64,000 nucleotides of DNA from Aquimarina sp. AU58. GTDB lineage: Bacteria > Bacteroidota > Bacteroidia > Flavobacteriales > Flavobacteriaceae. The notes beneath the pieces are model-generated. The model had not been told where the DNA came from. It saw nothing but the letters and a program-made list of their open reading frames with translations, and ran no database searches. The position numbers were made by a program, and so were the translations under genes. The DNA is taken from assembly GCF_900312745.1 (NCBI RefSeq), contig NZ_OMPD01000009.1, forward strand, positions 682,001-746,000, written 5' to 3'. This document shows, one piece after another, positions 1 through 64,000 of this stretch (its first letter is position 1; each line of letters starts with the position of its first letter).

Positions 1-76
1 ATACTCCTTTGGTATTGATTTCGGCATCATATCCAGAAAATCGTTCTATTGTTTTTATTTTTTTTTCGTAGCCCAT
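1..76 (-). CDS. 5' end of a hypothetical gene, truncated by the window edge
   Basis: An ATG at 74-76 on the minus strand opens a frame that runs without a stop to the window edge, giving 25 residues beginning MGYEKKIKTIERFSGYDAE. It has no hydrophobic start, so a cytoplasmic protein is likely. The fragment is too short to assign to a family. It could also be a chance frame, but the lysine/glutamate-rich composition is typical of real genes here. Confidence 0.5.
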   Translation of the reverse strand, partial: MGYEKKIKTIERFSGYDAEINTKGV

Positions 77-172
77 TTTACATTTATTATTTATGATTAG
101 CTAAATAGGGATGTTTTAAATGCGATTGGATAAAGCTGCTAATGTAGCCAGTATCTCTTTTATAAAAGTACG

Positions 173-211
173 ACTACCTTTTTTAAAAAAGTTACGGGAA
201 ACCTCATGGTA
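173..211. repeat. Copy of a dispersed CTACC...GGTA spacer module
   Basis: This stretch (CTACC, T-run, TTACGGGAAACC, CATGGTA) closely matches 31853-31890 inside the cassette-like array. The ends CTACC and GGTA are inverted. The rest of the 77-379 gap holds a stretch related to the GGGATCGAG repeat near 295 and the terminator at 323-354. I see no gene in the gap. Confidence 0.5.
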
Positions 212-322
212 TCAGAATGATAGGTTCTTGATAGTTCTGCTGAGCTCTTCGATTTACCCATACTGTACCCTTCGGGTACATGAAGGATATTCTCTCGGGA
301 TCGAGTGGTGCATATCATAAAT

Positions 323-354
323 AACCCCTTGCATAAATCATCATACAAGGGGTT
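323..354 (-). terminator. Stem-loop terminator after aquaporin gene
   Basis: AACCCCTTG and CAAGGGGTT pair in a 9-bp perfect stem with a 14-nt loop, 26 bases beyond the aquaporin stop codon. The same stem sequence recurs at 1487-1518 after the next gene. Confidence 0.7.
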
Positions 355-379
355 TAATATAGGTTTATTTTTTTTTTTG

Positions 380-1066
380 TTATGCTTCTTCGGGAGAAAT
401 AAATTTGTAAACCAATCCGGCAAAAATAGCTCCTATGATGGGGGCTACCCAAAATAACCATAGTTGCTCTATTGCCCAACCTCCTGCAAATAATGCCTGG
501 CTCGTACTTCTGGCAGGATTTACCGAAGTATTGGTTACCGGTATACTTATAAGATGAATCAGGGTTAGCCCTAATCCTATGGCGAGGCCTGCAAAACCTT
601 TGGGAGCTTTAGAATGAGTAGCGCCCAAAATAATAATCAAAAACATAAATGTCATTACGATTTCGGTTACTAAAGCCGCAAGCATAGAATAGCCACCCGG
701 AGAATGATCATCATATCCATTGGCAGCAAATCCACCGATTTCGAATCCTGATTTTCCTGTAGCAATAAGGTATAAAATCCCTGCACCGGCAATACCACCC
801 AATACCTGGGCAACAATATACGGTAGCAGTTCTTTTTTATCAAAACGGCCACCTATCCATAACCCAATAGATACTGCAGGATTAAGATGGCAACCCGAAA
901 TATGTCCAATGGCATAAGCCATGGTTACAACGGTTAAACCAAATGCGAGAGCAACCCCTGTAAATCCAATCCCTAACTCTGGATATGCCGCTGCTAATAC
1001 AGCACTTCCACACCCACCTAATACTAACCATAGGGTTCCAATAAATTCTGAAATTAATTTTTTCAT
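380..1066 (-). CDS. aqpZ: Aquaporin Z, water channel
   Basis: Inner-membrane water channel of the MIP family, 228 residues, the usual AqpZ length. Both half-pore loops are visible: NPA at residues 62-64 (HLNPAVS) and NPAR at 183-186. The selectivity filter looks water-specific: a Phe near 42, His171 in LIHLISIPV and Arg186, as in AqpZ rather than glycerol channels. Six hydrophobic helices fit the sequence. The gene stands alone, followed by its own stem-loop. Its role in osmotic water flux is inferred from the family. Confidence 0.95.
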
Positions 1067-1227
1067 GTTGTTTATTCTAGTGTTGATGTTAATAATGAGG
1101 GTATGAATTATGACTAAGATACTTATCTTTCTTTTATGCGTTCTATTCTCGTATGATCTTTTCTTTTAATTTTCGGATTAAATGCAGAATAATAGGATGA
1201 GGATACTTTATGCTAATACGTATCCTG

Positions 1228-1475
1228 AGCCCTTCGATAAACTCAGGACAGGTCTCTCGAAGGGTACGTGCAACACAAAGACTACATTATAACTTGTCAC
1301 CCCAGACTTGATCTGGGGTCCACTTTTGGAGATGCGATTCTGTATTCCGAATCAAGTGATCCAATATTTCGACATGTTCAATAAAAATATGATGTCACAA
1401 CTTGTCCCGAATTTTCCTCGGGATCGAGTGCGTGAGGAACGAGCGTGTATCGAGATGCATTCGATCAGACAAGTA
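1228..1475. repeat. Three dispersed repeat elements between two genes
   Basis: The 1067-1540 gap holds no gene. It carries a TGAGCCCTTCGATAAACTC REP-like element (1228-1262), a CACCCCAGACTTGATCTGGG element (about 1298-1320, whose relative is at 43028) and a TCCCGA...TCGGGATCGAG element (about 1404-1465, relatives at 4221 and 35250). Each contains a short inverted repeat. Confidence 0.65.
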
Positions 1476-1486
1476 CTTATTAAAAG

Positions 1487-1518
1487 AACCCCTTGCTTGA
1501 TGATTCAAACAAGGGGTT
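1487..1518 (-). terminator. Stem-loop terminator after metalloprotease gene
   Basis: AACCCCTTG and CAAGGGGTT form the same 9-bp stem as the hairpin at 323-354, 22 bases past the stop codon of the metalloprotease gene. The stem is followed by TGTTATAG rather than a long T-run on either strand. Confidence 0.65.
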
Positions 1519-1540
1519 GTTATAGTACAGGTGTATTATC

Positions 1541-4039
1541 TTATTTCTTAGGATCAAGAATGGCGGTGATACGTTCTGCGATATCTTGTAGATGATATTG
1601 CGTCATCCTATCTGATGTTCTGCCAATGGCATTTCTAACTGCTCGGCGTAGTGTATTTAAGTCTGCACGTACTACTGCTCTAATATCACTTTGCGAGGCA
1701 TTTACATTAGTTCGTACTACAAAGCGTCTTATGTTCTCTGGGATCTTAGGCTGCTCTTTGGTCATTAAAAATTCTAAACGATCGATATACGCTCTCTGTA
1801 GATTACGACGGTATACATCGATGGTACGACCGTTTCGCAATTCGCTCCATAGTCCTGATCGCAGTTCGGTCATCATATCAAGTAGGGTATAGGCTTCTTT
1901 ATTGTTTAAAGCTTCATTCTCGATTAATCGTGCCATACGCCCGTGATCCAATAGATTATTTAATGTTCTCACCTGGAAATTACGAATACGCTCTACATTT
2001 CCTGCAGATTCTATTTTATCAAAAATAGTCTTATCGAGTAACCAATCCGGAGTGTTAAACAATTGCTCGTGTAAAAATTTCATGGCACGCTTCTGATTCG
2101 TTTTGGTTACATGAGAATATACTGCTCCTTTTTGATCATAGGTTTTATAGTATTCATATACCCCACCAATATTAGAAGATACATGCCCCATATATCGATT
2201 AAACTGTCCTAATACCTGTCTGTACATCGTGCCCAAATCATCATAGTTTTTACCATCTTCGGCAGTCCATGTGATGAGGTTGGGTACAATTCTTTTTAGG
2301 TTTTTGATTCCGTAAGTACTGGCTAGTACGGCATCATCACCAAGATCTTCGGTTTGCGAGCTAGGATCTATAACTCCAAACTGTTGTTTCCCGAATCGAT
2401 ACATAGGATCATTTTGATGTTTGAGTATCCAGCTGTCGAGTGTCTTTTTCTCTTCTTCGGCAGTTGGGGTAAGTATGGGTCGATATCCCCATCGTATTGC
2501 ATGCTTATCATAGATACCGATATTAGGCATTAAGGCGACATCACCATCTCCCGGTTGTGCCACATAGTTAAATCTAGCATAATCCATTATCGATGGCGCT
2601 GTACCGTATTTCTTGGTAAACTCGGGATCTCTTAGAGACTCTACAGGATAAGCAACACTGCTTCCCATATTATGTGGTAACCCCAGGGTGTGGCCTACCT
2701 CGTGAGCAGATACAAACCGAATTAATCTTCCCATCACTTCATCCTTAAAAGCAACATTCTGCGCTTCTGGATTGATTGCTGCGGTTTGTACAAAAAACCA
2801 ATTGCGCAATAAAGTCATTACATTATGATACCAGTTGATATCACTCTCCAGGATCTCTCCCGATCTGGGATCACTTACATGAGGTCCGTTGGCATTAGGG
2901 ATTGGAGAGGCCAGGTAGCGTACTACAGAGTAGCGCACATCCTCTGGGCTCCAATCGGGATCTTCTTCTACTGTGGGAGGGTCTTTGGCGATAATAGCGT
3001 CTTTAAACCCAGCTTGTTCGAAGGCAACCTGCCAGTCTTCGATCCCTTGTTTAATATACGTTCTCCATTTTTTTGGGGTTGCACGGTCGATATAGTATAC
3101 GATTTGCTTTTTGGGCACTACCAGTTCGCCTCGTTTAAATTTTGCAAGATCTTCATCTTTTACCTCTAATCTCCATCGATCCAGATAACGTACTGTTTTA
3201 CTTTCTTGTGCTTCTAATCCATAATCCGTTTGTCCACGGGCAAACCATCCTACGCGTTGGTCAAAATATCGACGCCTCATAGGGGTTTTAGGAAGCAGAA
3301 TCATAGAATTACTCATTTCTAATGATATAGATCCTGTACTGGCATTAGAAGGTGGCTCGGCAGCACTATACGTTTTCACATGACGGGTTTCGATATTTAG
3401 CGGGTAGCTTCTGATTGTATCGATATACGATCGGGCAGCATCTAACTTTGAAATCTTATACTGCTTTCGTCTGCTATCAGGAAACCCTAGAGGTTTTACG
3501 TCTTTTTTAAACAGATCGGTAACCTCGATCACCGTCGCATTCTTTACTACATTGGTAGAATCTTTATAAAATGCCTTAATCGGAAATGCATATAACACCG
3601 GTTCGAAATTAGAATTTTCTACAGCTTCATGAATTGGTAAAGAATCTGAAGCAAAGATCTGGTGCGATACAACGCGAAGTAATATCTGCTTGTTTTTTCG
3701 TTGCCAGCGCAATACTTGAGTGTTTTGTTTTCCGCCACCAAAACCAATTCCCGTAGCGGTTTTGGCAATACGCGTAACCATAAGCATCTCTCGGTTAAAC
3801 AGCGAATCCGGAATTTCATAATAGTATTTACTGCCTATATTATGAACAGTAAATAAACCTTTGTCGGTTTTAGCCTTTTCGGTAATGACCTTATCATAAG
3901 GTTTAATGGTGTCTTTGTCTTTACCTGGTTTTTTGGCGTCGGCCGTAGCGGTTTTTTCTTTTTTGGGTTGAAGAACAGAACAACCACTAGTGGTGATTAC
4001 TACTATACATAGAAGCAATCTAAATGTATTTTTGAGCAT
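1541..4039 (-). CDS. Zinc-dependent metalloprotease lipoprotein (DUF5117/DUF4953 type)
   Basis: Large envelope zincin of about 832 residues. The start at 4039 is chosen because it gives a lipoprotein signal (MLKNTFRLLLCIVV...TTSGC); upstream in-frame codons add a non-signal stretch. Around residue 445 lies HEVGHTLGLPHN, the extended HExxHxxGxxH zinc site of metzincins. The N-terminal part contains YYEIPDSLFNREMLMVTRIA, typical of the DUF5117/5118 region in this Bacteroidetes family. The substrate is unknown. It is probably anchored in the outer membrane or periplasm. A stem-loop follows the stop codon. Confidence 0.9.
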   Translation of the reverse strand: MLKNTFRLLLCIVVITTSGCSVLQPKKEKTATADAKKPGKDKDTIKPYDKVITEKAKTDKGLFTVHNIGSKYYYEIPDSLFNREMLMVTRIAKTATGIGFGGGKQNTQVLRWQRKNKQILLRVVSHQIFASDSLPIHEAVENSNFEPVLYAFPIKAFYKDSTNVVKNATVIEVTDLFKKDVKPLGFPDSRRKQYKISKLDAARSYIDTIRSYPLNIETRHVKTYSAAEPPSNASTGSISLEMSNSMILLPKTPMRRRYFDQRVGWFARGQTDYGLEAQESKTVRYLDRWRLEVKDEDLAKFKRGELVVPKKQIVYYIDRATPKKWRTYIKQGIEDWQVAFEQAGFKDAIIAKDPPTVEEDPDWSPEDVRYSVVRYLASPIPNANGPHVSDPRSGEILESDINWYHNVMTLLRNWFFVQTAAINPEAQNVAFKDEVMGRLIRFVSAHEVGHTLGLPHNMGSSVAYPVESLRDPEFTKKYGTAPSIMDYARFNYVAQPGDGDVALMPNIGIYDKHAIRWGYRPILTPTAEEEKKTLDSWILKHQNDPMYRFGKQQFGVIDPSSQTEDLGDDAVLASTYGIKNLKRIVPNLITWTAEDGKNYDDLGTMYRQVLGQFNRYMGHVSSNIGGVYEYYKTYDQKGAVYSHVTKTNQKRAMKFLHEQLFNTPDWLLDKTIFDKIESAGNVERIRNFQVRTLNNLLDHGRMARLIENEALNNKEAYTLLDMMTELRSGLWSELRNGRTIDVYRRNLQRAYIDRLEFLMTKEQPKIPENIRRFVVRTNVNASQSDIRAVVRADLNTLRRAVRNAIGRTSDRMTQYHLQDIAERITAILDPKK

Positions 4040-4220
4040 GTGAATAATTTTTAATCGGCGGAAGGTAATAAAATAAGAAACCGACATATGTGAAAGTAAG
4101 GTTAAAGGTAGATTGGTAAAGAGCATAACCCCTGTTAATTGTGAATTTATTATGAATTTTGTTGCCGTTCAGACTTTTAGAAATATGCACCTTGATTGCA
4201 GTCGAAGGGTATGTCACTAC

Positions 4221-4272
4221 TTGTCTCGAAATTTCTTCGGGATCGAGTGCCTGAGGAACAAGCGTGTATATC
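4221..4272. repeat. Dispersed GGGATCGAGTGC repeat in intergenic gap
   Basis: Copy of the element at about 1404-1465 (TCGGGATCGAGTGCxTGAGGAAC, then AGCGTGTAT). A CGAA/TTCGGGA inverted repeat lies at its left. The rest of the 4040-4414 gap shows only an ATACACGTCTTAAG stretch near 4312 that may be a decayed end of the spacer repeats seen further right. Confidence 0.6.
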
Positions 4273-4414
4273 ACAGGTTGAGATGCATTTTAAACACTAT
4301 CCGCAATTAATTATACACGTCTTAAGTTTGATTTTCAATAGATTTAAGTATTAATCAGAAAGAACAAAAGAGAGAATTAAGTTTTGTATGAACGGCTTAT
4401 ATTATAATTCGAGT

Positions 4415-4840
4415 TTATTCTGAAAGGCTAAGTTGCCATGAAATACCATATTTATCTTCACACCATCCAAATTTTTTACCAAATCCGTAATCTCCTGAAC
4501 TGTAGTTGTCAAGAGGGACCATTACCTGGCCTCCATTTGAAGAAAGTTTTTCGAATAAAGTTTGTATCTCATTTTCAGAGTTACATTCAACGAACAGTGA
4601 TACCCCTGGCGTAAATGACCAAGCGTGATTAAAATTACTTTCGGAAACCATGTACTCTGTACCATTTAACGTAAATACTCCATATTTGATAAGTTCTGGT
4701 GTTCCTCCAGCTTCTTCTTCTGAGTATTTTATGATGCTTTTAATTTCTGAATTTGGAAAGATAGAAGTGTAGAAATTTATTGCTACTTCAGCTTTTCCAC
4801 ATTGATCACCTACAAATGTTAGAAATGTTGTTGTCTTCAT
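4415..4840 (-). CDS. VOC-superfamily protein, PhnB/3-dmu-9_3-mt type
   Basis: A 141-residue protein with the glyoxalase-like fold of the PhnB/3-demethylubiquinone-methyltransferase-like family. Features visible: N-terminal TFLTF then AINFYTSIFPNS (strand plus helix), GTEYMVSES, SLFVECNSENEIQTLFEKL, and the C-terminal FGWCEDKYGISWQL typical of the family. Many members have no known substrate. The start is at 4840; a spacer repeat (4988-5117) lies upstream, so this is the left-most gene that looks like part of the cassette-like set. A catalytic role is not established. Confidence 0.85.
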   Translation of the reverse strand: MKTTTFLTFVGDQCGKAEVAINFYTSIFPNSEIKSIIKYSEEEAGGTPELIKYGVFTLNGTEYMVSESNFNHAWSFTPGVSLFVECNSENEIQTLFEKLSSNGGQVMVPLDNYSSGDYGFGKKFGWCEDKYGISWQLSLSE

Positions 4841-4987
4841 TTTTTTTGAAATTTGAGTTAAAACCCAAAATTGTCAATTAGATAATAAATTTGCTTCTCG
4901 AAAGTTGCTATTATTATTTAATGGCAGAATTGACAATTATTAGGCTCTTTTTCGTAAAATGTTATTCTAATGTTTTCTAATATTACT

Positions 4988-5117
4988 GCCAACGTTTTGT
5001 GTATGATTAGTTGGGGGGAATTAGTTGTGATTTTATTGTGTGAATCAAATATAATCAATGCAAGTGAATTTCCGATAGGGAAATTTCGTTGCAATTGATC
5101 ATACATGTTGTTGCATG
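4988..5117. repeat. attC-like spacer repeat (about 130 bp)
   Basis: Ends form an imperfect inverted repeat: GCCAACGTTTTGTGTATGAT at the left and ATCATACATGTTGTTGC at the right. An inner hairpin is visible around 5058-5094 (TGCAA...GAATTTCC/GGGAAATT...TTGCA). The form, outer arms with a core ending in AAC/GTT plus an inner palindrome, matches the other sites in the 9-34 kb region. Function as a recombination site is inference. Confidence 0.6.
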
Positions 5118-5188
5118 TCGTTTATATTAATTTGGTGTTGACCCAAACTAATTATGTAATTTTACTAATAGTTAATTACAGTTATTAC

Positions 5189-6316
5189 ATGATCGAATTA
5201 CCAGTCAATATTTTTAATTTCATAATTTTTGCCTCTATAATCATAGGTATTACTTTTGGACTACTATTAATCTTAGTAAAGAGAATAAATAGTAAAGGAA
5301 ATCGATTTTTGGGCTACATGCCTATAATTATTGCACTTTGGAATTGTTGGGTATTAGGAATAGATTTTAAATTTTATGAGTCTTTTCTTTCTTTAAATTT
5401 AATACCATTTCAATATTCATTGGCTCTTGGTCCTTGTATATTTTATTATACAAAATACATTACTGATCAAAGTTTTAACTTTAAAAAAAAGTACTTGTTC
5501 CATTTTGTTCCGGTATTGATTGAAGTAATTGTCTCAATAGTACAGGGATTCGAAAGTATTGAAAAAGGTATTCCTAATTATGATACTAATGTATTTTTTA
5601 TTTTCAGCCCATTATTGCAACTGGGTTCAATAATCTCGGTAGTTATCTATAGCTTTTATGCGTTAAAATCAATTAGGAATTATCATATCTGGATAAACAA
5701 TAATTACAGTAATAGTCATGGTTATAATTTAAATTGGTTATATAGGTTAATCAGTATTCTTACCATTTTGTGGTTACTTTGGGTTCCATATACTATTGTT
5801 GATTATATTGTTTTTGACTATGATTTGGGAGTAAGGCATTATTATCCTCTCTACATTTTAATGGCAATAATTACGATATGGATAAGTGCCGAAGGTTTTT
5901 TACGTCCCGAGGTTATCTTATTAGATTCTTTACGAAAGTCGTTACGAAAAGACATTGTTGGCTCTGATGAAATAATAGAACAAGCGAAGTGGTTAAAAGA
6001 ACAAATGGAAACTAACCTATTTTATTTAAATTCTGAATTAACGCTGGGTATTTTGGCTAAGGAACTAAGCCTTCATCCAAACAATGTTTCTCGTATCATT
6101 AATGAGGGACTAAAAAAGAGTTTTTCAGATTTTGTGAATGAATACAGAACTAATGCAGTAATTCAAAAATTAAATGATGCAGAGTATAACAAAATTACTT
6201 TATTAGGAATAGCGTTTGATTGTGGGTTTAGTTCTAAAACGACATTTAATAGAGTATTTAAAAAAGCTATAGGCAAAACACCATTCGAATACAAAGAAGA
6301 ACTTAAAAGAATTTAG
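5189..6316 (+). CDS. AraC-family regulator with membrane N-terminal domain
   Basis: About 375 residues. The frame is open from 5105, but that upstream part overlaps the spacer repeat, so the ATG at 5189 (MIELPVNIFNF) is preferred. Several hydrophobic helices (about residues 5-225) precede a cytoplasmic linker and a C-terminal AraC domain with two helix-turn-helices: LTLGILAKELSLHPNNVSRI, then ITLLGIAFDCGFSSKTTFNR and FKKAIGKTPFEY. This architecture is common in Flavobacteriia. The esterase lipoprotein downstream on the same strand, 89 bases away, is its most likely target. The ligand is unknown. Confidence 0.88.
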   Translation: MIELPVNIFNFIIFASIIIGITFGLLLILVKRINSKGNRFLGYMPIIIALWNCWVLGIDFKFYESFLSLNLIPFQYSLALGPCIFYYTKYITDQSFNFKKKYLFHFVPVLIEVIVSIVQGFESIEKGIPNYDTNVFFIFSPLLQLGSIISVVIYSFYALKSIRNYHIWINNNYSNSHGYNLNWLYRLISILTILWLLWVPYTIVDYIVFDYDLGVRHYYPLYILMAIITIWISAEGFLRPEVILLDSLRKSLRKDIVGSDEIIEQAKWLKEQMETNLFYLNSELTLGILAKELSLHPNNVSRIINEGLKKSFSDFVNEYRTNAVIQKLNDAEYNKITLLGIAFDCGFSSKTTFNRVFKKAIGKTPFEYKEELKRI

Positions 6317-6405
6317 TATCATATTATAATTTGGGGCGATTGGTCTACGAATTTCTCCTTTTTTTGTTTCTCCAAAAATAATAGTACATCAATCAAGTTC
6401 ATTTT

Positions 6406-8199
6406 ATGGTAAAAAAAAGAATAATCCAAGTATTAGTTTTAGTACTAATAGTATTTGTTTCGGGCTGTGATAAGTCAATAAAAAAAAATGAAAACAAAGT
6501 TATTGTTACGGGTAATGTAAGTTCATCGCATTACAAAGAAATTCGATTGTCAAATAAGCCTATACCCATAGAGAACGAATGGTCGGTTGCTAATGATACT
6601 TCTGGTATTGCTGCAACTATTGATAAAGGTGGGAACTTTAGATTTGAAATAGAGGTTGACAAATCGAGTTTTCATAGAATAACATTAGGAGATAAAACTG
6701 TACAGCTTTATTTAAATCCAAATGACAGTATATCGGTTACCTTGGATTCTGTAATAGGTATAAACGGTTCTAATGCTCATTTAAACAACTATTTTTTACA
6801 TCAAAAGGAAGAACTGGACAAATCAGAACGCTATATTCATAAAAACCTTGCAAGTATATATGCCTTAGACGAAATTGAATTTAGCAACCAATTGGACTCT
6901 TTAAAAGAATCTAACATAGCACATTGTCGCACATTTATTAGCAATTTTGAAAATGTTCCCCCAGAGTTTGAAGAGCGTTGTATGGCTAGTATCAACTATC
7001 TCTATAAATATTATCAGCTTCTATATCCATCAGGTCATGAAATTATAACAAGTAAAAAAGCTCATTTGCCTGCGAATTACTTTGACGAAATGTCTGACGG
7101 GTTGAACAAGTTTCAGTTTCTAAATAATAAAAAATACATCATTTATCTCGATAAATATGTTGAGGTAATGTCTGCGGGAGATTTAAAAGAAAGAAGGTAC
7201 GACAATCTACCAATAGAAAAAATACGTACCCGCTACCACACTATAAAAAACCTTTCTGCAAGTGAGGAAATTAAGGATTATTTATTCGAACAGCATTTTG
7301 TACTATGTAATACAAATTATAGTTCTAAAAATTGGAAAGGGATTTTGAACGATTTTGAAAAAGATTCCAAAAACAAAAAATTGATATCAAAAATCAAAAA
7401 TCAGTATCAAAAATCGAATGATCTCAGAAAGAAACCTAACGAAATTAAAACATATAAAATAGTAGATGGTATTGAACTTGACGCCCATGTTTTCTATCCA
7501 AAAGAACATCAAAAAAGGAATCATAGTCGTCCAGCTTACCTTTATTTTCATGGAGGGGGTTGGAGTTTAGGAATGGCAGAATCTGGATATAGCATTTGTA
7601 AAAGAATGTCTGAAAAAGGGATGGTTGCCATATCATTTGAATATAGGTTGATTGATGTCTACGGCAACGATATTCAGAAAAGCTTGGAAGATGCAAAATC
7701 AGCAATACGATGGGTGAGGTCACAGGCTTCACTCTTAGGTGTAAATTCGGATAAAATTGTGGCAACAGGCTTTTCAGCTGGAGCACATTTGGCAGCTTCA
7801 ACGGCAATAATTGATGATTTTTTTTCAGAGGATAATAAAGATTTTAGCTCTAAACCAAACCTGGTGATTACGCAATCTTCCAGTTATGATTTAACCAAGG
7901 GTGATGGTTGGTTTGATGGGGTTTCTAGAGGGCAGGCTACGTCGATATCTTTACTTCAAAATGTAAAAACAGGTTTACCACCTTTTCTTTCATTTCATAC
8001 CACAGAAGATTATTTGGCTCCTGTTTATGAATTCTTTCAATTTAAAGCAGCCATGAAAGCACATAAGAATGATTTTCAATTCCAGGTTTTTGAAGGGGTT
8101 GGTCACTTTTTTAGGGATAAAGATGCACAAGAAAAGTTGAATAATTTGAGATACGAATATTTAGTAGCCAGAGGATATATAGCAGATGTAACGGATTAA
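6406..8199 (+). CDS. Alpha/beta-hydrolase (esterase/lipase) lipoprotein
   Basis: 597 residues. A lipoprotein signal (VLIVFVSGC) is followed by about 330 residues with VTGNVSSSHYKEIRLSN and a strand-rich section, possibly a DUF4369-like N-terminal domain. The C-terminal third is an esterase: FHGGGW oxyanion motif near residue 381, nucleophile elbow GFSAGAH near 456, and a probable catalytic His in GVGHFF near the end. This matches the hormone-sensitive-lipase/BD-FAE type. The substrate, perhaps an acylated carbohydrate, is inferred only from the family. It converges tail-to-tail with the sulfatase gene, 30 bases apart. Confidence 0.85.
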   Translation: MVKKRIIQVLVLVLIVFVSGCDKSIKKNENKVIVTGNVSSSHYKEIRLSNKPIPIENEWSVANDTSGIAATIDKGGNFRFEIEVDKSSFHRITLGDKTVQLYLNPNDSISVTLDSVIGINGSNAHLNNYFLHQKEELDKSERYIHKNLASIYALDEIEFSNQLDSLKESNIAHCRTFISNFENVPPEFEERCMASINYLYKYYQLLYPSGHEIITSKKAHLPANYFDEMSDGLNKFQFLNNKKYIIYLDKYVEVMSAGDLKERRYDNLPIEKIRTRYHTIKNLSASEEIKDYLFEQHFVLCNTNYSSKNWKGILNDFEKDSKNKKLISKIKNQYQKSNDLRKKPNEIKTYKIVDGIELDAHVFYPKEHQKRNHSRPAYLYFHGGGWSLGMAESGYSICKRMSEKGMVAISFEYRLIDVYGNDIQKSLEDAKSAIRWVRSQASLLGVNSDKIVATGFSAGAHLAASTAIIDDFFSEDNKDFSSKPNLVITQSSSYDLTKGDGWFDGVSRGQATSISLLQNVKTGLPPFLSFHTTEDYLAPVYEFFQFKAAMKAHKNDFQFQVFEGVGHFFRDKDAQEKLNNLRYEYLVARGYIADVTD

Positions 8200-8229
8200 T
8201 GTTTTTATATAGGTTTTTGGCGATAGTTA

Positions 8230-9756
8230 CTATAAATCCCCTAATTGTTTAAACTTAAATTTGTCATTAGAGGCAGGTTCATGCTCTTGTTCCATAATAG
8301 CTTTGATATTTTCTACGATTTTGGGATATTGGTTAGAAACATCTACTTGTTCCTCTAAGTCAGTCTCAAGGTTATATAGTTCGATTTCCAAATTTCCGTC
8401 GAAAATATTTTTCCGAATACCCTTCCATTTTCCAATTCTGACTGCTTGCTGACCATTATAACTTGGGAATTCCCAATATAAAAAATCGTGCTGCTTTTGT
8501 TCTTGATTGAGTAAAGTTGATTTAAAGCTGATTCCGTCGATAGCATCAGGAGGCTCTATACCAGCAATATCGCATATGGTTGGCATAAGATCATAAAAAG
8601 CTGAAATGTGATTACTCTTCGTGTTGGGTTTAATATGATTGGGCCAACTTGCAATTAAAGGAACTCGAATTCCACCTTCATAAACAAATCCTTTTGTTCG
8701 CCCGTAACCATTTGAAAATGGTTTGGAGCTTTCAAAATAATCAAAATCAACACCTCCTAAATAGGTTGGTCCGTTATCGCTAGAGAAGATTATAATAGTA
8801 TTTTCATAGAGTCCTTTTTCTTTAAGAAGAGCGACAATTTCTCCAAGTTGATCATCTAGATAACTAATCATTGCGGCATAGGTAGCTCTGGGGTATCTGT
8901 TTGGAAAATAACTGTCATCACCGATATATGGTTTTTCATCTCCTAAGATTTCTCTGTACCTATCTACATATTCTTTTGGAGCCTGTAATGGGAGGTGTGG
9001 CAAAGGAGAAGCATAATACATGAAGAAAGGGACATCTTTGTTTTCTTCAATAAAGGAAAGTGCCTTTTGCTGTATTTTTGCAGGAGCATAATCGTTCTGA
9101 TTAAATTTTGAATAGCTTTGATCGCTATAAGGATCGGCTAGAGAATCTAATTTTGTACTAGGGGCAACTAACTCATTATTTAGTAATATTTTGTCTGTGT
9201 TTTCCCAAAGATGTCCAGGATATAAATTATGAGCCTGTCGTTGACAGTTATAACCATAAAAAAAATCAAACCCTTGAAGGTTAGGTATACCGTCGGTTTT
9301 AGGAGCACCTAATCCCCATTTCCCCACGATACTTGTTTTATATCCAGCCTTCTTTAATTGGTCTCCCAGGGTTATAGTTTTGAGTGGAATAGGTCTTTGC
9401 CCTTCAAGTGTAGGATCTAAGAAGGTTTTTTCGTAGTCCCAAACATCTCCTCGTTCATTCCATTCATCATTGCCTCTAATAAAAGCATGTCCGGTGTGCT
9501 CCCCAGTTAAAAAAACATAACGAGCGGGTGCACAAACTGGTGCTCCAGAATAATGTTGAGTAAACATCATACCATTTTGAGCAAGGGCATCAATGTTTGG
9601 AGTTTTAATTTTGTTCTGCCCATAGACACCTACTTCTCCATAACCAAGATCATCGGCGAGGAAATAAATTATGTTTGGAGGGTGTACTTCTTTTTCCGCC
9701 GAATTACAGCCTAACAGCATAAGGCCACATAAAATTGGGAATATTATTTCTCTCAT
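8230..9756 (-). CDS. Type I sulfatase, lipoprotein
   Basis: 508 residues. Signal with lipobox LLGC (Cys17). The sulfatase core starts at NIIYFLADDLGYG with metal-binding Asp35-Asp36. C75-A-P-A-R79 is the CxPxR motif whose cysteine becomes formylglycine. KTSIVGKWGLG and IIIFSSDNGP carry further active-site residues. The family hydrolyses sulfate esters, often of algal polysaccharides in marine Bacteroidetes. No SusC/SusD or glycoside hydrolase genes sit nearby, so it is not in a polysaccharide utilisation locus. It is the first of 28 consecutive minus-strand genes. Confidence 0.93.
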   Translation of the reverse strand: MREIIFPILCGLMLLGCNSAEKEVHPPNIIYFLADDLGYGEVGVYGQNKIKTPNIDALAQNGMMFTQHYSGAPVCAPARYVFLTGEHTGHAFIRGNDEWNERGDVWDYEKTFLDPTLEGQRPIPLKTITLGDQLKKAGYKTSIVGKWGLGAPKTDGIPNLQGFDFFYGYNCQRQAHNLYPGHLWENTDKILLNNELVAPSTKLDSLADPYSDQSYSKFNQNDYAPAKIQQKALSFIEENKDVPFFMYYASPLPHLPLQAPKEYVDRYREILGDEKPYIGDDSYFPNRYPRATYAAMISYLDDQLGEIVALLKEKGLYENTIIIFSSDNGPTYLGGVDFDYFESSKPFSNGYGRTKGFVYEGGIRVPLIASWPNHIKPNTKSNHISAFYDLMPTICDIAGIEPPDAIDGISFKSTLLNQEQKQHDFLYWEFPSYNGQQAVRIGKWKGIRKNIFDGNLEIELYNLETDLEEQVDVSNQYPKIVENIKAIMEQEHEPASNDKFKFKQLGDL

Positions 9757-9770
9757 AATTTCAAATTACT

Positions 9771-10062
9771 GCTAACAATGGTATATGTATATCAGTACAC
9801 ATATACCCGGTAGGTATTTATAATTGTTTACAAGCGTTTATTTATATTATAAAACTCACGCTTATCAAGGTTTTTAATCTTTTAATTACTCAAAGCTACC
9901 ATTATCTTTTTGATATAGTGATGGTAATGTATATGGCAGGGAATTTTTTATTTATTTGAGTATCGTTATCGAATTATAACTCTGCGCTGTCGGGTAGAAA
10001 ATCCGTGAGGGTTTTTGTAAGTAAGCTAGCACTAGCGACTAATCATATACCTTGTTATGTGC
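9771..10062. repeat. attC-like spacer repeat (long form, about 290 bp)
   Basis: The left end GCTAACAATGGTATATG and the right end CATATACCTTGTTATGTGC are near-perfect inverted repeats. Inside are a second palindrome (GTATATG...CACATATAC, about 9780-9808) and the shared module CTACCATTATC...GTGATGGTA. It fills the 313-base gap between sulfatase and serine hydrolase; no gene is in it. The arms look like integron attC ends, but the inner part is longer than usual (57-141 bases). Confidence 0.65.
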
Positions 10063-10069
10063 TGGTTTT

Positions 10070-11716
10070 TTAATTCAACAGCACAGGAAGAATATACTCT
10101 TCAAATATTTCCCGTGATTGGTTACCTTTCCTATTCCTATAATTTCCTGCTGTTATTACAACTACCGATTCTAGCGCAGGAACTATAAAAATAAATTGCC
10201 CCCCGGCACCTCGTGCTTCAATAGATGTAATTGCTTCTTCATTGATGATATAGGTATCATGCCACCATAGATAACCATATTCATTTTTATCTCTTCTATC
10301 CTGCAATCTTGTATGTTTCTTGAAAGACTCTCTTATCCAATTTTCTGAAATAATTCGTTTGCTATTCCATACACCTTCATTTAGATAAAGTTGCCCAAAC
10401 TTAAGCATATCCCTTGGGGTTAAATGAAACCCACCTCCAAAATAAGGTATGGCTTTTGTATCGTCGGTATTCAATATGTAATTTGTAATTCCCAGAGGTG
10501 AGAAAAGCTTATCAGCCATATAAAATTCTAAGGGTACATCTAATCGATTACTTAAATAAACGCCAAGTAAAAATGGGTTTGCAGACCCATAATCGGCATA
10601 AGTTCCAGGATCTTTTACCATAGGTGCTTCAAGTACCGTTTTTAACCAATTATTTGATTCTTGGTAGTACTCTTCATATGCTTTGTTATTTACATCTAAT
10701 CCAGAACTCATCGTCAATAAGTCTTTGATGGTTATTTTAGATTTTAGGGCATCTTTTGTATACTGATATTCTTGAGGGATAAAATCATATAGTTTTTTGT
10801 CGACATTCTCTATAATTTTATCATCAATGGCTATACCGATGATGGCAGATGAGATACTCTTTGAGGCAGAACGCATACCGTGCGGAATATTAACATTGAA
10901 ACCTGCAAAATATTTTTCATAAGTGATTTTACCATTTTTTGCAATGAGTACTCCCTCTATTCCGACTAGACTATCATTACGAATATCTTCTTCCATTTTT
11001 TGTAGTACTAATCCATTTTTTGATAACTCCCAGCCGTCGTTTATTTGAGAATTCTTATCTATTGAAGCAGTCTTTTTATACTTTGTGATTTTTTTAAATG
11101 ATGTTTTTGTAATAAAATTCCCTTCTAGACTAATATTTAATACAACTTCAGAGGGTTTTAATAACCCTTCAAATTCAAGGCCTGTATTAGAATCTGTAAA
11201 TGAAATAGAATTATTCTTTTTCTTAAAATTATTGCACCAGAGATTTCCAAGAATTGGGTAAGCTCGATATTCATCATCAGATCCACCACCTTCTTTTATC
11301 GTTAAACGCAAAGATTGAGGCTGTAGATAATGAATTACCGATAGATTCCACTTCCCTTCAAAATGATCTCCTCTTTTATAGAGCTTAGCAGGGTACAAAT
11401 ACCGCTTTGATTTCATAAAACCGTTTATTTCTGATTGCCCGTCATTAACTATTCCACTAAAAATAAGGTTATCACCTAATGCAAGATTGATTCTATTATC
11501 AAATTTGAATTTTTTCGTTATAATTTCTTTGTTATTTGAAAGTGTAAAAACGGCATCTTCTTCACTCAGTTTTTTAACGATTATGTCTAGGTTAAGGGCG
11601 TCTTTGTTCGTTGTTTTTCCTTCCCATTCTCCTATAAAATCTACTATATTTTGTTGAGCACAGCTTGTAAAAAATGAGAAACATAACAAGAGTGATAACG
11701 CTAAATTTTTAAACAT
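10070..11716 (-). CDS. Serine hydrolase, beta-lactamase/DD-peptidase (class C) family lipoprotein
   Basis: 548 residues. Lipoprotein signal ending FFTSC. Residues about 25-215 form a strand-rich N-terminal region of unknown role. The C-terminal half is a beta-lactamase-like domain: SxxK in SASKSISSA near residue 283-286 and an active-site Tyr in YADYGSAN near 376. GAGGQFIF near the end replaces the usual KTG-type box. Such proteins are usually esterases or peptidases rather than antibiotic-resistance enzymes. It ends 8 bases from the spacer repeat. Confidence 0.87.
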   Translation of the reverse strand: MFKNLALSLLLCFSFFTSCAQQNIVDFIGEWEGKTTNKDALNLDIIVKKLSEEDAVFTLSNNKEIITKKFKFDNRINLALGDNLIFSGIVNDGQSEINGFMKSKRYLYPAKLYKRGDHFEGKWNLSVIHYLQPQSLRLTIKEGGGSDDEYRAYPILGNLWCNNFKKKNNSISFTDSNTGLEFEGLLKPSEVVLNISLEGNFITKTSFKKITKYKKTASIDKNSQINDGWELSKNGLVLQKMEEDIRNDSLVGIEGVLIAKNGKITYEKYFAGFNVNIPHGMRSASKSISSAIIGIAIDDKIIENVDKKLYDFIPQEYQYTKDALKSKITIKDLLTMSSGLDVNNKAYEEYYQESNNWLKTVLEAPMVKDPGTYADYGSANPFLLGVYLSNRLDVPLEFYMADKLFSPLGITNYILNTDDTKAIPYFGGGFHLTPRDMLKFGQLYLNEGVWNSKRIISENWIRESFKKHTRLQDRRDKNEYGYLWWHDTYIINEEAITSIEARGAGGQFIFIVPALESVVVITAGNYRNRKGNQSREIFEEYILPVLLN

Positions 11717-11792
11717 AATTTAAGTTTTAATTGGGTTCAAAAGTAGCGTATTGATATTTACAAAAATTGTATCAGATTAACATTGCTATTTT

Positions 11793-12596
11793 TTATGTAA
11801 TTCTTTTTCGGTAGAAACTGGGATTCATATTAAAATGGGATTTAAAGACACGGTTAAAATGGCTTTGATCAGAAAAACCTGTTTGATATGCAATTTTAGT
11901 CAACGAGTTACTTGGGTCGAGCAGTAGAGGTATAGCTTTTTTTAATTTATGTTGCCTTACATACTCTCCAAGACTTGTAGAGAGATATTTTGGTGCTGCC
12001 CTTGAGATATGAACGGGATGTACTCCTAGTTGATCCGAAAGGTATTGTAAGCTAAGGTTTGAATTATCGAAATGAAGTAATTCTTTTAGATCATTTATCC
12101 AGTTTGGGATATTTTTGAGATTGGTTTCTATTAATCCACTTAATGCTTCACAAATTTGTAATAATAGAACCTCTACAGAAACCTCGCTGTATTGATCAGA
12201 GTTTATAAATTCATAATATAATTTTGCAAAAAGAAAATGTACTTGTGGGTTTTGAATTAATAGACTCCCTTCAAGTAAATCCAAATCTATCCCATTAGTA
12301 TCCAACCATTTTTTTTGAAATTCTAAATGAAAACCATTAGCATTTTTAGAATGTTTAGAGCCATAATGAACTTCTTGCCAATTATTAAACATTAAGCTTC
12401 CTGATGGGCACAAGGTCTTCACGTTCTTATTACAATCCATCATATCACCATTTAGAATATACCAGAAATATGGGTTTTCGTGGTAGTGCCAGTCTGTTCT
12501 GTCTTTTTTATAATCGTATTGTGATAGCAGAATCCCACCAAATGATTTTTCAGAATCCTTTATTCCATAATATTTTCCCTTAGTTAATATCTTCAT
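11793..12596 (-). CDS. AraC-family transcriptional regulator with cupin-like N-terminus
   Basis: 267 residues. The N-terminal sensor contains DWHYHENPYFWYILNGD, a cupin-like metal/ligand fold. The C-terminal DNA-binding part has LSLQYLSDQLGVHPVHISR and SLTKIAYQTGFSDQSHFNRVFKSHF... (two helix-turn-helices) ending MNPSFYRK. It is cytoplasmic. The serine hydrolase gene lies 76 bases downstream on the same strand with no full spacer repeat between them, so the two may be a regulator-target pair carried together. The inducer is unknown. Confidence 0.88.
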   Translation of the reverse strand: MKILTKGKYYGIKDSEKSFGGILLSQYDYKKDRTDWHYHENPYFWYILNGDMMDCNKNVKTLCPSGSLMFNNWQEVHYGSKHSKNANGFHLEFQKKWLDTNGIDLDLLEGSLLIQNPQVHFLFAKLYYEFINSDQYSEVSVEVLLLQICEALSGLIETNLKNIPNWINDLKELLHFDNSNLSLQYLSDQLGVHPVHISRAAPKYLSTSLGEYVRQHKLKKAIPLLLDPSNSLTKIAYQTGFSDQSHFNRVFKSHFNMNPSFYRKRIT

Positions 12597-12709
12597 TCTA
12601 AGTCGGGCTTGTACATTACGTTTATTATTTATGTCGTAACAGAGTAAAGTTACAAAACCATCGACAAATCTGTGTTTTTATATAATATAACACTCACATT
12701 TATTATTTT

Positions 12710-12765
12710 ATGTAGGCGATGAGTATTGTATTACACGGATTTAAGGTGCAAATCAGCGCTTTCGG
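12710..12765. repeat. CGGATT...AAATC spacer module
   Basis: The spacer 12597-12781 contains TGTAGGCGATGAGTATTGTA then CACGGATTTAAGGTGCAAATC, a module also found at 13200, 17760, 19350, 22500 and 24298. The CGGATTT and AAATC(CG) parts are inverted. The outer arms seen at other sites are weak here, so this may be a decayed site. Confidence 0.55.
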
Positions 12766-12781
12766 TTTTTTGGGTTTGTTG

Positions 12782-13198
12782 TTAGTAATGTGAATAGAGG
12801 ATTGATAAGCGATCCCAATCCAAATTGGCAATTGCATTGAGATTTTCTTCACTAATAGGTAAAGCATAATTATTCTGAAACCAAACAATTACTAGTGTTG
12901 AACTATTTTCTAGATCATTAATTTCTTCATATCTAAACCAACCAATACATACAACTTTGGGTAATTCTTGATGTCTTTCTCCTTTTTTATTGATCCATTC
13001 TGATTTGATTTCTTGCTTAGGTTCTATAACATGAACGGGTATTTTTTTCCACCTTTTTCTCAAATCTGTTTTTATCCTTTCTATTTCTCGGTCATTATAA
13101 CTTTGAGTAGGAACACCTTCTATTAACCTATCATAAGTCTCCCATTGCGTTAATCGGAAAAGTCCAGCCTTTCTATTATTTGAGATTTTGAATTTCAT
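12782..13198 (-). CDS. Hypothetical protein, 138 residues
   Basis: I do not recognise a family. The protein is soluble and mixed alpha/beta, with a basic middle (RIKTDLRKRWKKIPVHVIEPK), two tryptophan-rich strands (VVCIGWFRYEE, LVIVWFQNNYALPISEE) and an acidic C-terminus. There is no signal peptide. It lies between spacer modules on both sides (12710-12765 and about 13199-13245), consistent with a single-gene cassette. Confidence 0.7.
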   Translation of the reverse strand: MKFKISNNRKAGLFRLTQWETYDRLIEGVPTQSYNDREIERIKTDLRKRWKKIPVHVIEPKQEIKSEWINKKGERHQELPKVVCIGWFRYEEINDLENSSTLVIVWFQNNYALPISEENLNAIANLDWDRLSILYSHY

Positions 13199-13270
13199 AG
13201 AGTGTATTGCACGGATTGCAAATGTGCGTTGTCTGGTAATTAATTTTATATGGTATTGTGAAACGTATTT

Positions 13271-13780
13271 TTATAAATTCTGTTTTAATTTTTTAAAGCA
13301 AAAGTCAGACTCGAATATCTTACATATTGATTTAATCAGTTTCTTCGCTTGTGTTTTGTTATTTATCGGAATATAAACTTTATTAGCACTATTCCAGTTA
13401 TGAGTGAAATTCAGTTCAACAATCAGATTTGCTTTATTCCACTCAAATTTGTCAGGCGAATTTATACTTTCATATTTGTTATTTTCCATATTCAAATACA
13501 ACTTATCCAACAGCTTTCTTGAAGTCAAAATTTCAATAATTTTCGAGCTCTTTATTGAATCCGTTTTTATATCTCCACACTGTTCCATTGTCAAATCTTC
13601 AACTTCCCATTCCTTTGTATAGATTCCTATTGAAAAATCATTATTTGGGATTATCAAATTTGCACATAAAACCTTAGAAGATTTCTTGATGTCAGAAAGA
13701 GTTTTTTCATACGTAATTTGATTTTGTGAAAACGAAAACGTAAAGATGAAAAGGAGTAATATATTAATCGTAAACTTCAT
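13271..13780 (-). CDS. Hypothetical secreted protein, about 169 residues
   Basis: The ATG at 13780 is chosen; the frame extends two codons further to a TTG. An N-terminal signal peptide (KFTINILLLFIFTFSFSQ) suggests periplasmic export. The mature part contains VLCANLIIPNNDFSIGIYTKEWEVEDL and a lysine-rich C-terminus with two cysteines (SICKIFESDFCF). No family is recognised. The short spacer 13199-13270 upstream of its neighbour carries a CGGATTGCAAAT module. Confidence 0.7.
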   Translation of the reverse strand: MKFTINILLLFIFTFSFSQNQITYEKTLSDIKKSSKVLCANLIIPNNDFSIGIYTKEWEVEDLTMEQCGDIKTDSIKSSKIIEILTSRKLLDKLYLNMENNKYESINSPDKFEWNKANLIVELNFTHNWNSANKVYIPINNKTQAKKLIKSICKIFESDFCFKKLKQNL

Positions 13781-13827
13781 TCTCAAATGTTTACTAATAA
13801 GGGTATATGTACGATTGTTATATCGTA

Positions 13828-14391
13828 TTATAAACTTGCTTTTATTCGTTCGGTTATTTCGTTAATTGATCCAAGTCCGTCAAAAGTTTTGACCTCGAGT
13901 TTTGATTTCATATATTCAATAGCTGATCGTGTTGAATCTTCAAAAACCTCTATTCGTTTTATATGAATTTTAGGATCTTTATCATCTTTTCTGTCAGATG
14001 TTTCTGCTCTTTTCTTGGCTCTGTTTAAAAGTTCGGATTTAGGAACATCGATATTTAAAACTTTTCCAATTTCCATATTTTTTTGATCAACCAATTCAAT
14101 TAGATCATCAACCTGAACCTCTGTTCTGGGATAACCATCTAGAATTATCCCACCGTTAGCCTTATTTTCATCAAGGATTTGACCAAATAATTCTTTCATT
14201 ATAGAATCAGGAACTAAATTACCTTTTTCTTCATACTCAGACATTATCTTTCCGATTCCGGTTCCGTTTTCTTTTTCAAATCGACATCGATCTCCAGTTG
14301 AAATATGCTTAAAATCTAGTTGCTTATTTAAAATTTCGCATTGTGTTCCTTTTCCAGAATAAGGTGGTCCGGTAATTATTAGTATTTCCAT
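13828..14391 (-). CDS. Nucleoside monophosphate kinase, adenylate-kinase-like
   Basis: 187 residues, the length of short bacterial or eukaryotic-type adenylate/UMP kinases without a zinc lid. P-loop GPPYSGKGTQ at residues 8-17, HISTGD (NMP-binding), DGYPRT (substrate-binding Arg) and RAETSDRKDD (short lid with arginines) are visible. It would transfer phosphate from ATP to a nucleoside monophosphate in the cytoplasm. Its position among accessory genes, away from hpt or secY, suggests it is not the housekeeping adk. The true substrate is not clear from the sequence. Confidence 0.85.
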   Translation of the reverse strand: MEILIITGPPYSGKGTQCEILNKQLDFKHISTGDRCRFEKENGTGIGKIMSEYEEKGNLVPDSIMKELFGQILDENKANGGIILDGYPRTEVQVDDLIELVDQKNMEIGKVLNIDVPKSELLNRAKKRAETSDRKDDKDPKIHIKRIEVFEDSTRSAIEYMKSKLEVKTFDGLGSINEITERIKASL

Positions 14392-14432
14392 CTATTTTTC
14401 TTCTTACTTATATAATGTTAACAATTGTTTTT

Positions 14433-15386
14433 TCAATAAGAATGACCAGGAGTCATCATCCTAAAGTCATTGGTTATCTTTATATTTTGAGTATATACTT
14501 GTTTATTTTTTAATACACCTTCTATTAGTAAATCTTTTTCGGTTCTAGTATCATTTTCTTGTGGCTGCATAAATGAAAAATCTATAGCGCCTTTATACTC
14601 TTCTATAGCGCCTTCTATTTCTGTTTCAATTTGATGAAAAGAAAAATCCCCGGGGCTATACTTTAAAGCTTGTATTTTTTCTGGTTGGTTGTAGCTGGGA
14701 AATTGATCTTGATATGTTTTAAGAGTAGCTCGAAAAGCTTCTTCAGAATTGGCGATTAATTTACCACCATTAATTGCTAAAACATAAAACGTTTGATCTT
14801 TATGGTTTTTTCCAAAATTTTCTAAGCAAATAGCCCAGGTAATCAATCGCTTTTTTACTTTATCTTTATCAACGAAGTCGAATGGAGATTTTGGCTGACC
14901 TTTTAAAAAGCCTTCCATCATACCGATATATGCGGGTTCGTAATACATTTCCTCTGCAAGTTCTAAAGCAGTTCCATATTCTCCTTTTTTATTAGGATCG
15001 GCACCATGATGTAATAGAAGATGTACCATCTTTACATTACTATTGCCTGTTGCTCTTTGCAGAGCTGATTGACCATTATGTAATACATCGACAGATACTC
15101 CACTCTCCAGAAGTATGTTTACCTCTTTCAAACCTTTATCTTCAGAAGCGAGAGCAACTAATACCTCTGCTTGATCTTCAATATCAGAGTTTTCTATAAT
15201 TAATTTGGTGATTTCAGACGATCCATCGTGTTTGATTTGTGATAAAACGGCCAATTCAAGTGGCTTTTTCCCATATCCGTCTGGGGATTTAAGAGTCATT
15301 GTATTAAAATGCCCACCTTCATTTATATAAGACCTCAAAAATTCTATATTACCAGAAAGGATAGCTTTACTTAACTTTTCTTCCAT
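14433..15386 (-). CDS. Ankyrin-repeat protein with C-terminal uncharacterised domain
   Basis: 317 residues from ATG 15386 (MEEKLSKAI); the frame is open further upstream to 15455, but that part lies in the spacer repeat. Residues 1-170 hold ankyrin repeats, for example GQSALQRATGNSNVKMVHLL then HHGADPNKKGEYGTALELA. The remainder (TFYVLAINGGKLIANSEEAF, FSFHQIETEIEGAIEEYKGA) resembles a DUF4303-like domain; that is a weak guess. Ankyrin plus such domains often occur in immunity or toxin-related loci. No signal peptide, so cytoplasmic. Confidence 0.8.
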   Translation of the reverse strand: MEEKLSKAILSGNIEFLRSYINEGGHFNTMTLKSPDGYGKKPLELAVLSQIKHDGSSEITKLIIENSDIEDQAEVLVALASEDKGLKEVNILLESGVSVDVLHNGQSALQRATGNSNVKMVHLLLHHGADPNKKGEYGTALELAEEMYYEPAYIGMMEGFLKGQPKSPFDFVDKDKVKKRLITWAICLENFGKNHKDQTFYVLAINGGKLIANSEEAFRATLKTYQDQFPSYNQPEKIQALKYSPGDFSFHQIETEIEGAIEEYKGAIDFSFMQPQENDTRTEKDLLIEGVLKNKQVYTQNIKITNDFRMMTPGHSY

Positions 15387-15395
15387 CTTAATTAT

Positions 15396-15590
15396 TGTTA
15401 ACGTTCTGTGTATGAAACGTAGCAATTTTAAAAGTACTATATTTCGGATAAGCACAGAGCCGAATTTTATGTTCTGATTTTACTTTTTCTATTTTAAAAG
15501 CCAAATTTAAAAATTTGGCGGTTTTTGCAAATAAGCACTAACCTTTTGATTTACAATTATTAGCAATGTTTTATACACCGTGTTAAGCAA
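15396..15590. repeat. attC-like spacer repeat (about 190 bp)
   Basis: The left arm TGTTAACGTTCTGTGTATGA pairs imperfectly with the right arm TTATACACCGTGTTAAGCAAC. On the plus strand the right core is GTTAAGC, an exact match to the integron core GTTRRRY. Inner hairpin CCAAATTTAAAAATTTGG is at about 15501-15518. The stop codon of the next gene lies inside the right core, so gene end and repeat overlap. Confidence 0.7.
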
Positions 15591-16371
15591 CGTAATTTTC
15601 TTTCCAATCATTGATTTCAGCAATTAATTTTGGATATAAGCAAGATGTTTTTCCGTCTTGTGAAACCAAAATTTTAATTGTATCTCCAATTGATTTATTG
15701 TTGGTTAAGGCAAAATTATTAGACCTCGATTTGGAGACATTATTTTTATATTCATAATGTACATCCATCGACATTCCAAATTTTGAAAATGTAAATCCTT
15801 TATTGTGGCTTATTGAAATTATTTTACCCTCTTTAATTCTTCCAGTTTTGTAAAGATAAATTTCCTTCTTAATCCGAGAGTATAGAAGATAGCAAAAAAC
15901 TAACCCGACCAATAAAAATACCAAAGCGACATAATAGATAAAATCGAAACCGAAGGAATATTGTTCGAATTCGGTTGGAATAGATTTTCCATCCAAATGT
16001 TTAATTGGAATTATATCACCTTTCTTTAGTTTATTAGTTTTCTGAGGATCGAAAACATTAAATTTAGATTGTTCTTTTTCTCCGTTTGATTCAAATTCAT
16101 AAGTCAAAATTTGAGGATTATCACCATTAATAGTGATATTGTTAACTGACTCTATATTGATTAAAATAGCATTTTCTTTAATTCCATTAGATTCTATTTC
16201 CTCTACATTATCAACATAAGGTAAATCACTTTTAAATGAGTTTATCATCAGAGCTAAGGGGATGAAAAGGAACAATGTAAATGCAATTCCTTGAAACGAA
16301 ATAAGTAATAAAATTGGTCTAATCTTGGCGCGTTGCCATATGGTTTTAAGGTTAGTTTTTCGGTACTCCAA
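15583..16371 (-). CDS. DUF3592-like membrane protein
   Basis: 262 residues from a TTG at 16371 (RKTNLKTIWQRAKIRPILLL follows); no ATG gives a sensible start before the first membrane helix. Two transmembrane segments, about residues 18-42 and 148-165, flank an extracytoplasmic domain (NAILINIESVNNITINGD). The C-terminal GRIKEGKIISISHNKGFTF and MDVHYEYKN, and DTIKILVSQDGKTSCLYP, fit the DUF3592 pattern. Function unknown. Its last codons and stop lie inside the downstream spacer repeat. Confidence 0.72.
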   Translation of the reverse strand: MEYRKTNLKTIWQRAKIRPILLLISFQGIAFTLFLFIPLALMINSFKSDLPYVDNVEEIESNGIKENAILINIESVNNITINGDNPQILTYEFESNGEKEQSKFNVFDPQKTNKLKKGDIIPIKHLDGKSIPTEFEQYSFGFDFIYYVALVFLLVGLVFCYLLYSRIKKEIYLYKTGRIKEGKIISISHNKGFTFSKFGMSMDVHYEYKNNVSKSRSNNFALTNNKSIGDTIKILVSQDGKTSCLYPKLIAEINDWKENYVA

Positions 16372-16413
16372 TGTTCTTTTTTTTATGTTCGTTAAGATAC
16401 ATAGTTTTATTTA

Positions 16414-16842
16414 TTAGCTAATTATAGTTTTTGGTTTATCCGTTTTTTCCAAATTAGTCAAATCAAAATTTATTTTTCTTATGCCGTTGATTTTAAACGT
16501 ATTCCATTCATTCATTCTCGTACCTTTAAATTTCCAATATTGCTTATGATTTAAGTTAGGACATTCTATATACCATTCTTCTCCAACTTTATCCAATGTA
16601 GTTAAAGCCCATACAATTGAATCATTGGTTTTTTCAAATTCAGATATTAGATAACAAAAGACGGTGAATTCTTTTACATTACTTTTATAAATTTCCTCAA
16701 TATATAATGGAATTCCAATTGCTTCTTGAATCTGCCTTAATATTCGATTGACCTTTATTTCGTCCTTTACATTCAATTCAATATGAAGATTGAGAGTAGG
16801 AACTTTATTGATGTTTTTAGTTTGGGGCATTATTTCGTTCAT
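16414..16842 (-). CDS. Hypothetical protein, about 142 residues
   Basis: The frame is open to 16884, but the first 14 codons lie in the spacer repeat, so ATG 16842 (MNEIMPQTKN) or 16830 is preferred. The protein is soluble; TLNLHIELNVKDEIKVNRIL suggests a beta-strand/helix start, followed by EEWYIECPNLNHKQYWKFKG. No family recognised. It is 42 bases from the DUF3592 gene, with no repeat between them, so the two may travel together. Confidence 0.65.
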   Translation of the reverse strand: MNEIMPQTKNINKVPTLNLHIELNVKDEIKVNRILRQIQEAIGIPLYIEEIYKSNVKEFTVFCYLISEFEKTNDSIVWALTTLDKVGEEWYIECPNLNHKQYWKFKGTRMNEWNTFKINGIRKINFDLTNLEKTDKPKTIIS

Positions 16843-16852
16843 CCAAATTATT

Positions 16853-17027
16853 GCTAACAATAATATATATGTACCAGTATACATATATCGGTTTACAAGT
16901 GTTTTGTTTTTTTAATTACCCAAAACTACCATTATCTTTTTGATATAGCAATGGTAATATATATAGTGGGGAAAGAACTTTTTTGTGTAGCTATCGTTAA
17001 CGGATTGTGAATCCACGCTTTGAGGTT
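16853..17027. repeat. attC-like spacer repeat, right end unclear
   Basis: Begins GCTAACAATAATATATATGT with a palindrome (ATATGTACCAGTATACATAT). It carries the shared module CTACCATTATCTTTTTGATA ... GCAATGGTA and ends with TCGTTAACGGATTGTGAATC. A right arm matching the left one is not obvious; it may be lost. Confidence 0.55.
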
Positions 17028-17669
17028 TTAATTTAACCAATATTCTAATTCAACATCAAGATAAAATGGTCCATAAGATATCTCAACTTCTCTAGCTCCA
17101 CTTTTTGGAATTAGAAATGAAATATAAATTTTATCAGCTACCGAGTCAATTAACGTTTCTATTTTTAAATAATTTTCAATTACAACACCTTGGTTTTTAG
17201 CCATCTTCTCAATTCTTTTTGATTTTCTAATCGTGCGTTTATTTGCTGAGCAACCTAATACAGCAGTGTATTTTTGTGGAAAAATTGTATCAATTTTGTG
17301 CTTTCTAATACTTGCTTCAACAAAATTGTCATAATCATTGAAGCCCACTCCCCATTCTTTTAAATTATTCAAATAAGTGAATATTTTTCCAGTTGAAAAA
17401 CGATATTCTTCAATAATTCCAAACTTATTCTCTTTAAAATCATAACCTTCTACTATTTTGATAACTCCCTTTGTTGAATCTATTCTTTTTTGCGTCTGAT
17501 ACTTTTGTCTGTTTAGAATTATAGATTTAAAATAGTTAAACTGTTCCTTTGTTAAATCGGATTTAATTGTACTTAGAGCATCATAAGTTTTCTCATTCCA
17601 ATTTTTGATTGATTGTGAAAATGATATAATAGGGATAAAAATGATTAATAATGTCAAATTTCTATTCAT
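17028..17669 (-). CDS. Hypothetical secreted protein, 213 residues
   Basis: A clear signal peptide (NRNLTLLIIFIPIISFSQS) indicates export to the periplasm or beyond. The mature protein starts with a helical region (TYDALSTIKSDLTKEQFNYF) and has a KNQGVVIENYLKIETLIDSV segment, ending in strands (REVEISYGPFYLDVELEYWL). One cysteine. No family recognised. It is bounded on the right by the 17760 module and on the left by the 16853 repeat, fitting the one-gene-per-spacer pattern. Confidence 0.7.
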   Translation of the reverse strand: MNRNLTLLIIFIPIISFSQSIKNWNEKTYDALSTIKSDLTKEQFNYFKSIILNRQKYQTQKRIDSTKGVIKIVEGYDFKENKFGIIEEYRFSTGKIFTYLNNLKEWGVGFNDYDNFVEASIRKHKIDTIFPQKYTAVLGCSANKRTIRKSKRIEKMAKNQGVVIENYLKIETLIDSVADKIYISFLIPKSGAREVEISYGPFYLDVELEYWLN

Positions 17670-17756
17670 ATCTTAAGTAGTGACAAATTATATTGGCAAT
17701 TATTATCAAAAATTGATCCGTTTATGTATATCATAAAACTTACACCTGTCAAAGTT

Positions 17757-17797
17757 TTTATGTAGGCGATGAGTATTGTATGGATTGCAAATCCGAC
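17757..17797. repeat. CGATGAGTATTGTA / GGATT-AAATCC spacer module
   Basis: TGTAGGCGATGAGTATTGTA followed by GGATTGCAAATCC (a small palindrome) repeats the module at 12710. The spacer 17670-17841 also has AACTTACACCTGTCAAAG, similar to ACTCACGCTTATCAAGG at about 9856. No gene in the spacer. Confidence 0.5.
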
Positions 17798-17841
17798 TTT
17801 ACTTTGATATTAGATAAGAATAGATAGTTATCTATATTTAA

Positions 17842-18429
17842 TTATTGAAATGTATAATTCGATATTTTGTTTAGAGCAACAATATATTCATTAACATTTT
17901 GATAATTATGATGGCCTTTATAGGTGGCATAGGTTGTACCTTTTGGAAAGGTTAATACAGATTTGTTATCCAATCCCGTATTCAATAATGTTCCGTATCC
18001 AAGTTTATCATTAGCCATTGCAGCCAAAAATTTAGTGGGCATCTTTGTCGATCCCACGTATGCAAATATTGCCTCTTCTTTTTTCGATATTCTAAGAGTA
18101 TTTTTTAATGTGCCCGAGGAAACAATGGGATTTGAACCTAGACTGGTAAATTTGATTATAGACCCTTTAGATATAATCTCTTCTCCTGTTTCCCAGACTA
18201 GATCATTTTCGTCTGCACCAAAACGATTTCCATTCCATTCAGAATCTGTAAAATGAATTGTTGTTTTTGGAGGTATATTAATAAAAGTTATAATTTCGAA
18301 ACTATCATTACTAGCATTAAATCCAATAAATGCAATATCTCCAGAGTTTAATTTAGTAGAATTTTCTGATAGAAAAATTAAAATTATTAATGTTAAAATC
18401 ATTCCATAAATAAGTCTATTGCCTTTCAC
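17842..18429 (-). CDS. Hypothetical exported or anchored protein, lamin-tail/ExeM-N-like domain
   Basis: 195 residues from a GTG at 18429 (an ATG exists at 18402). The N-terminal hydrophobic stretch LIYGMILTLIILIFLS is a signal or anchor. The rest, SGDIAFIGFNASNDSFEIIT then TTIHFTDSEWNGNRFG, resembles a beta-sandwich domain found in secreted Bacteroidetes proteins, where it often precedes nuclease or cell-surface modules. Here it stands alone with no catalytic domain, so a binding role is possible but unproven. Confidence 0.7.
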   Translation of the reverse strand: MKGNRLIYGMILTLIILIFLSENSTKLNSGDIAFIGFNASNDSFEIITFINIPPKTTIHFTDSEWNGNRFGADENDLVWETGEEIISKGSIIKFTSLGSNPIVSSGTLKNTLRISKKEEAIFAYVGSTKMPTKFLAAMANDKLGYGTLLNTGLDNKSVLTFPKGTTYATYKGHHNYQNVNEYIVALNKISNYTFQ

Positions 18430-18610
18430 CTCTTATAATCTTAGTTTAAGATAAAAGTATTTTATAATTAACTTAATTACATTAATTTCTGGTTACCTAA
18501 TTGAAAATGAAATGTTAATTTTTCTTTTAATGAAATTTTAAATACCTAAGGTAGATTATCTTATGTCGAATTCACGTTTAAACGGTATTGATCGAACTTT
18601 TATATGGTGT

Positions 18611-18808
18611 GCTAACGTTTTGTGTATGGACAGTAGGGCAGGTTCGAAGCACCTCACTTTCGGTTTGCTACTAAGCCAAAACAAACGTTTTTACTTTTAA
18701 TTTTCTTTTTATTAAACGTCAAAACTTTGTTTTGGCATTGCCTGCTCAAAGAACAGGACTTTCAATTTATCTCTAAATGCCCATTGGCTATACACGTTGT
18801 TGTAACAC
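18611..18808. repeat. attC-like spacer repeat (about 198 bp)
   Basis: Left arm GCTAACGTTTTGTGTATGG, right arm GGCTATACACGTTGTTGTAAC. Inside, GCCAAAACAAACG (about 18674) and the inverted CGTCAAAACTTTGTTTTGGC (18717-18736) make a second stem. Part of a 358-base gap (18430-18787); the AT-rich remainder shows no gene. The right arm overlaps the last codons of the following gene. Confidence 0.7.
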
Positions 18809-19267
18809 GTTTTTATTTTCTAATTCGGTTAGGTATTCTTTAAGCAATCTTAATTTTTCAGTCATATTCAATCTGATTTTTTGCGTGACTTTGTGTTTAA
18901 TTATGCTGTAAGGAAATTTCAAATTGAAAGAGTAAGTGATTTTTAAGTCCGTCTTATTGTTGTCACTTGAAGAATAATTCCACGTTCCAATAAAATCCTT
19001 GAAAATTTGAGATTTATTAAGCATCTTGATTGAGATTTCATTGGGCGATTTAAAAGTCAAATACTCTGTTTCCATAAAAACACCTTCTATTGATTTTGTA
19101 AAAACTTTAGCTCCTTTTTTTAGCTCCTCACATTCATCAATGAAATCAATTTCTAAAGTCTGTTTATCCCATTTCTTTCGATTGTTGAAGTCTTGAGTAA
19201 AATCAAATAACCATTTAATATCTCTATTATATGTTTCTATTTCTGATATGGAATTTTTGAGATTCAC
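18788..19267 (-). CDS. SRPBCC-fold (START-like) protein
   Basis: 159 residues. DIKWLFDFTQDFNNRKKWDK followed by strands (EFKSP-like segment TFKSPNEISIKML, FIGTWNYSSSDNNKTDLKIT) and a long C-terminal helix (LRLLKEYLTELENK) matches the SRPBCC hydrophobic-ligand fold. Ligand and role unknown. The last seven codons and TAG stop are encoded by the arm of the spacer repeat 18611-18808, so the repeat shaped the C-terminus. Confidence 0.72.
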   Translation of the reverse strand: MNLKNSISEIETYNRDIKWLFDFTQDFNNRKKWDKQTLEIDFIDECEELKKGAKVFTKSIEGVFMETEYLTFKSPNEISIKMLNKSQIFKDFIGTWNYSSSDNNKTDLKITYSFNLKFPYSIIKHKVTQKIRLNMTEKLRLLKEYLTELENKNVLQQRV

Positions 19268-19284
19268 TCTCTTTGCTTTAATGT

Positions 19285-19379
19285 GTTACAACAACAAAAT
19301 ATATGTATTAGTGCACTCACGCCTATTAAGGCGCTGAGTATTATACTATACGGATTGCAAATGCGCGTTGTTGGGTATA
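19285..19379. repeat. attC-like spacer repeat (about 95 bp)
   Basis: Left GTTACAACAACAAAATATATG, right GCGCGTTGTTGGGTATAT. The core GTTGGGT at 19370-19376 matches GTTRRRY exactly. Inside are CGCCTATTAAGGCG (a perfect 5-bp stem with a 4-base loop) and CGGATTGCAAATGCG. Its length falls in the normal attC range. Confidence 0.68.
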
Positions 19380-19381
19380 TA

Positions 19382-19840
19382 CTATTTATTCTTTCTAATA
19401 TATTTTTCTACAACGTACCTTTTTATGTTAGCTTCTTTTACTTCCTCTAGCCCATATTGTATAAGAGTATCTCCTTTTATTTCTACCGTAAATGGAAATT
19501 TGTGACCTCTTACAGCTTCTACTGCACAATATTGTAATGTTTCTGTATACGTATTTCCTTCTAGAGTATAGGTGCCTCCCCCTCCATAAAAACCATCTGG
19601 GTTGGTATGATCTTGATTAAAAAATGCAAAATGATCCTTACCGATGATTTTTATAAAATCTGATGCGGTCATGTCTTTAATTTTTACAGAATCTCCTTCT
19701 TTGATCTCTCCATACACCATTTTCCATGCTCCTTCTATTTTTTTGATCTCTTTAGGTTTTGATAGGGTTGGGGTGGTTTCATTTTTGTTGCAGGTCATAA
19801 AAATAAAAGAACAAGCTACTAGTATAATTTGGTTTCTCAT
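19382..19840 (-). CDS. Lipocalin-like lipoprotein (DUF4488 type)
   Basis: About 152 residues from ATG 19840, chosen because MRNQIILVACSFIFMTC is a lipoprotein signal; the frame continues upstream to 19903 without one. IEGAWKMVYGEIKEGD is the start of a lipocalin-like barrel, followed by FAFFNQDHTNPDGFYGGGGT and NTYTETLQYCA, as in DUF4488/lipocalin-like proteins of Bacteroidetes. Ligand unknown. It is 52 bases from the next lipoprotein gene with no spacer repeat between them, so the two may be one unit. Confidence 0.78.
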   Translation of the reverse strand: MRNQIILVACSFIFMTCNKNETTPTLSKPKEIKKIEGAWKMVYGEIKEGDSVKIKDMTASDFIKIIGKDHFAFFNQDHTNPDGFYGGGGTYTLEGNTYTETLQYCAVEAVRGHKFPFTVEIKGDTLIQYGLEEVKEANIKRYVVEKYIRKNK

Positions 19841-19892
19841 AAAATGTTGATTGATGTCGATAAAGTTAATTTTATTTTCTTTTTTTAATGGT

Positions 19893-20372
19893 TTATATTC
19901 CATCGAAGATGTTTTGAACCTGGTTCTCTAATAAAACATCTTCGCTTATTATTTTTAAGAGCGTTGTTTTGGATTTCAAAATTAACTCACCTTCATTTTC
20001 ACCTTTTTGTATCTTATAACTATTAAGAAAAACCTTTTTCGAAAAATTGAATATCTCATCATTGTAGTTACTATCACTTAATTTGAATTCAATTTCTTGG
20101 TTATTTTTGATGTAATCAACATGCATTCTGTCGCTTTTAAATCCCGGAAGGATAACCTCAGAACGATTATTTCGGAATTTGATTTTCTCAGCATTTTCAA
20201 ATCCTGTTACATTAAATGTTATTTCTATTCCATTAGAGATTGATTCTGGATATACCTTTTTCCCATTAAATTCCATTTCAGTAATAATCCAATTTCCGTC
20301 CATTATTTTTGGAATTCCGTTAGAACATGAAATTATTGAACATATAAAAATTATAAATAATAGTTTTTTCAT
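19893..20372 (-). CDS. Hypothetical lipoprotein, 159 residues
   Basis: Lipoprotein signal KKLLFIIFICSIISC. The mature part opens with MDGNWIITEMEFNGKKVYPE, again a lipocalin-like or META-like beta-barrel opening, and is strand-rich throughout. It may be a distant relative of the gene just downstream. No catalytic residues are apparent. The pair lies between two attC-like repeats (19285-19379 and 20382-20552). Confidence 0.75.
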   Translation of the reverse strand: MKKLLFIIFICSIISCSNGIPKIMDGNWIITEMEFNGKKVYPESISNGIEITFNVTGFENAEKIKFRNNRSEVILPGFKSDRMHVDYIKNNQEIEFKLSDSNYNDEIFNFSKKVFLNSYKIQKGENEGELILKSKTTLLKIISEDVLLENQVQNIFDGI

Positions 20373-20381
20373 AATTATTAT

Positions 20382-20552
20382 GCATAACGTTTAATATATG
20401 TGTCGTAGTAGAGTAAATTGTTACTTTGCGTTGAGCTTTTCTGCGCATTGGTTGCGAATTTTCATTTCTGCAAGCATTGCACCTTACCAAAAATACAACA
20501 ACCATTCGATTGATCACTCATCTGCTATGGTCACATATATGGTGTTGGCAAC
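20382..20552. repeat. attC-like spacer repeat (about 171 bp)
   Basis: Left GCATAACGTTTAATATATGTG, right CACATATATGGTGTTGGCAAC: outer arms with ATATATGTG/CACATATAT paired, ends in AAC/GTT. Inner short inverted repeats (TTGCGTTGAGC ... GGTTGCGAA) are imperfect. Confidence 0.68.
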
Positions 20553-20558
20553 AGTTTT

Positions 20559-21377
20559 TTATTTTTCGTAAAACTCTTTTAAAATAATATTTTTTCCTTT
20601 GGTCAACCTTTTTAATTCTTTTATAAGATAATAACGGTGCATGAACCCATTAGTGACGATAATTCTTTTTCCTTTGTTTAGTTCAGCCATTCTCATAATG
20701 TTTTTAGCCATAGTTTGATTTCTTAAATCCCAAAACTCATCAGCTAATTGATATCCATCACGATAACTGATTTTTTGTCCATTTGGTTTAGTATGAAAAC
20801 GGTTTGCAAACTCATCTCTTGTATTTGTTATTTTTGTCAACATCTTATACTGATAATATTGCCTTTCTGCACAAATACTATCTGTTGTAGGGTTATTAAA
20901 ATTTTCAGGAGATTTAGAGGCTAGTACTTTTAGCGGTTCTATAAGAGCTTGCCATTTATTAAAAATATTAGCTTCTGAAGCAGATAATAAATTGGCTTTA
21001 TTTAAACTGTCTAGAAGTTTTGTAGTTAACCCATCAGTGGGACGAGAACCAATATTTATTCTGTGTTGAATTCTACCTTCAAAACCATAGGGCCTTAATT
21101 TGGTCATAGGGTATTTTTCAGCATATTTTGTAGATGCCATAGTTTCATTACTATTTAAGGCTTTTTTTAGCCTAAAATCAGTGGTGAAAAAAGAGGAATC
21201 CCCTTCTAGTAATATTAAATCTGGCTTTATGTCTTCTAGTATATCAAAGAGGATTTCTGAATTAAAGTTGGGTTCTGGATTATGTAGAGTTCCAATGAGA
21301 ATTATTTCAGTCGTTTTTTCTTTTTCACAAGATAGAATCGTTATTAAAGTCAGTAATATTAGTATTGTTTTATTCAT
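20559..21377 (-). CDS. TraB/GumN-like (DUF5694-type) lipoprotein
   Basis: 272 residues from ATG 21377 (MNKTILILLTLITILSC, lipoprotein signal); the longer frame to 21431 enters the spacer repeat. EIILIGTLHNPEPNFNSEIL and PDLILLEGDSSFF are the conserved strand-turn motifs (G-T-x-H, E-G) of the TraB/ChaN/DUF5694 group, and KRIIVTNGFMHRYYL carries a C-terminal His. These are thought to be metal-dependent hydrolase-like proteins; the substrate is unknown. A second, unrelated-length member of the same broad group lies at 24351-25610. Confidence 0.72.
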   Translation of the reverse strand: MNKTILILLTLITILSCEKEKTTEIILIGTLHNPEPNFNSEILFDILEDIKPDLILLEGDSSFFTTDFRLKKALNSNETMASTKYAEKYPMTKLRPYGFEGRIQHRINIGSRPTDGLTTKLLDSLNKANLLSASEANIFNKWQALIEPLKVLASKSPENFNNPTTDSICAERQYYQYKMLTKITNTRDEFANRFHTKPNGQKISYRDGYQLADEFWDLRNQTMAKNIMRMAELNKGKRIIVTNGFMHRYYLIKELKRLTKGKNIILKEFYEK

Positions 21378-21390
21378 TTTTTTTAATTGT

Positions 21391-21585
21391 TGCCAACAAT
21401 AGTATATGCAAACCAATTCACATATACCCACTTATAAGTGTTTGTAATTGCTTATAAGCGTTTTATTTATTTAATCACCCAAAGCTACCATTATCTTTTT
21501 GATATGGCAATGGTAATGTATATAGAAGGAGGAGAATTTTTTTGCATGACTATCGTTAACGGATTGTGAATCTGTGTTGTTGGAT
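21391..21585. repeat. attC-like spacer repeat (long form)
   Basis: Starts TGCCAACAATAGTATATGCA and ends TGTTGTTGGAT; GTTGGAT at 21579-21585 matches GTTRRRY. It holds the inner palindrome TATATG...CACATATA and the module CTACCATTATCTTTTTGATA ... GGCAATGGTA, then TCGTTAACGGATTGTGAATC as at 16990. Confidence 0.65.
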
Positions 21586-21607
21586 TTTGTTGTTGTTTAC
21601 AAGCAAT

Positions 21608-22306
21608 TTATTTAAATGTTACCTCTCCTTTTGGGGTTTTAATGGTTACTTTAAGTTGTGTTGTATCGCTATCTTCCATCTTCATGAATTGAATCGTTGA
21701 TTTGTTCTTCAATAAAATGTCTGCTATATCCTTCTTATTCGGAGTTTTAATTTGAAATTCTTTCAAAAAACAAAACGTGTTCTCTTGAATCGAAGGATGA
21801 GTTGTTTGATCAGACCAACTTATAAAGAAAGGATTAATGTTTAGCCCTGGATTAGTTATCCGTAATAACTTCCATTTCAATTCCTCTCCGTTGGGTTTAT
21901 TTCTTGACCAATTTTCAATTCCTTTGGTTTCAAATTGAGAGTCTACGATTGTTTTTTCCAGAAATTCTATGGTATCAGTAGCTATTGCAAAACCAATAGG
22001 CTTTAAAACATTTATATTTTTAAAAAATTCAGGAATTGTGTCCAATTCATTCTTTGGTGCCAGGATTTCTATATAAATCATATCTCCCATGGGTACAATA
22101 GCATTATGAGTATAACTGTTCGGATGCCCGCCTCCATATACTGCTTTTACCCCGGTTAATTCCTCAAATTGCTTAATGCCCAAATCAAGGTCATTTATAG
22201 CCAGTATGATATGGTCTATTTGCATATTGTTTACTTCTTTTTTTGCACATCCTATGGATATCAATACTACAATGCAAAAAGCAAAATATGGATATTTTCT
22301 TTTCAT
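21608..22306 (-). CDS. VOC/glyoxalase-3-like lipoprotein
   Basis: 232 residues from ATG 22306; signal KYPYFAFCIVVLISIGC gives a lipoprotein. IDHIILAINDLDLGIKQFEE, VYGGGHPNSYTHNAIVPMGD and MIYIEILAP match the Glyoxalase_3-like VOC domain; later GEELKWKLLRITNPG and WSDQTTHPS are typical for this group. A membrane-anchored version is unusual because most are cytoplasmic. The substrate is unknown. Confidence 0.82.
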   Translation of the reverse strand: MKRKYPYFAFCIVVLISIGCAKKEVNNMQIDHIILAINDLDLGIKQFEELTGVKAVYGGGHPNSYTHNAIVPMGDMIYIEILAPKNELDTIPEFFKNINVLKPIGFAIATDTIEFLEKTIVDSQFETKGIENWSRNKPNGEELKWKLLRITNPGLNINPFFISWSDQTTHPSIQENTFCFLKEFQIKTPNKKDIADILLKNKSTIQFMKMEDSDTTQLKVTIKTPKGEVTFK

Positions 22307-22317
22307 TTTGATCATAA

Positions 22318-22531
22318 TTATTCAGAATAATAATATATGTATACGGGTATACATATATCCATTTGTAGGTGTTTATAAGCATTAATCACCCAAAGCTACC
22401 ATTATCTTTTTAATATAGCAATGGTAGTGTATAGGGTAGGAGATTTTTTCCTATATCATCGAAGTGCTAAGGTTTTTATCTAGACGTAGAGTGTTGTATT
22501 GCACGGATTTAAGGTGTAAATCTACGCTGTC
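22318..22531. repeat. Spacer repeat, 97% identical in part to 24165-24328
   Basis: The left part is an ATATGTATACGGGTATACATAT palindrome, but the TAACAA core is degenerate. Positions 22368-22531 match 24165-24328 over 164 bases with 5 mismatches and no gap by my alignment. It contains the CTACCATTATC...CAATGGTA and CACGGATTTAAGGTG modules. Confidence 0.8.
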
Positions 22532-22548
22532 TAGTTTGTTGTTGTTTA

Positions 22549-23379
22549 TTATTTCTGTGTTCCTTCTAAGGTTTTTTGTAAATCTGAACTTGTTTTTTCG
22601 TCAATTATGCCCGTTAATTGGCCACTTTCAAAATCGTATTTTTTGATTAAAGTTGGCTCATTATATTCCTCATATAGGCCATCATTATTTTTATCAACTC
22701 CAAATCTGATAATCAAATCTTTACTATTATTAATGAATTTATAATTGTAAACATCCATTCCATCAATTCCGATTTTTTGCATTTTCTTTTGACTAAATGA
22801 ATAAATATAAAGTGATTTAAAATCCATTAAATTTATCACTCCATCTTTATAAGTGTCTTTTTCAGATGCTTTTATTAATAATAGTATTTCTTTGTCAAAA
22901 TATTCTGTTTTTATATCATTGAAGTTTACTCTTTCGTCAAATAATTTGTTGTTTTTTCCATTATTTGGATTGTAAACAATGACATTGTTAAATGCCCCAT
23001 AAAACTCACCTGAATATCTACTATCTGGTTTTTCATAAAGTTCATCAGAGTAAGAAAATGCATTTAGAAGTCCGTTGATGTTTTCTTTTTCATTCAAGGT
23101 TTTGTGGGAAACAGGAATAATATAAATAGAATTTAAAGTATCTATTAATTTAGGGCTTTCGTATGAGATTACTTGTTCTCTTTTATTCTCCTTTTGTAGT
23201 TTTTCAATTTTTTCGTTAGATAAGATGCCTGTTTCAGGATCATGATAGTTAGATCTGCTATATTCTTGAATTGCAATTGAAATAAAAGCAATTAAAGCGA
23301 CCACTAAAAATATCGCTCCAATTGTCCCCAAAACAGCAAGTAATTTTTGATTATAATTTTTTACTTTATCTATTTTCAT
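22549..23379 (-). CDS. Hypothetical membrane-anchored protein, 276 residues
   Basis: One N-terminal transmembrane helix (residues about 12-37, AVLGTIGAIFLVVALIAFIS) anchors an extracytoplasmic domain. Notable segments: IYIIPVSHKTLNEKENINGL, and FGVDKNNDGLYEEYNEP, which looks like a DxNxDG calcium-binding loop. No family recognised. A second gene follows upstream (23466-24101), and the pair is bracketed by the 97% identical repeats, suggesting a two-gene unit. Confidence 0.72.
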   Translation of the reverse strand: MKIDKVKNYNQKLLAVLGTIGAIFLVVALIAFISIAIQEYSRSNYHDPETGILSNEKIEKLQKENKREQVISYESPKLIDTLNSIYIIPVSHKTLNEKENINGLLNAFSYSDELYEKPDSRYSGEFYGAFNNVIVYNPNNGKNNKLFDERVNFNDIKTEYFDKEILLLIKASEKDTYKDGVINLMDFKSLYIYSFSQKKMQKIGIDGMDVYNYKFINNSKDLIIRFGVDKNNDGLYEEYNEPTLIKKYDFESGQLTGIIDEKTSSDLQKTLEGTQK

Positions 23380-23465
23380 TATTTAGTTTCTCAAATTAGT
23401 TACATCGGTTTGACTAAACTACATTTTAATGCAGTTTAGGTTTTATTAACAAAAGATTTTTCTAG

Positions 23466-24101
23466 TTACTCGCCTAATGTATGCAATAGAGGACCTTCCC
23501 ATGCTGCTGCTTCTCTATATTCCTCATTAAAATAAAATGAAAGTGGGTAATTAATATCTAACTTGGATAAGCTTTCTTTAGTGAAATATTGTGGTATTAC
23601 TTTTTTAAGGAAATCGTAAACCAATTCATTTATAAAATCGAAGGTTTCCTCAATAAATTTTTGGGTTCCCACATCTTCCATAGCTTCATCATTGCATTCT
23701 GCAGAATTAATAAAATTGTATAGCTCTATATAATCTTCTAATTCTAATAGCTCTTCGTGGTATTTATGATCTTCATTCGACAAAGCATGTAATTCGATAG
23801 TACCATGAGGCTCACTTAGTCTGAAATCAAACAAGTTAATATTGATGTCTTTGTATTTTGAAATAAGAGTATTAAGAATATTAGCAAAGATTTTATCTGT
23901 ATTTTCTTTATCACAAAGTACTTGTGCAAGATCATCTATGATATCAAAAATTTGATATGAATCAATTTTGTCTTTAATTTCTTTAATGTTAACGCCTTTG
24001 TACAACTTAAGAATTAATGATTTTTTTGTTAAATAGTATTTCTTTTTATCTTCTGAAAACAATGTAGAAGTATTAAAGATTTCGCTTAGAGAGGTTGTCA
24101 T
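23466..24101 (-). CDS. Hypothetical protein, 211 residues
   Basis: A soluble, acidic, helix-rich protein with no signal peptide. Segments: YYLTKKSLILKLYKGVNIKE, DIIDDLAQVLCDKENTDKIF, and an acidic HEELLELEDYIELYNFINSA. The end has FYFNEEYREAAAWEGPLLHT. I do not recognise a family; size and composition resemble immunity or cytoplasmic accessory proteins, which is only a guess. The 86-base gap to the next gene contains no spacer repeat. Confidence 0.7.
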   Translation of the reverse strand: MTTSLSEIFNTSTLFSEDKKKYYLTKKSLILKLYKGVNIKEIKDKIDSYQIFDIIDDLAQVLCDKENTDKIFANILNTLISKYKDININLFDFRLSEPHGTIELHALSNEDHKYHEELLELEDYIELYNFINSAECNDEAMEDVGTQKFIEETFDFINELVYDFLKKVIPQYFTKESLSKLDINYPLSFYFNEEYREAAAWEGPLLHTLGE

Positions 24102-24117
24102 TTTTTATGTTCTAATT

Positions 24118-24328
24118 TTTGTTAACCATAGTATATGCATACTTGTACACATATATCTGTTTATGGTGTTTATAAGCATTAATCACCCAAAGCTACCATT
24201 ATCTTTTTAATATAGCAATGGTACTGTATAGGGTAGGAGATTTTTTCCTATATCATCGAAGTGCTGAGGTTTTTATCTAGACGTAGAGTGTTGTATTGCA
24301 CGGATTTAAGGTGCAAATCCGCGCTGTC
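24118..24328. repeat. attC-like spacer repeat, near-identical copy of 22368-22531
   Basis: Begins TTGTTAACCATAGTATATGC and includes the palindrome TATGCATACTTGTACACATA. From 24165 to 24328 it is nearly identical to 22368-22531. It ends CGCGCTGTC. The two copies lie in direct orientation and bracket 22549-24101. Confidence 0.8.
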
Positions 24329-24350
24329 GGGTTTGAATTGTACAATCAAT

Positions 24351-25610
24351 TTAGTTTTTATAATCTCTAATATCCTCTGTAGTAGCTGTAAGAGTTTTCA
24401 TGAGAACAGAATCATATCTATAAAGTAGCTTTTTGAATTTCTTATCGTCTACCTTAATTTTTCCATTGTAAATAGCCTTTTTAAGAGGCCTTAAATCCAA
24501 GAGAGTCCAAAGATTTTCTTCCTGATGCTTAAATAATTTCTTATATTCTGGAACATATTTTAAACGATCAATTTTTTCTCCACTACTTCTAATATAATAT
24601 CTGCCAGCAAGGGCAAGATTAAAACTTTTGGAATTATTTAATATTGATAATTCATATAAAGTATTTCCAATATCATAAATAGCTAAAGGGTTTTTTCCAT
24701 AAACAGTATGCATACTACCCATTTTTAAGATCATTTTTGGATTAGGCTCCTTTAATAAAGCTTTTTTATAATAGTCAAAAAAGTAATGTTTCATCATAAT
24801 CGCCCTGGAGTTATTACTTTCGAAGTATTGTTTTGTTGGACCATTTCCGTAAGCATATATTTTCCAACTTTTTTCTAACTCTGTCAATAGCGTAGTAAGC
24901 TCATTATCTACTCCTTTTGATTCAGCAATAAACTCAAGAATATGTTTATCTTTCAATAAAAGATTAAATTTAGATTTTGATTTCGTAGTAAGATGCTTTA
25001 ATAAAGATGCGCGAGCTTCTTTATAGATCTTTTCATAGCTTTTTGAATTGTTTTTTAATTTTTTTGTCTTATTAAAAATATCATCAAATAAGAAGGGAGC
25101 TGCATATACAAACTCTTGATCGATTCCCCAGATATTATACGCATTAGTTATAGCAGTTTCTAGCATTCTAACTTCATCAACCCCATCAAAAAAGGGAATT
25201 GGATTTGTTAAATCATCTGGATTATACTTTTTATAAAAATTGGATAAAGAATCAATACCATTTTTTTGCTTAATAATAGATAGCAATTTTTTTTTACTAA
25301 AAGGACCAATCTCAATAGCAAAGTTGTTGTACCCTTTAGGCTTTAGTAAGTTAAGAATAGCAGAAGTAAATTCGGGAGTCTCTTTATTTCCGTGTAACTC
25401 ACCAATCATAAAAAATTGAGAATTTTCAGCTTCTCTTTTAAGAAAATCTTTCCCATTTCCAATAATTTCATTGTTTACAATTTTGAAAGTATATGTATTT
25501 AACTGAATAATCGAGTCAATAGAATACTCATTTTGTGCAGACGACTTTCTTGAAGCAAAACAAACAAGCAACACAATAACAAAAAATAAAAATTTTCTAA
25601 TATTTTTCAT
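24351..25610 (-). CDS. Erythromycin-esterase/ChaN-like exported protein
   Basis: 419 residues with a signal peptide (KFLFFVIVLLVCFASRKSSA). FFMIGELHGNKETPEFTSAI gives the conserved G-E-x-H motif, NNFAIEIGPFSKKKL the E-x-G motif, and MILKMGSMHTVYG the late G-x-x-H motif of the EreA/ChaN/TraB superfamily. IWGIDQEFVYAAPFLFDDIF fits the same fold. Family members are putative metal-dependent hydrolases; only a few inactivate macrolides, so resistance should not be assumed. Exported, probably periplasmic. Confidence 0.78.
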   Translation of the reverse strand: MKNIRKFLFFVIVLLVCFASRKSSAQNEYSIDSIIQLNTYTFKIVNNEIIGNGKDFLKREAENSQFFMIGELHGNKETPEFTSAILNLLKPKGYNNFAIEIGPFSKKKLLSIIKQKNGIDSLSNFYKKYNPDDLTNPIPFFDGVDEVRMLETAITNAYNIWGIDQEFVYAAPFLFDDIFNKTKKLKNNSKSYEKIYKEARASLLKHLTTKSKSKFNLLLKDKHILEFIAESKGVDNELTTLLTELEKSWKIYAYGNGPTKQYFESNNSRAIMMKHYFFDYYKKALLKEPNPKMILKMGSMHTVYGKNPLAIYDIGNTLYELSILNNSKSFNLALAGRYYIRSSGEKIDRLKYVPEYKKLFKHQEENLWTLLDLRPLKKAIYNGKIKVDDKKFKKLLYRYDSVLMKTLTATTEDIRDYKN

Positions 25611-25726
25611 AGTATAGTAGTTTTTATCAAGATGGGATAATATGACAAATGTTACAGTTTGCTTAAAAATTAAGATTTAATTCATTGTCTTTTTCTACGC
25701 TAAAAAAGAGATGATTAATTTTTAAT

Positions 25727-25970
25727 TATTGCCTACAATGATATATGCATACCAGTACCCTGAGGTGTCATACTGTGAGCCCTTCGACAAGGCCTGTCCT
25801 GAGTTTATCGAAGGACACAGGGCACGGGATATAATAAAAAACACGTACTCACGTACCCTGAGGTGCCATACTGAGCTTGAAGTGCTCTCGAAGGGTGTGG
25901 TATGGTTTATGCAATCAAAAACACATTTCTCTCACACGTACCCTGAGCGTAGCCGAAGGGTACTTCGAAC
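25727..25970. repeat. attC-like left end followed by a cluster of REP-like palindromes
   Basis: TGCCTACAATGATATATGCA at 25727 resembles the left arm of the spacer repeats, but the interior is replaced by tandem REP-like units: GAGCCCTTCGACAAGGCC, CCTGAGTTTATCGAAGG, TACCCTGAGGTGCCATACTG, TACCCTGAGCGTAGCCGAAG. This makes up most of the 25611-25973 gap. An open frame crosses it but is only repeat sequence. Confidence 0.6.
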
Positions 25971-25973
25971 CTC

Positions 25974-26279
25974 TCACACCAATTCTATAAGATATTTTAA
26001 CCGATGATAACACTGTTTTGCCAGAGGGCGTAGGGATTCTCCCAGGGGGGTGATGTCATAATCGGTAGCCATACTCATAAAAGCGGCATAGGTCTCGGCC
26101 AGGTAGTCGTTTTTTTTATCACTGGGGATATGCATAAGCTGGTATATGATATCCAATATCTCTAGATGGTGTGTGTTTGATCCCTCTAATCCCAATTGCG
26201 CTAAGCCGTATACCAATTGGCAATGTTTAAGATCCTGTTGTATCAAATCGATGATAAGCTGCTCATTGTTTTGGTGCAT
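25974..26279 (-). CDS. Hypothetical protein, about 101 residues
   Basis: ATG 26279 (MHQNNEQLIIDLIQQDLKHC) is preferred to a TTG at 26315. All-helical: helices around residues 7-30, 35-55, 58-75 and 80-100. It ends CYHRLKYLIELV. No signal peptide and no recognised family. GC content appears higher than in the neighbouring cassette-like genes, nearer to the 35-43 kb genes. Convergent with the truncated HTH remnant next to it. Confidence 0.65.
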   Translation of the reverse strand: MHQNNEQLIIDLIQQDLKHCQLVYGLAQLGLEGSNTHHLEILDIIYQLMHIPSDKKNDYLAETYAAFMSMATDYDITPLGESLRPLAKQCYHRLKYLIELV

Positions 26280-26333
26280 GGTATCTGTTTTAGTGACAAA
26301 ACAAATATCAGCCAATCATACCACATTCTTGTC

Positions 26334-26454
26334 ATACAAAAAGTTGACAAAGTGTTTTTATTTAGAAAACGGAAAAGTAAATCCTACCATTTACTCTCTT
26401 TTGGAAATCTCTAAAGCTTTAGAAGTTTCGTTACCGGAGTTGGTGACGTTTTAA
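26334..26454 (+). pseudogene. Remnant of an XRE-family helix-turn-helix regulator
   Basis: The frame SYKKLTKCFYLENGKVNPTI then YSLLEISKALEVSLPELVTF, ending in TAA at 26454, matches the end of an XRE/Cro domain (LENGKxNPTxxTLxxIAKAL). Helices 1 and 2 and any start codon are missing; the region upstream is shared with the start of the convergent gene. It is too short to function and is read as a 5'-truncated copy. Confidence 0.6.
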
Positions 26455-26519
26455 GGTTTTTTGTTTAGGTTGCTTATCGTATTGCTGGTATTGTAAATAT
26501 GCGATGTCAGTTTTTCCAC

Positions 26520-28364
26520 CTATTTGCTTAATACTTTCAATATTCTCTCCTCATTAATTACAATATCTCTAAACAAAACATGCGGAAATTCTTGATATTT
26601 CGATGTTTTAAAAGCCTCAAATATATTCGAGAGGGTCGAGGCTGTGATTAAAGACAAATTCATTTCCATGTCCATTCCACAATCGGAAACAAAATCATCA
26701 CTAAACTCTGGTGCAACAAGCAAAATTTTAACAATCCGTAAGTCATTTTTAAGTGCTAAATTTTGATATGATTTTAATTGCCGTGAAACTGCACTAAACT
26801 TATTGTACCCTCTTTCCTTACTGGTTTTACATTCTACAATGATAATTTCGTTATTATTCAAATTTAAAAGAATATCCATCATATCCTTTTGGGTGTTCAG
26901 TTGATTTTTTAACTTATCGTCTACGTCAAAACCTAGGCCTTTGAAAATTACTTTGGTTAAATCCTCGAATTTTATACCAAGCTCACTTTCTTTAACTAGG
27001 ATTCCATTTTCTTTGAGTAAGTTAAGATTGCGATAAGCAACATTTTCATAGTTTTCTAAGTATAAATTATCAACATCTTTGTAATGTTCGAGAATGTTTA
27101 AAATATCATCTCCACGTTGCTTAATCCCGTTGTCTTTTATGAATTCGGTTAAATCTTTTTTTACGATTAAATCTAAAATATCTCTAGGTTTAATATTATA
27201 ATCAATCAAAAAGTCTGCTTTAAGTACAAATTCATCTTGTAACTCAAATTGATCTTTAATCTGTTTATTTATTTTCGGTAACGATTGATTTAACTCAGCG
27301 AGTAACTTGTCAAATCCGTCTAATGAGATACCTACTTTTTCATCACGCTCAACATTCTCGAAATGCCCAATTAAACTATTAATCTTGTCGTCTAAAGTGC
27401 TGCCTTTTAAATTCTTGATATTTAAACCTTTCTCACAAAGTTCATTTAAGATTTTTTTTCTTTCTGTTAGTGTACTTCCTGGTTTGTAAATATCATTCAA
27501 AAGTAGATTTATGAAAGAAACACCTTCTTTGATTATTTCCTCGATTTTTTGAGAGTATGATAACTTTCTATCAATATTATGTTCTCTTCCGATTTGGTTG
27601 ATAATTGGTTCTCTTAAAAGTTTAAGCGTTCTACGATAGAATTTCTCGGCAACTTCTTTTTCTCTCACTTTACGTAACATTCTAACCATTTCGTCTGCCA
27701 CATAAATGGTATTTTCTTTATTTGAATAAAAAATAACACCAATGTTTTTTAGTCCTTTTATTACATCTTGAATATCAAGTTTTTTGATTGGTAAAATCGA
27801 GTAATTAATCAATTTCATTTCCTCTTGAGAAAGTCCAAGTTGTCTGGCAAGTGTTAGAATTATTGATAATTCATCTGAAGTTATTTTTGCATCTCGGTTA
27901 TTTTCAACATCATTGTGGTAAGCGGTGTGCAAACAAGATTTGTAAATTTTGTAATCTCTTTTTCGTGCTGTGCTTAATTCCGATTTATCATTTTCAAAAT
28001 CTTCGTTGAGTCCTTTAATTCTACTTTTTAGATGTTTGATTTCGTTTTCGTATAATCTCGAAAACCAATCTTGTTTCATAATGCAGTTTCCGTCACGAAT
28101 GATAATGTCAATTAAAATGTCTAATTGCGATGTGATTTCTTGAAATTCACACTTAATGTGTTCTTGAAATTCGTTTGCGGTTAATGCGAAAATCTTCGAT
28201 ATGTTTTGATTGTCAACTGATTTCAGACCTTTGTCTGATGAACTTAAAATCTTGTTGATTTCTTTACCGTTCTTTGGGTTTTTAGATATGATATTGTCGA
28301 TTATTTTGATAAATGAGTTCTTTTCTATCGAACCGAGTTTATCCAGAATCTTTTCTAATTTCAT
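26520..28364 (-). CDS. Putative nuclease with C-terminal PD-(D/E)XK (Mrr-like) domain
   Basis: 614 residues, cytoplasmic. Residues 1-450 are mainly helical and charged, with no recognised domain. The C-terminal 150 residues show a restriction-endonuclease-like core: FEDLTKVIFKGLGFDVD (Glu467), MMDILLNL (Asp497), IIIVECKTS (Glu511-x-Lys513) and a RQLKSYQ motif (Gln529). This is the D...ExK pattern of Mrr-type DNases. It has no partner methylase nearby. It lies next to a Septu-like pair and may be a single-gene defence nuclease; that role is inference. Confidence 0.75.
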   Translation of the reverse strand: MKLEKILDKLGSIEKNSFIKIIDNIISKNPKNGKEINKILSSSDKGLKSVDNQNISKIFALTANEFQEHIKCEFQEITSQLDILIDIIIRDGNCIMKQDWFSRLYENEIKHLKSRIKGLNEDFENDKSELSTARKRDYKIYKSCLHTAYHNDVENNRDAKITSDELSIILTLARQLGLSQEEMKLINYSILPIKKLDIQDVIKGLKNIGVIFYSNKENTIYVADEMVRMLRKVREKEVAEKFYRRTLKLLREPIINQIGREHNIDRKLSYSQKIEEIIKEGVSFINLLLNDIYKPGSTLTERKKILNELCEKGLNIKNLKGSTLDDKINSLIGHFENVERDEKVGISLDGFDKLLAELNQSLPKINKQIKDQFELQDEFVLKADFLIDYNIKPRDILDLIVKKDLTEFIKDNGIKQRGDDILNILEHYKDVDNLYLENYENVAYRNLNLLKENGILVKESELGIKFEDLTKVIFKGLGFDVDDKLKNQLNTQKDMMDILLNLNNNEIIIVECKTSKERGYNKFSAVSRQLKSYQNLALKNDLRIVKILLVAPEFSDDFVSDCGMDMEMNLSLITASTLSNIFEAFKTSKYQEFPHVLFRDIVINEERILKVLSK

Positions 28365-28384
28365 AAAGTTTGATATTTATTACT

Positions 28385-28604
28385 GTTGTTTCTTAAGCTT
28401 GTGTACAATGTCTCGGCTCGTATGTTAGTGCGGGAATTAAAAGTAGTAATCTTTAAATTAAGCACTTAGCCAAAACTTCTTATTTTGTTTTTAATTTTTC
28501 TATTTTAAAAGTCAAATTCAAAAAATTGACGGTCTTTGCAAAGAAGCACAAAACTTTCGGTTTAGCACTTATTAGCTATGTTTTATACATCTTGTTATAT
28601 GTCG
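28385..28604. repeat. attC-like spacer repeat (about 220 bp)
   Basis: Left CTTAAGCTTGTGTACAATGT, right TTATACATCTTGTTATATGTC. The interior resembles the 15396 site (GCACTTAGCCAAAAC, AAATTCAAAAAATTGACGG, GCAAAGAAGCAC). It lies immediately downstream of the HNH gene of the Septu-like pair. Confidence 0.65.
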
Positions 28605-28607
28605 TTT

Positions 28608-29255
28608 TCACAATATTTTTTTATCTTGAAGATAGCATATACACATATAACTAAATTCTTTTTCATTATTACTAAACTCAATAACTTCATTTAAAAGAAT
28701 TGCTTTCAATGCGGGCACATCTTCTCTTTCATATTTGTCAATAAGATTTTGAAGATCAATAATTTTTTCAGTTCTTCTATCAATTAGTTCTTGTCTATTG
28801 AGTTTTATTTTTTTCCAAGTTATTTCTCCTCTTTTACTCTCATTAACGTGCATTAATAGTGGTCCGAAAAAAGATAAATGTTCTGAAATTTTGTCTTTAT
28901 AGGGATTGATTAATTTGGCTTCCTTTTTTTCAACATAGTTTCTTTTTCCATTGTTGCACCAGTAACAAGCAAATGTAAGATTTGACCAATTAAATGTTAG
29001 TCTTGGATATATAGCTTTAGGAATAATATGCTCAATGTCTCCTGGATATTGATGTGTAACTTGGCTTTCACAATATGCACATTTTTCCTTTGTTTCAAGT
29101 TTAATCTGATTTTTGACTTGTATGTGATTGTATTTGTTTTTATCAGAATCTGGTATTTTCTGACCTTTGTTAACATAATCCATCACAGTTTTAGTCCAAT
29201 TCAAAGCATTATCAACTAAAACTTGAGGTTTAGCAAGTTCTTTTAGTTGAATCAT
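28608..29255 (-). CDS. HNH nuclease, Septu PtuB-like
   Basis: 215 residues. A zinc-finger-framed HNH core: C59-A-Y-C62, then GDIEHIIPK (Asp73, Glu75, His76), LTFNWSNLTFACYWCNN with Cys97 and Cys100. This spacing is typical of PtuB-type and TIGR02646-like nucleases that pair with an AAA ATPase. Its ATG overlaps the ATPase stop (ATGA at 29252-29255), indicating translational coupling. In Septu systems the complex cleaves nucleic acid on phage infection. Assignment to Septu rests on gene pairing and motifs only. Confidence 0.8.
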   Translation of the reverse strand: MIQLKELAKPQVLVDNALNWTKTVMDYVNKGQKIPDSDKNKYNHIQVKNQIKLETKEKCAYCESQVTHQYPGDIEHIIPKAIYPRLTFNWSNLTFACYWCNNGKRNYVEKKEAKLINPYKDKISEHLSFFGPLLMHVNESKRGEITWKKIKLNRQELIDRRTEKIIDLQNLIDKYEREDVPALKAILLNEVIEFSNNEKEFSYMCICYLQDKKIL

Positions 29256-30502
29256 TTCTTTTTACTTTTTTGAATTAAATCTGCAACTGAAGTATGAACA
29301 AATTTGTCAAGACCAATTCTTTTTAATTCAGTTTTAAATTGTTCAATATTTTCGGGTGTAATGCCTTTTTCAGAGTATTTATTTAGAATATTATCTATTT
29401 GATTATTGACCCATTCTGGCTTTGTTGAATCTATACCCAAAACATCTCTCAAAATATCATTAGCACTTCCTGTTTTGTCAATATTATCAAGAAGAATAGA
29501 GTGAACTTTATTGTCTTCGTTATAGTTCAAAACATAAACTGTAGAGTCAGGAACTGAGCTTATTATAAAAGGATTATGAGAGGCTACTACAAACTGTGCT
29601 TTAGGAAATGCCTTCAAAAAGTTTGGTAAGAGTGTTTTTTGTATTTCTGGATGTAAATGATTTTCAGGCTCATCAAAGGTTACGCAAAATGGCTGATTAT
29701 TATTTTCAAACATAAATATTTGCCAAGCAAGGTCAATTATTGATGCAATACCACCTGAAACTCCATCCATAGCGAATTCTCCGGATTTTGTCTCTAGAAT
29801 TACTTCTGGTATTCTAATTGATATTTTTTCAAAACCCAATTTTGGCGGTAATACATTTCTCAAAACATCTTCAAAGCCCTCAAAGATTCTTACAGCTTCA
29901 TCATTCCTGCTAACAATTTGATTTCCATAACCAAAAGTTGCTAAAGAAATTAGAGTTTCTTTAATAAAATAAGTTTCAGATTTCTGTATACTGGTTGCAC
30001 CTTGATATCTTTGATGCTTAACACTTCTATAATTCTGATAAGCTATTTGTTTAGATATTGCTTGGGTTGAAATGTTTGGTACGTTTTGATATTTATAAAT
30101 TGGTCTATGGGATGGAATATGAAAACCTGCTATAGGTTGTTGAGAAGAAAATTGTATTCCATATGTTGAACCAACTTGAGTAGGCACAATAATATTAGTA
30201 TCCACACCATTTACATAGCTAATATTACCAACAACATTTTTATTATTACTATTATTATTTGGTGATTCAGAGTTAAAAAGATCTTTCCAAAAATCACTAA
30301 AGAATTTCAATCCGCCAGTCTTTTTGTCTTTCTTTGGTGTACCAACAAGTTGACTAGGCCAACCAAAATGTCTATTTAAAAGGCCAAGTATAGTTGTCTT
30401 TCCAGCTCCATTTGCTCCAGTAATTATTGTCAATCTTGGATGAAAATCAATATCAATATTTTCATATTGCCTCCAAGTATTAATTTTTATTTTTTTAAAC
30501 AT
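29252..30502 (-). CDS. AAA/SMC-like ATPase, Septu PtuA-like
   Basis: 416 residues. Walker A GANGAGKT at 29-36; ABC-like signature VSGG at 248-251; Walker B CVTFDEPENHLHP with Asp277-Glu278; H-loop SHNPF with His309. The insert between A and signature, rich in asparagine near 80-100, is of Septu/OLD-like size. No TOPRIM domain follows, which argues against OLD/Gabija. It is first in a two-gene operon with the HNH nuclease, bracketed by attC-like repeats at 28385-28604 and 30519-30576. Confidence 0.85.
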   Translation of the reverse strand: MFKKIKINTWRQYENIDIDFHPRLTIITGANGAGKTTILGLLNRHFGWPSQLVGTPKKDKKTGGLKFFSDFWKDLFNSESPNNNSNNKNVVGNISYVNGVDTNIIVPTQVGSTYGIQFSSQQPIAGFHIPSHRPIYKYQNVPNISTQAISKQIAYQNYRSVKHQRYQGATSIQKSETYFIKETLISLATFGYGNQIVSRNDEAVRIFEGFEDVLRNVLPPKLGFEKISIRIPEVILETKSGEFAMDGVSGGIASIIDLAWQIFMFENNNQPFCVTFDEPENHLHPEIQKTLLPNFLKAFPKAQFVVASHNPFIISSVPDSTVYVLNYNEDNKVHSILLDNIDKTGSANDILRDVLGIDSTKPEWVNNQIDNILNKYSEKGITPENIEQFKTELKRIGLDKFVHTSVADLIQKSKKK

Positions 30503-30518
30503 TCAGTTTGTTTTTAAT

Positions 30519-30576
30519 GCCATATAACATCCCGTATAAACGGTCGTTTTAATGCCGTTTATACATTGTTACCAGC
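30519..30576. repeat. Compact attC-like site (58 bp)
   Basis: The clearest site. The stem GTATAAACGG (30534-30543) pairs perfectly with CCGTTTATAC (30555-30564) across an 11-base loop; outside it AACA (30526-30529) pairs with TGTT (30567-30570). Unpaired spacers of 4 and 2 bases lie between. This two-box stem with an unpaired spacer and AAC/GTT cores is the layout of an integron attC of normal length (57-60 bases). Confidence 0.75.
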
Positions 30577-30577
30577 T

Positions 30578-31762
30578 TTAATTTTGAGATGATTTTTCAA
30601 TCAAACTAATTAATACATCAAAAGGTATATTAGCATTTCCTCTATATTCTTTCCCTGTATTATTGTCAATTCCACTTGAATGATTACTGTCGTCACCTTT
30701 TCCATTTGCAAACCAAATATTATCTGGATAAAAGTTGTGAAGCCAGAAACCATCAATGATATTGTCTTTCTTGTCTAGAAATAGTGTGTATACATAATTA
30801 TTCTCTTCTACACAGCAGCTGTTTTTAGATTCAATTCTAGGTTTGGTAGCACCATTCATAATGTGAGTACTAATTTCCCCCATATGATAAAAGGTTGTTG
30901 TAAATGTTATGATATGTGTTGAATTAGATGGTGGGTTATCACTCCCCTTTACTTTTCTCTTTTTTTCTAACACTTTTCTTTCAAACCCTAAAGCTGAATG
31001 ATTCCATATTTCATTAGATGAGTTATCGTCAAAAAAGAAAACCTTTTTATTCTCAGCTAAAATCAGTCTAAGTATTAAATCAAAAGCACCAGGATTTGGC
31101 TTGATACTATTATTGCTTCCGACTCTGCCATAGCCATTTGGTGTCAAATAGAAATATGATGCTCCAGCTAATATTTTTAAATCTGCAGCGGTAAATTCAA
31201 TTTCTAGATTATCTGCGTTTTTTACAGTGATATTTTTTATAGGTTCTTTAGTTAAAGCACCCGCAGCCCTAACTCCATTACAAAAACCTTCCCAAGATTG
31301 AATATCTGGAGTAAGTGGTCCTCTAGCTGTTAATTCTCTTTTAGTAATTTTAAAATCCTTATTATTTAGATAAATATCCATTTTCTCAGCGGGAGATAAT
31401 CGAGCTATTTCTTCTTTAGTCATTTCTTTAATTTTATCCCAATTCAGACTTTCAATTGAAGGAAAAGACTCCTCAGATGAATACGAGTTAAGCCTTGTAC
31501 ATAATCCTCCATAAGTCCAAGAAAAATAATCTCCGCCCCAAGGAACATTATTACCGCTGACATAATAATTATCTGTACCAAAGAAAACATCTTTAAATTT
31601 ATCAGTAGTGTTATCGTTAATGGAATATTGATTTCTGATATAATTTTTAATCCAGCATAATTGATTTTCAAAATGTTCAGTCTCTGGATTACATATTTGA
31701 GAAAAAACACTTGTGTAGATTAAATTGACAAGTAGTAGAGTAATAATTGCTTTTGATTTCAT
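30578..31762 (-). CDS. Secreted transglutaminase-elicitor-like protein
   Basis: 394 residues from ATG 31762, which gives the signal peptide KSKAIITLLLVNLIYTSVFS. The combination ARLSPAEKMDIYLNNKDF, then SWEGFCNGVRAAGALTKEPI and YYLTPNGYGRV, followed by a His/Asp-containing region (NHSALGFE, GFWLHNFYPDN), resembles the TGase_elicitor (GP42-like) family with catalytic Cys in FCNG. I am not certain of this match. If right, the enzyme would cross-link or deamidate proteins outside the cell. The paired CC near residue 315 (NSCCVEEN) is unexplained. Confidence 0.6.
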   Translation of the reverse strand: MKSKAIITLLLVNLIYTSVFSQICNPETEHFENQLCWIKNYIRNQYSINDNTTDKFKDVFFGTDNYYVSGNNVPWGGDYFSWTYGGLCTRLNSYSSEESFPSIESLNWDKIKEMTKEEIARLSPAEKMDIYLNNKDFKITKRELTARGPLTPDIQSWEGFCNGVRAAGALTKEPIKNITVKNADNLEIEFTAADLKILAGASYFYLTPNGYGRVGSNNSIKPNPGAFDLILRLILAENKKVFFFDDNSSNEIWNHSALGFERKVLEKKRKVKGSDNPPSNSTHIITFTTTFYHMGEISTHIMNGATKPRIESKNSCCVEENNYVYTLFLDKKDNIIDGFWLHNFYPDNIWFANGKGDDSNHSSGIDNNTGKEYRGNANIPFDVLISLIEKSSQN

Positions 31763-31778
31763 GGTGATAGTTTTTATT

Positions 31779-32052
31779 GCTGGTAACAAACGGGTATAAA
31801 GGATATATATCCTTTATACCCGTTTGTATCTTTTAACCCCCTAAAACTACAGCTACCTTTTTTATTACGGTTACGGGAAACCACATGGTAGGGGAGAAAG
31901 TTTTTTGTATGCGATTTAGGTATCAGGTGTCAGGTATCAGGTGTTAGGTAGTAGGTATGGGGTTTTAGGTGTTGGGTATTGTATTGTACGGATTGCAAAT
32001 CCACGCTTTCGGGTGAGAACAAGCAATTACTGATAGCCATTGTTGGTAATAG
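31779..32052. repeat. Spacer repeat with 42-bp perfect palindrome and AGGT-rich stretch
   Basis: GCTGGTAACAAACGG begins it and CCATTGTTGGTAATAG ends it. Positions 31786-31827 are a perfect palindrome with 21-base arms (ACAAACGGGTATAAAGGATA and its complement) and no loop. Then come the CTACC...CATGGTA module, degenerate tandem AGGTATC/AGGTGTT units at 31915-31976, and CGGATTGCAAATCC. No gene in it. Confidence 0.7.
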
Positions 32053-32916
32053 TTATTTTTCCAAATAATTCCAATCAACGTGAAAATCAACTAACAAGGA
32101 TTCGTCTTTTTTCAAGTTGTATTTAACTAAATGATAAACGCCTTCTGAAATTTTTTCAAGTCCTAAAAGTTTCGTTTTAGTTCCATCCAATTCGAATTTA
32201 TAGGCATCAGGCTCCTTGGTAAAAAGCTTTTTTAATCCAATAATTGAAGAAAAATCAACAATTATTCTGGCTTCTAGTGTATCCATTTCCATTTTCATTC
32301 CTATGTCCTCGTTACCTTCATTAAACCCGTTGTAATAAGTAGTCGCAGAGAAATAGCAATCACTATTATCTACATTTTGTGAAATAGATCCTTTAAGATT
32401 TTTACTTGGTAAGTCGGTAAAGGTCAATTTTTTCCAGGGGAACAAAATGTTTTGGTCAACTATTCCGCTAGACGTATCGGTTAGCTTAATTGAATTATTT
32501 TTAATGTTATATTTATTAAAACGGAAGTAATGATACTCACTGAATACATCAATCTTTTCTTCTAGTCTATCATTATATTTTGTATAAACAGGTCCATCTT
32601 TTGGATTTTTAATATGTAGATATTTTACATATACAGTTTTAGATTCTTGAAGTAATGGGACATTTTTCTTTTCATCTAATTCAAGCTCTAGGCTTTCTTT
32701 TTCCTTTTCCATCGCACTCTCCCAGTCCTTTTTGTTTTTTTCTTGTTCTTTTTGGATTCTAAAAAGTTCATCCCTGTGCTCATTCTCTAGCTTTAAGAGC
32801 TTTTGTTCATTATTGCTTTTATAGTGGCGAGCAATAACAAACCAGCCGAATCCGAGTAATGTTCCGATTCCTGTTAACATGGTTAATAAAGTCTCAATGT
32901 TATAATATTCTTCCAT
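32053..32916 (-). CDS. Hypothetical membrane protein with coiled coil, 287 residues
   Basis: One transmembrane helix near the N-terminus (LLTMLTGIGTLLGFGWFVIA) is followed by a charged coiled coil (about residues 35-90, many E/K). The C-terminal 190 residues are strand-rich (KYLHIKNPKDGPVYTKYNDR, ILFPWKKLTFTDLP). No family recognised. Its ATG starts one base after the stop codon of the GGCT-like gene, so the two genes are co-translated. Confidence 0.72.
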   Translation of the reverse strand: MEEYYNIETLLTMLTGIGTLLGFGWFVIARHYKSNNEQKLLKLENEHRDELFRIQKEQEKNKKDWESAMEKEKESLELELDEKKNVPLLQESKTVYVKYLHIKNPKDGPVYTKYNDRLEEKIDVFSEYHYFRFNKYNIKNNSIKLTDTSSGIVDQNILFPWKKLTFTDLPSKNLKGSISQNVDNSDCYFSATTYYNGFNEGNEDIGMKMEMDTLEARIIVDFSSIIGLKKLFTKEPDAYKFELDGTKTKLLGLEKISEGVYHLVKYNLKKDESLLVDFHVDWNYLEK

Positions 32917-32917
32917 A

Positions 32918-33568
32918 TCACTCGATGTATATTTTATTGAACAGTGACTCGTCTTTTAAGTTATCTTTTAAGTAGGTGTCAATAGTATTTGCATTGGGCC
33001 TATAAATGAATGCTCGCCTAGGGTAAATTCTATCATTTGCCCAAAACTCATTCCAGTGTTCAGTAGATTCTATAAACATTTTGGTAAAGTTTAATTCTTT
33101 AGCCTTATCAAATTTTGCCTCTATTTCTAGACAACCATTAATACACATATCGACATAGGATTGAACAATTGGAAATTTTTTGTTTGGAAAGTTATTTTTG
33201 AGTTCTTTAAAATTGTCAAATTCGTTCAGATATGTCCAAATCTTAATATTAGGATCTTTAATATCAAAGAGAAACTTAATTTTATCTTTATCTAATAATT
33301 CTCTTGAATATCCTTTCTCTCTGCTATCAATATTCTTAATTTCTTCTTCACTAACTTTGTAAATGACTCCGTTGACGATCGATTTAGAATCCTTTATACA
33401 ACCTAAAAAAGTTGTGGATAAACTGTTTCCACCCGTCCTGGCAAACCAACCTCTTTTCAATCCAGACACTATAACTGGATAAACATCTTTTGCATTAGGT
33501 GTAGTTCGCAATCTAGATTCACTTTCGATCAGTGAACCATATCCAAATATGTAGTTTTGTTCTGTCAT
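32918..33568 (-). CDS. Gamma-glutamylcyclotransferase-like (AIG2/GGCT fold) protein
   Basis: 216 residues from ATG 33568 (MTEQNYIFGYGSL); the frame upstream to 33610 lies in the spacer. IFGYGSLIESESRL is the YGSL substrate-binding motif of the GGCT/ChaC/AIG2 fold; VNGVIYKVSEEEIKNIDSRE carries the conserved D/E of the active site (EKGYSR follows). The exact reaction (gamma-glutamyl peptide cyclisation or another amide chemistry) cannot be told. It forms a two-gene unit with the membrane coiled-coil protein. Confidence 0.85.
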   Translation of the reverse strand: MTEQNYIFGYGSLIESESRLRTTPNAKDVYPVIVSGLKRGWFARTGGNSLSTTFLGCIKDSKSIVNGVIYKVSEEEIKNIDSREKGYSRELLDKDKIKFLFDIKDPNIKIWTYLNEFDNFKELKNNFPNKKFPIVQSYVDMCINGCLEIEAKFDKAKELNFTKMFIESTEHWNEFWANDRIYPRRAFIYRPNANTIDTYLKDNLKDESLFNKIYIE

Positions 33569-33937
33569 AATTATTGCTATCGGTCTCGTGTATAGCGAAT
33601 TTCTACTCACAAACCTTTTTTTATGTTTATACTAATAACTTCTACTAGCAAGAAACTTGTAGCGGTAGGAAATCTGGTGTTGCCCAAGTAATTAATATCG
33701 TTATTTCCAAGAGCCTACTTCTTTAACTGTAAAAAGACCTGGGTAAATACATTTTTTAATTTCACGTTAATCACTTAGCCAAATTTTTTTATTTTGTTCT
33801 AAGGCCAAATCAAAAAGATTTGACGGTCTTTATAAAAAGACACTAAACTTTGGGTTAAGCATCAAACTCCTATCAAAATACTTGTCAGAGTTAAAATAGA
33901 GGATACAATTGGAACATATTCGGTCATAAAACGTAAT
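33569..33937. other. 369-base intergenic spacer with partial repeat parts
   Basis: It holds GTGTATAGC near the left and, at about 33775-33865, CACTTAGCCAAA, then GGCCAAATCAAAAAGATTTG and AAAGACACTAAAC, the interior type seen at 15480 and 28460. Good outer arms are not visible. No gene is seen. Confidence 0.45.
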
Positions 33938-34240
33938 TTATCCTCTTACTCCTCCTGTTGCTCTTGGTGGTCTAGGTTTAGGCGGTTTGTCACCACCACC
34001 TCCGTGAGGTCCGTCTTGGGTATGAGCACCATATTCACTCCCAAAATTTACCAGAGCAGATTCTATTTTGTCATATATATTAAAAACCTCCGTTTTTTCT
34101 ATTTTGTCACCAAAAATTTCAGTTCCAATCAAATTAGCAATTGATAGATTTTCTTTAACATAAATTAGAGCTTTTTGCTCTGGAGTCATTTCGTCATTAA
34201 TTGTTCTCAGTACTTCGATATGTTTGTTAATTTCACTCAT
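33938..34240 (-). CDS. Small hypothetical protein with Gly/Pro-rich tail
   Basis: 100 residues from ATG 34240 (MSEINKHIEVLRTINDEMTP); the upstream frame to 34291 lies in the spacer repeat. Residues 1-70 are helical and acidic. The tail after AHTQDGPHGGGGDKPPKP is rich in glycine, proline and arginine and ends in GGVRG. Such a tail could be a flexible linker or a cleaved peptide, but no modification or export genes adjoin it. No family recognised. Confidence 0.65.
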   Translation of the reverse strand: MSEINKHIEVLRTINDEMTPEQKALIYVKENLSIANLIGTEIFGDKIEKTEVFNIYDKIESALVNFGSEYGAHTQDGPHGGGGDKPPKPRPPRATGGVRG

Positions 34241-34259
34241 AATTTTATTTTTAATATTT

Positions 34260-34375
34260 GCTAACAATGATATATATGTATCAGTACACATATACCCGTT
34301 TGTACTTATTTATAATCGTTTACAACCATTTATTTCATCATAAAAACTACTATGGGTATAAATAGTTTTTTCATT
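34260..34375. repeat. attC-like spacer repeat, right end unclear
   Basis: Starts GCTAACAATGATATATATG with the inner palindrome TGTATCAGTACACATATACC, like the 9771 site. The right end near TGGGTATAAATAG at 34353 could pair with the left only weakly. Last recognisable site at the right of the array. Confidence 0.5.
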
Positions 34376-34999
34376 TTAATAAATTCTGGTTTCTTCAATA
34401 ATTAATTCTTCGTTTTTCAAAAAAGACTGGTTGCCATCAATTAAACAATGAACCATAGTTCTACTTTCAAAATGTTTTAAAGAAGAATCAATATCATCAA
34501 TTTCGTTTCCGTCGATGATTATCTCTGCAATGTTGCCGATAACGTAAGGAGCAGTGTTTTTTAAAGTCCCGCAATTATGCCCAAAATCAATGATCGTATT
34601 GTCAAAATTATTATCCACTGCATGTACATACTCGTGTACAATAGTATTACTTATCGAACTTGTATCTCGGTATAATTTTCTGGAATTAAGAAAAAGATTA
34701 TTGGGTTTACTCTTTACAAAGTATCCAAGTACTTTGCTAAATCTCCATCTTGGTTTGTATAGTTTAACTTCGACTTCCAAGCTGGTGTTTTGAATGATAT
34801 CAGCAATTTCTTGCGGAGTTTTTTTCGAACAATTAAAATTAGTATGTTGCCTTATTAATTCGTAAAATTCATTAGAATATAATACTTCATTAGCATCTTC
34901 GACTGCTAACTTAACTTGTTCATAGTTCCCTTTGTAATTGATTTTCATATTTGTGTGTTGTAATTGAACACTCAAAAGTTGTAATTCTTCTAAAGGCAT
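34376..34999 (-). CDS. Putative HExxH zinc metallopeptidase-like protein
   Basis: 207 residues (an internal ATG at 34948, MKINYKGNYEQVKL, is an equally plausible start). HEYVHAVDNNF gives a HExxH zinc site; the later FGHNCG and EIIIDGNEID regions could supply a third ligand. No signal peptide or other domain. No named family recognised; the size suggests a minimal zincin. It is the last gene before the array ends. Confidence 0.62.
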   Translation of the reverse strand: MPLEELQLLSVQLQHTNMKINYKGNYEQVKLAVEDANEVLYSNEFYELIRQHTNFNCSKKTPQEIADIIQNTSLEVEVKLYKPRWRFSKVLGYFVKSKPNNLFLNSRKLYRDTSSISNTIVHEYVHAVDNNFDNTIIDFGHNCGTLKNTAPYVIGNIAEIIIDGNEIDDIDSSLKHFESRTMVHCLIDGNQSFLKNEELIIEETRIY

Positions 35000-35039
35000 T
35001 CAATACCCTGTATTGGGTATTTTTATGAAAAAGGGAGGT

Positions 35040-35348
35040 GCGATTGTGGGGATTAGGTGTGTGAGGTGGTAGGTAGTAGGTCTGGGATGTTAGGTCTGAG
35101 GTGTTAGGCGTACCCTTCGGCTACGCCTGTCCTGAGCCCTTCGATACACTCAGGACAAGTTTGTCGAAGGGCTCAGGGTACGGATATGAATCATCAAAAC
35201 ATGCACTCTTCACGTACCCTGAGCGTAGTCGAAGGGTACAGTATGGGTATGTCACATCGAGTGCGTGAGGAACGAGCGTGTATCGAGATGGATTTGAAAA
35301 CGATAATATGATGGATTCTCGATAGCTCAGGACAGGCACGTCGAAGGG
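35040..35348. repeat. AGGT-rich low-complexity stretch and REP-like cluster
   Basis: 35040-35108 is built of degenerate GGTAGTAGGTCTG/GGTGTTAGG units, like 31915-31976. 35108-35345 carries REP-like units (GAGCCCTTCGATACACTC, GTTTGTCGAAGGGCTCAGGG, TACCCTGAGCGTAGTCGAAG) and one GAGTGCGTGAGGAACGAGCG unit. The gap 35000-35348 contains no gene. Confidence 0.65.
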
Positions 35349-36803
35349 TTACTTCGAACTTATTTTTTTAATCGCAAACTCTAGTTGTGTGTCTCTATGG
35401 GTAAGGAAATCGGGGTAGGTTTGTACCACTTTATCATCGGGTTGTATGCCATCACCATACTGCTCATCGGGTAGTTGTCGAACATCCTGCTCCAGGTCAA
35501 CTATCGAGAATTTAAGTTCTAATTTAGAATGGGGCAATTCATAATGTACAGGGATATGTCCCGTATGGCCATAGTACCCGCCCAGTGTTTCTTCGCCGAT
35601 TACAATAGTATCATCGTCGCTTTTTACCAAACTGGCAAATAGAGAGCCTGCCGACGCTACAGGAGGATCAATCAAAAGTACCAGATCGCCTGTAAATGCA
35701 TTTGGTTTGGGTTGCCAGGCAGGATTAAAGGTAGCGTTTTGATAATAGTTACCATCCTTAAAAATCGAATGTTCTTCTTTTAATTCTTTGGCCAGTTCAT
35801 CGATATCATCATCGAGATAATAATTAGGAAAAGGAACTTCCTGAAAAAGAGTATGTGCCGTAGTGTTTTCTCTAAAACTTCGATCGGTGAGATAGGAGTA
35901 CAGTAATAAGTCGTTGGGATCATTACCGCCGCCATTGCCTCTTACATCTACGATTAGCTTTTGGGTATGGTTATCTTTTAGCGCTACAAAAACCGAATCC
36001 AAAAAGGTGGCGTACTGCTTATGGCCTTCAGATTCGGGTCCTCCCATAGCAAAGGTGTTGATGTTTAGATACCCGATGCTGTCTTTGTAGGTAAAGAAGT
36101 AATCTTTGGTAATACGGTTATCATATGCCGCAGAATGCCGCTTTTGATAATTGTTAAAAAAGGTAATGTAATCTACACTTTGCACCGTAGCAGATGTAGA
36201 TTCTGCTTTATTTTGGTACTGCAATGTAAATTGCTGTTGCTCCCCAAAGACCAAATACATATAAAAAGCAAACCAGTCAGAATCCAGATCGGTATACTTA
36301 CCGGTTTGGTTATACCCATCGGTGCTTATAAAATGCCCGCAGCGTTTTGCGACTTCGTCTATAGGCATTTTGTTGATAGCCAGGACTTCGCTACCCATAG
36401 CAATACCATTGTAGGTGTAATTTGTATAGAGTTTTCCATCGATATATTTTAATGGGATAGGAAAGAAAATGTCTTTTTTATTTAATGCCTCATCCAAAGC
36501 CTCGGGATAGGTCAGGCCGTTATGGCAACTCCCTGTGTAATCAATAACATTCCAAAGTAGGGTATAGAACTCGCGATAAGTGGTAGTCTCAGAAATCTGA
36601 GCTTTATTGGCAGCAAAAGCACTATCTACCTGTTCTTTTTTTCGATATTTATAAAGCCCTGCATTCGCTTCTTCATATATAGATTGAAAGAGGAGAAAAT
36701 CTTCTTCCATTTGATCGGGGGTCATAGCGAATAGCGGATCTTTTTTTTCAGCTTTGCATGAAAAAAGAAGGATGATACTAAGGATTGCAATAAGATGCTT
36801 CAT
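35349..36803 (-). CDS. S41-family peptidase-like lipoprotein
   Basis: 484 residues from ATG 36803 (MKHLIAILSIILLFSC, lipoprotein signal). The open frame extends 165 bases upstream but overlaps the next gene, which supports this start. KLIVDVRGNGGGNDPND and VLLIDPPVASAGSLFASLVK, then VIGEETLGGYYGHTG, are the tail-protease (S41) core; the nucleophile is probably Ser in ASAGS. No clear PDZ domain. It would cleave envelope proteins at their C-termini. The AraC gene directly upstream is on the same strand. Confidence 0.87.
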   Translation of the reverse strand: MKHLIAILSIILLFSCKAEKKDPLFAMTPDQMEEDFLLFQSIYEEANAGLYKYRKKEQVDSAFAANKAQISETTTYREFYTLLWNVIDYTGSCHNGLTYPEALDEALNKKDIFFPIPLKYIDGKLYTNYTYNGIAMGSEVLAINKMPIDEVAKRCGHFISTDGYNQTGKYTDLDSDWFAFYMYLVFGEQQQFTLQYQNKAESTSATVQSVDYITFFNNYQKRHSAAYDNRITKDYFFTYKDSIGYLNINTFAMGGPESEGHKQYATFLDSVFVALKDNHTQKLIVDVRGNGGGNDPNDLLLYSYLTDRSFRENTTAHTLFQEVPFPNYYLDDDIDELAKELKEEHSIFKDGNYYQNATFNPAWQPKPNAFTGDLVLLIDPPVASAGSLFASLVKSDDDTIVIGEETLGGYYGHTGHIPVHYELPHSKLELKFSIVDLEQDVRQLPDEQYGDGIQPDDKVVQTYPDFLTHRDTQLEFAIKKISSK

Positions 36804-36867
36804 ATATAACTGATTTCTACAAAGAACGAGGCATCTTGTGTAACAGGCTTGTATAATATTGACAATT

Positions 36868-37629
36868 TTATAATAACCGATCCTGAAATACTTTGGGGGA
36901 TATACCAATATACCTTTTAAAAGTCCTCGAAAAATGAGCCATATCGGTAAAGTTATACTGGTAAGCAATCTGGGTAAGTTCTGAGTTTTTATGGATAGCT
37001 GTTTTGGCAGCCATGATCTTTTTCATTAACAGGTAGTTTATCGGTGTTAAACCCGTCTCTGTTCTAAATTTTCTGGTAAAACTAAACTTGTTGATATTGG
37101 CGATTTTGGCCAGATCTTCTAAAGAGATTTTTTGAGTGAGGTTGTTTTCGATATAACAAGTAATGGTATTAAAATCCCGAATGCAATCATCATAATGATA
37201 AGCCAAAACAGTAGAGTATAGGCTTAGTTGCCGGATAAAGCTTTTTAAATACTGCTCGGTTATGGGTAGATCGTGTTTTTCCTGGGCTTCTTTTAATTGA
37301 AAAAACAATCGAATTAAGGTGTTATCATGAATAACGCGTTCTGAAAAGTGTAAGGTCTTACCATTAAGAAAGAATTTTACCACATCATTAGAGAGATAAA
37401 GTGTATCAAAACTCACCCCAATATCTTTGTCTAAAACAGGCGTGGTATGTACCTCGTAAGGATGTGTAACAGAAATGGCGCCGGCACTACATAATAAGGT
37501 TTGGTGCTGTAATTGCGTTTGCTCGATTCCCGAACGAACATAAGAGATACAAAACGTATCGTGATAATGCATCGGGAAATCCTGCGCTTGATCTGTAATG
37601 GATAAAAATTCAAGATTATCTAATGGCAT
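36868..37629 (-). CDS. AraC-family transcriptional regulator
   Basis: 253 residues. The N-terminus has a cupin-like fold (FPMHYHDTFCISYVRSGIEQ). The C-terminal helices SLEDLAKIANINKFSFTRKF and LTQIAYQYNFTDMAHFSRTF, ending GISPKVFQDRLL, form the two helix-turn-helices. It lies 65 bases upstream of the S41 peptidase gene in the same direction and probably regulates it or shares its transcript. The inducer is unknown. Confidence 0.9.
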   Translation of the reverse strand: MPLDNLEFLSITDQAQDFPMHYHDTFCISYVRSGIEQTQLQHQTLLCSAGAISVTHPYEVHTTPVLDKDIGVSFDTLYLSNDVVKFFLNGKTLHFSERVIHDNTLIRLFFQLKEAQEKHDLPITEQYLKSFIRQLSLYSTVLAYHYDDCIRDFNTITCYIENNLTQKISLEDLAKIANINKFSFTRKFRTETGLTPINYLLMKKIMAAKTAIHKNSELTQIAYQYNFTDMAHFSRTFKRYIGISPKVFQDRLL

Positions 37630-37707
37630 GGTATGATCTGATCTCAGGTTAAATTTTTCAGGAAATTAGCAAATTTATGCGATAGACCACACAACTCACC
37701 TCTTTTT

Positions 37708-39192
37708 TTATTGATGTACCAGCTGCAAAGTGTTTTCATATAGCGTACTACCTTCGACCTTAGTCTTTATCCAGGCATAAAAACTCATATCAAAAATATC
37801 TTCGTTTTCGGGAGTAGGAGTGGTGAGTGTAGTATACATCTTATCCTTAAATGCTGCTGTGGTGACCACCTCTGGTTTGCGGTAATATATAGTGGCTAGT
37901 TTTAGGAATTCTGATGCTCGCGTTTCTCTATTGCTTTTAAGATAAGCACCATGTTTCTTTTTAAAACTGTTAACTCTGGATTCTACGATATCGATATGAT
38001 CCAATTCTATACGCAACAGGATCTCGATCAGATTTTTCTTAATTACCCAGGCCAGGCCAGCTTTTTCGGTATACCAGTGATCACTGTGGTAAAAATCATT
38101 AAGAATACCCAGGGCTTCTTTACACTGTTGTTGCTGAAAATAATATACAATGTGACTTAGCTTAAGATCCAGAATATAGGCAATCTGGTCTTTGTATTTC
38201 TCGTAATCAAAGGTGTCTAAGATCATGATTGCATCTTTTGCCCGGCCAGTATAATTAAGATTAAGTGAGTGTAGTAAGGTATATTGCGGAAAAAATCGCT
38301 TGTAATACTTGTCCTGGTGTTTTTTCATCTCCTCATGCATAAGGGCCAGGTACTGCTGCGAGGTCGTAAAATCTTTACTCCTAAAATAAGAATTGGCTAC
38401 ATAATACAGAATCTGGATATGGTAGAAGAGGTGTTTGTCGATTACATCTTCTTTGGTGTCTATTTGTGTATAGACTTCTTCTACAAAAGGAAGTATGGCA
38501 CGATAATCCCTGGTGATATGAGCCGTTTGATTTGTAATCTCCAGGATCTTAAATAAGGATCGAAACGTAAGATCTTGTGTGATCGATAATCCAAACCTGG
38601 ATAAGGTGTTTTTTATAATCGGTACGGCATCTCTTCGTTGTTTCATGAGTTCGTGCTGCACAGTGGCATAAAACAGGTTTAGGTTTTCTTCTTGTTGTAG
38701 CGATTTTTTATTACTCCTGAAATTAGCAAATAAAGCCTCTATTGCTATCCCGCGATTAAGATGAGCGTATTGAATCTGGGTGTAGTAAATCTCATTTAGG
38801 ATACTGAAAAGTGCATAGGTTTTGGCCTTTTGCTCGGCTTTGGCAATGGTTTTAAAAGCAATTTTATATTGTTTCTGTTCAAAGAAACTCCTGCTGGCTC
38901 TAAGGAGCTTAAGAGTTTCCATCTCTTCTGAAGTTTCTTCCTCAAAACTTTTTGCGGCAATAAAATCAATGAGCGTATCATGCAATCTTTTGCATAGTGC
39001 GTGATAAGCGCCCTTGGCTCTTTTACCATAAATCTGAATATCGAGATCTTTAGCAGTTGATGTGGTATCCAAAAGCTTAAACAGTTGTATGTTTTTGGTA
39101 TCGTTTCTTTTATTCTTTTGCCGCAATATCGCGATGAAATTTCGCTTCGATTCGTCGGATAAGGTGTGGATTATAGAAGAAATAACATGCAT
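37708..39192 (-). CDS. Helical-repeat protein, 494 residues, unknown function
   Basis: Almost entirely helical, cytoplasmic. Segments such as QKQYKIAFKTIAKAEQKAKT and YFRSKDFTTSQQYLALMHEE have TPR-like spacing. The N-terminal DESKRNFIAILRQKNKRNDT then TKNIQLFKLLD and YGKRAKGAYHALCKRLHDTL are conserved in a family of large flavobacterial proteins of unknown role, as I recall. It may act as a scaffold. The adjacent YiaA-like gene is divergent. Confidence 0.75.
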   Translation of the reverse strand: MHVISSIIHTLSDESKRNFIAILRQKNKRNDTKNIQLFKLLDTTSTAKDLDIQIYGKRAKGAYHALCKRLHDTLIDFIAAKSFEEETSEEMETLKLLRASRSFFEQKQYKIAFKTIAKAEQKAKTYALFSILNEIYYTQIQYAHLNRGIAIEALFANFRSNKKSLQQEENLNLFYATVQHELMKQRRDAVPIIKNTLSRFGLSITQDLTFRSLFKILEITNQTAHITRDYRAILPFVEEVYTQIDTKEDVIDKHLFYHIQILYYVANSYFRSKDFTTSQQYLALMHEEMKKHQDKYYKRFFPQYTLLHSLNLNYTGRAKDAIMILDTFDYEKYKDQIAYILDLKLSHIVYYFQQQQCKEALGILNDFYHSDHWYTEKAGLAWVIKKNLIEILLRIELDHIDIVESRVNSFKKKHGAYLKSNRETRASEFLKLATIYYRKPEVVTTAAFKDKMYTTLTTPTPENEDIFDMSFYAWIKTKVEGSTLYENTLQLVHQ

Positions 39193-39359
39193 TGTATCGT
39201 AAGTATAATTTTGATAAAGATACTATGAATATTGATACAATTAGATTATTAACATAAATATATCGTAAGTTTTTATTGAAAATAGAATTTTATATCAACG
39301 CATATCATCGCACATTTGTCCTGTTCGAATGAACAATTGAATCATCAAAATCAATTATT

Positions 39360-39836
39360 ATGAATTACAAATTTAGTAACGATGTATCCGAGGATACCGT
39401 AATCGAAAATGTAGAAAAGAAAGAAAACAAAGTATATGACCAAAAGCCAACACCGGCTTTTATATCAGCATCATGGTCTGCACTGTTTATAGGAATGATA
39501 TCCTATTGCACCGGATTATGGAATGCGGGTATGGTACTTAACGAGAAAGGATACTACTTTACCATCCTGCTATTTGGATTGTTCTCTGCCGTATCTGTGC
39601 AAAAAAGTGTTAGAGATAGGCTAGAGGGGATCCCTGTTACCGATATCTATTACGGAATTAGCTGGTTTACTACGCTTACCTCTATTTTATTGCTGATTAT
39701 CGGCCTGTGGAATGCCGATCTGGAGCTTAGTGAAAAAGGGTTTTATGGGATGTCTTTTACCCTTAGTTTATTTGCTGCCATTGCAGTGCAGAAGAATACC
39801 AGGGATAAAAAGTTTATCGAAAACAGTGAGGAGTAA
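39360..39836 (+). CDS. YiaA/YiaB-like inner-membrane protein
   Basis: 158 residues, four transmembrane helices in two similar halves: [20 protein letters not shown] plus [15 protein letters not shown], then [20 protein letters not shown] plus [15 protein letters not shown]. GLWNAxMxLxEKGYY recurs in both halves, as in the duplicated YiaA/YiaB domain. Role unknown. The gene stands alone and is followed by a REP-like element and a terminator. Confidence 0.9.
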
Positions 39837-39879
39837 TTAAATCCGAATTATCAATGACGTTAAGTTAAGCTTTTAGCTG

Positions 39880-39978
39880 TCAGTCTGAGCCCTTCGATAA
39901 ACTCAGGACAAACCTGTCGAAGACATTTGAAAACACAAATTTGAAAAGCACTTCGACAGGCTCAGTGTGACAAGAAAT
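39880..39978. repeat. REP-like palindromic element
   Basis: GTCAGTCTGAGCCCTTCGAT ... CGAAGACATTTGAAAAC ... AGCACTTCGACAGGCTCAGT, an imperfect stem-loop with TGAGCC/GGCTCA ends. The element recurs at 42305-42400 and 52970-53045. It lies in the 39837-40164 gap, which otherwise holds the terminator at 40105. Confidence 0.75.
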
Positions 39979-40104
39979 TTTAAATATTATCCTTAACTAA
40001 ACGACGTTGCCGAATTGTGCATTAGTACTTCGATATAAAGGGTAACAAAGTGAAATCAAAAGAAGGGACCTTAGGGAGGCTTGAGGTCTCTTGTTTTGAT
40101 GATT

Positions 40105-40140
40105 AAAAAAGACGGCCGTGTGGCTGCGGCTGTCTTTTTA
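40105..40140 (+). terminator. Rho-independent-like terminator
   Basis: AAAAAAGACGGCCG and CGGCTGTCTTTTTA form a strong GC stem with T-run, 25 bases before the next gene. It may stop read-through from the YiaA-like gene; an upstream GGGACCTTAGGGAGGCTTGA segment is unexplained. Confidence 0.75.
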
Positions 40141-40164
40141 TAATCACTAATAAGTCTAATAAAG

Positions 40165-40521
40165 ATGAAAGAAATCAAAAATGTAGTACTTATAATCAAT
40201 GTATTGTCTTTTGTAATCACTTTAGGGTGTTACGGAATTATGGGAGAGAAAGATGGGCTATTTGCTCAAATTTTTCTTGGCGGTATTCAGCTTAGTATTG
40301 GGCTGGGTTTTTTTATTCAATGGAAAAAGCGAAGTGCCATGGTAAAAAAGAATGTACTGGTATACTGGGGTATAGTTTTGTTATATGGTGTTTTATTTCA
40401 AATGGAAATAAATGATCTACATATGAATAGTAATAGAGAGTTGATTTTCTTAGAGATTATACCCATGTGTATCGCCGCGTATTCTGTGTTTATTACATAT
40501 CTGAATATAAAAGATAAGTAG
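40165..40521 (+). CDS. Small integral membrane protein, 118 residues
   Basis: Four predicted transmembrane helices: VVLIINVLSFVITLGCYGIM, FAQIFLGGIQLSIGLGFFI, VYWGIVLLYGVLFQM and LIFLEIIPMCIAAYSVFITY. Short charged loops. No recognised family. It precedes the DUF2157/GDYXXLXY genes by 131 bases on the same strand, but the gap is long enough for a separate promoter. Confidence 0.75.
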   Translation: MKEIKNVVLIINVLSFVITLGCYGIMGEKDGLFAQIFLGGIQLSIGLGFFIQWKKRSAMVKKNVLVYWGIVLLYGVLFQMEINDLHMNSNRELIFLEIIPMCIAAYSVFITYLNIKDK

Positions 40522-40652
40522 AGATGAGTGCAAAACTGGTGCATATTGTAATTTGTAAGTATTCCTGTATACAGTTGTATTGATTGACATTTTAATACTT
40601 TTTAATTCTAAAATGCACAACGGATTAAAAGTCCACTAAACAACATAATATT

Positions 40653-41933
40653 ATGAGTTCAAAATTTAATAAAGAGCTGCAAACACTGGTAGGAGATAAG
40701 ATTATTTCTCCCGAGCTTGCAGATAAAATAGAGCAATACTATGCTACCAAAGATGTGGGAAAGCCTAATAAGCTATTTATGATCTTTGGGATTTTTGGAG
40801 CATTATTAGTCGGGTCCGGTATTATTTTAATGCTGGCACACAATTGGGATGATTTTTCGCGATTAACAAAAACAATTTTAGCATTTGGCCCCTTGCTATT
40901 GGGGCAGATCTTTACAGGATTTTCGATTCTAAAAAATAAAAGCGCCACCTGGAAAGAAGCCTCGGGGACTTTTCTGTTTTTTGCAGTGGGTGCCTGCATG
41001 GCATTGGTAAGTCAGATCTATAATATCCCGGGAGAATTAGGCTCTTTTTTACTTACCTGGATTATCCTCTGCTTGCCATTGGTATACCTGTTACGATCAC
41101 ATGCAGTGGCCTTGCTTACCATATTACTAAGTACATACTATGCTGTAGAGGTTGGATTATGGAACTATAGAAATACAGAAACTCCCTGGTTGTATATTGC
41201 TTTTATTGGGGCTGTGTTACCATATTACTACAGGCTTATCACAACAAATACGGCCAGCAATACGGTTACCATTTTTACCTGGATTTTACCAGCAAGTATC
41301 ACAATTGCATTAAGTGCATTTATCGGTCGTAGTGAAGATCTTGGTTTTGTGATGTATATCACCATGTTTGGACTCTTATATACGATAGGAAGACTTCCTG
41401 TATTTAAAGAGTTACGAACACTTAGAAATGGTTTTTTGATCATTGGTTCACTAGGGACTGTAGTATTGTTGATGATCTTTACGTTTCGTTGGATATGGGA
41501 CGAACTCCCAGAGACATTTACTTATGATACTCAGGAGCTCTATACAGCAGTAGTAGTATTCTTGTTGAGTATCTCTGTGTTGGGGTATACGGTTATAAAA
41601 AAGGGAATACGGGCTGTTAATCTGTTTCAGGTAGCTTTTGTAGTCTTCCTGTTAGTGTATTTCTTACTTCAGGATACAGGTGTTTTACCGGTTGTATTAA
41701 TGAATGCATTAGTGTTTGCCCTGGGGATGTCTGCCATAAAAATCGGAGCAGATAAATTTAACTTCGGGATCCTTAACTATGGATTATTGATCATTTCGAT
41801 ATTGATTATCTGTAGGTTTTTTGATACCGGAATGAGCTTTGTTGTTAGAGGAATTTTGTTTGTGATGGTAGGAGCAGGGTTCTTTTTAACCAATTATATC
41901 ATGCTAAAAAAACAACAACGTATTAAGAAGTAA
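40653..41933 (+). CDS. DUF2157 membrane protein
   Basis: 426 residues. The N-terminal cytoplasmic segment (VGDKIISPELADKIEQYYAT) precedes about 12 hydrophobic helices. GSGIILMLAHNWDDFSRLTK is the hallmark of DUF2157. In many bacteria this gene is followed by DUF4401 and GDYXXLXY genes; here only GDYXXLXY follows, 490 bases away. The function of the set is unknown. Confidence 0.9.
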   Translation: MSSKFNKELQTLVGDKIISPELADKIEQYYATKDVGKPNKLFMIFGIFGALLVGSGIILMLAHNWDDFSRLTKTILAFGPLLLGQIFTGFSILKNKSATWKEASGTFLFFAVGACMALVSQIYNIPGELGSFLLTWIILCLPLVYLLRSHAVALLTILLSTYYAVEVGLWNYRNTETPWLYIAFIGAVLPYYYRLITTNTASNTVTIFTWILPASITIALSAFIGRSEDLGFVMYITMFGLLYTIGRLPVFKELRTLRNGFLIIGSLGTVVLLMIFTFRWIWDELPETFTYDTQELYTAVVVFLLSISVLGYTVIKKGIRAVNLFQVAFVVFLLVYFLLQDTGVLPVVLMNALVFALGMSAIKIGADKFNFGILNYGLLIISILIICRFFDTGMSFVVRGILFVMVGAGFFLTNYIMLKKQQRIKK

Positions 41934-42304
41934 TTTGATGATATACTCTAACATAAATAATGTATTGTCGTTTAGTTAAACTTAGCTGTCAGTCTGAGAC
42001 ATCCAATAAAAATTTTATCCAGTGTTAAAACTGACGTTCCAAAGCAGAGCTTTGAAATCTTTTTTCACCAGTATAAGGTTTGTTTTGCGTTTGCAACATC
42101 TATGAAGCCCTGGAAAGATTTTAGCACAATAAATCTGGTTTTCAGTGAAATTGAAAAATACCTTGAAAAAGTGCCTTTTCTTTTGGTTCTGTTTGCTGCC
42201 GAGCAAGCAAAGAAAATGAACAGAAAGCCAAAACAAAGGAAATTAGATGAAGTTTATGAGTATATAAGTTTATGAAAAACAAATCATTATTAAATACGTC
42301 AATG

Positions 42305-42400
42305 GTAGCCTGTCGAAGACATTTGAAAACGCAAATTTGAAAGCACTTCGACAAGGCCCGTCCTGAGTTTATCGAAGGACTCAGTGTGACAAGAGATATT
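42305..42400. repeat. REP-like element in a 489-base gap
   Basis: GCCTGTCGAAGACATTTGAA ... GCACTTCGACAAGGCCCGTC ... TTTATCGAAGGACTCAGTG, close to the 39880 element. To the left, 41995-42250 is AT-rich sequence with no convincing gene; short antisense frames there (rich in Cys/Lys/Phe) have no start context. Confidence 0.7.
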
Positions 42401-42422
42401 AAAAACAATAAAAAAAGAACAG

Positions 42423-42968
42423 ATGAAACCGATTTATTTTATAGTATTTATAGTCTTGGCAGTAGTACAAATTGGTACTCCGCTAAAGATGATTTTTGAT
42501 AACGAGGATATCCTGATATCGGGTACTGCATATAAATTTAAAACCAGACCTATTGATCCTACAGATCCGTTTAGAGGGAAATATATTACACTTCAGTTTG
42601 AAATGGACTCTTTTACAACATCAGATACTACTTATGTATACGGAGATAAGGTACGAGTGTATATAGAAAATGATGATGAAGGCTTTGCAAAAGTTGTTCA
42701 GATAAGTAGAGAACCTCTTGATATTGGTGGTGATTATGTTATGGCCAAAGTAACGAATACGTATAATGATGAAATACAGTTTGAGCTACCATTTGATAGA
42801 TTTTATATGGAAGAAACCAAAGCATATGATGCAGAAAAAGCCTATAGAGATGTAAATAGAAATAATAAAAAAGATGATGTCTATGCGGTGGTATATGTTA
42901 AAGATGGTGCATCGGTTTTAGAAGATGTAATTATCGAAGGGATACCGATACAGGAGTATGTAGAATGA
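42423..42968 (+). CDS. GDYXXLXY-domain membrane-anchored protein
   Basis: 181 residues. An N-terminal helix (IYFIVFIVLAVVQIGTPLKM) anchors it. YKFKTRPIDPTDPFRGKYIT is the conserved core (RPxDPxDxFRGxY) of GDYXXLXY proteins, which usually pair with DUF2157 and DUF4401 membrane proteins. Function unknown. It is the second visible member of that set here; DUF4401 is absent. Confidence 0.9.
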   Translation: MKPIYFIVFIVLAVVQIGTPLKMIFDNEDILISGTAYKFKTRPIDPTDPFRGKYITLQFEMDSFTTSDTTYVYGDKVRVYIENDDEGFAKVVQISREPLDIGGDYVMAKVTNTYNDEIQFELPFDRFYMEETKAYDAEKAYRDVNRNNKKDDVYAVVYVKDGASVLEDVIIEGIPIQEYVE

Positions 42969-43025
42969 GTTGTTATGTATTAATCCTAATTTGTTTCGGG
43001 ATCAAGTGTTTTTTCATTCCAATAA

Positions 43026-43125
43026 GTTGTCATCCCAGACTTGATCTGGGATCCACTTTTAGAGATGGATTATGGATTCCGGCTGAAGTCTATGCTGAGC
43101 GTAGACGAAGTGCCGGAATGACAAA
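43026..43125. repeat. Palindromic element with TGTCAT/ATGACA ends
   Basis: TGTCATCCCAGACTTGATCT, GGGATCC (stem ATCCCAGA/TCTGGGAT) to GCCGGAATGACAA. A relative lies at about 1296-1330. It occupies the 42969-43285 gap; a 67-codon frame through it is only repeat sequence. Confidence 0.7.
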
Positions 43126-43285
43126 GAGTGATTGTATTACAACAAATCGAATTGACGCTTTTTTATAAGATGAATCAAAATACATAACAAGTGTAAAATG
43201 ATAAAAATCACATTTTTAATATTCCCAAATTAAACCTTTTTGTAATTCTAAGGTCTTATGATTAGAAATCAAAATAGTAAGGAAT

Positions 43286-43630
43286 ATGAAAAATGTAATG
43301 AAAATAGTGGTGCCGGTTGTATTGTTTGGGTTTTTAATGACGTCTTGTGCTACTGCGGTACAAGTGCGTCCGGCACGAGGAGTTGTGGTTACCAAAGTAC
43401 ATCACCCTAAAATTATAGTGCATAAAAATGTAAACTATTATAGAAGCGCAGGTGTATGGTATGTAAAAAAAAATAGAGCTTATAAACGAGTTAGCGTTCC
43501 TGCTGGAGTACGGGTGGCTACCCTACCCAGAGGATATAAGACAGTAAAAGTAAGAGGTGTAAAATATTACAGATGTAAAGGAGTATACTACAAGAGATCA
43601 GGTAGAAAATATGTTGTAGTACATGTATAG
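43286..43630 (+). CDS. Small basic lipoprotein (DUF6515-like)
   Basis: 114 residues. Lipoprotein signal VVLFGFLMTSC. The mature part is rich in Lys, Arg, Tyr and Val, with repeated strands: VNYYRSAGVWYVKKNRAYKR, then VKVRGVKYYRCKGVYYKRSG. The YY-x-x-x-G-V-(W/Y)Y pattern is as in DUF6515. Likely outer-membrane-anchored; role unknown. Confidence 0.82.
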   Translation: MKNVMKIVVPVVLFGFLMTSCATAVQVRPARGVVVTKVHHPKIIVHKNVNYYRSAGVWYVKKNRAYKRVSVPAGVRVATLPRGYKTVKVRGVKYYRCKGVYYKRSGRKYVVVHV

Positions 43631-43664
43631 TTGTTGCATTGAGTTGGTTAGTTAGTTTTGATGG

Positions 43665-43696
43665 GGATACCCCGGCGTGAATACGTCGGGGTATCC
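43665..43696. terminator. Strong stem-loop between convergent genes
   Basis: GGATACCCCGGCG and CGTCGGGGTATCC pair with a 6-base loop and one mismatch. It lies between two convergent genes (35 bases after one stop, 20 before the other) without a T-run, so it may act in both directions. Confidence 0.6.
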
Positions 43697-43715
43697 GTTA
43701 TATCAGAACCTGTAA

Positions 43716-44330
43716 TTACCAGGCCTCTTCAATCTGTAGTCGTTCTCCGTTTTGATATGAAGCGATAAAAGCATTTCTAAACCCGAGTCGTACTAATTCT
43801 CTACGAAATTTTTTGGCTTCATTAAGTGTTTCAAAATTTCCTAAGGCATATTTATTAAATCCACCACTTTTAATTTGTCTGAAATTCACAAAATTCTCAG
43901 AATACATAGACAAATCTATACTTTCAAAAGCTCCAATTTGTACAGCATACACCAATTCATCTTGCAAGGAACGACCATTTCCTACTCCGCTACCACCAGA
44001 ATCTGATTCTAATTCCTGATTCATAGATAGGTTTTTAACCGTTTCTGTTAACTCAGCGATTTTAGTATCCCGTGTCGTTACCTCAGATTTATGCTTTTTC
44101 TTGGTAACCATGTTTTCTGGAGTATTAAAATTCATAAAATACACAGTCCCTGCAACACCTAGTAATGCAATGATACCTAGTATGATGGTTGCGATCTTAA
44201 ATTTTCGAGAGTTTTCTTTTTCGTCTTTTACAGCTTTGTTACGTGCATAATCCACAGCACGCTTAGATTCTTCGACTTTTTCTATTTGGTCTTTAAAACC
44301 CTGTAATTCTTCGTCTGTTATAAAAGGCAT
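43716..44330 (-). CDS. SPOR-domain membrane protein
   Basis: 204 residues. Charged N-terminus (FKDQIEKVEESKRAVDYARN), one transmembrane helix (IATIILGIIALLGVAGTVYF), a coiled-coil linker (HKSEVTTRDTKIAELTETVK) and a C-terminal SPOR-like domain: YAVQIGAFESIDLSMYSENF, LGNFETLNEAKKFRRELVRL, FRNAFIASYQNG. SPOR domains bind denuded peptidoglycan at division sites; here a periplasmic peptidoglycan-binding role is inferred. Confidence 0.85.
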   Translation of the reverse strand: MPFITDEELQGFKDQIEKVEESKRAVDYARNKAVKDEKENSRKFKIATIILGIIALLGVAGTVYFMNFNTPENMVTKKKHKSEVTTRDTKIAELTETVKNLSMNQELESDSGGSGVGNGRSLQDELVYAVQIGAFESIDLSMYSENFVNFRQIKSGGFNKYALGNFETLNEAKKFRRELVRLGFRNAFIASYQNGERLQIEEAW

Positions 44331-44495
44331 CTGATTTGTGTTTAGATATTCAAATATAATTGTTTATTATAAAATTTCAAGGTTTTGAGAGCTTTAGGAA
44401 TATTTATATATTGCAAACTAAAAATACTACGGTAAAAACGTAATAATAGTAAGGTTATTTAATATATAGATAACATTTATATATAAAAGTATAAA

Positions 44496-44503
44496 TATCT
44501 TTG
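44496..44503 (+). promoter_or_regulatory. Candidate Bacteroidetes -7 box (TAnnTTTG)
   Basis: TATCTTTG fits the TAnnTTTG consensus. No good -33 TTG was found at 17-23 bases upstream in this AT-rich DNA, so this is tentative. It precedes the possible small RNA. Confidence 0.35.
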
Positions 44504-44509
44504 CTACAT

Positions 44510-44740
44510 ATTAAAATGATTGAAAGGGAATTATTTGATTTTGGATATTGATGATCTGTGATATCCAAATCTTTAAAGTTGAGAATACGTAAGGACAACA
44601 TTTTCGGCAAGGAACACCCGGATGTACTAGGATGTCATTATTGCATTGTTAGAAAAGTATGTTCGAAGACAACTGGGAAAGTCTTATATATCCGGAATTG
44701 TTTGAGGGGAAAACGCAACCAGTAAGGTTGCGTTTTTTTT
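44510..44740 (+). ncRNA. Candidate small non-coding RNA, about 230 nt
   Basis: Between a TAnnTTTG box and a strong terminator, the sequence is more GC-balanced than the surrounding gap and has no ATG frame of good length. GGATAT (44543) pairs with ATATCC (44561), and ACATTTTCGGCAAGGAACAC and GATGTACTAGGATGTC suggest further structure. A 56-codon frame without a start codon also runs here, so a degraded gene is an alternative. I could not match it to 6S, tmRNA or SRP RNA. Confidence 0.4.
44711..44740 (+). terminator. Rho-independent terminator
   Basis: AAACGCAACC and GGTTGCGTTT pair perfectly with a 5-base loop, followed by a run of T up to 44740. There is no annotated coding gene upstream on this strand for over 1 kb, which supports a non-coding transcript. 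Confidence 0.8.
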
Positions 44741-44828
44741 ATCTGTATAAATATAATCCAGAATCAGGTTGTATTATCTTGGTTTTTATTTGTTACATAC
44801 GACCAGTTGGATTCTATTTTACTTCATC

Positions 44829-44966
44829 TTAACCACGTCTACATCTTCCTCCTACATGTCTCCATCCTTTAGGGCAATAATCTGGTGCAGTTCCTCCATT
44901 AATTTTAATTTGTGTGTTCTTTGTTAACTTTTTTACTCCTGTTAAACTTTTAATGTTTTTTAACAT
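44829..44966 (-). CDS. Double-glycine-leader peptide (bacteriocin-like precursor), 45 residues
   Basis: ATG 44966 to TAA 44829. The leader MLKNIKSLTGVKKLTKNTQ ends in INGG (Gly24-Gly25), the pattern of flavobacterial double-glycine leaders cleaved by peptidase-containing ABC transporters. The core peptide is about 20 residues, basic, with two cysteines (Cys30 and Cys42 in DYCPKGW and GRCRRG) that could form a disulfide. No transporter or modification gene is adjacent. Its 5' side has an inverted repeat (TCCCAG/CTGGGA, 44995-45023). Activity as an antimicrobial or signal is inference. Confidence 0.72.
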   Translation of the reverse strand: MLKNIKSLTGVKKLTKNTQIKINGGTAPDYCPKGWRHVGGRCRRG

Positions 44967-45365
44967 GTTATTTGTTTTTAATTATATAAATATCTCCCAG
45001 GCTTTTTTTTAAGGCATCTGGGATCTATGCCTTATTCTATAGTCATGATTATGATACATATTGGTGACTACCTTTTTATTTAGAATAATTACCCTTGTAT
45101 GTATCATTATTATTTACCTCAAACATAGATTAGATGTAAGAAATGATGCTATAGAAATAAGAGGTTTGTGACGAATTAGGTTTAAATAGTGATAAAAATA
45201 AAAATCTAGGGATGAATTTTTTTTTGATGGTATGAGTTATGGTTAAACATTATGTTAACGGTGGGTTTTACATATATCTGTATTGTCTTTTTTAAACTAA
45301 AAAAGTCATTAATCTTGATTAAAATTTAGATGTTCTGTCTTGTATTATCAAAGTTGTCTAAAAAG

Positions 45366-45411
45366 AAAGAGGTTGAATTCTATGTTAAAAACATAGAATT
45401 CAACCTCTTTT
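45366..45411. terminator. Perfect 21-bp stem-loop terminator
   Basis: AAAGAGGTTGAATTCTATGT(T) and its exact complement flank a 4-base A-rich loop, 26 bases beyond the stop of the 533-residue protein gene. The A-run and T-run ends make it usable in both directions. The gap 44967-45365 left of it shows no other gene. Confidence 0.8.
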
Positions 45412-45436
45412 ATGTAGTGATTTTTAGCTTTTGCTA

Positions 45437-47038
45437 TTAGTTTCCGTCTTGAGTAGTTGCTGAACTACTACATTTGGTAAGTTCATTACAAAACTTTAGT
45501 AAACTTTCCTGATTGTTTTTGTACTCTTTATTAGCAACTTTTTCGATTACTGTTGGGCAACCTTCAGCATATTTGGTAAGGTTCTTTTTAAAACCAAAAA
45601 CAAAACCAGCGGCCATAGTTGATTTTCCTTTTTCACTTCCGGCAGGAAGAATAACCATCTCAGATTCATTAAATAGATATAAATTAATCTTATCAGACTC
45701 AAAAAGCACTTTACAAAGCTTATCTGTGGCTCCGCCTAATACCATTTGCCCGGCATCTACAGCTCCAGATTTAATAGAAGATTCTTTAAACTTAATATTT
45801 CTGTAATGAAGCCCATCAACAAAGACAAGTTCTTTACATTTTTTTGCACTCTTTACTCTGCTTCCGATTGGAGTACCGTTTTGATCATACTCTACTGTTT
45901 TTAGCTTATATCCGATTGAAGCAATATCACTGGATTTGATATCAACCAGCGTAGTATCATTTTCTTTGGTAATTAAATATGCTTTATTTAATTCTATATC
46001 TGTAGTTTCTTCTTTTTCCTCTTCCTCTTCAGGTACATTGCTTAGATCCTCGGTAAGCACTTTCATGTGTCGAGTGTTTGTTTTATTCGTCTCTAAAGAT
46101 TTGATGAGTTGCTCTGCCTTTTTGATAAAATATTTACCATCTTTTTTATCATAATTATTATCGATGATTTTCTGAGCGTACTCTTTTACTTTCTCCGGCA
46201 TTTCTAGATAGTAGTACAAATTTGCGATGTTGTAATAACTGGCATATCGTACCTTTCTTATTTTACGTTTATCACCAGGGTAGTTTGGGATTACACTATT
46301 AAAATATTCGATAATAGGTTCCATCTCTTTTTTGATCTCATCGATAGGCTCATCGTATTTGATTTTATCAAACGAAGCTTTTACCTTATCAAACGCTTCG
46401 TGGTGCTTTTGAAATTCTGGGTGCTTTTTCGAGCCTAAAATCCATAAGTATTCATATTCGGTTGTATAAGGAATGTATCCATATGCACGATTTGCATAGC
46501 TATTGATATTGCTTATAATCGTGTTCTTATGAGCAGTTCTATACTTGTTTCTTAAGTTATGTCGATTATTGTTGTAATAATCTTTTGCCTTGTTATAGCT
46601 ACCAAAAGTACTACTCTTATAAGTAGTGCTTTCTGAATATGTTTTTTGGAAGTTTTCTGCTGTTTCTGCATTGTTAAACGATAAGGAGGCAGAAGATGAA
46701 TAGGTAACAACTACCATATATTCGTAGCTTACAGAAATGACTTTTCCTTCTTTGTCCTTTTTCTCAATTTTGTTCTTATTGATATTGACTTCTCCTATTT
46801 CTGTACCATTAAACGTGTAATTATAATCTAATGTTCCTTCAGATTTTACTTTTGAGAATCCAGAAATTGAAATCCCCCTATGATTGGTAGAATACGTTCT
46901 TTTGGTATCGTCCAGAATGGGTTTGGTAGGTAGTTTTACATAAGAAACTTTAAAGTTTTCTTTATCCAAATCTGCACTTTGCGCAAACGAAATTAGACAA
47001 AACAATAGGGTAATAGATGTTAGCAATCCTTGTTTCAT
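45437..47038 (-). CDS. Secreted protein, 533 residues, unknown function
   Basis: Signal peptide KQGLLTSITLLFCLISFAQS. The N-terminal half has strands (YSTNHRGISISGFSKVKSEG) and then helical repeats (NIANLYYYLEMPEKVKEYAQ, TPR-like, around residues 250-300). An acidic linker (VPEEEEEKEETTD) leads to a C-terminal domain with KCKELVFVDGLHYRNIKFKE and a final cysteine-containing helix. No family recognised. Likely periplasmic or surface exposed. Confidence 0.75.
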   Translation of the reverse strand: MKQGLLTSITLLFCLISFAQSADLDKENFKVSYVKLPTKPILDDTKRTYSTNHRGISISGFSKVKSEGTLDYNYTFNGTEIGEVNINKNKIEKKDKEGKVISVSYEYMVVVTYSSSASLSFNNAETAENFQKTYSESTTYKSSTFGSYNKAKDYYNNNRHNLRNKYRTAHKNTIISNINSYANRAYGYIPYTTEYEYLWILGSKKHPEFQKHHEAFDKVKASFDKIKYDEPIDEIKKEMEPIIEYFNSVIPNYPGDKRKIRKVRYASYYNIANLYYYLEMPEKVKEYAQKIIDNNYDKKDGKYFIKKAEQLIKSLETNKTNTRHMKVLTEDLSNVPEEEEEKEETTDIELNKAYLITKENDTTLVDIKSSDIASIGYKLKTVEYDQNGTPIGSRVKSAKKCKELVFVDGLHYRNIKFKESSIKSGAVDAGQMVLGGATDKLCKVLFESDKINLYLFNESEMVILPAGSEKGKSTMAAGFVFGFKKNLTKYAEGCPTVIEKVANKEYKNNQESLLKFCNELTKCSSSATTQDGN

Positions 47039-47126
47039 AATAGTTGAGGTTATTTATAAAATAGCCGCCAATATAGTTAAAAAAATGTTAACGTGCTATT
47101 TTGAAACAAGGCTCCCTGTTCTTTAT

Positions 47127-48818
47127 CTATTCGGTGACTTCTATAATTAGAGCATCATCGGTCTTGGTCACTTTTGTTAATCCTAATTTAGAAAGCCCTT
47201 TGATACCTTTATCCCAGCCTTTATTACTTAAGCCTGTAGCGCTCTTAAGTTCTGATAGATCCATACTTTTTTCTTTTTTAAGAATCTCAAAGATGGCTTT
47301 TTCATTGTCATTAAGCTCTACTTGCTTTTTCTCTGGACGCATCTGCGGGAAAAATAGTACTTCCTGTATAGATTGATTATTAGTCATAAACATGGCCAAT
47401 CGGTCGATACCTATTCCGATCCCCGAGGTTGGTGGCATCCCATACTCCAGGGCACGTAAAAAGTCCTGATCGATAAACATTGCTTCGTCATCACCTTTTT
47501 CAGACAATTTAAGCTGATCTTCAAAACGTTCGCGTTGATCGATAGGATCATTAAGCTCTGTATAGGCATTTGCCAGTTCTTTACCATTTACCATAAGCTC
47601 AAAACGTTCTGTAAGCCCTTCTTTAGAACGGTGTTTTTTGGTAAGTGGACTCATCTCTACAGGGTAATCGATAATAAATGTAGGTTGGATATAATTGGCT
47701 TCACATTTTTCTCCAAAAATTTCATCTATCATTTTTCCGATCCCCATAGTTTCATCAACTTCAAGACCTAATGCCTTAGCTGCTTCACGAACTTCGGCTT
47801 CGCTCTTTTTATAAAGGTCATATCCGGTATGCTCTTTTATCGCATCAAGAATACCAATACGCTTATAAGGCGCTTTATAATTAATGATGTTATCCCCAAA
47901 TTGTGCTTCGGGAGTTCCGTGAAGTGCGATGGCTACTTTTTCTAACAACTTTTCGGTCGTATCCATCATCCAATGGTAATCTTTATAAGCAGCATACATT
48001 TCCATTACAGTAAATTCTGGATTGTGAGTACGATCCATACCTTCATTTCTAAAATCTTTTGCAAACTCATACACTCCATCAAATCCTCCTACAATTAGAC
48101 GTTTTAGATATAGCTCGTTGGCAACACGAAGATAAAGAGGAATATCCAGTGCATTGTGATGTGTAATAAACGGGCGTGCTGCTGCACCTCCTGGTATAGG
48201 CTGAAGAATAGGAGTCTCGACCTCTAAAAAGCCCATTTCGTTATAAAAATTGCGAATGGTATTTACAATCTGTGTGCGTTTAATAAAAGTATCTCTAACT
48301 TTTGGATTCACTACCAGATCAGCATAACGCTGACGATATCTTAACTCCGGATCATTAAATTCATCAAAAGTATTTCCTTCTTTATCTGTTTTAGGAAGAG
48401 GAAGAGGTTTTAACGATTTACTTAATAGTGTAAAGTTTTTAACCAATACGGTCTTTTCACCAACCTGGGTAGTAAAAAGCTCTCCTTCGATACCTATAAA
48501 ATCACCTATGTCTAATAGTTTTTTATAGACTTCGTTATACAAGAGTTTGTCCTCACCAGGACAAATCTCATCTCTGTTAAAATAGACTTGTATGCGACCA
48601 TCGGTATCTTGTAATTCTGCAAAAGAAGCTTTACCCTGTATTCTTCTCGACATTAATCTACCTGCAATAATTACCTTTTTACCTTCTTCAAACTTGCTCT
48701 TTATCTGTTTCGAGGTATAGTCAACCGGATACAATGCAGCCGGATAAGGATCGATACCTAGATTGCGTAATGCGTTTAATTTTTCTCTTCTTACAAGTTC
48801 TTGTTCTGATAATTGCAT
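47127..48818 (-). CDS. lysS: Lysyl-tRNA synthetase (class II)
   Basis: 563 residues; attaches lysine to tRNA-Lys in the cytoplasm. The N-terminal OB-fold ([20 protein letters not shown]) binds the anticodon. Class II motif 2 is [20 protein letters not shown] (Arg and Glu); motif 3 is [14 protein letters not shown]. Beyond the usual end near residue 495, about 65 extra residues form a winged-helix-like tail ([37 protein letters not shown]), seen in flavobacterial enzymes. A TAnnTTTG box lies just upstream. Confidence 0.97.
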
Positions 48819-48839
48819 AAATTCGTCATTTTAAAGGCA

Positions 48840-48847
48840 CAAAAATA
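48840..48847 (-). promoter_or_regulatory. Candidate -7 box for lysS
   Basis: On the minus strand TATTTTTG fits TAnnTTTG, about 22 bases before the lysS start codon. A -33 element is not obvious. Confidence 0.45.
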
Positions 48848-48929
48848 GCCTATTTGAAGAATTTAATGAAAGGTCTGATTAAAAACTTTTGACCTCAATT
48901 TTAAGACTTTGAAAAAAGCAATCTAATCT

Positions 48930-48975
48930 TAGTGCTTATCAGGTATGTTTTATACGTGTACCTTGCGTGTTCCTC
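48930..48975. repeat. Partial attC-like spacer repeat
   Basis: GCTTATCAGGTATGTTTTATACGTG resembles the right arms at 15560 and 28578 (TTAGCAATGTTTTATACACC). The matching left arm is missing. It marks the start of a second small block of minus-strand accessory genes. Confidence 0.45.
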
Positions 48976-48977
48976 TT

Positions 48978-49640
48978 TTATATTACAGCTTCTCTATCTA
49001 AATCACTATAAGGATAATGTCCTTTTTCTTTTAGTAATTTGAACAATTTATCGCTTCCATTTTGTCTTGCATAGTCCATTTCACTTCTAAACAATTGTAG
49101 GCAAAGTAATAAGTGATGTTCTCTATCTCCGATTTTAAATTTTTTGCCATTCGGCTCGTATAAATCAAATACTAAACACGTGTTTTCTTCGTCTTCTCCA
49201 TTCGGGATTTCTATAGTTTCTTTTGGATTAAGAACTGCTTGAGAAGAGTACATCCCAATTGAAGTTAAAAATCCACAAGCATTTCTTTCAGCCAAATTAA
49301 AAGGCGTTTGGGGATCCTTACTAGCATGATAGTCATATTTTGTGAATGCGACTAATTCATATGTTCCCAAGCGATTTTTTAAAGGGCCATTACCATTTGG
49401 GTCTAATAACTCCATGGTTGCAAATCCAGTTCCTTTTATATGATTTGGAAAATAATACATATCTACAGCTCCACCAATTGCAAAAGGTATGATTGCGTGG
49501 CCAACTAGATCATGCATTTCTCCAAGAACATTTTCAAGTCCTTTAGATTTTAATTCATAATCCTTTTCGTGTTCTGCATCTGTAAAATCTTTTTCAATAG
49601 GCTTTTCCTTGTTACCAAATAATCTTTTTAAAAAACTCAT
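48978..49640 (-). CDS. Suppressor-of-fused (SUFU)-domain protein
   Basis: 220 residues, no signal peptide. VDMYYFPNHIKGTGFATMEL and YELVAFTKYDYHASKD, with a following FNLAERNACGFLTSIGMYSS, match the pattern of bacterial SUFU-domain proteins, which are common immunity or accessory proteins for toxins. GDREHHLLLCLQLFRSEMDY and GHYPYSDLDREAVI close it, the end also being typical. No toxin gene is adjacent. The match is by eye. Confidence 0.68.
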   Translation of the reverse strand: MSFLKRLFGNKEKPIEKDFTDAEHEKDYELKSKGLENVLGEMHDLVGHAIIPFAIGGAVDMYYFPNHIKGTGFATMELLDPNGNGPLKNRLGTYELVAFTKYDYHASKDPQTPFNLAERNACGFLTSIGMYSSQAVLNPKETIEIPNGEDEENTCLVFDLYEPNGKKFKIGDREHHLLLCLQLFRSEMDYARQNGSDKLFKLLKEKGHYPYSDLDREAVI

Positions 49641-49666
49641 ATTTACTTTCAGTTTGTTTTTCTTGG

Positions 49667-50182
49667 TTACTCATTTCTATCCCAGATACTGCACGTTCTC
49701 CATTCTAATCCAGAAACCAGGTGCTTAAGTATCTTTTTATTTTTAACTTTAAATCGAATGGTCGAAGAAGGAGCCTCAATACTAGTTTTTGAATATTCGA
49801 TTCCTTCAAAAATTTCTTTTTCCCATGTATCGACCAAATCCCAATTTTTATCCAGTATCAGTTCTAAGTTTTGAATTTCCCTATTAGAAATCGCGGTATA
49901 CTCTGGAGATTGATCAATATTCCTAAGCATATCATTATAGGCGTTTAATTCCCGAATAGCACAAAGGTATAGTAATTCGGAAATTTTTTCACTACTAATT
50001 TTAATAGTATTGAGATAAACCCGAGACTCAAATTCTTTGAGGTGATAATATGCATCTGTAATAAATTGAAATGCAATATTCTTTTTTAAGGGTAAATCCG
50101 GAACCTGAGTGCTATATAAAAAGTAAGTAGCTTTCACATATGCATCATCAATATCTATTATTTTTATTCGATAAGAATCCAT
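49667..50182 (-). CDS. Hypothetical protein, 171 residues
   Basis: No signal peptide. Helix-rich middle (AFQFITDAYYHLKEFESRVY, CAIRELNAYNDMLRN), strands at the C-terminus ending TCSIWDRNE. No family recognised. 26 bases separate it from the SUFU-like gene, so they are probably one operon or cassette. Confidence 0.7.
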   Translation of the reverse strand: MDSYRIKIIDIDDAYVKATYFLYSTQVPDLPLKKNIAFQFITDAYYHLKEFESRVYLNTIKISSEKISELLYLCAIRELNAYNDMLRNIDQSPEYTAISNREIQNLELILDKNWDLVDTWEKEIFEGIEYSKTSIEAPSSTIRFKVKNKKILKHLVSGLEWRTCSIWDRNE

Positions 50183-50227
50183 TTTTATTCTTTCTAACGA
50201 GGTGAATAAACCTCATTTTGGTAGGAT

Positions 50228-50629
50228 TTATTTATTATTGACTGTTGCTATTTCTTTTATTCTTTTTAATATAATTCCCCAGTTGTTTTCAGTGTGTTTT
50301 TTTATTTTCTCATTTTCAAAACCTTGTTGAGTAACTTTTAAAATTGTATGCTTTTTTTTGAAATCTAATTGATAAGTGATAATTGAAACCATATCATTTA
50401 ACCCTAATAAATTATTAAACTTCAAGATTTTATTTGCCTCTATTTCAAGAAAAACACCATTATGCATTTTTTCATACTGAAAAGGTATTTGACTGTCTGT
50501 TTTCCAGTCAGTGTCTGCATTATTTTTAAACAAATATTTAATATTTTCAGGATTGGTTACGACATCCCAAACACAAGGTAAACTTGCATTAATTTCAATT
50601 TCCTTAGTTAGTTTAGTTTTATTTTCCAT
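50228..50629 (-). CDS. SRPBCC-fold protein
   Basis: 133 residues. EIEINASLPCVWDVVTNPEN is the first strand and helix of the START/SRPBCC fold (the AHSA1/polyketide-cyclase type), followed by FEANKI-like strands (VFLEIEANKILKFNNLLGLN) and a C-terminal helix (ENNWGIILKRIKEIATV). Ligand unknown. A short hairpin (AGGTGAATAAACCT) lies in the 45-base gap to the next gene, which may be a compact spacer site. Confidence 0.78.
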   Translation of the reverse strand: MENKTKLTKEIEINASLPCVWDVVTNPENIKYLFKNNADTDWKTDSQIPFQYEKMHNGVFLEIEANKILKFNNLLGLNDMVSIITYQLDFKKKHTILKVTQQGFENEKIKKHTENNWGIILKRIKEIATVNNK

Positions 50630-50818
50630 TAAAGATTTAGCTTACTTATCGTTGTTTTGTTAGTTACAACCAACAATATTATACCCTCAATTAGATTTAT
50701 TAGCGTTTGTGCGTATTTATTTGTTTTATGTTCTATTTTATAAAGATCAACGTTATTTTAAACTAGAGCCTTGTTTTATAATGATTTACTTTATCAAGCA
50801 TGCTACAAAATAAAGCAT

Positions 50819-50930
50819 GGCTAAATATTAATAATAAAAAACGTGTATATCGTCATATCAATAGACTTTGTGACGAATGTGTGTAAAAAAGTGATGGTTG
50901 TAATCGGTTTTGGTAAACGATTGAAACTAT
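50819..50930. repeat. 110-bp direct repeat, copy 1
   Basis: Shares with 51837-51945 the segments ATATCAATA(A/G)ACTTTGTGA, AAAAAAGTGATG(G/A)TTGT and TTTTGGTAAACGATTGAAA. The gap 50630-50932 otherwise contains CAACCAACAATATTATACCC at about 50674, a possible decayed repeat arm. Confidence 0.75.
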
Positions 50931-50932
50931 GC

Positions 50933-51703
50933 CTAATATAGATGTAGGTGGTCATCCTCTTTATTGCCAATGAAGATTGGGCCCAATTTACTTCCAATAA
51001 AATAGTGAAGAGGGTATTTACTAAATGCACTTTGTCCGTTAAGAGCCATCTGATAAAGTTTTAAGAAATGACCAGAACTATTTTGTTCAATAAATAATAA
51101 ATTCTCTTGACAAAGTTTATGTTTATTTCTTTTCTTTTTTATGATACAAGAAGCCACGCTAAGTTTAATTTCTTTGGAGGCATTGGTATATACTTGAATA
51201 GGTGAATTGATTTCAACATCGCATGTTTTTAGATAGGTAAGTATCGAAGAAGTACCCTTCATTACTTCTAATCCGTTATGAACATATTTTTGATCGAACC
51301 CAATACGGATATCTTCAAAATTATTGAACAACTTCATTCTGAAATTCTCTATTTCAAATGATTCATCAATTAAAGAAATGTTTTCAGGTTCGTTTTTACA
51401 TAAATACTTTCCACATAGGAGATTGATTAATCTCAAATATCTTTCGGGTTCCTTGATTCTTAATAATTCTTCTTCATCTATGTCATTAATCATCACGTTG
51501 AAAGGCAAAAGCCCCCATGGTTTAGTTTCATTTTTCGTCTTCCACCTTACTAACAAAAAAGTAAAATCATCTGAAATTTTCTTTTTATAAATGACTTCTA
51601 TAGATTCCTCATTAAAATTAATAAAATCAGCATTATTTTGGGACGTATTCAATTTGATGAACTCATGTATTATTTTTTTGTCGGTTTTAGATAATAGGGG
51701 CAT
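50933..51703 (-). CDS. Hypothetical protein flanked by direct repeats, 256 residues
   Basis: Soluble and mixed alpha/beta. Notable: FTFLLVRWKTKNETKPWGLL then PFNVMINDIDEEELLRIKEP, LCGKYLCKNEPENISLIDES, and a C-terminal YFIGSKLGPIFIGNKEDDHL. No family recognised and no signal peptide. It lies exactly between two about 110-base direct repeats (50819-50930 and 51837-51945), as expected for an inserted unit. Confidence 0.7.
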   Translation of the reverse strand: MPLLSKTDKKIIHEFIKLNTSQNNADFINFNEESIEVIYKKKISDDFTFLLVRWKTKNETKPWGLLPFNVMINDIDEEELLRIKEPERYLRLINLLCGKYLCKNEPENISLIDESFEIENFRMKLFNNFEDIRIGFDQKYVHNGLEVMKGTSSILTYLKTCDVEINSPIQVYTNASKEIKLSVASCIIKKKRNKHKLCQENLLFIEQNSSGHFLKLYQMALNGQSAFSKYPLHYFIGSKLGPIFIGNKEDDHLHLY

Positions 51704-51836
51704 TTTTATTTTGTTTTTAATGTAGAAATTTGGTTTTGGTTACGATTGCAAATCTATGTGGTACAATAATGCTGCTATAAAAAATCTAGAAAATTATCAA
51801 TAATATATACACATATACATCTGCTTGTAATTATTA

Positions 51837-51945
51837 GCCAAATATCAATAATAAAAATATGTGTGTCGCCATATCAATAAACTTTGTGACGAATGCATGC
51901 AAAAAAGTGATGATTGTGAGTTTTGGTAAACGATTGAAATTAAAA
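51837..51945. repeat. 110-bp direct repeat, copy 2
   Basis: Same sequence as 50819-50930 with about 15-20 mismatches by eye, in the same orientation. The remainder of the 51704-52010 gap shows no gene, only this repeat and the terminator at 51961. Confidence 0.75.
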
Positions 51946-51960
51946 TGCTTGACTAATAAT

Positions 51961-51995
51961 AGTCCTCATAGGTTTTTAAAAACCTATGAGGACTA
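51961..51995. terminator. Perfect stem-loop terminator
   Basis: AGTCCTCATAGGTTTTTA is followed by its inverted complement (AAAACCTATGAGGACT), 16 bases after the stop codon of the thioredoxin-like gene. Confidence 0.8.
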
Positions 51996-52010
51996 TATAC
52001 ATCATAACGA

Positions 52011-52910
52011 TTACTTTGAAACATGTGATGTAGCGTTTAGCTCTTTAATTTTATCTTGTACTTCTTTATTATCTTCAAATTCTAATGATTTTTGGTAGTA
52101 TTTGATTGCGTTGGCAGTATCCTCCAGGTAAAGATATTTATTAGCTAGACTTACATAAGTATTTGCTTCTTTAGGAAACAACGCCGTATTAAAGTTTAAT
52201 ATTGCTATGGCTTCTTCTTTTTTATCGGCATAGAAAAGAACACTGGCATAGGTGTTTAATTCGTATAAACTCTGGGTCTTATCTTTAAATTGTTTGACTA
52301 ATTTTTTGGCGTTCTTAGTGATATAGGACGTTCCTTTTTTGGTAAGGACATCATCCATTAACATTACCGAGCTATATTTTGGAGTGTAGTTTTTAGTGAG
52401 TATAGCAAGCATATCTTCTTCCAGTGTTTTTCTGGGAGATTCTACAATGCGATTAACTTCTTTACCGTCTTTATAAAAAATTAGAGTAGGCACCCGATGT
52501 ATATTCAAACCTTCGTGCTCTCCTCCCGGGCTTTGTTTATAGGCCTCCCGACTTCGGTCTACTGCAACAACGGTAAGTCGATCCAGAGGAAAACTACTTT
52601 CTTCTAATATTTTGTACATACGAGGAACCTCTCGTTTACTATCTCCGCACCAGGTACCCATAAAAAGAGTAATCGCATAGGAGGGCAGTTGAGCTTTTAA
52701 AGAGTCTATACTGCTTTGTCTTGGGATATATTCTTTATGGTTTTTTGAAAACCACTCGTTATATGGTTCTTGTGTTAGCCCCTGGTTATTGATTTTACCA
52801 AGAAGCATAGGAGAACTTCCCTCTGTCTTGATCTCATGATTAAAAGATTGAGCAGAAAGTGTCATTATGGATAAAATCATAAATGTAATAAGGCATGTAA
52901 TTGTTTTCAT
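52011..52910 (-). CDS. Secreted thioredoxin-fold protein with TPR tail
   Basis: 299 residues. Signal peptide TITCLITFMILSIMTLSAQS. The thioredoxin-like part contains FMGTWCGDSKREVPRMYKIL; the active site is Cys-Gly-Asp-Ser, a single-cysteine form, and HRVPTLIFYKDGKEVNRIVE holds the cis-proline. The C-terminal 90 residues carry TPR-like helices (TYVSLANKYLYLEDTANAIK). Without a second cysteine it may be a chaperone or peroxiredoxin-like partner rather than a disulfide oxidoreductase. Confidence 0.85.
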   Translation of the reverse strand: MKTITCLITFMILSIMTLSAQSFNHEIKTEGSSPMLLGKINNQGLTQEPYNEWFSKNHKEYIPRQSSIDSLKAQLPSYAITLFMGTWCGDSKREVPRMYKILEESSFPLDRLTVVAVDRSREAYKQSPGGEHEGLNIHRVPTLIFYKDGKEVNRIVESPRKTLEEDMLAILTKNYTPKYSSVMLMDDVLTKKGTSYITKNAKKLVKQFKDKTQSLYELNTYASVLFYADKKEEAIAILNFNTALFPKEANTYVSLANKYLYLEDTANAIKYYQKSLEFEDNKEVQDKIKELNATSHVSK

Positions 52911-52969
52911 TGTGTTGGGTTTAAATTAAGTGGAAATAAGATGTAAATGATGAGGCTGTTTGAAATACA

Positions 52970-53045
52970 TTGTCAGTCTGAGCCTGTCGAAGACGTATTG
53001 CCTATCAATAGTATAAAAACTTCGACAAGCTCAGTTTGACATTGA
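52970..53045. repeat. REP-like palindromic element
   Basis: TGTCAGTCTGAGCCTGTCGA AGACG ... ACTTCGACAAGCTCAGTTTG, a stem-loop like those at 39880 and 42305. Confidence 0.75.
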
Positions 53046-53160
53046 GATTCTATTTTTCAGAAAGCTTCATCGTTTTGGGTTTAACCCAAGTGTAACTATA
53101 ACTCCCTCTATTAGGAGTTGATTAATCGCGAGTTACAAAACCTATTTTTGTATAGAGTGA

Positions 53161-53640
53161 CTATTTGCTTATTGGAGCCCCGCTCACGGCTTTAGCTCTG
53201 GGAGTAACCATAGCTTTGATTTTAAGTATTTCTTTACCGTTTTCGGTATTTGCTGTAATCGTTACCTGTTTGTTTTGCAGATTGGGTTTACCATTAGAGT
53301 TAAAGGTAACCATCATATCTCCTGTAGCTCCCGGAGCTATTGGTTCTTTTGGCCATTTAGAAACCGTACAACCGCAACTACCTTTGGCACTTATAATAAC
53401 TAATGGCGCTTTACCGGTATTGGTAAAAGTAAATTTGTGCTCTACAATATCACCCTCGTTAATGGTTCCGAAATTGTGATTGGTTTCGGCAAAGTCCATT
53501 ACCGGAAAATCTGAGATTTTCGCATCTCGACTTTCAGAAACAGCAACATTTTCTACGTTTATCTTTTTGGTAGCATCATCCTTACAAGATACTACAGCCA
53601 TTACAAGTAGGCTGGCTAAGATTAGGAATTGTTTTTTCAT
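53161..53640 (-). CDS. DUF1573 lipoprotein
   Basis: 160 residues from ATG 53640 (MKKQFLILASLLVMAVVSC, lipoprotein signal); the frame upstream to 53697 lacks one. NHNFGTINEGDIVEHKFTFT and GKAPLVIISAKGSCGCTVSK are the conserved core of DUF1573, including the SCGCT motif. An Ig-like periplasmic domain; role unknown. Confidence 0.92.
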   Translation of the reverse strand: MKKQFLILASLLVMAVVSCKDDATKKINVENVAVSESRDAKISDFPVMDFAETNHNFGTINEGDIVEHKFTFTNTGKAPLVIISAKGSCGCTVSKWPKEPIAPGATGDMMVTFNSNGKPNLQNKQVTITANTENGKEILKIKAMVTPRAKAVSGAPISK

Positions 53641-53743
53641 GATTTTCAAATTTTGATTAGAATGATCAAAAATGAAAACATAAGAGAACAAAATCAATAA
53701 AAACAGGTTTGAAAAGGGGACTAGACCCCGGGTGGATTTTTTG

Positions 53744-54799
53744 TTATTTCTTGATATATAGTGATTTAACTTCGTCTCTTGAACTTACCTCAAGTTTTTT
53801 ATACAGATTGTTGATATGAGTTTTTATAGTGCTAATACTTACAAACATGGTAGAAGCAATCTCTTTATTGGTCTTGTCATCAAGAATAAGGTCTAATACT
53901 TTCTGCTCTTGTTGCGTAAGATTTTTTTCTGAACTATGAGACGCATTTATCTTTTTTCGATAGTTGAGAAATTGAAAAATGTTAAGCGCTATAGCACATG
54001 CTAATACTATCCATAACCACCAATTTTTGTATGAAACCTCTTTGGGGCTGATTATAAATTTGTCTGAAGCTAATTCTGTTTCATATTGCTTGGTGTATGT
54101 GCTATTCGGATATTTTTTTTGTAATCGTTCTAATAGATTATCGTAATATGTGTTTTGTTTTAAATCTTCAAGGTAATGTGCATACAGATTGTTGGCTTTA
54201 TCAGATAAAAAAGCATAAACATAAAGTTCTGTGAGGGGTTCGTTTTGGTTTTTTACGAAACGTTGTAATGTGGTAAACCATTTTTTTTCATTGATCTTAC
54301 GATTGGTTTCACTTCTATATGAAGCAAAGGCAAAACGCATTTCATCAATGATAGAGTCGACTTTAATAAAAGCATTGCTTTTTTCATTATTCGAAACAAT
54401 TTTACAAAACATTTCATTATCAAAAGAAAAGGGTAAGGTAAGCGTATCTGTGTTATTGGCAATAAATAGTATTTCTCTACTATAAGGGCAAAATCCATTA
54501 AAATGAATTGGTTTTTTTTCATTTTCAGAACACCCTTCTATATGAATCCTATACATATGATTTTGTAATGGAAGATTATCTCCCGAAAAGCTAAAATAGC
54601 CCATCGAGTCACTTACCGTTTTCTGAATAATCTGTTCGGGATAGATCCCCGATAACTTTCTGTAATCCTCTATCAACGATAAATAAATATCTCCCGACCA
54701 GTTTTTTTTATCGACATAGCCAGAAAATTCATATTGTGCCAAAAGTATTTTGGGACAAATCAATACACTAAAGTATAGTATTAGAAATGGTAATTTCAT
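53744..54799 (-). CDS. LuxR-type (GerE-fold) regulator with periplasmic sensor
   Basis: 351 residues. Signal-like N-terminus (LPFLILYFSVLICPKILLAQ), an extracytoplasmic strand-rich domain (FSGYVDKKNWSGDIYLSLIE), one transmembrane helix near 255-280 (WWLWIVLACAIALNIFQFLN), then a C-terminal GerE helix-turn-helix: LTQQEQKVLDLILDDKTNKE and MFVSISTIKTHINNLYKKLE. It is a one-component membrane regulator. It is 103 bases from the DUF1573 gene; the target is unknown. Confidence 0.88.
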   Translation of the reverse strand: MKLPFLILYFSVLICPKILLAQYEFSGYVDKKNWSGDIYLSLIEDYRKLSGIYPEQIIQKTVSDSMGYFSFSGDNLPLQNHMYRIHIEGCSENEKKPIHFNGFCPYSREILFIANNTDTLTLPFSFDNEMFCKIVSNNEKSNAFIKVDSIIDEMRFAFASYRSETNRKINEKKWFTTLQRFVKNQNEPLTELYVYAFLSDKANNLYAHYLEDLKQNTYYDNLLERLQKKYPNSTYTKQYETELASDKFIISPKEVSYKNWWLWIVLACAIALNIFQFLNYRKKINASHSSEKNLTQQEQKVLDLILDDKTNKEIASTMFVSISTIKTHINNLYKKLEVSSRDEVKSLYIKK

Positions 54800-54959
54800 G
54801 CATTTAAACCTTTTTAAAATTTGGTATTGCCCGTTTTATTATTTTTAATTTTCAAGCCAGGTTAAAAATATAGAAATTAATTTTATAGTAATATTGTAAC
54901 ATAATAAAATTGTCATCTACTTATAAGTATAACATTTAATTTATTTTACATTACAAACT

Positions 54960-55115
54960 ATGAGTATCTGGAGAGTTATATTGGCTATTTTTTTTCCACC
55001 ATTATCGATATTAGATAAAGGTTGTGGGTCTGTCGTAATAGTATTGTTGTTAACTATTTGCGGTTGGGTACCTGGAGTGATAGCAGCATTGGTAATACTT
55101 AATAATCCAAAATGA
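54960..55115 (+). CDS. YqaE/Pmp3-family small membrane protein, 51 residues
   Basis: ATG 54960 to TGA 55113-55115. Two hydrophobic helices: SIWRVILAIFFPPLSILDKG, then VVIVLLLTICGWVPGVIAAL followed by VILNNPK. The FFPPLxxxxxxGxG and CGWVPGVIAAL motifs are diagnostic of the UPF0057/Pmp3 family, small stress-related membrane proteins affecting ion or membrane potential. The other strand here has a 61-codon open frame that is only the antisense of this gene. Confidence 0.93.
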   Translation: MSIWRVILAIFFPPLSILDKGCGSVVIVLLLTICGWVPGVIAALVILNNPK

Positions 55116-55250
55116 TAGAAAAACACTTCTGATTTTTCTACAGAAAGGTAGTCGATACAGTAAAAAAACAGGATAATTATGATTAATACATAGCTACAAT
55201 AATTGTGGCATACATTTAGTGGTACACTTTCGGATCCAAAATGAAGTCTT

Positions 55251-56816
55251 ATGATTAGAACGTTATTTTTATATGTATTAGTTCTTTTATTAACAGCTTG
55301 TTCTTCAGTAAAAAAATATAATCAACAAATCAGCGAATTTCATAGCCCAGAAGAAATACACGATGATATAGATTTTGCATATCGTAAATTACAAAAACTA
55401 CACCCGGATTTGTATTGGTATATTAGTAAAGATTCATTGGATAAAAAAATATATAGATTAAAGAAAAGCATAAAGCAACCTGTATCCAGTATTATATTTT
55501 ATAAAAAATTAGCTCCGGTAGTTGCCAGTATACGACAGGGGCATACTGCAATTTATCCTCCGTATAAGAAGCAAACAAGAAGAGAGAAAAAAATAAAAGG
55601 GAAAAGGAGTTACCCTTTTAAATCATTAGCTTTTTATAGTGTAGATAATAAGGTATATGTCGAAAAGAATTATGAAAAAAGTGATACTCTAGTGGTGGGT
55701 TCGGAGATATTGAGTGTAGATCATCAAAAAACAAGTGATCTATTAGTGTCTTTTCAAAAATTACATACCGGGGATGGTTATAATAGAACATTTATCCCAA
55801 AGTATATTGGTCATGGTTTTGGAGTGTTTTATGCCAGAACACACCAACAAAAAGATAGTGTACTAGTGAAGCTAAAAACCAGAGACAGTATTTATTCTCG
55901 TTATGTACATGCAGGATATAGCAAAAAGATGAAAAAGATAAAAAAGGATACTATAACTGTACCTGTAGAAAAGAAAAGTAAATCAGATAAAAAAAAAGCC
56001 AGAAAAAAGAATAAAGAGATACGTAAACAGCATAATAAATATGGTTTTGATACGTACAAGAAAGAATACAATAGAAATTTTAAATTTATTACATCAGATA
56101 GTACTTCTGCTATTGCTTATATGAAAATAAGAAGTTTTACGAATGGGAATTATAAAGATTTTTATGAAGAAAGCTTCTCAAAGATAGATTCTGCAAGCAG
56201 TAAAAACCTTATTATAGATTTAAGAGGAAACCTGGGAGGCAGATTAGCAGAAATAGAAGAACTCTATTCGTATTTGACCGATAAAGAATATGTATTTATC
56301 GAAAAGGCAAAAATGACGAAACGGCTAAGCTTCTTATACCCACTTTTTCATACAAAATCCTGGATCGGGAAAACAGGAGCTATCCTGTTCTCTCCGGTGT
56401 TAACAACATACCAGTTTTTTAAAGTTAAAAAAGAAAAAGGAGATCCTTATTTTAAATTCAAGTATAGTAAACTCAGAACACCAAAATCAAATTCATATAC
56501 CGGTAAACTTTATGTTTTAATAGATGGGGAAAGTTTTTCTGCAAGTAGTATTTTATCTACTCATCTAAAAGCGACCAAACGTGCTACTTTTGTAGGGGAA
56601 GAAACTGGTGGGGCATATAATGGTACCATTGCAGGCTTTTTTGCCTATGTAGAGCTTCCCAATTCTAAAATAAATATGAGAGTAGGGTTGATGAAAATAA
56701 ACGCGCCTCATACTGTAGAACCCGATGGTTTTGGGATTAAACCAGATGTTTATATCGAAACAAAAAAAGGGGTAGACAAGGAGCTTGAATGGATATTGCA
56801 AGATGTAAATAAATAA
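55251..56816 (+). CDS. S41-family peptidase-like lipoprotein
   Basis: 521 residues. Lipoprotein signal LYVLVLLLTACSS. A helical N-terminal region, then an Arg/Lys-rich linker (SDKKKARKKNKEIRKQHNKY) around residue 250. The protease core follows: LIIDLRGNLGGRLAEIEELY, GKLYVLIDGESFSASSILST (probable nucleophile Ser) and FVGEETGGAYNGTIAGFF. The basic insert is unusual. It may process envelope proteins; a small lipoprotein gene follows 15 bases later. Confidence 0.87.
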   Translation: MIRTLFLYVLVLLLTACSSVKKYNQQISEFHSPEEIHDDIDFAYRKLQKLHPDLYWYISKDSLDKKIYRLKKSIKQPVSSIIFYKKLAPVVASIRQGHTAIYPPYKKQTRREKKIKGKRSYPFKSLAFYSVDNKVYVEKNYEKSDTLVVGSEILSVDHQKTSDLLVSFQKLHTGDGYNRTFIPKYIGHGFGVFYARTHQQKDSVLVKLKTRDSIYSRYVHAGYSKKMKKIKKDTITVPVEKKSKSDKKKARKKNKEIRKQHNKYGFDTYKKEYNRNFKFITSDSTSAIAYMKIRSFTNGNYKDFYEESFSKIDSASSKNLIIDLRGNLGGRLAEIEELYSYLTDKEYVFIEKAKMTKRLSFLYPLFHTKSWIGKTGAILFSPVLTTYQFFKVKKEKGDPYFKFKYSKLRTPKSNSYTGKLYVLIDGESFSASSILSTHLKATKRATFVGEETGGAYNGTIAGFFAYVELPNSKINMRVGLMKINAPHTVEPDGFGIKPDVYIETKKGVDKELEWILQDVNK

Positions 56817-56831
56817 AACGATAAAATCAAT

Positions 56832-57422
56832 ATGATCAAAGAAAGAATAATTAGAACAGGTAGAGTAATTATCCTTATCATGACAGTAGCGATAGTACAA
56901 AGTTGTAAGAATGAAGATACATCTTCACAATCTGACGTTTTATTAAAATTATTTAGTTTAAAAACGTCTAATGATTGGATTATTAAAATCCCTGAAACAA
57001 ATGCTAAATGTAAAATTTCAGAAGTTGATATAGATTCTTTACATGTGGCAAAAGGAGTGTATGTCGATGGAGAGGGACGAGGAGAAGTTATTGTTGATTA
57101 TTTAAAAATAACAACCTTTAATCAATCTTCTAAAAATGAACTATATTTTGTGGTTCCTTTCAAGGTTTCAAATCAGGGTTCTGGTATTTTTAATTATATA
57201 GGTATGTTTGTTTTAAATTATGAGGATAAAATAATTAAACAAATTGATTCTCATTTTTTGGGAGATAGAATTATAATTGATTCACTGGAGTACAATGGAA
57301 ACGATACTCTTCAGATTCAATTTAAAGCCCATTCAGAACGACAAAGCTTTTCTGAAATTCCTGTAGAACGTAAAGAATTGAAAATTAATGTTAGTAAAAA
57401 TGGTTTTAAGACTACTACATAA
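56832..57422 (+). CDS. Hypothetical lipoprotein, 196 residues
   Basis: The signal RVIILIMTVAIVQSC gives a lipoprotein. The mature part is beta-rich: GVYVDGEGRGEVIVDYLKIT, FVVPFKVSNQGSGIFNYIGM and IQFKAHSERQSF. No family recognised. It is 15 bases downstream of the S41-like peptidase gene and is almost certainly in the same operon. Confidence 0.75.
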   Translation: MIKERIIRTGRVIILIMTVAIVQSCKNEDTSSQSDVLLKLFSLKTSNDWIIKIPETNAKCKISEVDIDSLHVAKGVYVDGEGRGEVIVDYLKITTFNQSSKNELYFVVPFKVSNQGSGIFNYIGMFVLNYEDKIIKQIDSHFLGDRIIIDSLEYNGNDTLQIQFKAHSERQSFSEIPVERKELKINVSKNGFKTTT

Positions 57423-57621
57423 TTAGTATTCGCAAAAAAAGCTTATGTATAAAGCAATACTTATAGCTATTATATATTCTACAGTATAATTTATAATATT
57501 TAATTTACTTTTACGTCACAGATCGAAAGTGTAAGTAAAAGTTAGCTGGGTACTATCCATAATCTTAATGAAAATAGATCTGTTAGAATAGGTACTCTAG
57601 TTCGAATAAATAATAAAGTAT

Positions 57622-58386
57622 ATGAAAAGATTTAGTCTTTGTGTGTTAACTATAGTATCATCTTTACTTTTGGTAGGATGTCAATTTTCCGAGCATTTGA
57701 ATCTGAATGAAGATGGAACAGGAAAAATTACCATAAACTTTGATGGATCGGAGCTTATGAAGATGGGTGAAGGACAGGTTGCAGAAAAGAAAGAAAAAAT
57801 AGACTCGCTACTGGTTTTTAACGATTTTTTAGAGGAGCATAAGGACAGTATTTCAAAATTGTCAAAAGAAATGCAGGAACGATTACAAAGGTTAAAAGAC
57901 TTTGAAATGCATATCGTAGTCAACTCTGAAGCTAAAGAAATGAATATGGATATGTACAAAGGCTTTAAAGACGTTTCTGAGTTAGGTGATATATTTAGTG
58001 ATTTTAAAACTGCTATGGTTATCGAAGGCAAGAATAATAAGACTCCGGGAAGTGGGAGCACGTTTGATCCTCTCGAAACATTAACATCGGAAGAAGGAGG
58101 GACCAAAGTAAGATATAGTTTTAAAAACAATAAGTTTAGTAGGATTACAGAGATTATTGACGAAGAAAAGGTTAAAAAAAGCATGGATAGTTTAGAGAAA
58201 GCTAAAATGTTTTTAGCAAGCTCTAAATATAAATTGAAGTATACTTTTCCGAGAAAAATAGTAAAAATGTCATCTGATAAAGCCACATTTAGCTTAGATA
58301 TGAAGAGTTTTATACTCGAAGTCGGGTTTATTGACTTTATGGAAAACCCTAAGATATTAGATGTCGAAGTAGAGCTTGAAAATTAA
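57622..58386 (+). CDS. Hypothetical lipoprotein, 254 residues
   Basis: Signal MKRFSLCVLTIVSSLLLVGC. The mature protein starts SEHLNLNEDGTGKITINFDG, a pattern of small exported proteins in Bacteroidetes, then has a helical, charged middle (EKKEKIDSLLVFNDFLEEHK). A final beta section (LKYTFPRKIVKMSSDKATFS) closes it. No named domain recognised. It ends 44 bases before lipB. The 57423-57621 gap shows nothing recognisable. Confidence 0.75.
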   Translation: MKRFSLCVLTIVSSLLLVGCQFSEHLNLNEDGTGKITINFDGSELMKMGEGQVAEKKEKIDSLLVFNDFLEEHKDSISKLSKEMQERLQRLKDFEMHIVVNSEAKEMNMDMYKGFKDVSELGDIFSDFKTAMVIEGKNNKTPGSGSTFDPLETLTSEEGGTKVRYSFKNNKFSRITEIIDEEKVKKSMDSLEKAKMFLASSKYKLKYTFPRKIVKMSSDKATFSLDMKSFILEVGFIDFMENPKILDVEVELEN

Positions 58387-58416
58387 AAAAAATATCATTT
58401 CACTTTTTTTAAGACG

Positions 58417-58424
58417 TATCTTTG
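58417..58424 (+). promoter_or_regulatory. Candidate -7 box for lipB, near-leaderless
   Basis: TATCTTTG (TAnnTTTG) ends 6 bases before the lipB ATG, so a transcript from it would have almost no 5' leader. A TTTCAC element lies about 15 bases upstream, slightly short of the usual -33 spacing. Confidence 0.5.
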
Positions 58425-58430
58425 TGAACT

Positions 58431-59147
58431 ATGAATAAAAAAATTCAACTCCAGGATATTGGCCGTAAAGATTATAAAGAAACCTGGGAGTATCAGGAAA
58501 CTCTTTTTAAAGAGATTTTAGATATAAAAATAAAAAATCGAAGAGAAGATGTAGGGCTTAGTACACCAAATCACTTTCTTTTTGTAGAACACCCACATGT
58601 ATATACATTGGGTAAAAGTGGTGATATCAGCAATTTGTTATTATCAGAAGAGCAATTAAAAGAAAAAGAAGCCACATTTTATAAAATTAATAGAGGAGGA
58701 GATATTACCTATCATGGCCCCGGGCAGATTGTAGGATATCCAATTCTTGATCTTGATAATTTCTTTACCGATATCCATAAGTATCTTCGTTTTTTAGAAG
58801 AAATGGTGATTCTTACTTTGGCAGAATATGATATTAATGCCACAAGAAGTGAAGGCGAGACTGGAGTGTGGATTGATGTGGGCACTCCGTTTGCCCGTAA
58901 AATCTGTGCTATGGGAGTTCGGGCCAGTCGCTGGGTTACAATGCATGGCTTTGCCTTAAATATTAATGCTAACCTGGGGTATTTTGATCACATTATTCCT
59001 TGCGGAATTAAAGACAAAACCGTTACATCTTTGCATGTCGAATTAGGAGTAGATCGTGTAGACGTAGATGAGGTTAAAGCAAAGTTGCTAAAACATTTCA
59101 CAACTCTTTTTGAAGCAGAATTTATACCACAAAAAGCCGAAATTTAA
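58431..59147 (+). CDS. lipB: Lipoyl(octanoyl) transferase
   Basis: 238 residues. Moves octanoyl from octanoyl-ACP to the lipoyl domains of dehydrogenases, in the cytoplasm. HPHVYTLGKSGDISN, then RGGDITYHGPGQIVGYPILD, carry the conserved GGxxTYHGPGQ motif; KICAMGVRASRWVTMHGFAL includes the acidic/basic pair; IPCGIKDKTVTSLH provides the catalytic Cys and following Lys. Length and motifs are typical of LipB. Confidence 0.96.
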   Translation: MNKKIQLQDIGRKDYKETWEYQETLFKEILDIKIKNRREDVGLSTPNHFLFVEHPHVYTLGKSGDISNLLLSEEQLKEKEATFYKINRGGDITYHGPGQIVGYPILDLDNFFTDIHKYLRFLEEMVILTLAEYDINATRSEGETGVWIDVGTPFARKICAMGVRASRWVTMHGFALNINANLGYFDHIIPCGIKDKTVTSLHVELGVDRVDVDEVKAKLLKHFTTLFEAEFIPQKAEI

Positions 59148-59420
59148 TCTTCGGCGTTTCATCTGTTTATTTTATTTGTAGTATCGGTCGGATAGGAATT
59201 CGCCAATACTAATTTTGGTTGATATTAACTACATTATTATGGTTCATTTCATACTAAAAAAGTTAATCCCGGGTTTTATATGTAAAGGTGATTTATTTTT
59301 TTGAGTGAAGTGAAAATAGGAGTAAAAAATAGCATTTTATAGCCACTGAAAAAAGTGTAAATCCCTTCATAATAACAATCTAATCTTTTTAATAAAAAAA
59401 GATTAAAAATGATAAAACAG

Positions 59421-59957
59421 ATGAAGGTATATACTTTTCTTAGTGCTCTTATGCTGGTATGGGCATGCAAAACTCAAAACACAGTCGATTCTTCAAAAGG
59501 AATAGCAGTAGTTTCTATACCTCATAATGATAAAGAGTATTGCCCGGAGGGGGGAGACTGTACTATCAAACTTCATAAAAATTCTTCGCTGGTGTTAAAA
59601 AAAGATACCACAGGTAGATATTATCCTGTTATCGAAAAAGGAGAGGGGATAGTTGTCGAATTTAAATTTTTAATCAAAGGGCCAGAAGGTACTGCAGATG
59701 GGGATTATTCTGAAACAATACATTTTGAAATCAATAAAGATGCAGAGACTTTACGTTTAAAAGGTGAGGCATTAAAACAAGTAGATTTACTTTTTGGAAA
59801 ACATTGTTTTTGTAGAGGAGAGGCAGGATATTATAAGGTAAAAGATGGGAGTTTAACGCTTCAAAAATCAAAAGACGAAATCAATATTGATATATCCCTT
59901 AGCATACCTGAGGTTTCTCATAAAACCTTCAACATTAAAGAAAAAGTAAGACTTTAA
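59421..59957 (+). CDS. Hypothetical lipoprotein, about 178 residues
   Basis: The signal KVYTFLSALMLVWAC makes a lipoprotein; ATG 59421 fits the signal, another ATG is at 59409. The mature protein includes YCPEGGDCTIKLHKNSSLVL and KHCFCRGEAGYYKVKDGSLT, with several cysteines, and is otherwise strand-rich. No family recognised. The 59148-59408 gap before it has no gene; GCCGA/TCGGC at 59136-59155 could be a weak lipB terminator. Confidence 0.75.
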   Translation: MKVYTFLSALMLVWACKTQNTVDSSKGIAVVSIPHNDKEYCPEGGDCTIKLHKNSSLVLKKDTTGRYYPVIEKGEGIVVEFKFLIKGPEGTADGDYSETIHFEINKDAETLRLKGEALKQVDLLFGKHCFCRGEAGYYKVKDGSLTLQKSKDEINIDISLSIPEVSHKTFNIKEKVRL

Positions 59958-59977
59958 TTCGGGTTTAACTTAAAAAA

Positions 59978-60009
59978 GTAAGCGATGCATTTCTCAATGC
60001 ATCGCTTAC
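59978..60009. terminator. Bidirectional stem-loop terminator
   Basis: GTAAGCGATGCAT and ATGCATCGCTTAC form a perfect 13-bp stem with a 6-base loop, between two convergent genes. Confidence 0.85.
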
Positions 60010-60032
60010 CATAATTAACTATAATCGAATAT

Positions 60033-63000
60033 TTACTCTTGTACAAATTGAAAAGATTTGTATTTACCTTCGCCTCCCGGGTTAAGTTTCAGGATATATA
60101 ATCCCGATGGTAATGCACTGGTATTGATTGTTTTTTGAACTAACTTACCTTTCATTACGATTTTTCCAAGAATACTTACAATCTCATATGAAGTATCTTT
60201 TTTAGAAACGATTACATGTAGTAAACGATCTTTTCCTACAGGATTAGGGAATGCAGATACTTCTACTTGTTTTGTAGTTGTTGTACCCTCTATGGTTACT
60301 AATGATCTTGCAGAGGGGCTACCGATTGTAAATGTCGTAGCTTCAGAAGATCCGAAAGATCCTCCAGAGGCTATTGTTGTTCCTTCTGAAGTAAGCGTAT
60401 ATGATCCATTACCATAAGCACAGCAGATACCATCACCATACGTGTCATTAAGTGTAAAAGTATAGGTTCCTGGTTCTAAGCATTCTGTAATTGTTAATGT
60501 TGATCCATCAGGTTGAGAGTCATAAGTTCCTCCCGATGCAACGACCTGGTTATTGCTATCGGTAATTTGCCAGCTTGTCTCTTGTGGGTAATTGTCAAAA
60601 TTAAGAGTTAATACTACATCAGTACAGGTAGTTTGTGATCCTCCTTCGCTCAGACTCACATCATCTATAGCTATATCACCTTGCCAGGTGTTGCCTGTAA
60701 CTCCATTGAAACGTAATTGTACTGTAGCACCTAAGTATGTATTTAAATCTACATTTACCGATTGCCATGAATTCCCTTGATTTCCTGATTTAGACCAAAC
60801 CGAGGTCCATGTAGCACCATTATCATTACTGGCTTCTAATGCTAAACTACCCATAGTTGAAGCGCCATACATGTGATACTTAAATGAGAAATTAGCTTTT
60901 GTCTGAGCGGTTAAATCAAAACAAGGAGAGTTAAGAATTGCTCTTTTGGTAGGATAATTAGGCGTAGACGATTCCATATATACATAATAAGTTCCTTGTG
61001 AAGCACTAGAAGGTCCTGTGTTTCTAGATGGAGTTCCGTTAGCATCTACAGCCCAGTCAAAATCATCTCCGGTTGCCTGTTTCCATGCTCCAAGAGTATT
61101 TTCAAATCCTTCAGTATATGGAAATGATGAGATCTCTGCGGTACAAGAAGAACCTCCTGTATCAGGAAGTGTAGTAATATTTACAGTAGTACTGGCATTA
61201 GATTCGTTACCAGAAGCATCTTTTGCTTTTACGCTAAAGCTGTAAGCAGTATCTGGTGATAATCCAGTAACCTGATAAGAAGTAGTAGTAACTGTAGAGA
61301 TCACTGTAGTACCTCGATAAACATCATATCCGCTAACCCCTACATTATCGGTAGAAGCATCCCAGGAAAGATTAACTGTGGTCTTTGTAATATTAGAAGC
61401 TGCTAAATTAGCAGGAGTTGTTGGCGCCTGAGTATCTGGTTGTGAAAGCGTAGTTGCATTAGCAGTGTTACTGAAATTAGATTCATTACCTGCTGCATCC
61501 TTTGCTTTTACTCTAAAACTATATGATGTATTAGCCGATAATCCGGTAACCTGATATGAAGTAGAGGTTACTGTAGTGACTACAGTATTTCCCTGATAGA
61601 TATCATATCCTGTAACCCCCACATTATCTGTAGCGGCGTTCCAGTTAAGATCAACAGTAGTTTGTGTGATATTTGAAGCAGCTAAACCACCAGGAGTTGT
61701 AGGTGCTTGTGTATCTCCACCACTTCCTCCAGAGATTTCAAAATTAGCATTAGAAATATCATAGAAAATATGCCCAGATCCTCTGACCATTATTCTGTTC
61801 TGTGTTCCTACTGCATTTGGCACAGTGATGCTATGAGAACCATCATTAGGTACTGCAGAGGCGATTGTTGTTGTATACGTATTTCCTCCATCGGTAGATA
61901 GTAAAATATCTACATTGGCAGCATTAATACCATTACTAGTTGTTCCGGCAACATCCCAGGTAACGGTTTGTGTTGATCCCGAAGCCCAGTTAACATTGGT
62001 GTTGGGTGCATTAACAACAAAAGGCCCAGCTGCACCAGCAACGGTTATTTTTGTATCGTCACTGGCAGTACTTGCTCCACCAGATGCATTATCTCTTACG
62101 GTAAGTCTAAAATTCATTGTTCTGCTTACAGAAGGAACAACCTCCCAGGTAGAAGAGGTTTGCCCCGAAATAACTGTTGGTAATGCCGGCATATATCTAT
62201 CCGACGAAGCAGTTGGAGTTAAAGATCTAAAAGCAGGTCCGTTGGTCGAAGTGGCAACAGGTGGCATAGTTGCAGGTTGCGCGTCCATTTGCTCCCAGCA
62301 ATACGTAAGATTGTTTCCCGAATTAGCATCAGATCCATTACCTTTTAACACAAATGGTGTTGAGGCAGGAATCGTATAATCCTGTCCGGCATTAGCAGTA
62401 GGAGCAGCATTACCAGTATTAGTTTGATTACCACATGTACTGTTTCCTTGCGAAATATTCTGCCACATTTCCTGGATGCTAATTGCATGAAAATAAGCAT
62501 CACTATTGTTTTGTACGTTTGGAGAACAAATACCAGCATATCCCATAATCGTAGAAGCACTTCCTGGCTCTACAGATGCATTAGATCTCTGGCAGCTATT
62601 ATTTTGAGTATGATTTCCACCGTATTGGTGTCCCATTTCATGAGCAACATAATCTACATCATACGCATCTCCGATAGGACGACCACTTCCTGTGATTCCT
62701 CGTGCCTTAGAATTTGTACAAGGAGATCTAAGTTGTGCCAGTCCTCCTCCTCCGGTGCTAAATGCATGTCCGATGTCATAATTGTTAAAACCAATAGCAT
62801 TGTCACAAACAGTCTGACTTTCATTAATTAATGCATTGGCATTACTATTACTTAAGTTATCGGTATTAGCGTCTAGAAAAATGATATCTGTATTATTATT
62901 TACCAGTACCATGGTAAGAGCAAGGTCTCTTTCAAAAATACCATTTACTCGAGTCATGGTGGTATTTACAGCAGAAAGTACAGCTTCTTTTTTTACCTGA

Positions 63001-63689
63001 TCAGATGCGCCAGAGCTAATTCCCTGATTATTGATATGAAATTGAGAATATTCTCCGGTACATGCGATAGCTAATCTAAAAGTTCTTAGTTTACCATCAT
63101 TGGCATTTTTTAAAGCATTGAATTGTTGATTAGAAAAGTTTGATTTAACGTTTTCTTCAACCAGACACTCAAAACTATTAGGATCAGCAGGTAGATCTGC
63201 TTTAGCATAACAGATATAACTCGTTTTGTCTTTTGTATAAGGATCAATGTAGATGGTCGAATGATTTCCAGAAGTTATCATGGCGTGTAAACCAACATTA
63301 GAGAAACTAAATCTGGCAATAGATGTAGGATCATCAATCCCGTATCCAACAAAAGATTGGATACTTGGAAATCGTTTTGCGAGTCCTTCTTCAAGAACAG
63401 AAGCTTCAAGAATTCTAAATTTTTGTAATACTCCTTTTGCAGTAGGGAGTTGGATTACAACACCAGAACTTTTTTGTTGTACTCTTGATGGTGTACGTTG
63501 CAAGATAGATCTTAACGCTGTAGTGTTTAAGTTAAATAGTTGATACTGCGTTGGAGTTGTTTTTCTAAATTCTTTGGATTTGACTTGTGCTTTTGCAGGA
63601 GATACGGGACTCCATAGTTGTGCATTAACACTAATACTCACGAGTAAAAACGTGAGCACCAGTATTTTGTTAAAAATACTTGTTTTCAT
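60033..63689 (-). CDS. Reprolysin-like metalloprotease, type IX-secreted, multi-domain
   Basis: 1218 residues. Signal peptide KILVLTFLLVSISVNAQ. A long propeptide-like N-terminus, then the zincin domain with HEMGHQYGGNHTQN near residue 350 (HExxHxxGxxH). Next a PKD/Ig-like stretch, two fibronectin type III domains (TPGGLAASNITQTTVDLNWN and TPANLAASNITKTTVNLSWD) around residues 660-845, a MAM-like domain (FPYTEGFENTLGAWKQATGD) from about 860, and a DGICCAYGNGSYTL-containing module. The end, FPNPVGKDRLLHVIV ... LPSGLYILKLN, is a type A sorting domain of the type IX secretion system. It probably degrades proteins outside the cell. Confidence 0.92.
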   Translation of the reverse strand: MKTSIFNKILVLTFLLVSISVNAQLWSPVSPAKAQVKSKEFRKTTPTQYQLFNLNTTALRSILQRTPSRVQQKSSGVVIQLPTAKGVLQKFRILEASVLEEGLAKRFPSIQSFVGYGIDDPTSIARFSFSNVGLHAMITSGNHSTIYIDPYTKDKTSYICYAKADLPADPNSFECLVEENVKSNFSNQQFNALKNANDGKLRTFRLAIACTGEYSQFHINNQGISSGASDQVKKEAVLSAVNTTMTRVNGIFERDLALTMVLVNNNTDIIFLDANTDNLSNSNANALINESQTVCDNAIGFNNYDIGHAFSTGGGGLAQLRSPCTNSKARGITGSGRPIGDAYDVDYVAHEMGHQYGGNHTQNNSCQRSNASVEPGSASTIMGYAGICSPNVQNNSDAYFHAISIQEMWQNISQGNSTCGNQTNTGNAAPTANAGQDYTIPASTPFVLKGNGSDANSGNNLTYCWEQMDAQPATMPPVATSTNGPAFRSLTPTASSDRYMPALPTVISGQTSSTWEVVPSVSRTMNFRLTVRDNASGGASTASDDTKITVAGAAGPFVVNAPNTNVNWASGSTQTVTWDVAGTTSNGINAANVDILLSTDGGNTYTTTIASAVPNDGSHSITVPNAVGTQNRIMVRGSGHIFYDISNANFEISGGSGGDTQAPTTPGGLAASNITQTTVDLNWNAATDNVGVTGYDIYQGNTVVTTVTSTSYQVTGLSANTSYSFRVKAKDAAGNESNFSNTANATTLSQPDTQAPTTPANLAASNITKTTVNLSWDASTDNVGVSGYDVYRGTTVISTVTTTSYQVTGLSPDTAYSFSVKAKDASGNESNASTTVNITTLPDTGGSSCTAEISSFPYTEGFENTLGAWKQATGDDFDWAVDANGTPSRNTGPSSASQGTYYVYMESSTPNYPTKRAILNSPCFDLTAQTKANFSFKYHMYGASTMGSLALEASNDNGATWTSVWSKSGNQGNSWQSVNVDLNTYLGATVQLRFNGVTGNTWQGDIAIDDVSLSEGGSQTTCTDVVLTLNFDNYPQETSWQITDSNNQVVASGGTYDSQPDGSTLTITECLEPGTYTFTLNDTYGDGICCAYGNGSYTLTSEGTTIASGGSFGSSEATTFTIGSPSARSLVTIEGTTTTKQVEVSAFPNPVGKDRLLHVIVSKKDTSYEIVSILGKIVMKGKLVQKTINTSALPSGLYILKLNPGGEGKYKSFQFVQE

Positions 63690-63913
63690 AATTGAGTTTG
63701 GTTTGTGTTAGTAAATCTATGTCATTGGCTGTACAACTCTTAATCATGAAATTTAGTACTTGTAAAATAACATTTAACATAAAATAATAATAACTGGCTC
63801 AAAATCTTAAATTAATGTTAAATAAAATATATAAATGTATTTCCTTAAAGTAGTAAGGTGAAAAGCAGGAAAATGCTCTGTAGTATGGAGTTATGTATAT
63901 ATTGAGTTCTGAT

Positions 63914-63951
63914 AAAAGAAAACCCGAAATTTAAATTTCGGGTTTTCTTTT
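63914..63951. terminator. Perfect 19-bp palindromic terminator
   Basis: AAAAGAAAACCCGAAATTT is directly followed by its exact inverse complement, ending in TTTTCTTTT. It follows the stop of the partial gene at the right edge (minus strand). The gap 63690-63913 is upstream DNA of the protease gene with no gene seen. Confidence 0.75.
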
Positions 63952-63972
63952 ATCGTTTTTTTTAACAATAGA

Positions 63973-64000
63973 TTAATTTATTTGGTAGATAAGCACTCCA
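63973..64000 (-). CDS. 3' end of a gene, possible type IX secretion substrate
   Basis: Reading leftwards from the right edge, the minus strand gives GVLIYQIN and then TAA at 63973-63975, 22 bases before the strong terminator. G-V-L-I-Y-Q-I resembles the last strand of type A sorting domains (GxYIxxI). With only eight residues this is weak. Confidence 0.4.

Follow-up and report, generated by a model that had tools for sequence, protein, structure and literature searches.

Does a run of unrelated genes, all on one strand and separated by structured spacers, record the past activity of an integron in a genome region with no integrase nearby? The window, a 64,000-nucleotide stretch of the genome of Aquimarina sp. 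AU58, raises this question, since a sequence-only reading had described a run of its genes as cassette-like units of one or two genes, each followed by an attC-like spacer. As claimed there, every one of the 28 ORFs counted as genes from 8230 to 34999 lies on the minus strand, and 24 of the 27 spacers within this array are at least 30 bp long. Judged from sequence, the locus is very probably what remains of a cassette array without an integrase, and belongs to a Bacteroidota integron type so far unrecognised, with a putatively active recombinase. The proposed likeness to a CALIN is borne out by six attC in the same orientation, the lack of any PF00589 match on the contig, and gene content and order that vary in relatives.

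Candidate attC were sought on both strands with covariance models R1 and R2, trained on other genomes, at a cut-off of E<0.01. The six sites thus detected in the array score far above chance, as the sequence-only reading had expected of true attC, and include both repeats it had seen overlapping stop codons (15583 and 18788). On the plus strand of the window neither model gave a match at E<0.01 (best 0.29 and 0.73), and the window had no Rfam match at gathering thresholds. Similarity ties individual sites to arrays that possess a recombinase: attC 20380-20552 is 86% identical to one in the integrase-linked array of another genome, attC 15394-15590 is 82.7% identical to one in the C2 array of the same genome, and attC 28442-28602 is 81.8% identical to an attC on C2. 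With six attC at 9956-30576, three of these at 15394-20552, and no integrase nearby, the locus shows the grouping that defines a CALIN, for which two or more attC spaced by no more than a few kb suffice.

Table 1. Features of the locus, in window coordinates. For cassettes, the boundary sequences on either side of the gene are given with the R'/R'' match.
Feature	Position	Strand	Evidence
Probable relict cassette array, 28 ORFs; variable region flanked by conserved genes	8230..34999	-	
Conserved gene, opposite side of variable region	1541..4126	-	88-98% identity in G091, G026, G029, G018, G044
Conserved flank gene	37708..39192	-	in 45/47 genus genomes
Cassette: GTTACCAGC, gene 30578-31789 (TGase_elicitor family, Pfam), GCTGGTAAC	30568..31787	-	match 6
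Two-gene cassette: GTTATATG, ptuA-like 29252-30502 and ptuB-like 28608-29255 (Septu), CATATAAC	28594..30528	-	match 5
Cassette: GTTGGCAACA, gene 20559-21431, TGTTGCCAAC	20544..21397	-	match 7
Cassette: GTTGTTGTAACA, gene 18788-19267, TGTTACAACAAC	18796..19295	-	match 9
attC, ~175-nt class, after gene 20559-21431	20380..20552	-	R1 E 1e-30
attC overlapping stop of gene 15583-16371	15394..15590	-	R1 E 2.9e-8, R2 E 5.1e-6
attC overlapping stop of gene 18788-19267	18608..18807	-	R2 E 1e-6
attC following two-gene cassette	28442..28602	-	R1 E 0.002
Short attC between genes 30578-31789 and 29252-30502	30520..30576	-	R2 E 3.5e-4
attC 5' half after gene 10070-11716, running on into long composite spacer	9956..10062	-	R2 E 0.0011
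Solitary attC, outside array	4985..5118	-	R2 E 9.4e-12, R1 E 0.0063
attI-like perfect palindrome, then GTT	31779..31823	-	arm 16, no mismatch
attI-like palindrome and GTTAGC	34260..34297	-	segment common with G026 reaches GTTAGC (by eye)
attI-like palindrome and GTTAGC	16837..16904	-	44-nt family; palindrome scan
attI-like palindrome and GTTAGC, upstream of gene 8230-9756	9769..9808	-	
attI-like, diverged	21385..21427	-	
attI-like, degenerate	22307..22350	-	44-nt family
attI-like, degenerate	24105..24148	-	44-nt family
attI-like, degenerate	25715..25758	-	44-nt family

The spacers are not of one family, contrary to what had been proposed, but a mixture: the six attC, palindromes of attI-like type with GTT at their end, and a repeat that is not attC. 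The supposed outer arm of this family, GCTAACAATGGTATATG, proved to be a 3' half only, and by eye it resembles palindromic attI-like sites rather than attC, the comparison being made with those adjoining the recombinase gene in related genomes. A 44-nt repeat family has seven copies between genes (9755, 16837, 21376, 22307, 24105, 25715 and 34244); the attI-like status of the weaker copies is based on mutual similarity. The attI-like site pattern gave nine matches against 2.4 expected, a count reached in 1 of 100 shuffles, but scanning the array for strict palindromes gave seven on the minus strand, against 0-6 in ten shuffles, and eight on the plus strand. Type-A repeats were considered as attC and rejected, being composed of the repeat and an attI-like arm. 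A promoter in the repeat (ATTG-N18-22-TANNTTTG) was not supported: six matches compare with 3.5 expected, 14 of 100 shuffles were as high, and the repeat itself accounts for four of these matches.

The earlier statement that no tyrosine recombinase is seen is true also of the window's contig, which has no PF00589 match; in the genome, all five matches are on C2 and one recombinase heads an intact array. Anatomy, R'/R'' mirror signature and within-species turnover between fixed ends are all directly visible here. The 376-aa tyrosine recombinase is followed, less than 200 nt past its stop codon, by a palindromic attI and a 39-kb array. From attI onward, 14 cassettes in a row have an R' before the gene that mirrors the R'' after it (chain score 49.0; three shuffles, 1.0-3.0); three further cassettes occur besides these. 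For the first eight, the observed R'/R'' pairing gives 53/56 matches, reached by 1 of 40,320 pairings (next best, 51), with within-site matches of only 0-4 of 7. Pooling 13 arrays (98 cassettes) gave 6.6/7 across genes, on a scan that selects cassettes by that same match, versus 2.5/7 within sites (85 sites). In the conspecific G091, the recombinase and attI are conserved as far as the attI GTT, past which the two arrays (38.9 kb on C2 vs 20.6 kb) are for the most part different, with two segments in common, before a 9.3-kb common flank.

The sites of such arrays have the canonical integron properties: attC with an AAC/GTT core, an imperfect stem and a favoured bottom strand, and attI beside the integrase gene with a variable first cassette. 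The attI palindrome was found at 54 of 75 recombinase loci versus 11 of 225 shuffles, the other 21 loci having a weak palindrome only, and it ends a few nucleotides (most often 5-6) before GTT. The bottom strand folds better than the top in 70/79 attC (z below -2 in 63/79), and their spacers are asymmetric, in most cases with 3 nt on one side facing 5-6 nt opposite. As to an extrahelical base in L'', the 79 sites are divided: 41 have no gap, 28 an extra base in L'' and 10 in L', the L'' count being 14/14 in the ~175-nt class. The genome also holds attC clusters with no adjacent recombinase at C2:105-148k and C10:318-326k; the five PF00589 matches lie elsewhere on C2 than the former.

The mirror signature that marks the intact arrays is found in the window for three of 28 single genes, at a match of at least 6 (2/650 for mismatched pairs), and for one gene pair, which PADLOC identifies as a Septu defence pair (PtuA E 5.5e-167, PtuB E 5.9e-71). 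Only these four cassettes keep the signature of the proposed unit of one or two genes plus attC; the 25 of 28 genes without a single-gene match count against the cassette reading. In one cassette, the predicted start of gene 20559-21431 precedes the cassette's GTT. A scan for chains of successive cassettes in the window array scored 4.0, not above shuffled DNA (1.3-4.0 in four shuffles); it replaced, with an added stem term, a first version without site structure that was non-discriminating on long sequence. Also against the cassette reading, the closest resemblance of window genes to members of the intact arrays and clusters examined is distant, at 22-31% identity. The window array is mostly decayed, and it is the small number of cassettes with the signature that makes it look like an integrase-less relict.

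The recombinase of the intact type, here labelled BI (~376 aa), has a XerA-like core that lacks the I2 insert, preceded by ~77 residues forming an N-terminal alpha/beta domain; a sample of 395 genomes from the order contains related proteins in 84. The earlier reading had suggested looking elsewhere in the genome for IntI or another recombinase; a whole-genome search with TIGR02249 found no IntI over the cut-off, and the non-IntI enzyme on C2 answers to the second alternative. This BI reaches 192 bits against TIGR02249 (cut-off 265), and its match is split between profile positions 8-178 and a second piece starting at 245. In the tree, 34 BI rows lie together on the same side of one branch (79/93) and the IntI rows in a separate branch (100/99); the placement of one row, L162, with two recombinase-like stretches in one frame, is unsure. 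The spacing from KDR to HxxR has a median of 58 residues in BI (6/58 unreadable by script, outliers to 182) versus 100 in 20/20 IntI-labelled frames, and spacing and alignment agree that BI has no I2 insert. The extra N-terminal domain is often present; it weakly resembles XPB-DRD/HARP folds, and a Foldseek search with it gave no match at E<=0.001. Among homologs followed by 1.5 kb or more of sequence, a length that 22 of 89 loci did not reach, chain scores above 4 were obtained for 17/20 with the N-terminal part aligned versus 2/47 without, three of the 20 having no chain and some of the 17 being marginal (4.8, 5.6; single shuffles elsewhere reach 4.5). A tblastn search for BI relics in the window gave only a chance-level match (E 5.5 at 48671). 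Two points count against an unrecognised type: NCBIfam and PGAP place some BI members under a generic name that includes 'integron integrase', and PMC8138268 already describes incomplete conservation of the insertion in its integron-like subgroup.

Comparison with relatives, suggested as a check by the sequence-only reading, revealed differing gene content and order at the locus. Whether boundaries coincide with repeat ends, the point on which that reading could fail, had a mixed outcome: of 16 ends of segments shared with G091, one is exactly on an R' GTT (at 18616, in attC 18608-18807, where the next shared segment starts) and another falls inside an attC. A stop codon is no more than 10 nt away from six of the eight 3' ends, and four 5' ends are in repeats; this predominance of stop codons and repeats counts against the cassette reading. 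In the relatives' arrays, the models matched five attC in G026, two in G001 and one in G029; G026 has a three-cassette chain (score 5.8; four shuffles <=3.0), and G001 an intact R'/R'' pair around gene 15583-16371. No attC match at E<=0.01 was found within the arrays of G091, G003 and G019, in a scan of individual pieces that excludes a site spanning the L206/L207 border; G091 has one match outside the array, at L207:17018.

Most window spacers could instead be REP/MITE-like palindromic repeats, gene order then varying by homologous recombination between them rather than by cassette recombination. A repeat with two inner hairpins does occupy many spacers, the four 5' breakpoints noted above fall in repeats, and gene 17028-17669 is followed by the repeat in the window where, by eye and without model scores, G091 and G026 have attC-like 5' halves. 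We consider this account rather unlikely, given six attC matches from models trained on other genomes, the R'/R'' mirror pairs, the clustering of the repeats and one exact GTT boundary. The dispersed-REP alternative raised earlier fails on distribution, although a non-attC repeat does fill several spacers: when a 190-bp repeat query was run against the 6.19-Mb genome and 40 of the 65 candidates were scored, eight matches resulted, six of them in the array and all six on the minus strand, rather than genome-wide scatter in both orientations.

A common type of genomic-island hotspot, with a few stray cassettes among genes that arrived in other ways, would agree with the absence of attC at most genes and with the distance between the two conserved genes, ~640 bp in G018 and 3.7 kb in G044. 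The uniform orientation of 28 ORFs, the attI-like sites preceding several genes and at least one boundary exactly at GTT make it improbable. The least credible account is a CALIN of canonical IntI-type integrons gained by transfer. The attC architecture is generally alike and IntI is common in the phylum (105/395 genomes over the cut-off); yet among 107 IntI-positive genomes listed, none is marked as the same order, family or genus and one as the same class (the order's share of the 395 is not given), the attC of the window find matches of 82-86% in arrays linked to BI, and the genome itself has no IntI over the cut-off.

For the preferred reading, a BI-type relict, we propose that the intact type consists of BI with its I2-less XerA-like core and N-terminal alpha/beta domain, an attI past the recombinase stop codon with a palindrome shortly before GTT, and a same-strand array in which every cassette closes with attC. 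BI would recognise the folded attC bottom strand and probably cut at the GTT of R', the circular cassette then going in at attI; insertion after such a cut would leave a cassette with its own R' before the gene and R'' after it. The N-terminal domain may have a role in this process. Window cassettes may have come in trans, or else from a platform since lost, and attC would later have been overwritten by other repeats and removed by deletions.

The BI system resembles IntI integrons (class 1 and sedentary chromosomal) in its recombinase, adjacent attI and same-strand cassettes, and in attC with R''/L''/L'/R', a GTT core and a better-folding bottom strand. It differs in a recombinase outside the IntI branch, the extra N-terminal domain, the palindromic attI and an array downstream of the recombinase 3' end. 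Xer recombinases act at dif sites; compared with XerA, XerC and XerD, the N-terminal domain and cassette arrays belong to BI. The window and the genome's other clusters resemble CALIN as attC groups without an adjoining recombinase, except that a non-IntI recombinase presumably serves the window and many of its attC appear overwritten. Transcription of the recombinase toward the cassettes recalls Treponema integrons, whose recombinases are described as intI genes in a passage of PMC3607928. A passage of PMC8138268 treats an integron-like subgroup of tyrosine recombinases in which the insertion is incompletely conserved, yet calls it essential for integron function; BI may be compared with that subgroup on the missing insertion. 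Published work calls I2 necessary for cassette capture, and a passage of PMC4792948, cited alongside that literature, reads 'not been identified elsewhere'. Titles and abstracts, with preprints and most subscription journals outside the scope, contained no report of I2-less integrons in Flavobacteriales.

A wider picture can be offered tentatively, as one that we incline slightly against in its entirety: capture from folded single-stranded attC may have evolved or persist without I2; a second integron lineage, run by a XerA-like recombinase that carries a HARP/DRD-like junction-binding domain, may extend across the Bacteroidota; the hairpin attI may in effect be an attC lacking R'', the attI-like copies in the window being extra docking sites; and tet(X3) may have been the first cassette of a platform of this kind when it left the Bacteroidota. 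If a widespread I2-less integron type is real, the claim that the insertion is essential becomes directly testable, and nature would have supplied two solutions to the same problem for comparison, with the window illustrating how such an array decays.

The sequence-only reading had seen no tyrosine recombinase and proposed a search elsewhere in the genome; one is encoded on contig C2, beside an intact array. The enzyme represents a type, here termed BI, of ~376 residues that lacks the I2 insert and carries an extra N-terminal domain. Past the end of its gene, and on that strand, come a palindrome less than 200 nt away, a GTT and the cassettes. In an integrated cassette, the core arm preceding the gene (R') originates in the attC of that same cassette, so its sequence is reverse-complementary to the arm that follows the gene (R''). 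A scan for successive cassettes, requiring both these mirror arms and an attC stem, found 14 consecutive cassettes starting at attI, with a score of 49.0 against 1.0-3.0 in three shuffles, and 3 further ones beyond; for the first 8, the true pairing alone among 40,320 reaches 53 of 56 matches. In G091, a genome of the same species, recombinase and attI are 90% identical to ours up to the GTT of attI. Past this point, 38.9 kb in our genome and 20.6 kb in G091 have two segments in common (2236 bp at 98.7% and 938 bp at 95.2%), the 2.2-kb one starting at a T of a degenerate R' and ending in an R'' (by eye), and beyond the array a 9.3-kb flank is common to both (95.5%). The anatomy of the BI system, its mirror ends and its turnover between fixed flanks are shown by these comparisons. 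By analogy with IntI, the most likely course is that attC in single-stranded DNA would extrude into a hairpin and its folded bottom strand would be bound by BI; exchange at the GTT would join the circular cassette to attI, and replication would resolve the junction.

A set of 79 attC was drawn from 13 arrays; compared with the top strand, the bottom strand gives the better fold in 70 of them, an equal one in 1 and a worse one in 8, with z below -2 in 63. The inner arm L'' begins 3 nt past AAC in 51 sites and L' ends 5-6 nt ahead of GTT in 64, and a one-base bulge lies in L'' in 28, on the opposite side in 10 and is lacking in 41. A palindrome ending 2-7 nt before a GTT occurs at 54 of 75 recombinase loci versus 11 of 225 shuffles, the distance being 5-6 nt in 35 of the 54; the attI arms vary in sequence between genomes yet remain self-complementary.

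All 52 genomes searched in the genus have a recombinase match at E<=1e-20, XerC and XerD-like proteins included, and by manual count a long homolog with 55% identity or more is present in 35 of the 52, interrupted by one internal stop in two of these. Across the order, 84 of 395 genomes and 46 of 109 genera have a match at E<=1e-60, a cut that also admits homologs whose N-terminal part is not aligned. Downstream scans covered 89 homolog loci, 22 of which had less than 1.5 kb downstream and were set aside. With the N-terminus aligned and enough downstream sequence, 17 of 20 loci scored above 4, two of them marginally (4.8 and 5.6; single shuffles reached 4.5); among the named loci with chains are those of Aequorivita sinensis, Seonamhaeicola aphaedonensis, Winogradskyella ursingii, Algibacter onchidii and a Rufibacter. 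With the N-terminus not aligned, 2 of 47 did so, namely L162 (19.4) and L196 (4.6); of these, L196 groups with canonical IntI. When the divergent side, upstream of the recombinase, was scanned, 5 of 68 loci exceeded 4 (L193, L197, L199, L165 and L172), the first three of which group with IntI. In this way the scan finds classic integrons where expected and places BI arrays downstream of the recombinase. Two recombinase-like stretches stand side by side in each of L162 (8001-9422), L156, L159 and L165; L162 has a downstream chain of five cassettes and L165 an upstream-side chain (15.2). Canonical IntI was common in a phylum sample, exceeding the cut-off in 105 of 395 genomes; among 107 listed positives, one was marked as the same class and none as the same order. 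In Treponema, integrons are known whose recombinase gene points toward the cassettes, an orientation shared with BI (PMC3607928), and CALIN have likewise been described (PMC9024848, PMC8618304). We found no report of integrons driven by an I2-less recombinase in Flavobacteriales in the literature covered, and other journals or preprints may hold some.

All 28 ORFs of the window array (8230-34999) lie on the minus strand, as first read. Covariance models were built from attC-like sites in arrays of other genomes: 12 sites, ~175 nt long, for R1 and 30 sites, ~136 nt long, for R2. They gave seven matches in the window, all on the minus strand and six of them inside the array (best E = 1e-30; Table). 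BLAST with 79 attC (72 from other genomes, 7 from the C2 array) agrees with these sites and yields shorter pieces. Other spacers contain an inner-hairpin repeat and an arm resembling attI rather than attC, so the spacers are not the single family they had been taken for. Dispersed REP-type elements merely sitting between genes had been the suggested alternative. When one copy of the main repeat (190 bp) served as query, at least 8 matches were found in our genome (40 of 65 candidates scored), six of them inside the window array and all six on the minus strand, and matches occurred in 9 of 91 genomes searched, ours included, all of one genus; given this clustering, common strand and genus-only spread, the main repeat does not qualify as a dispersed REP. 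The non-attC repeat contains TTG-N20-TAGYTTTG facing the next gene, a motif resembling a promoter consensus; its frequency in the window did not clearly exceed chance. A G+C-rich palindromic repeat (CCCTTCGRC...GGGTACG), unlike those of the array, also occurs in the window.

Coordinates of attC sites, cassette genes and associated features (window positions unless a contig is named)
Feature	Position	Strand	Remark
attC model match	9956-10062	minus	in array
attC model match	15394-15590	minus	in array
attC model match	18608-18807	minus	in array
attC model match	20380-20552	minus	in array
attC model match	28442-28602	minus	in array
attC model match	30520-30576	minus	in array
Solitary attC site	4985-5118	minus	outside array; E 9.4e-12
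Shorter attC pieces	12609-12666, 32012-32046, 32730-32753, 33767-33865		BLAST, 79 attC
Short attC matches	4303, 48929, 51111		outside array; BLAST, 79 attC
Genes with R'/R'' match of at least 6	18788-19267, 20559-21431, 30578-31789		
TTG-N20-TAGYTTTG	16921-16952, 21480-21511, 22391-22422, 24188-24219		
G+C-rich palindromic repeat	35113-35330, 25780-25970		
Tyrosine recombinase	C2:3353382-3354509	minus	376 aa
R1 clusters	C2 3313-3351k, 105-148k, 1925-1930k; C10 318-326k, 371-375k; window		

R' and R'' match over at least 6 bases beyond GTT/AAC for 3 of 28 window genes, and among mismatched gene pairs for 2 of 650; with the limit lowered to 5 bases the counts are 3 of 28 and 12 of 650. The genes 29252-30502 and 28608-29255, a Septu-like defence pair (PtuA, PtuB; PADLOC), lie in a two-gene cassette whose R' and R'' match with 5 bases, and the homolog of gene 15583-16371 in the relative G001 is flanked by an intact R'/R'' pair. 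The chain scan of the window array gave 4.0, not above four shuffles. Given the few R'/R'' pairs and this shuffle-level score, the window array is mostly decayed.

The suggested comparison with relatives revealed overlapping array-gene sets, reordered in several cases, in the stretches examined from G091, G026, G029, G001, G003 and G019. The gene 17028-17669, for example, follows gene 17842-18429 in the window and the lipocalin gene in G026, and lies between glyoxalase and lipocalin genes in G091. The variable region, which also includes plus-strand genes at 5105-8199, is bounded by two conserved genes (37708-39192 and 1541-4126), separated by about 640 bp in G018 and about 3.7 kb in G044. Agreement of segment ends with repeat ends held in part among the 16 ends of 8 array segments of at least 350 bp shared with G091 (read by eye): end 18616 falls exactly on R' GTTAGCAC, the preceding half being attC in the window and attI-like in G091, end 10047 lies inside an attC and four 5' ends inside repeats, and for six of the eight 3' ends a stop codon is no more than 10 nt away. 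Of 26 ends against other relatives, 34270, 16389 and 25728 coincide with an R' core or miss it by a few bases (by eye). At the same locus the attC models matched five sites in G026, two in G001 and one in G029, and gave no match in the array stretches of G091, G003 and G019. These boundaries and the uneven attC content support cassette moves in parts of the locus and decay in other parts.

Genome-wide, with 150 of 5909 candidates scored, at least 33 R1 matches reached E<=0.01. Six single-orientation clusters account for 29 of them; three more stand alone, and the last merely repeats a counted site on its reverse strand. At C10:371k (L040:8161-8295), a C-terminal BI recombinase relic (57.8% over 45 aa) directly precedes an attI-like site, which is followed by a small array on one strand with it.

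A truncated recombinase (TnpF) is found just upstream of tet(X3) on plasmids (L235:5001-7064, FJ012881.1; L234:2925-4988, NZ_CP104735.1) and is 51.5% identical to BI residues 146-375; two papers name the gene next to tet(X3) xerD and leave its role open (PMC7473080, PMC8635130). Between TnpF and tet(X3), L235 shows the layout of a BI attI, with a palindrome of 9 bp separated by 7 nt from GTTATGTGCCAT. Judged from sequence, tet(X3) resembles a first cassette; the 173 bp examined past it contained no matching R''. A Chryseobacterium plasmid (L236, NZ_CP041688.1) carries a BI recombinase and a two-cassette chain (score 10.0, no shuffle baseline), and BI platforms can thus be plasmid-borne.
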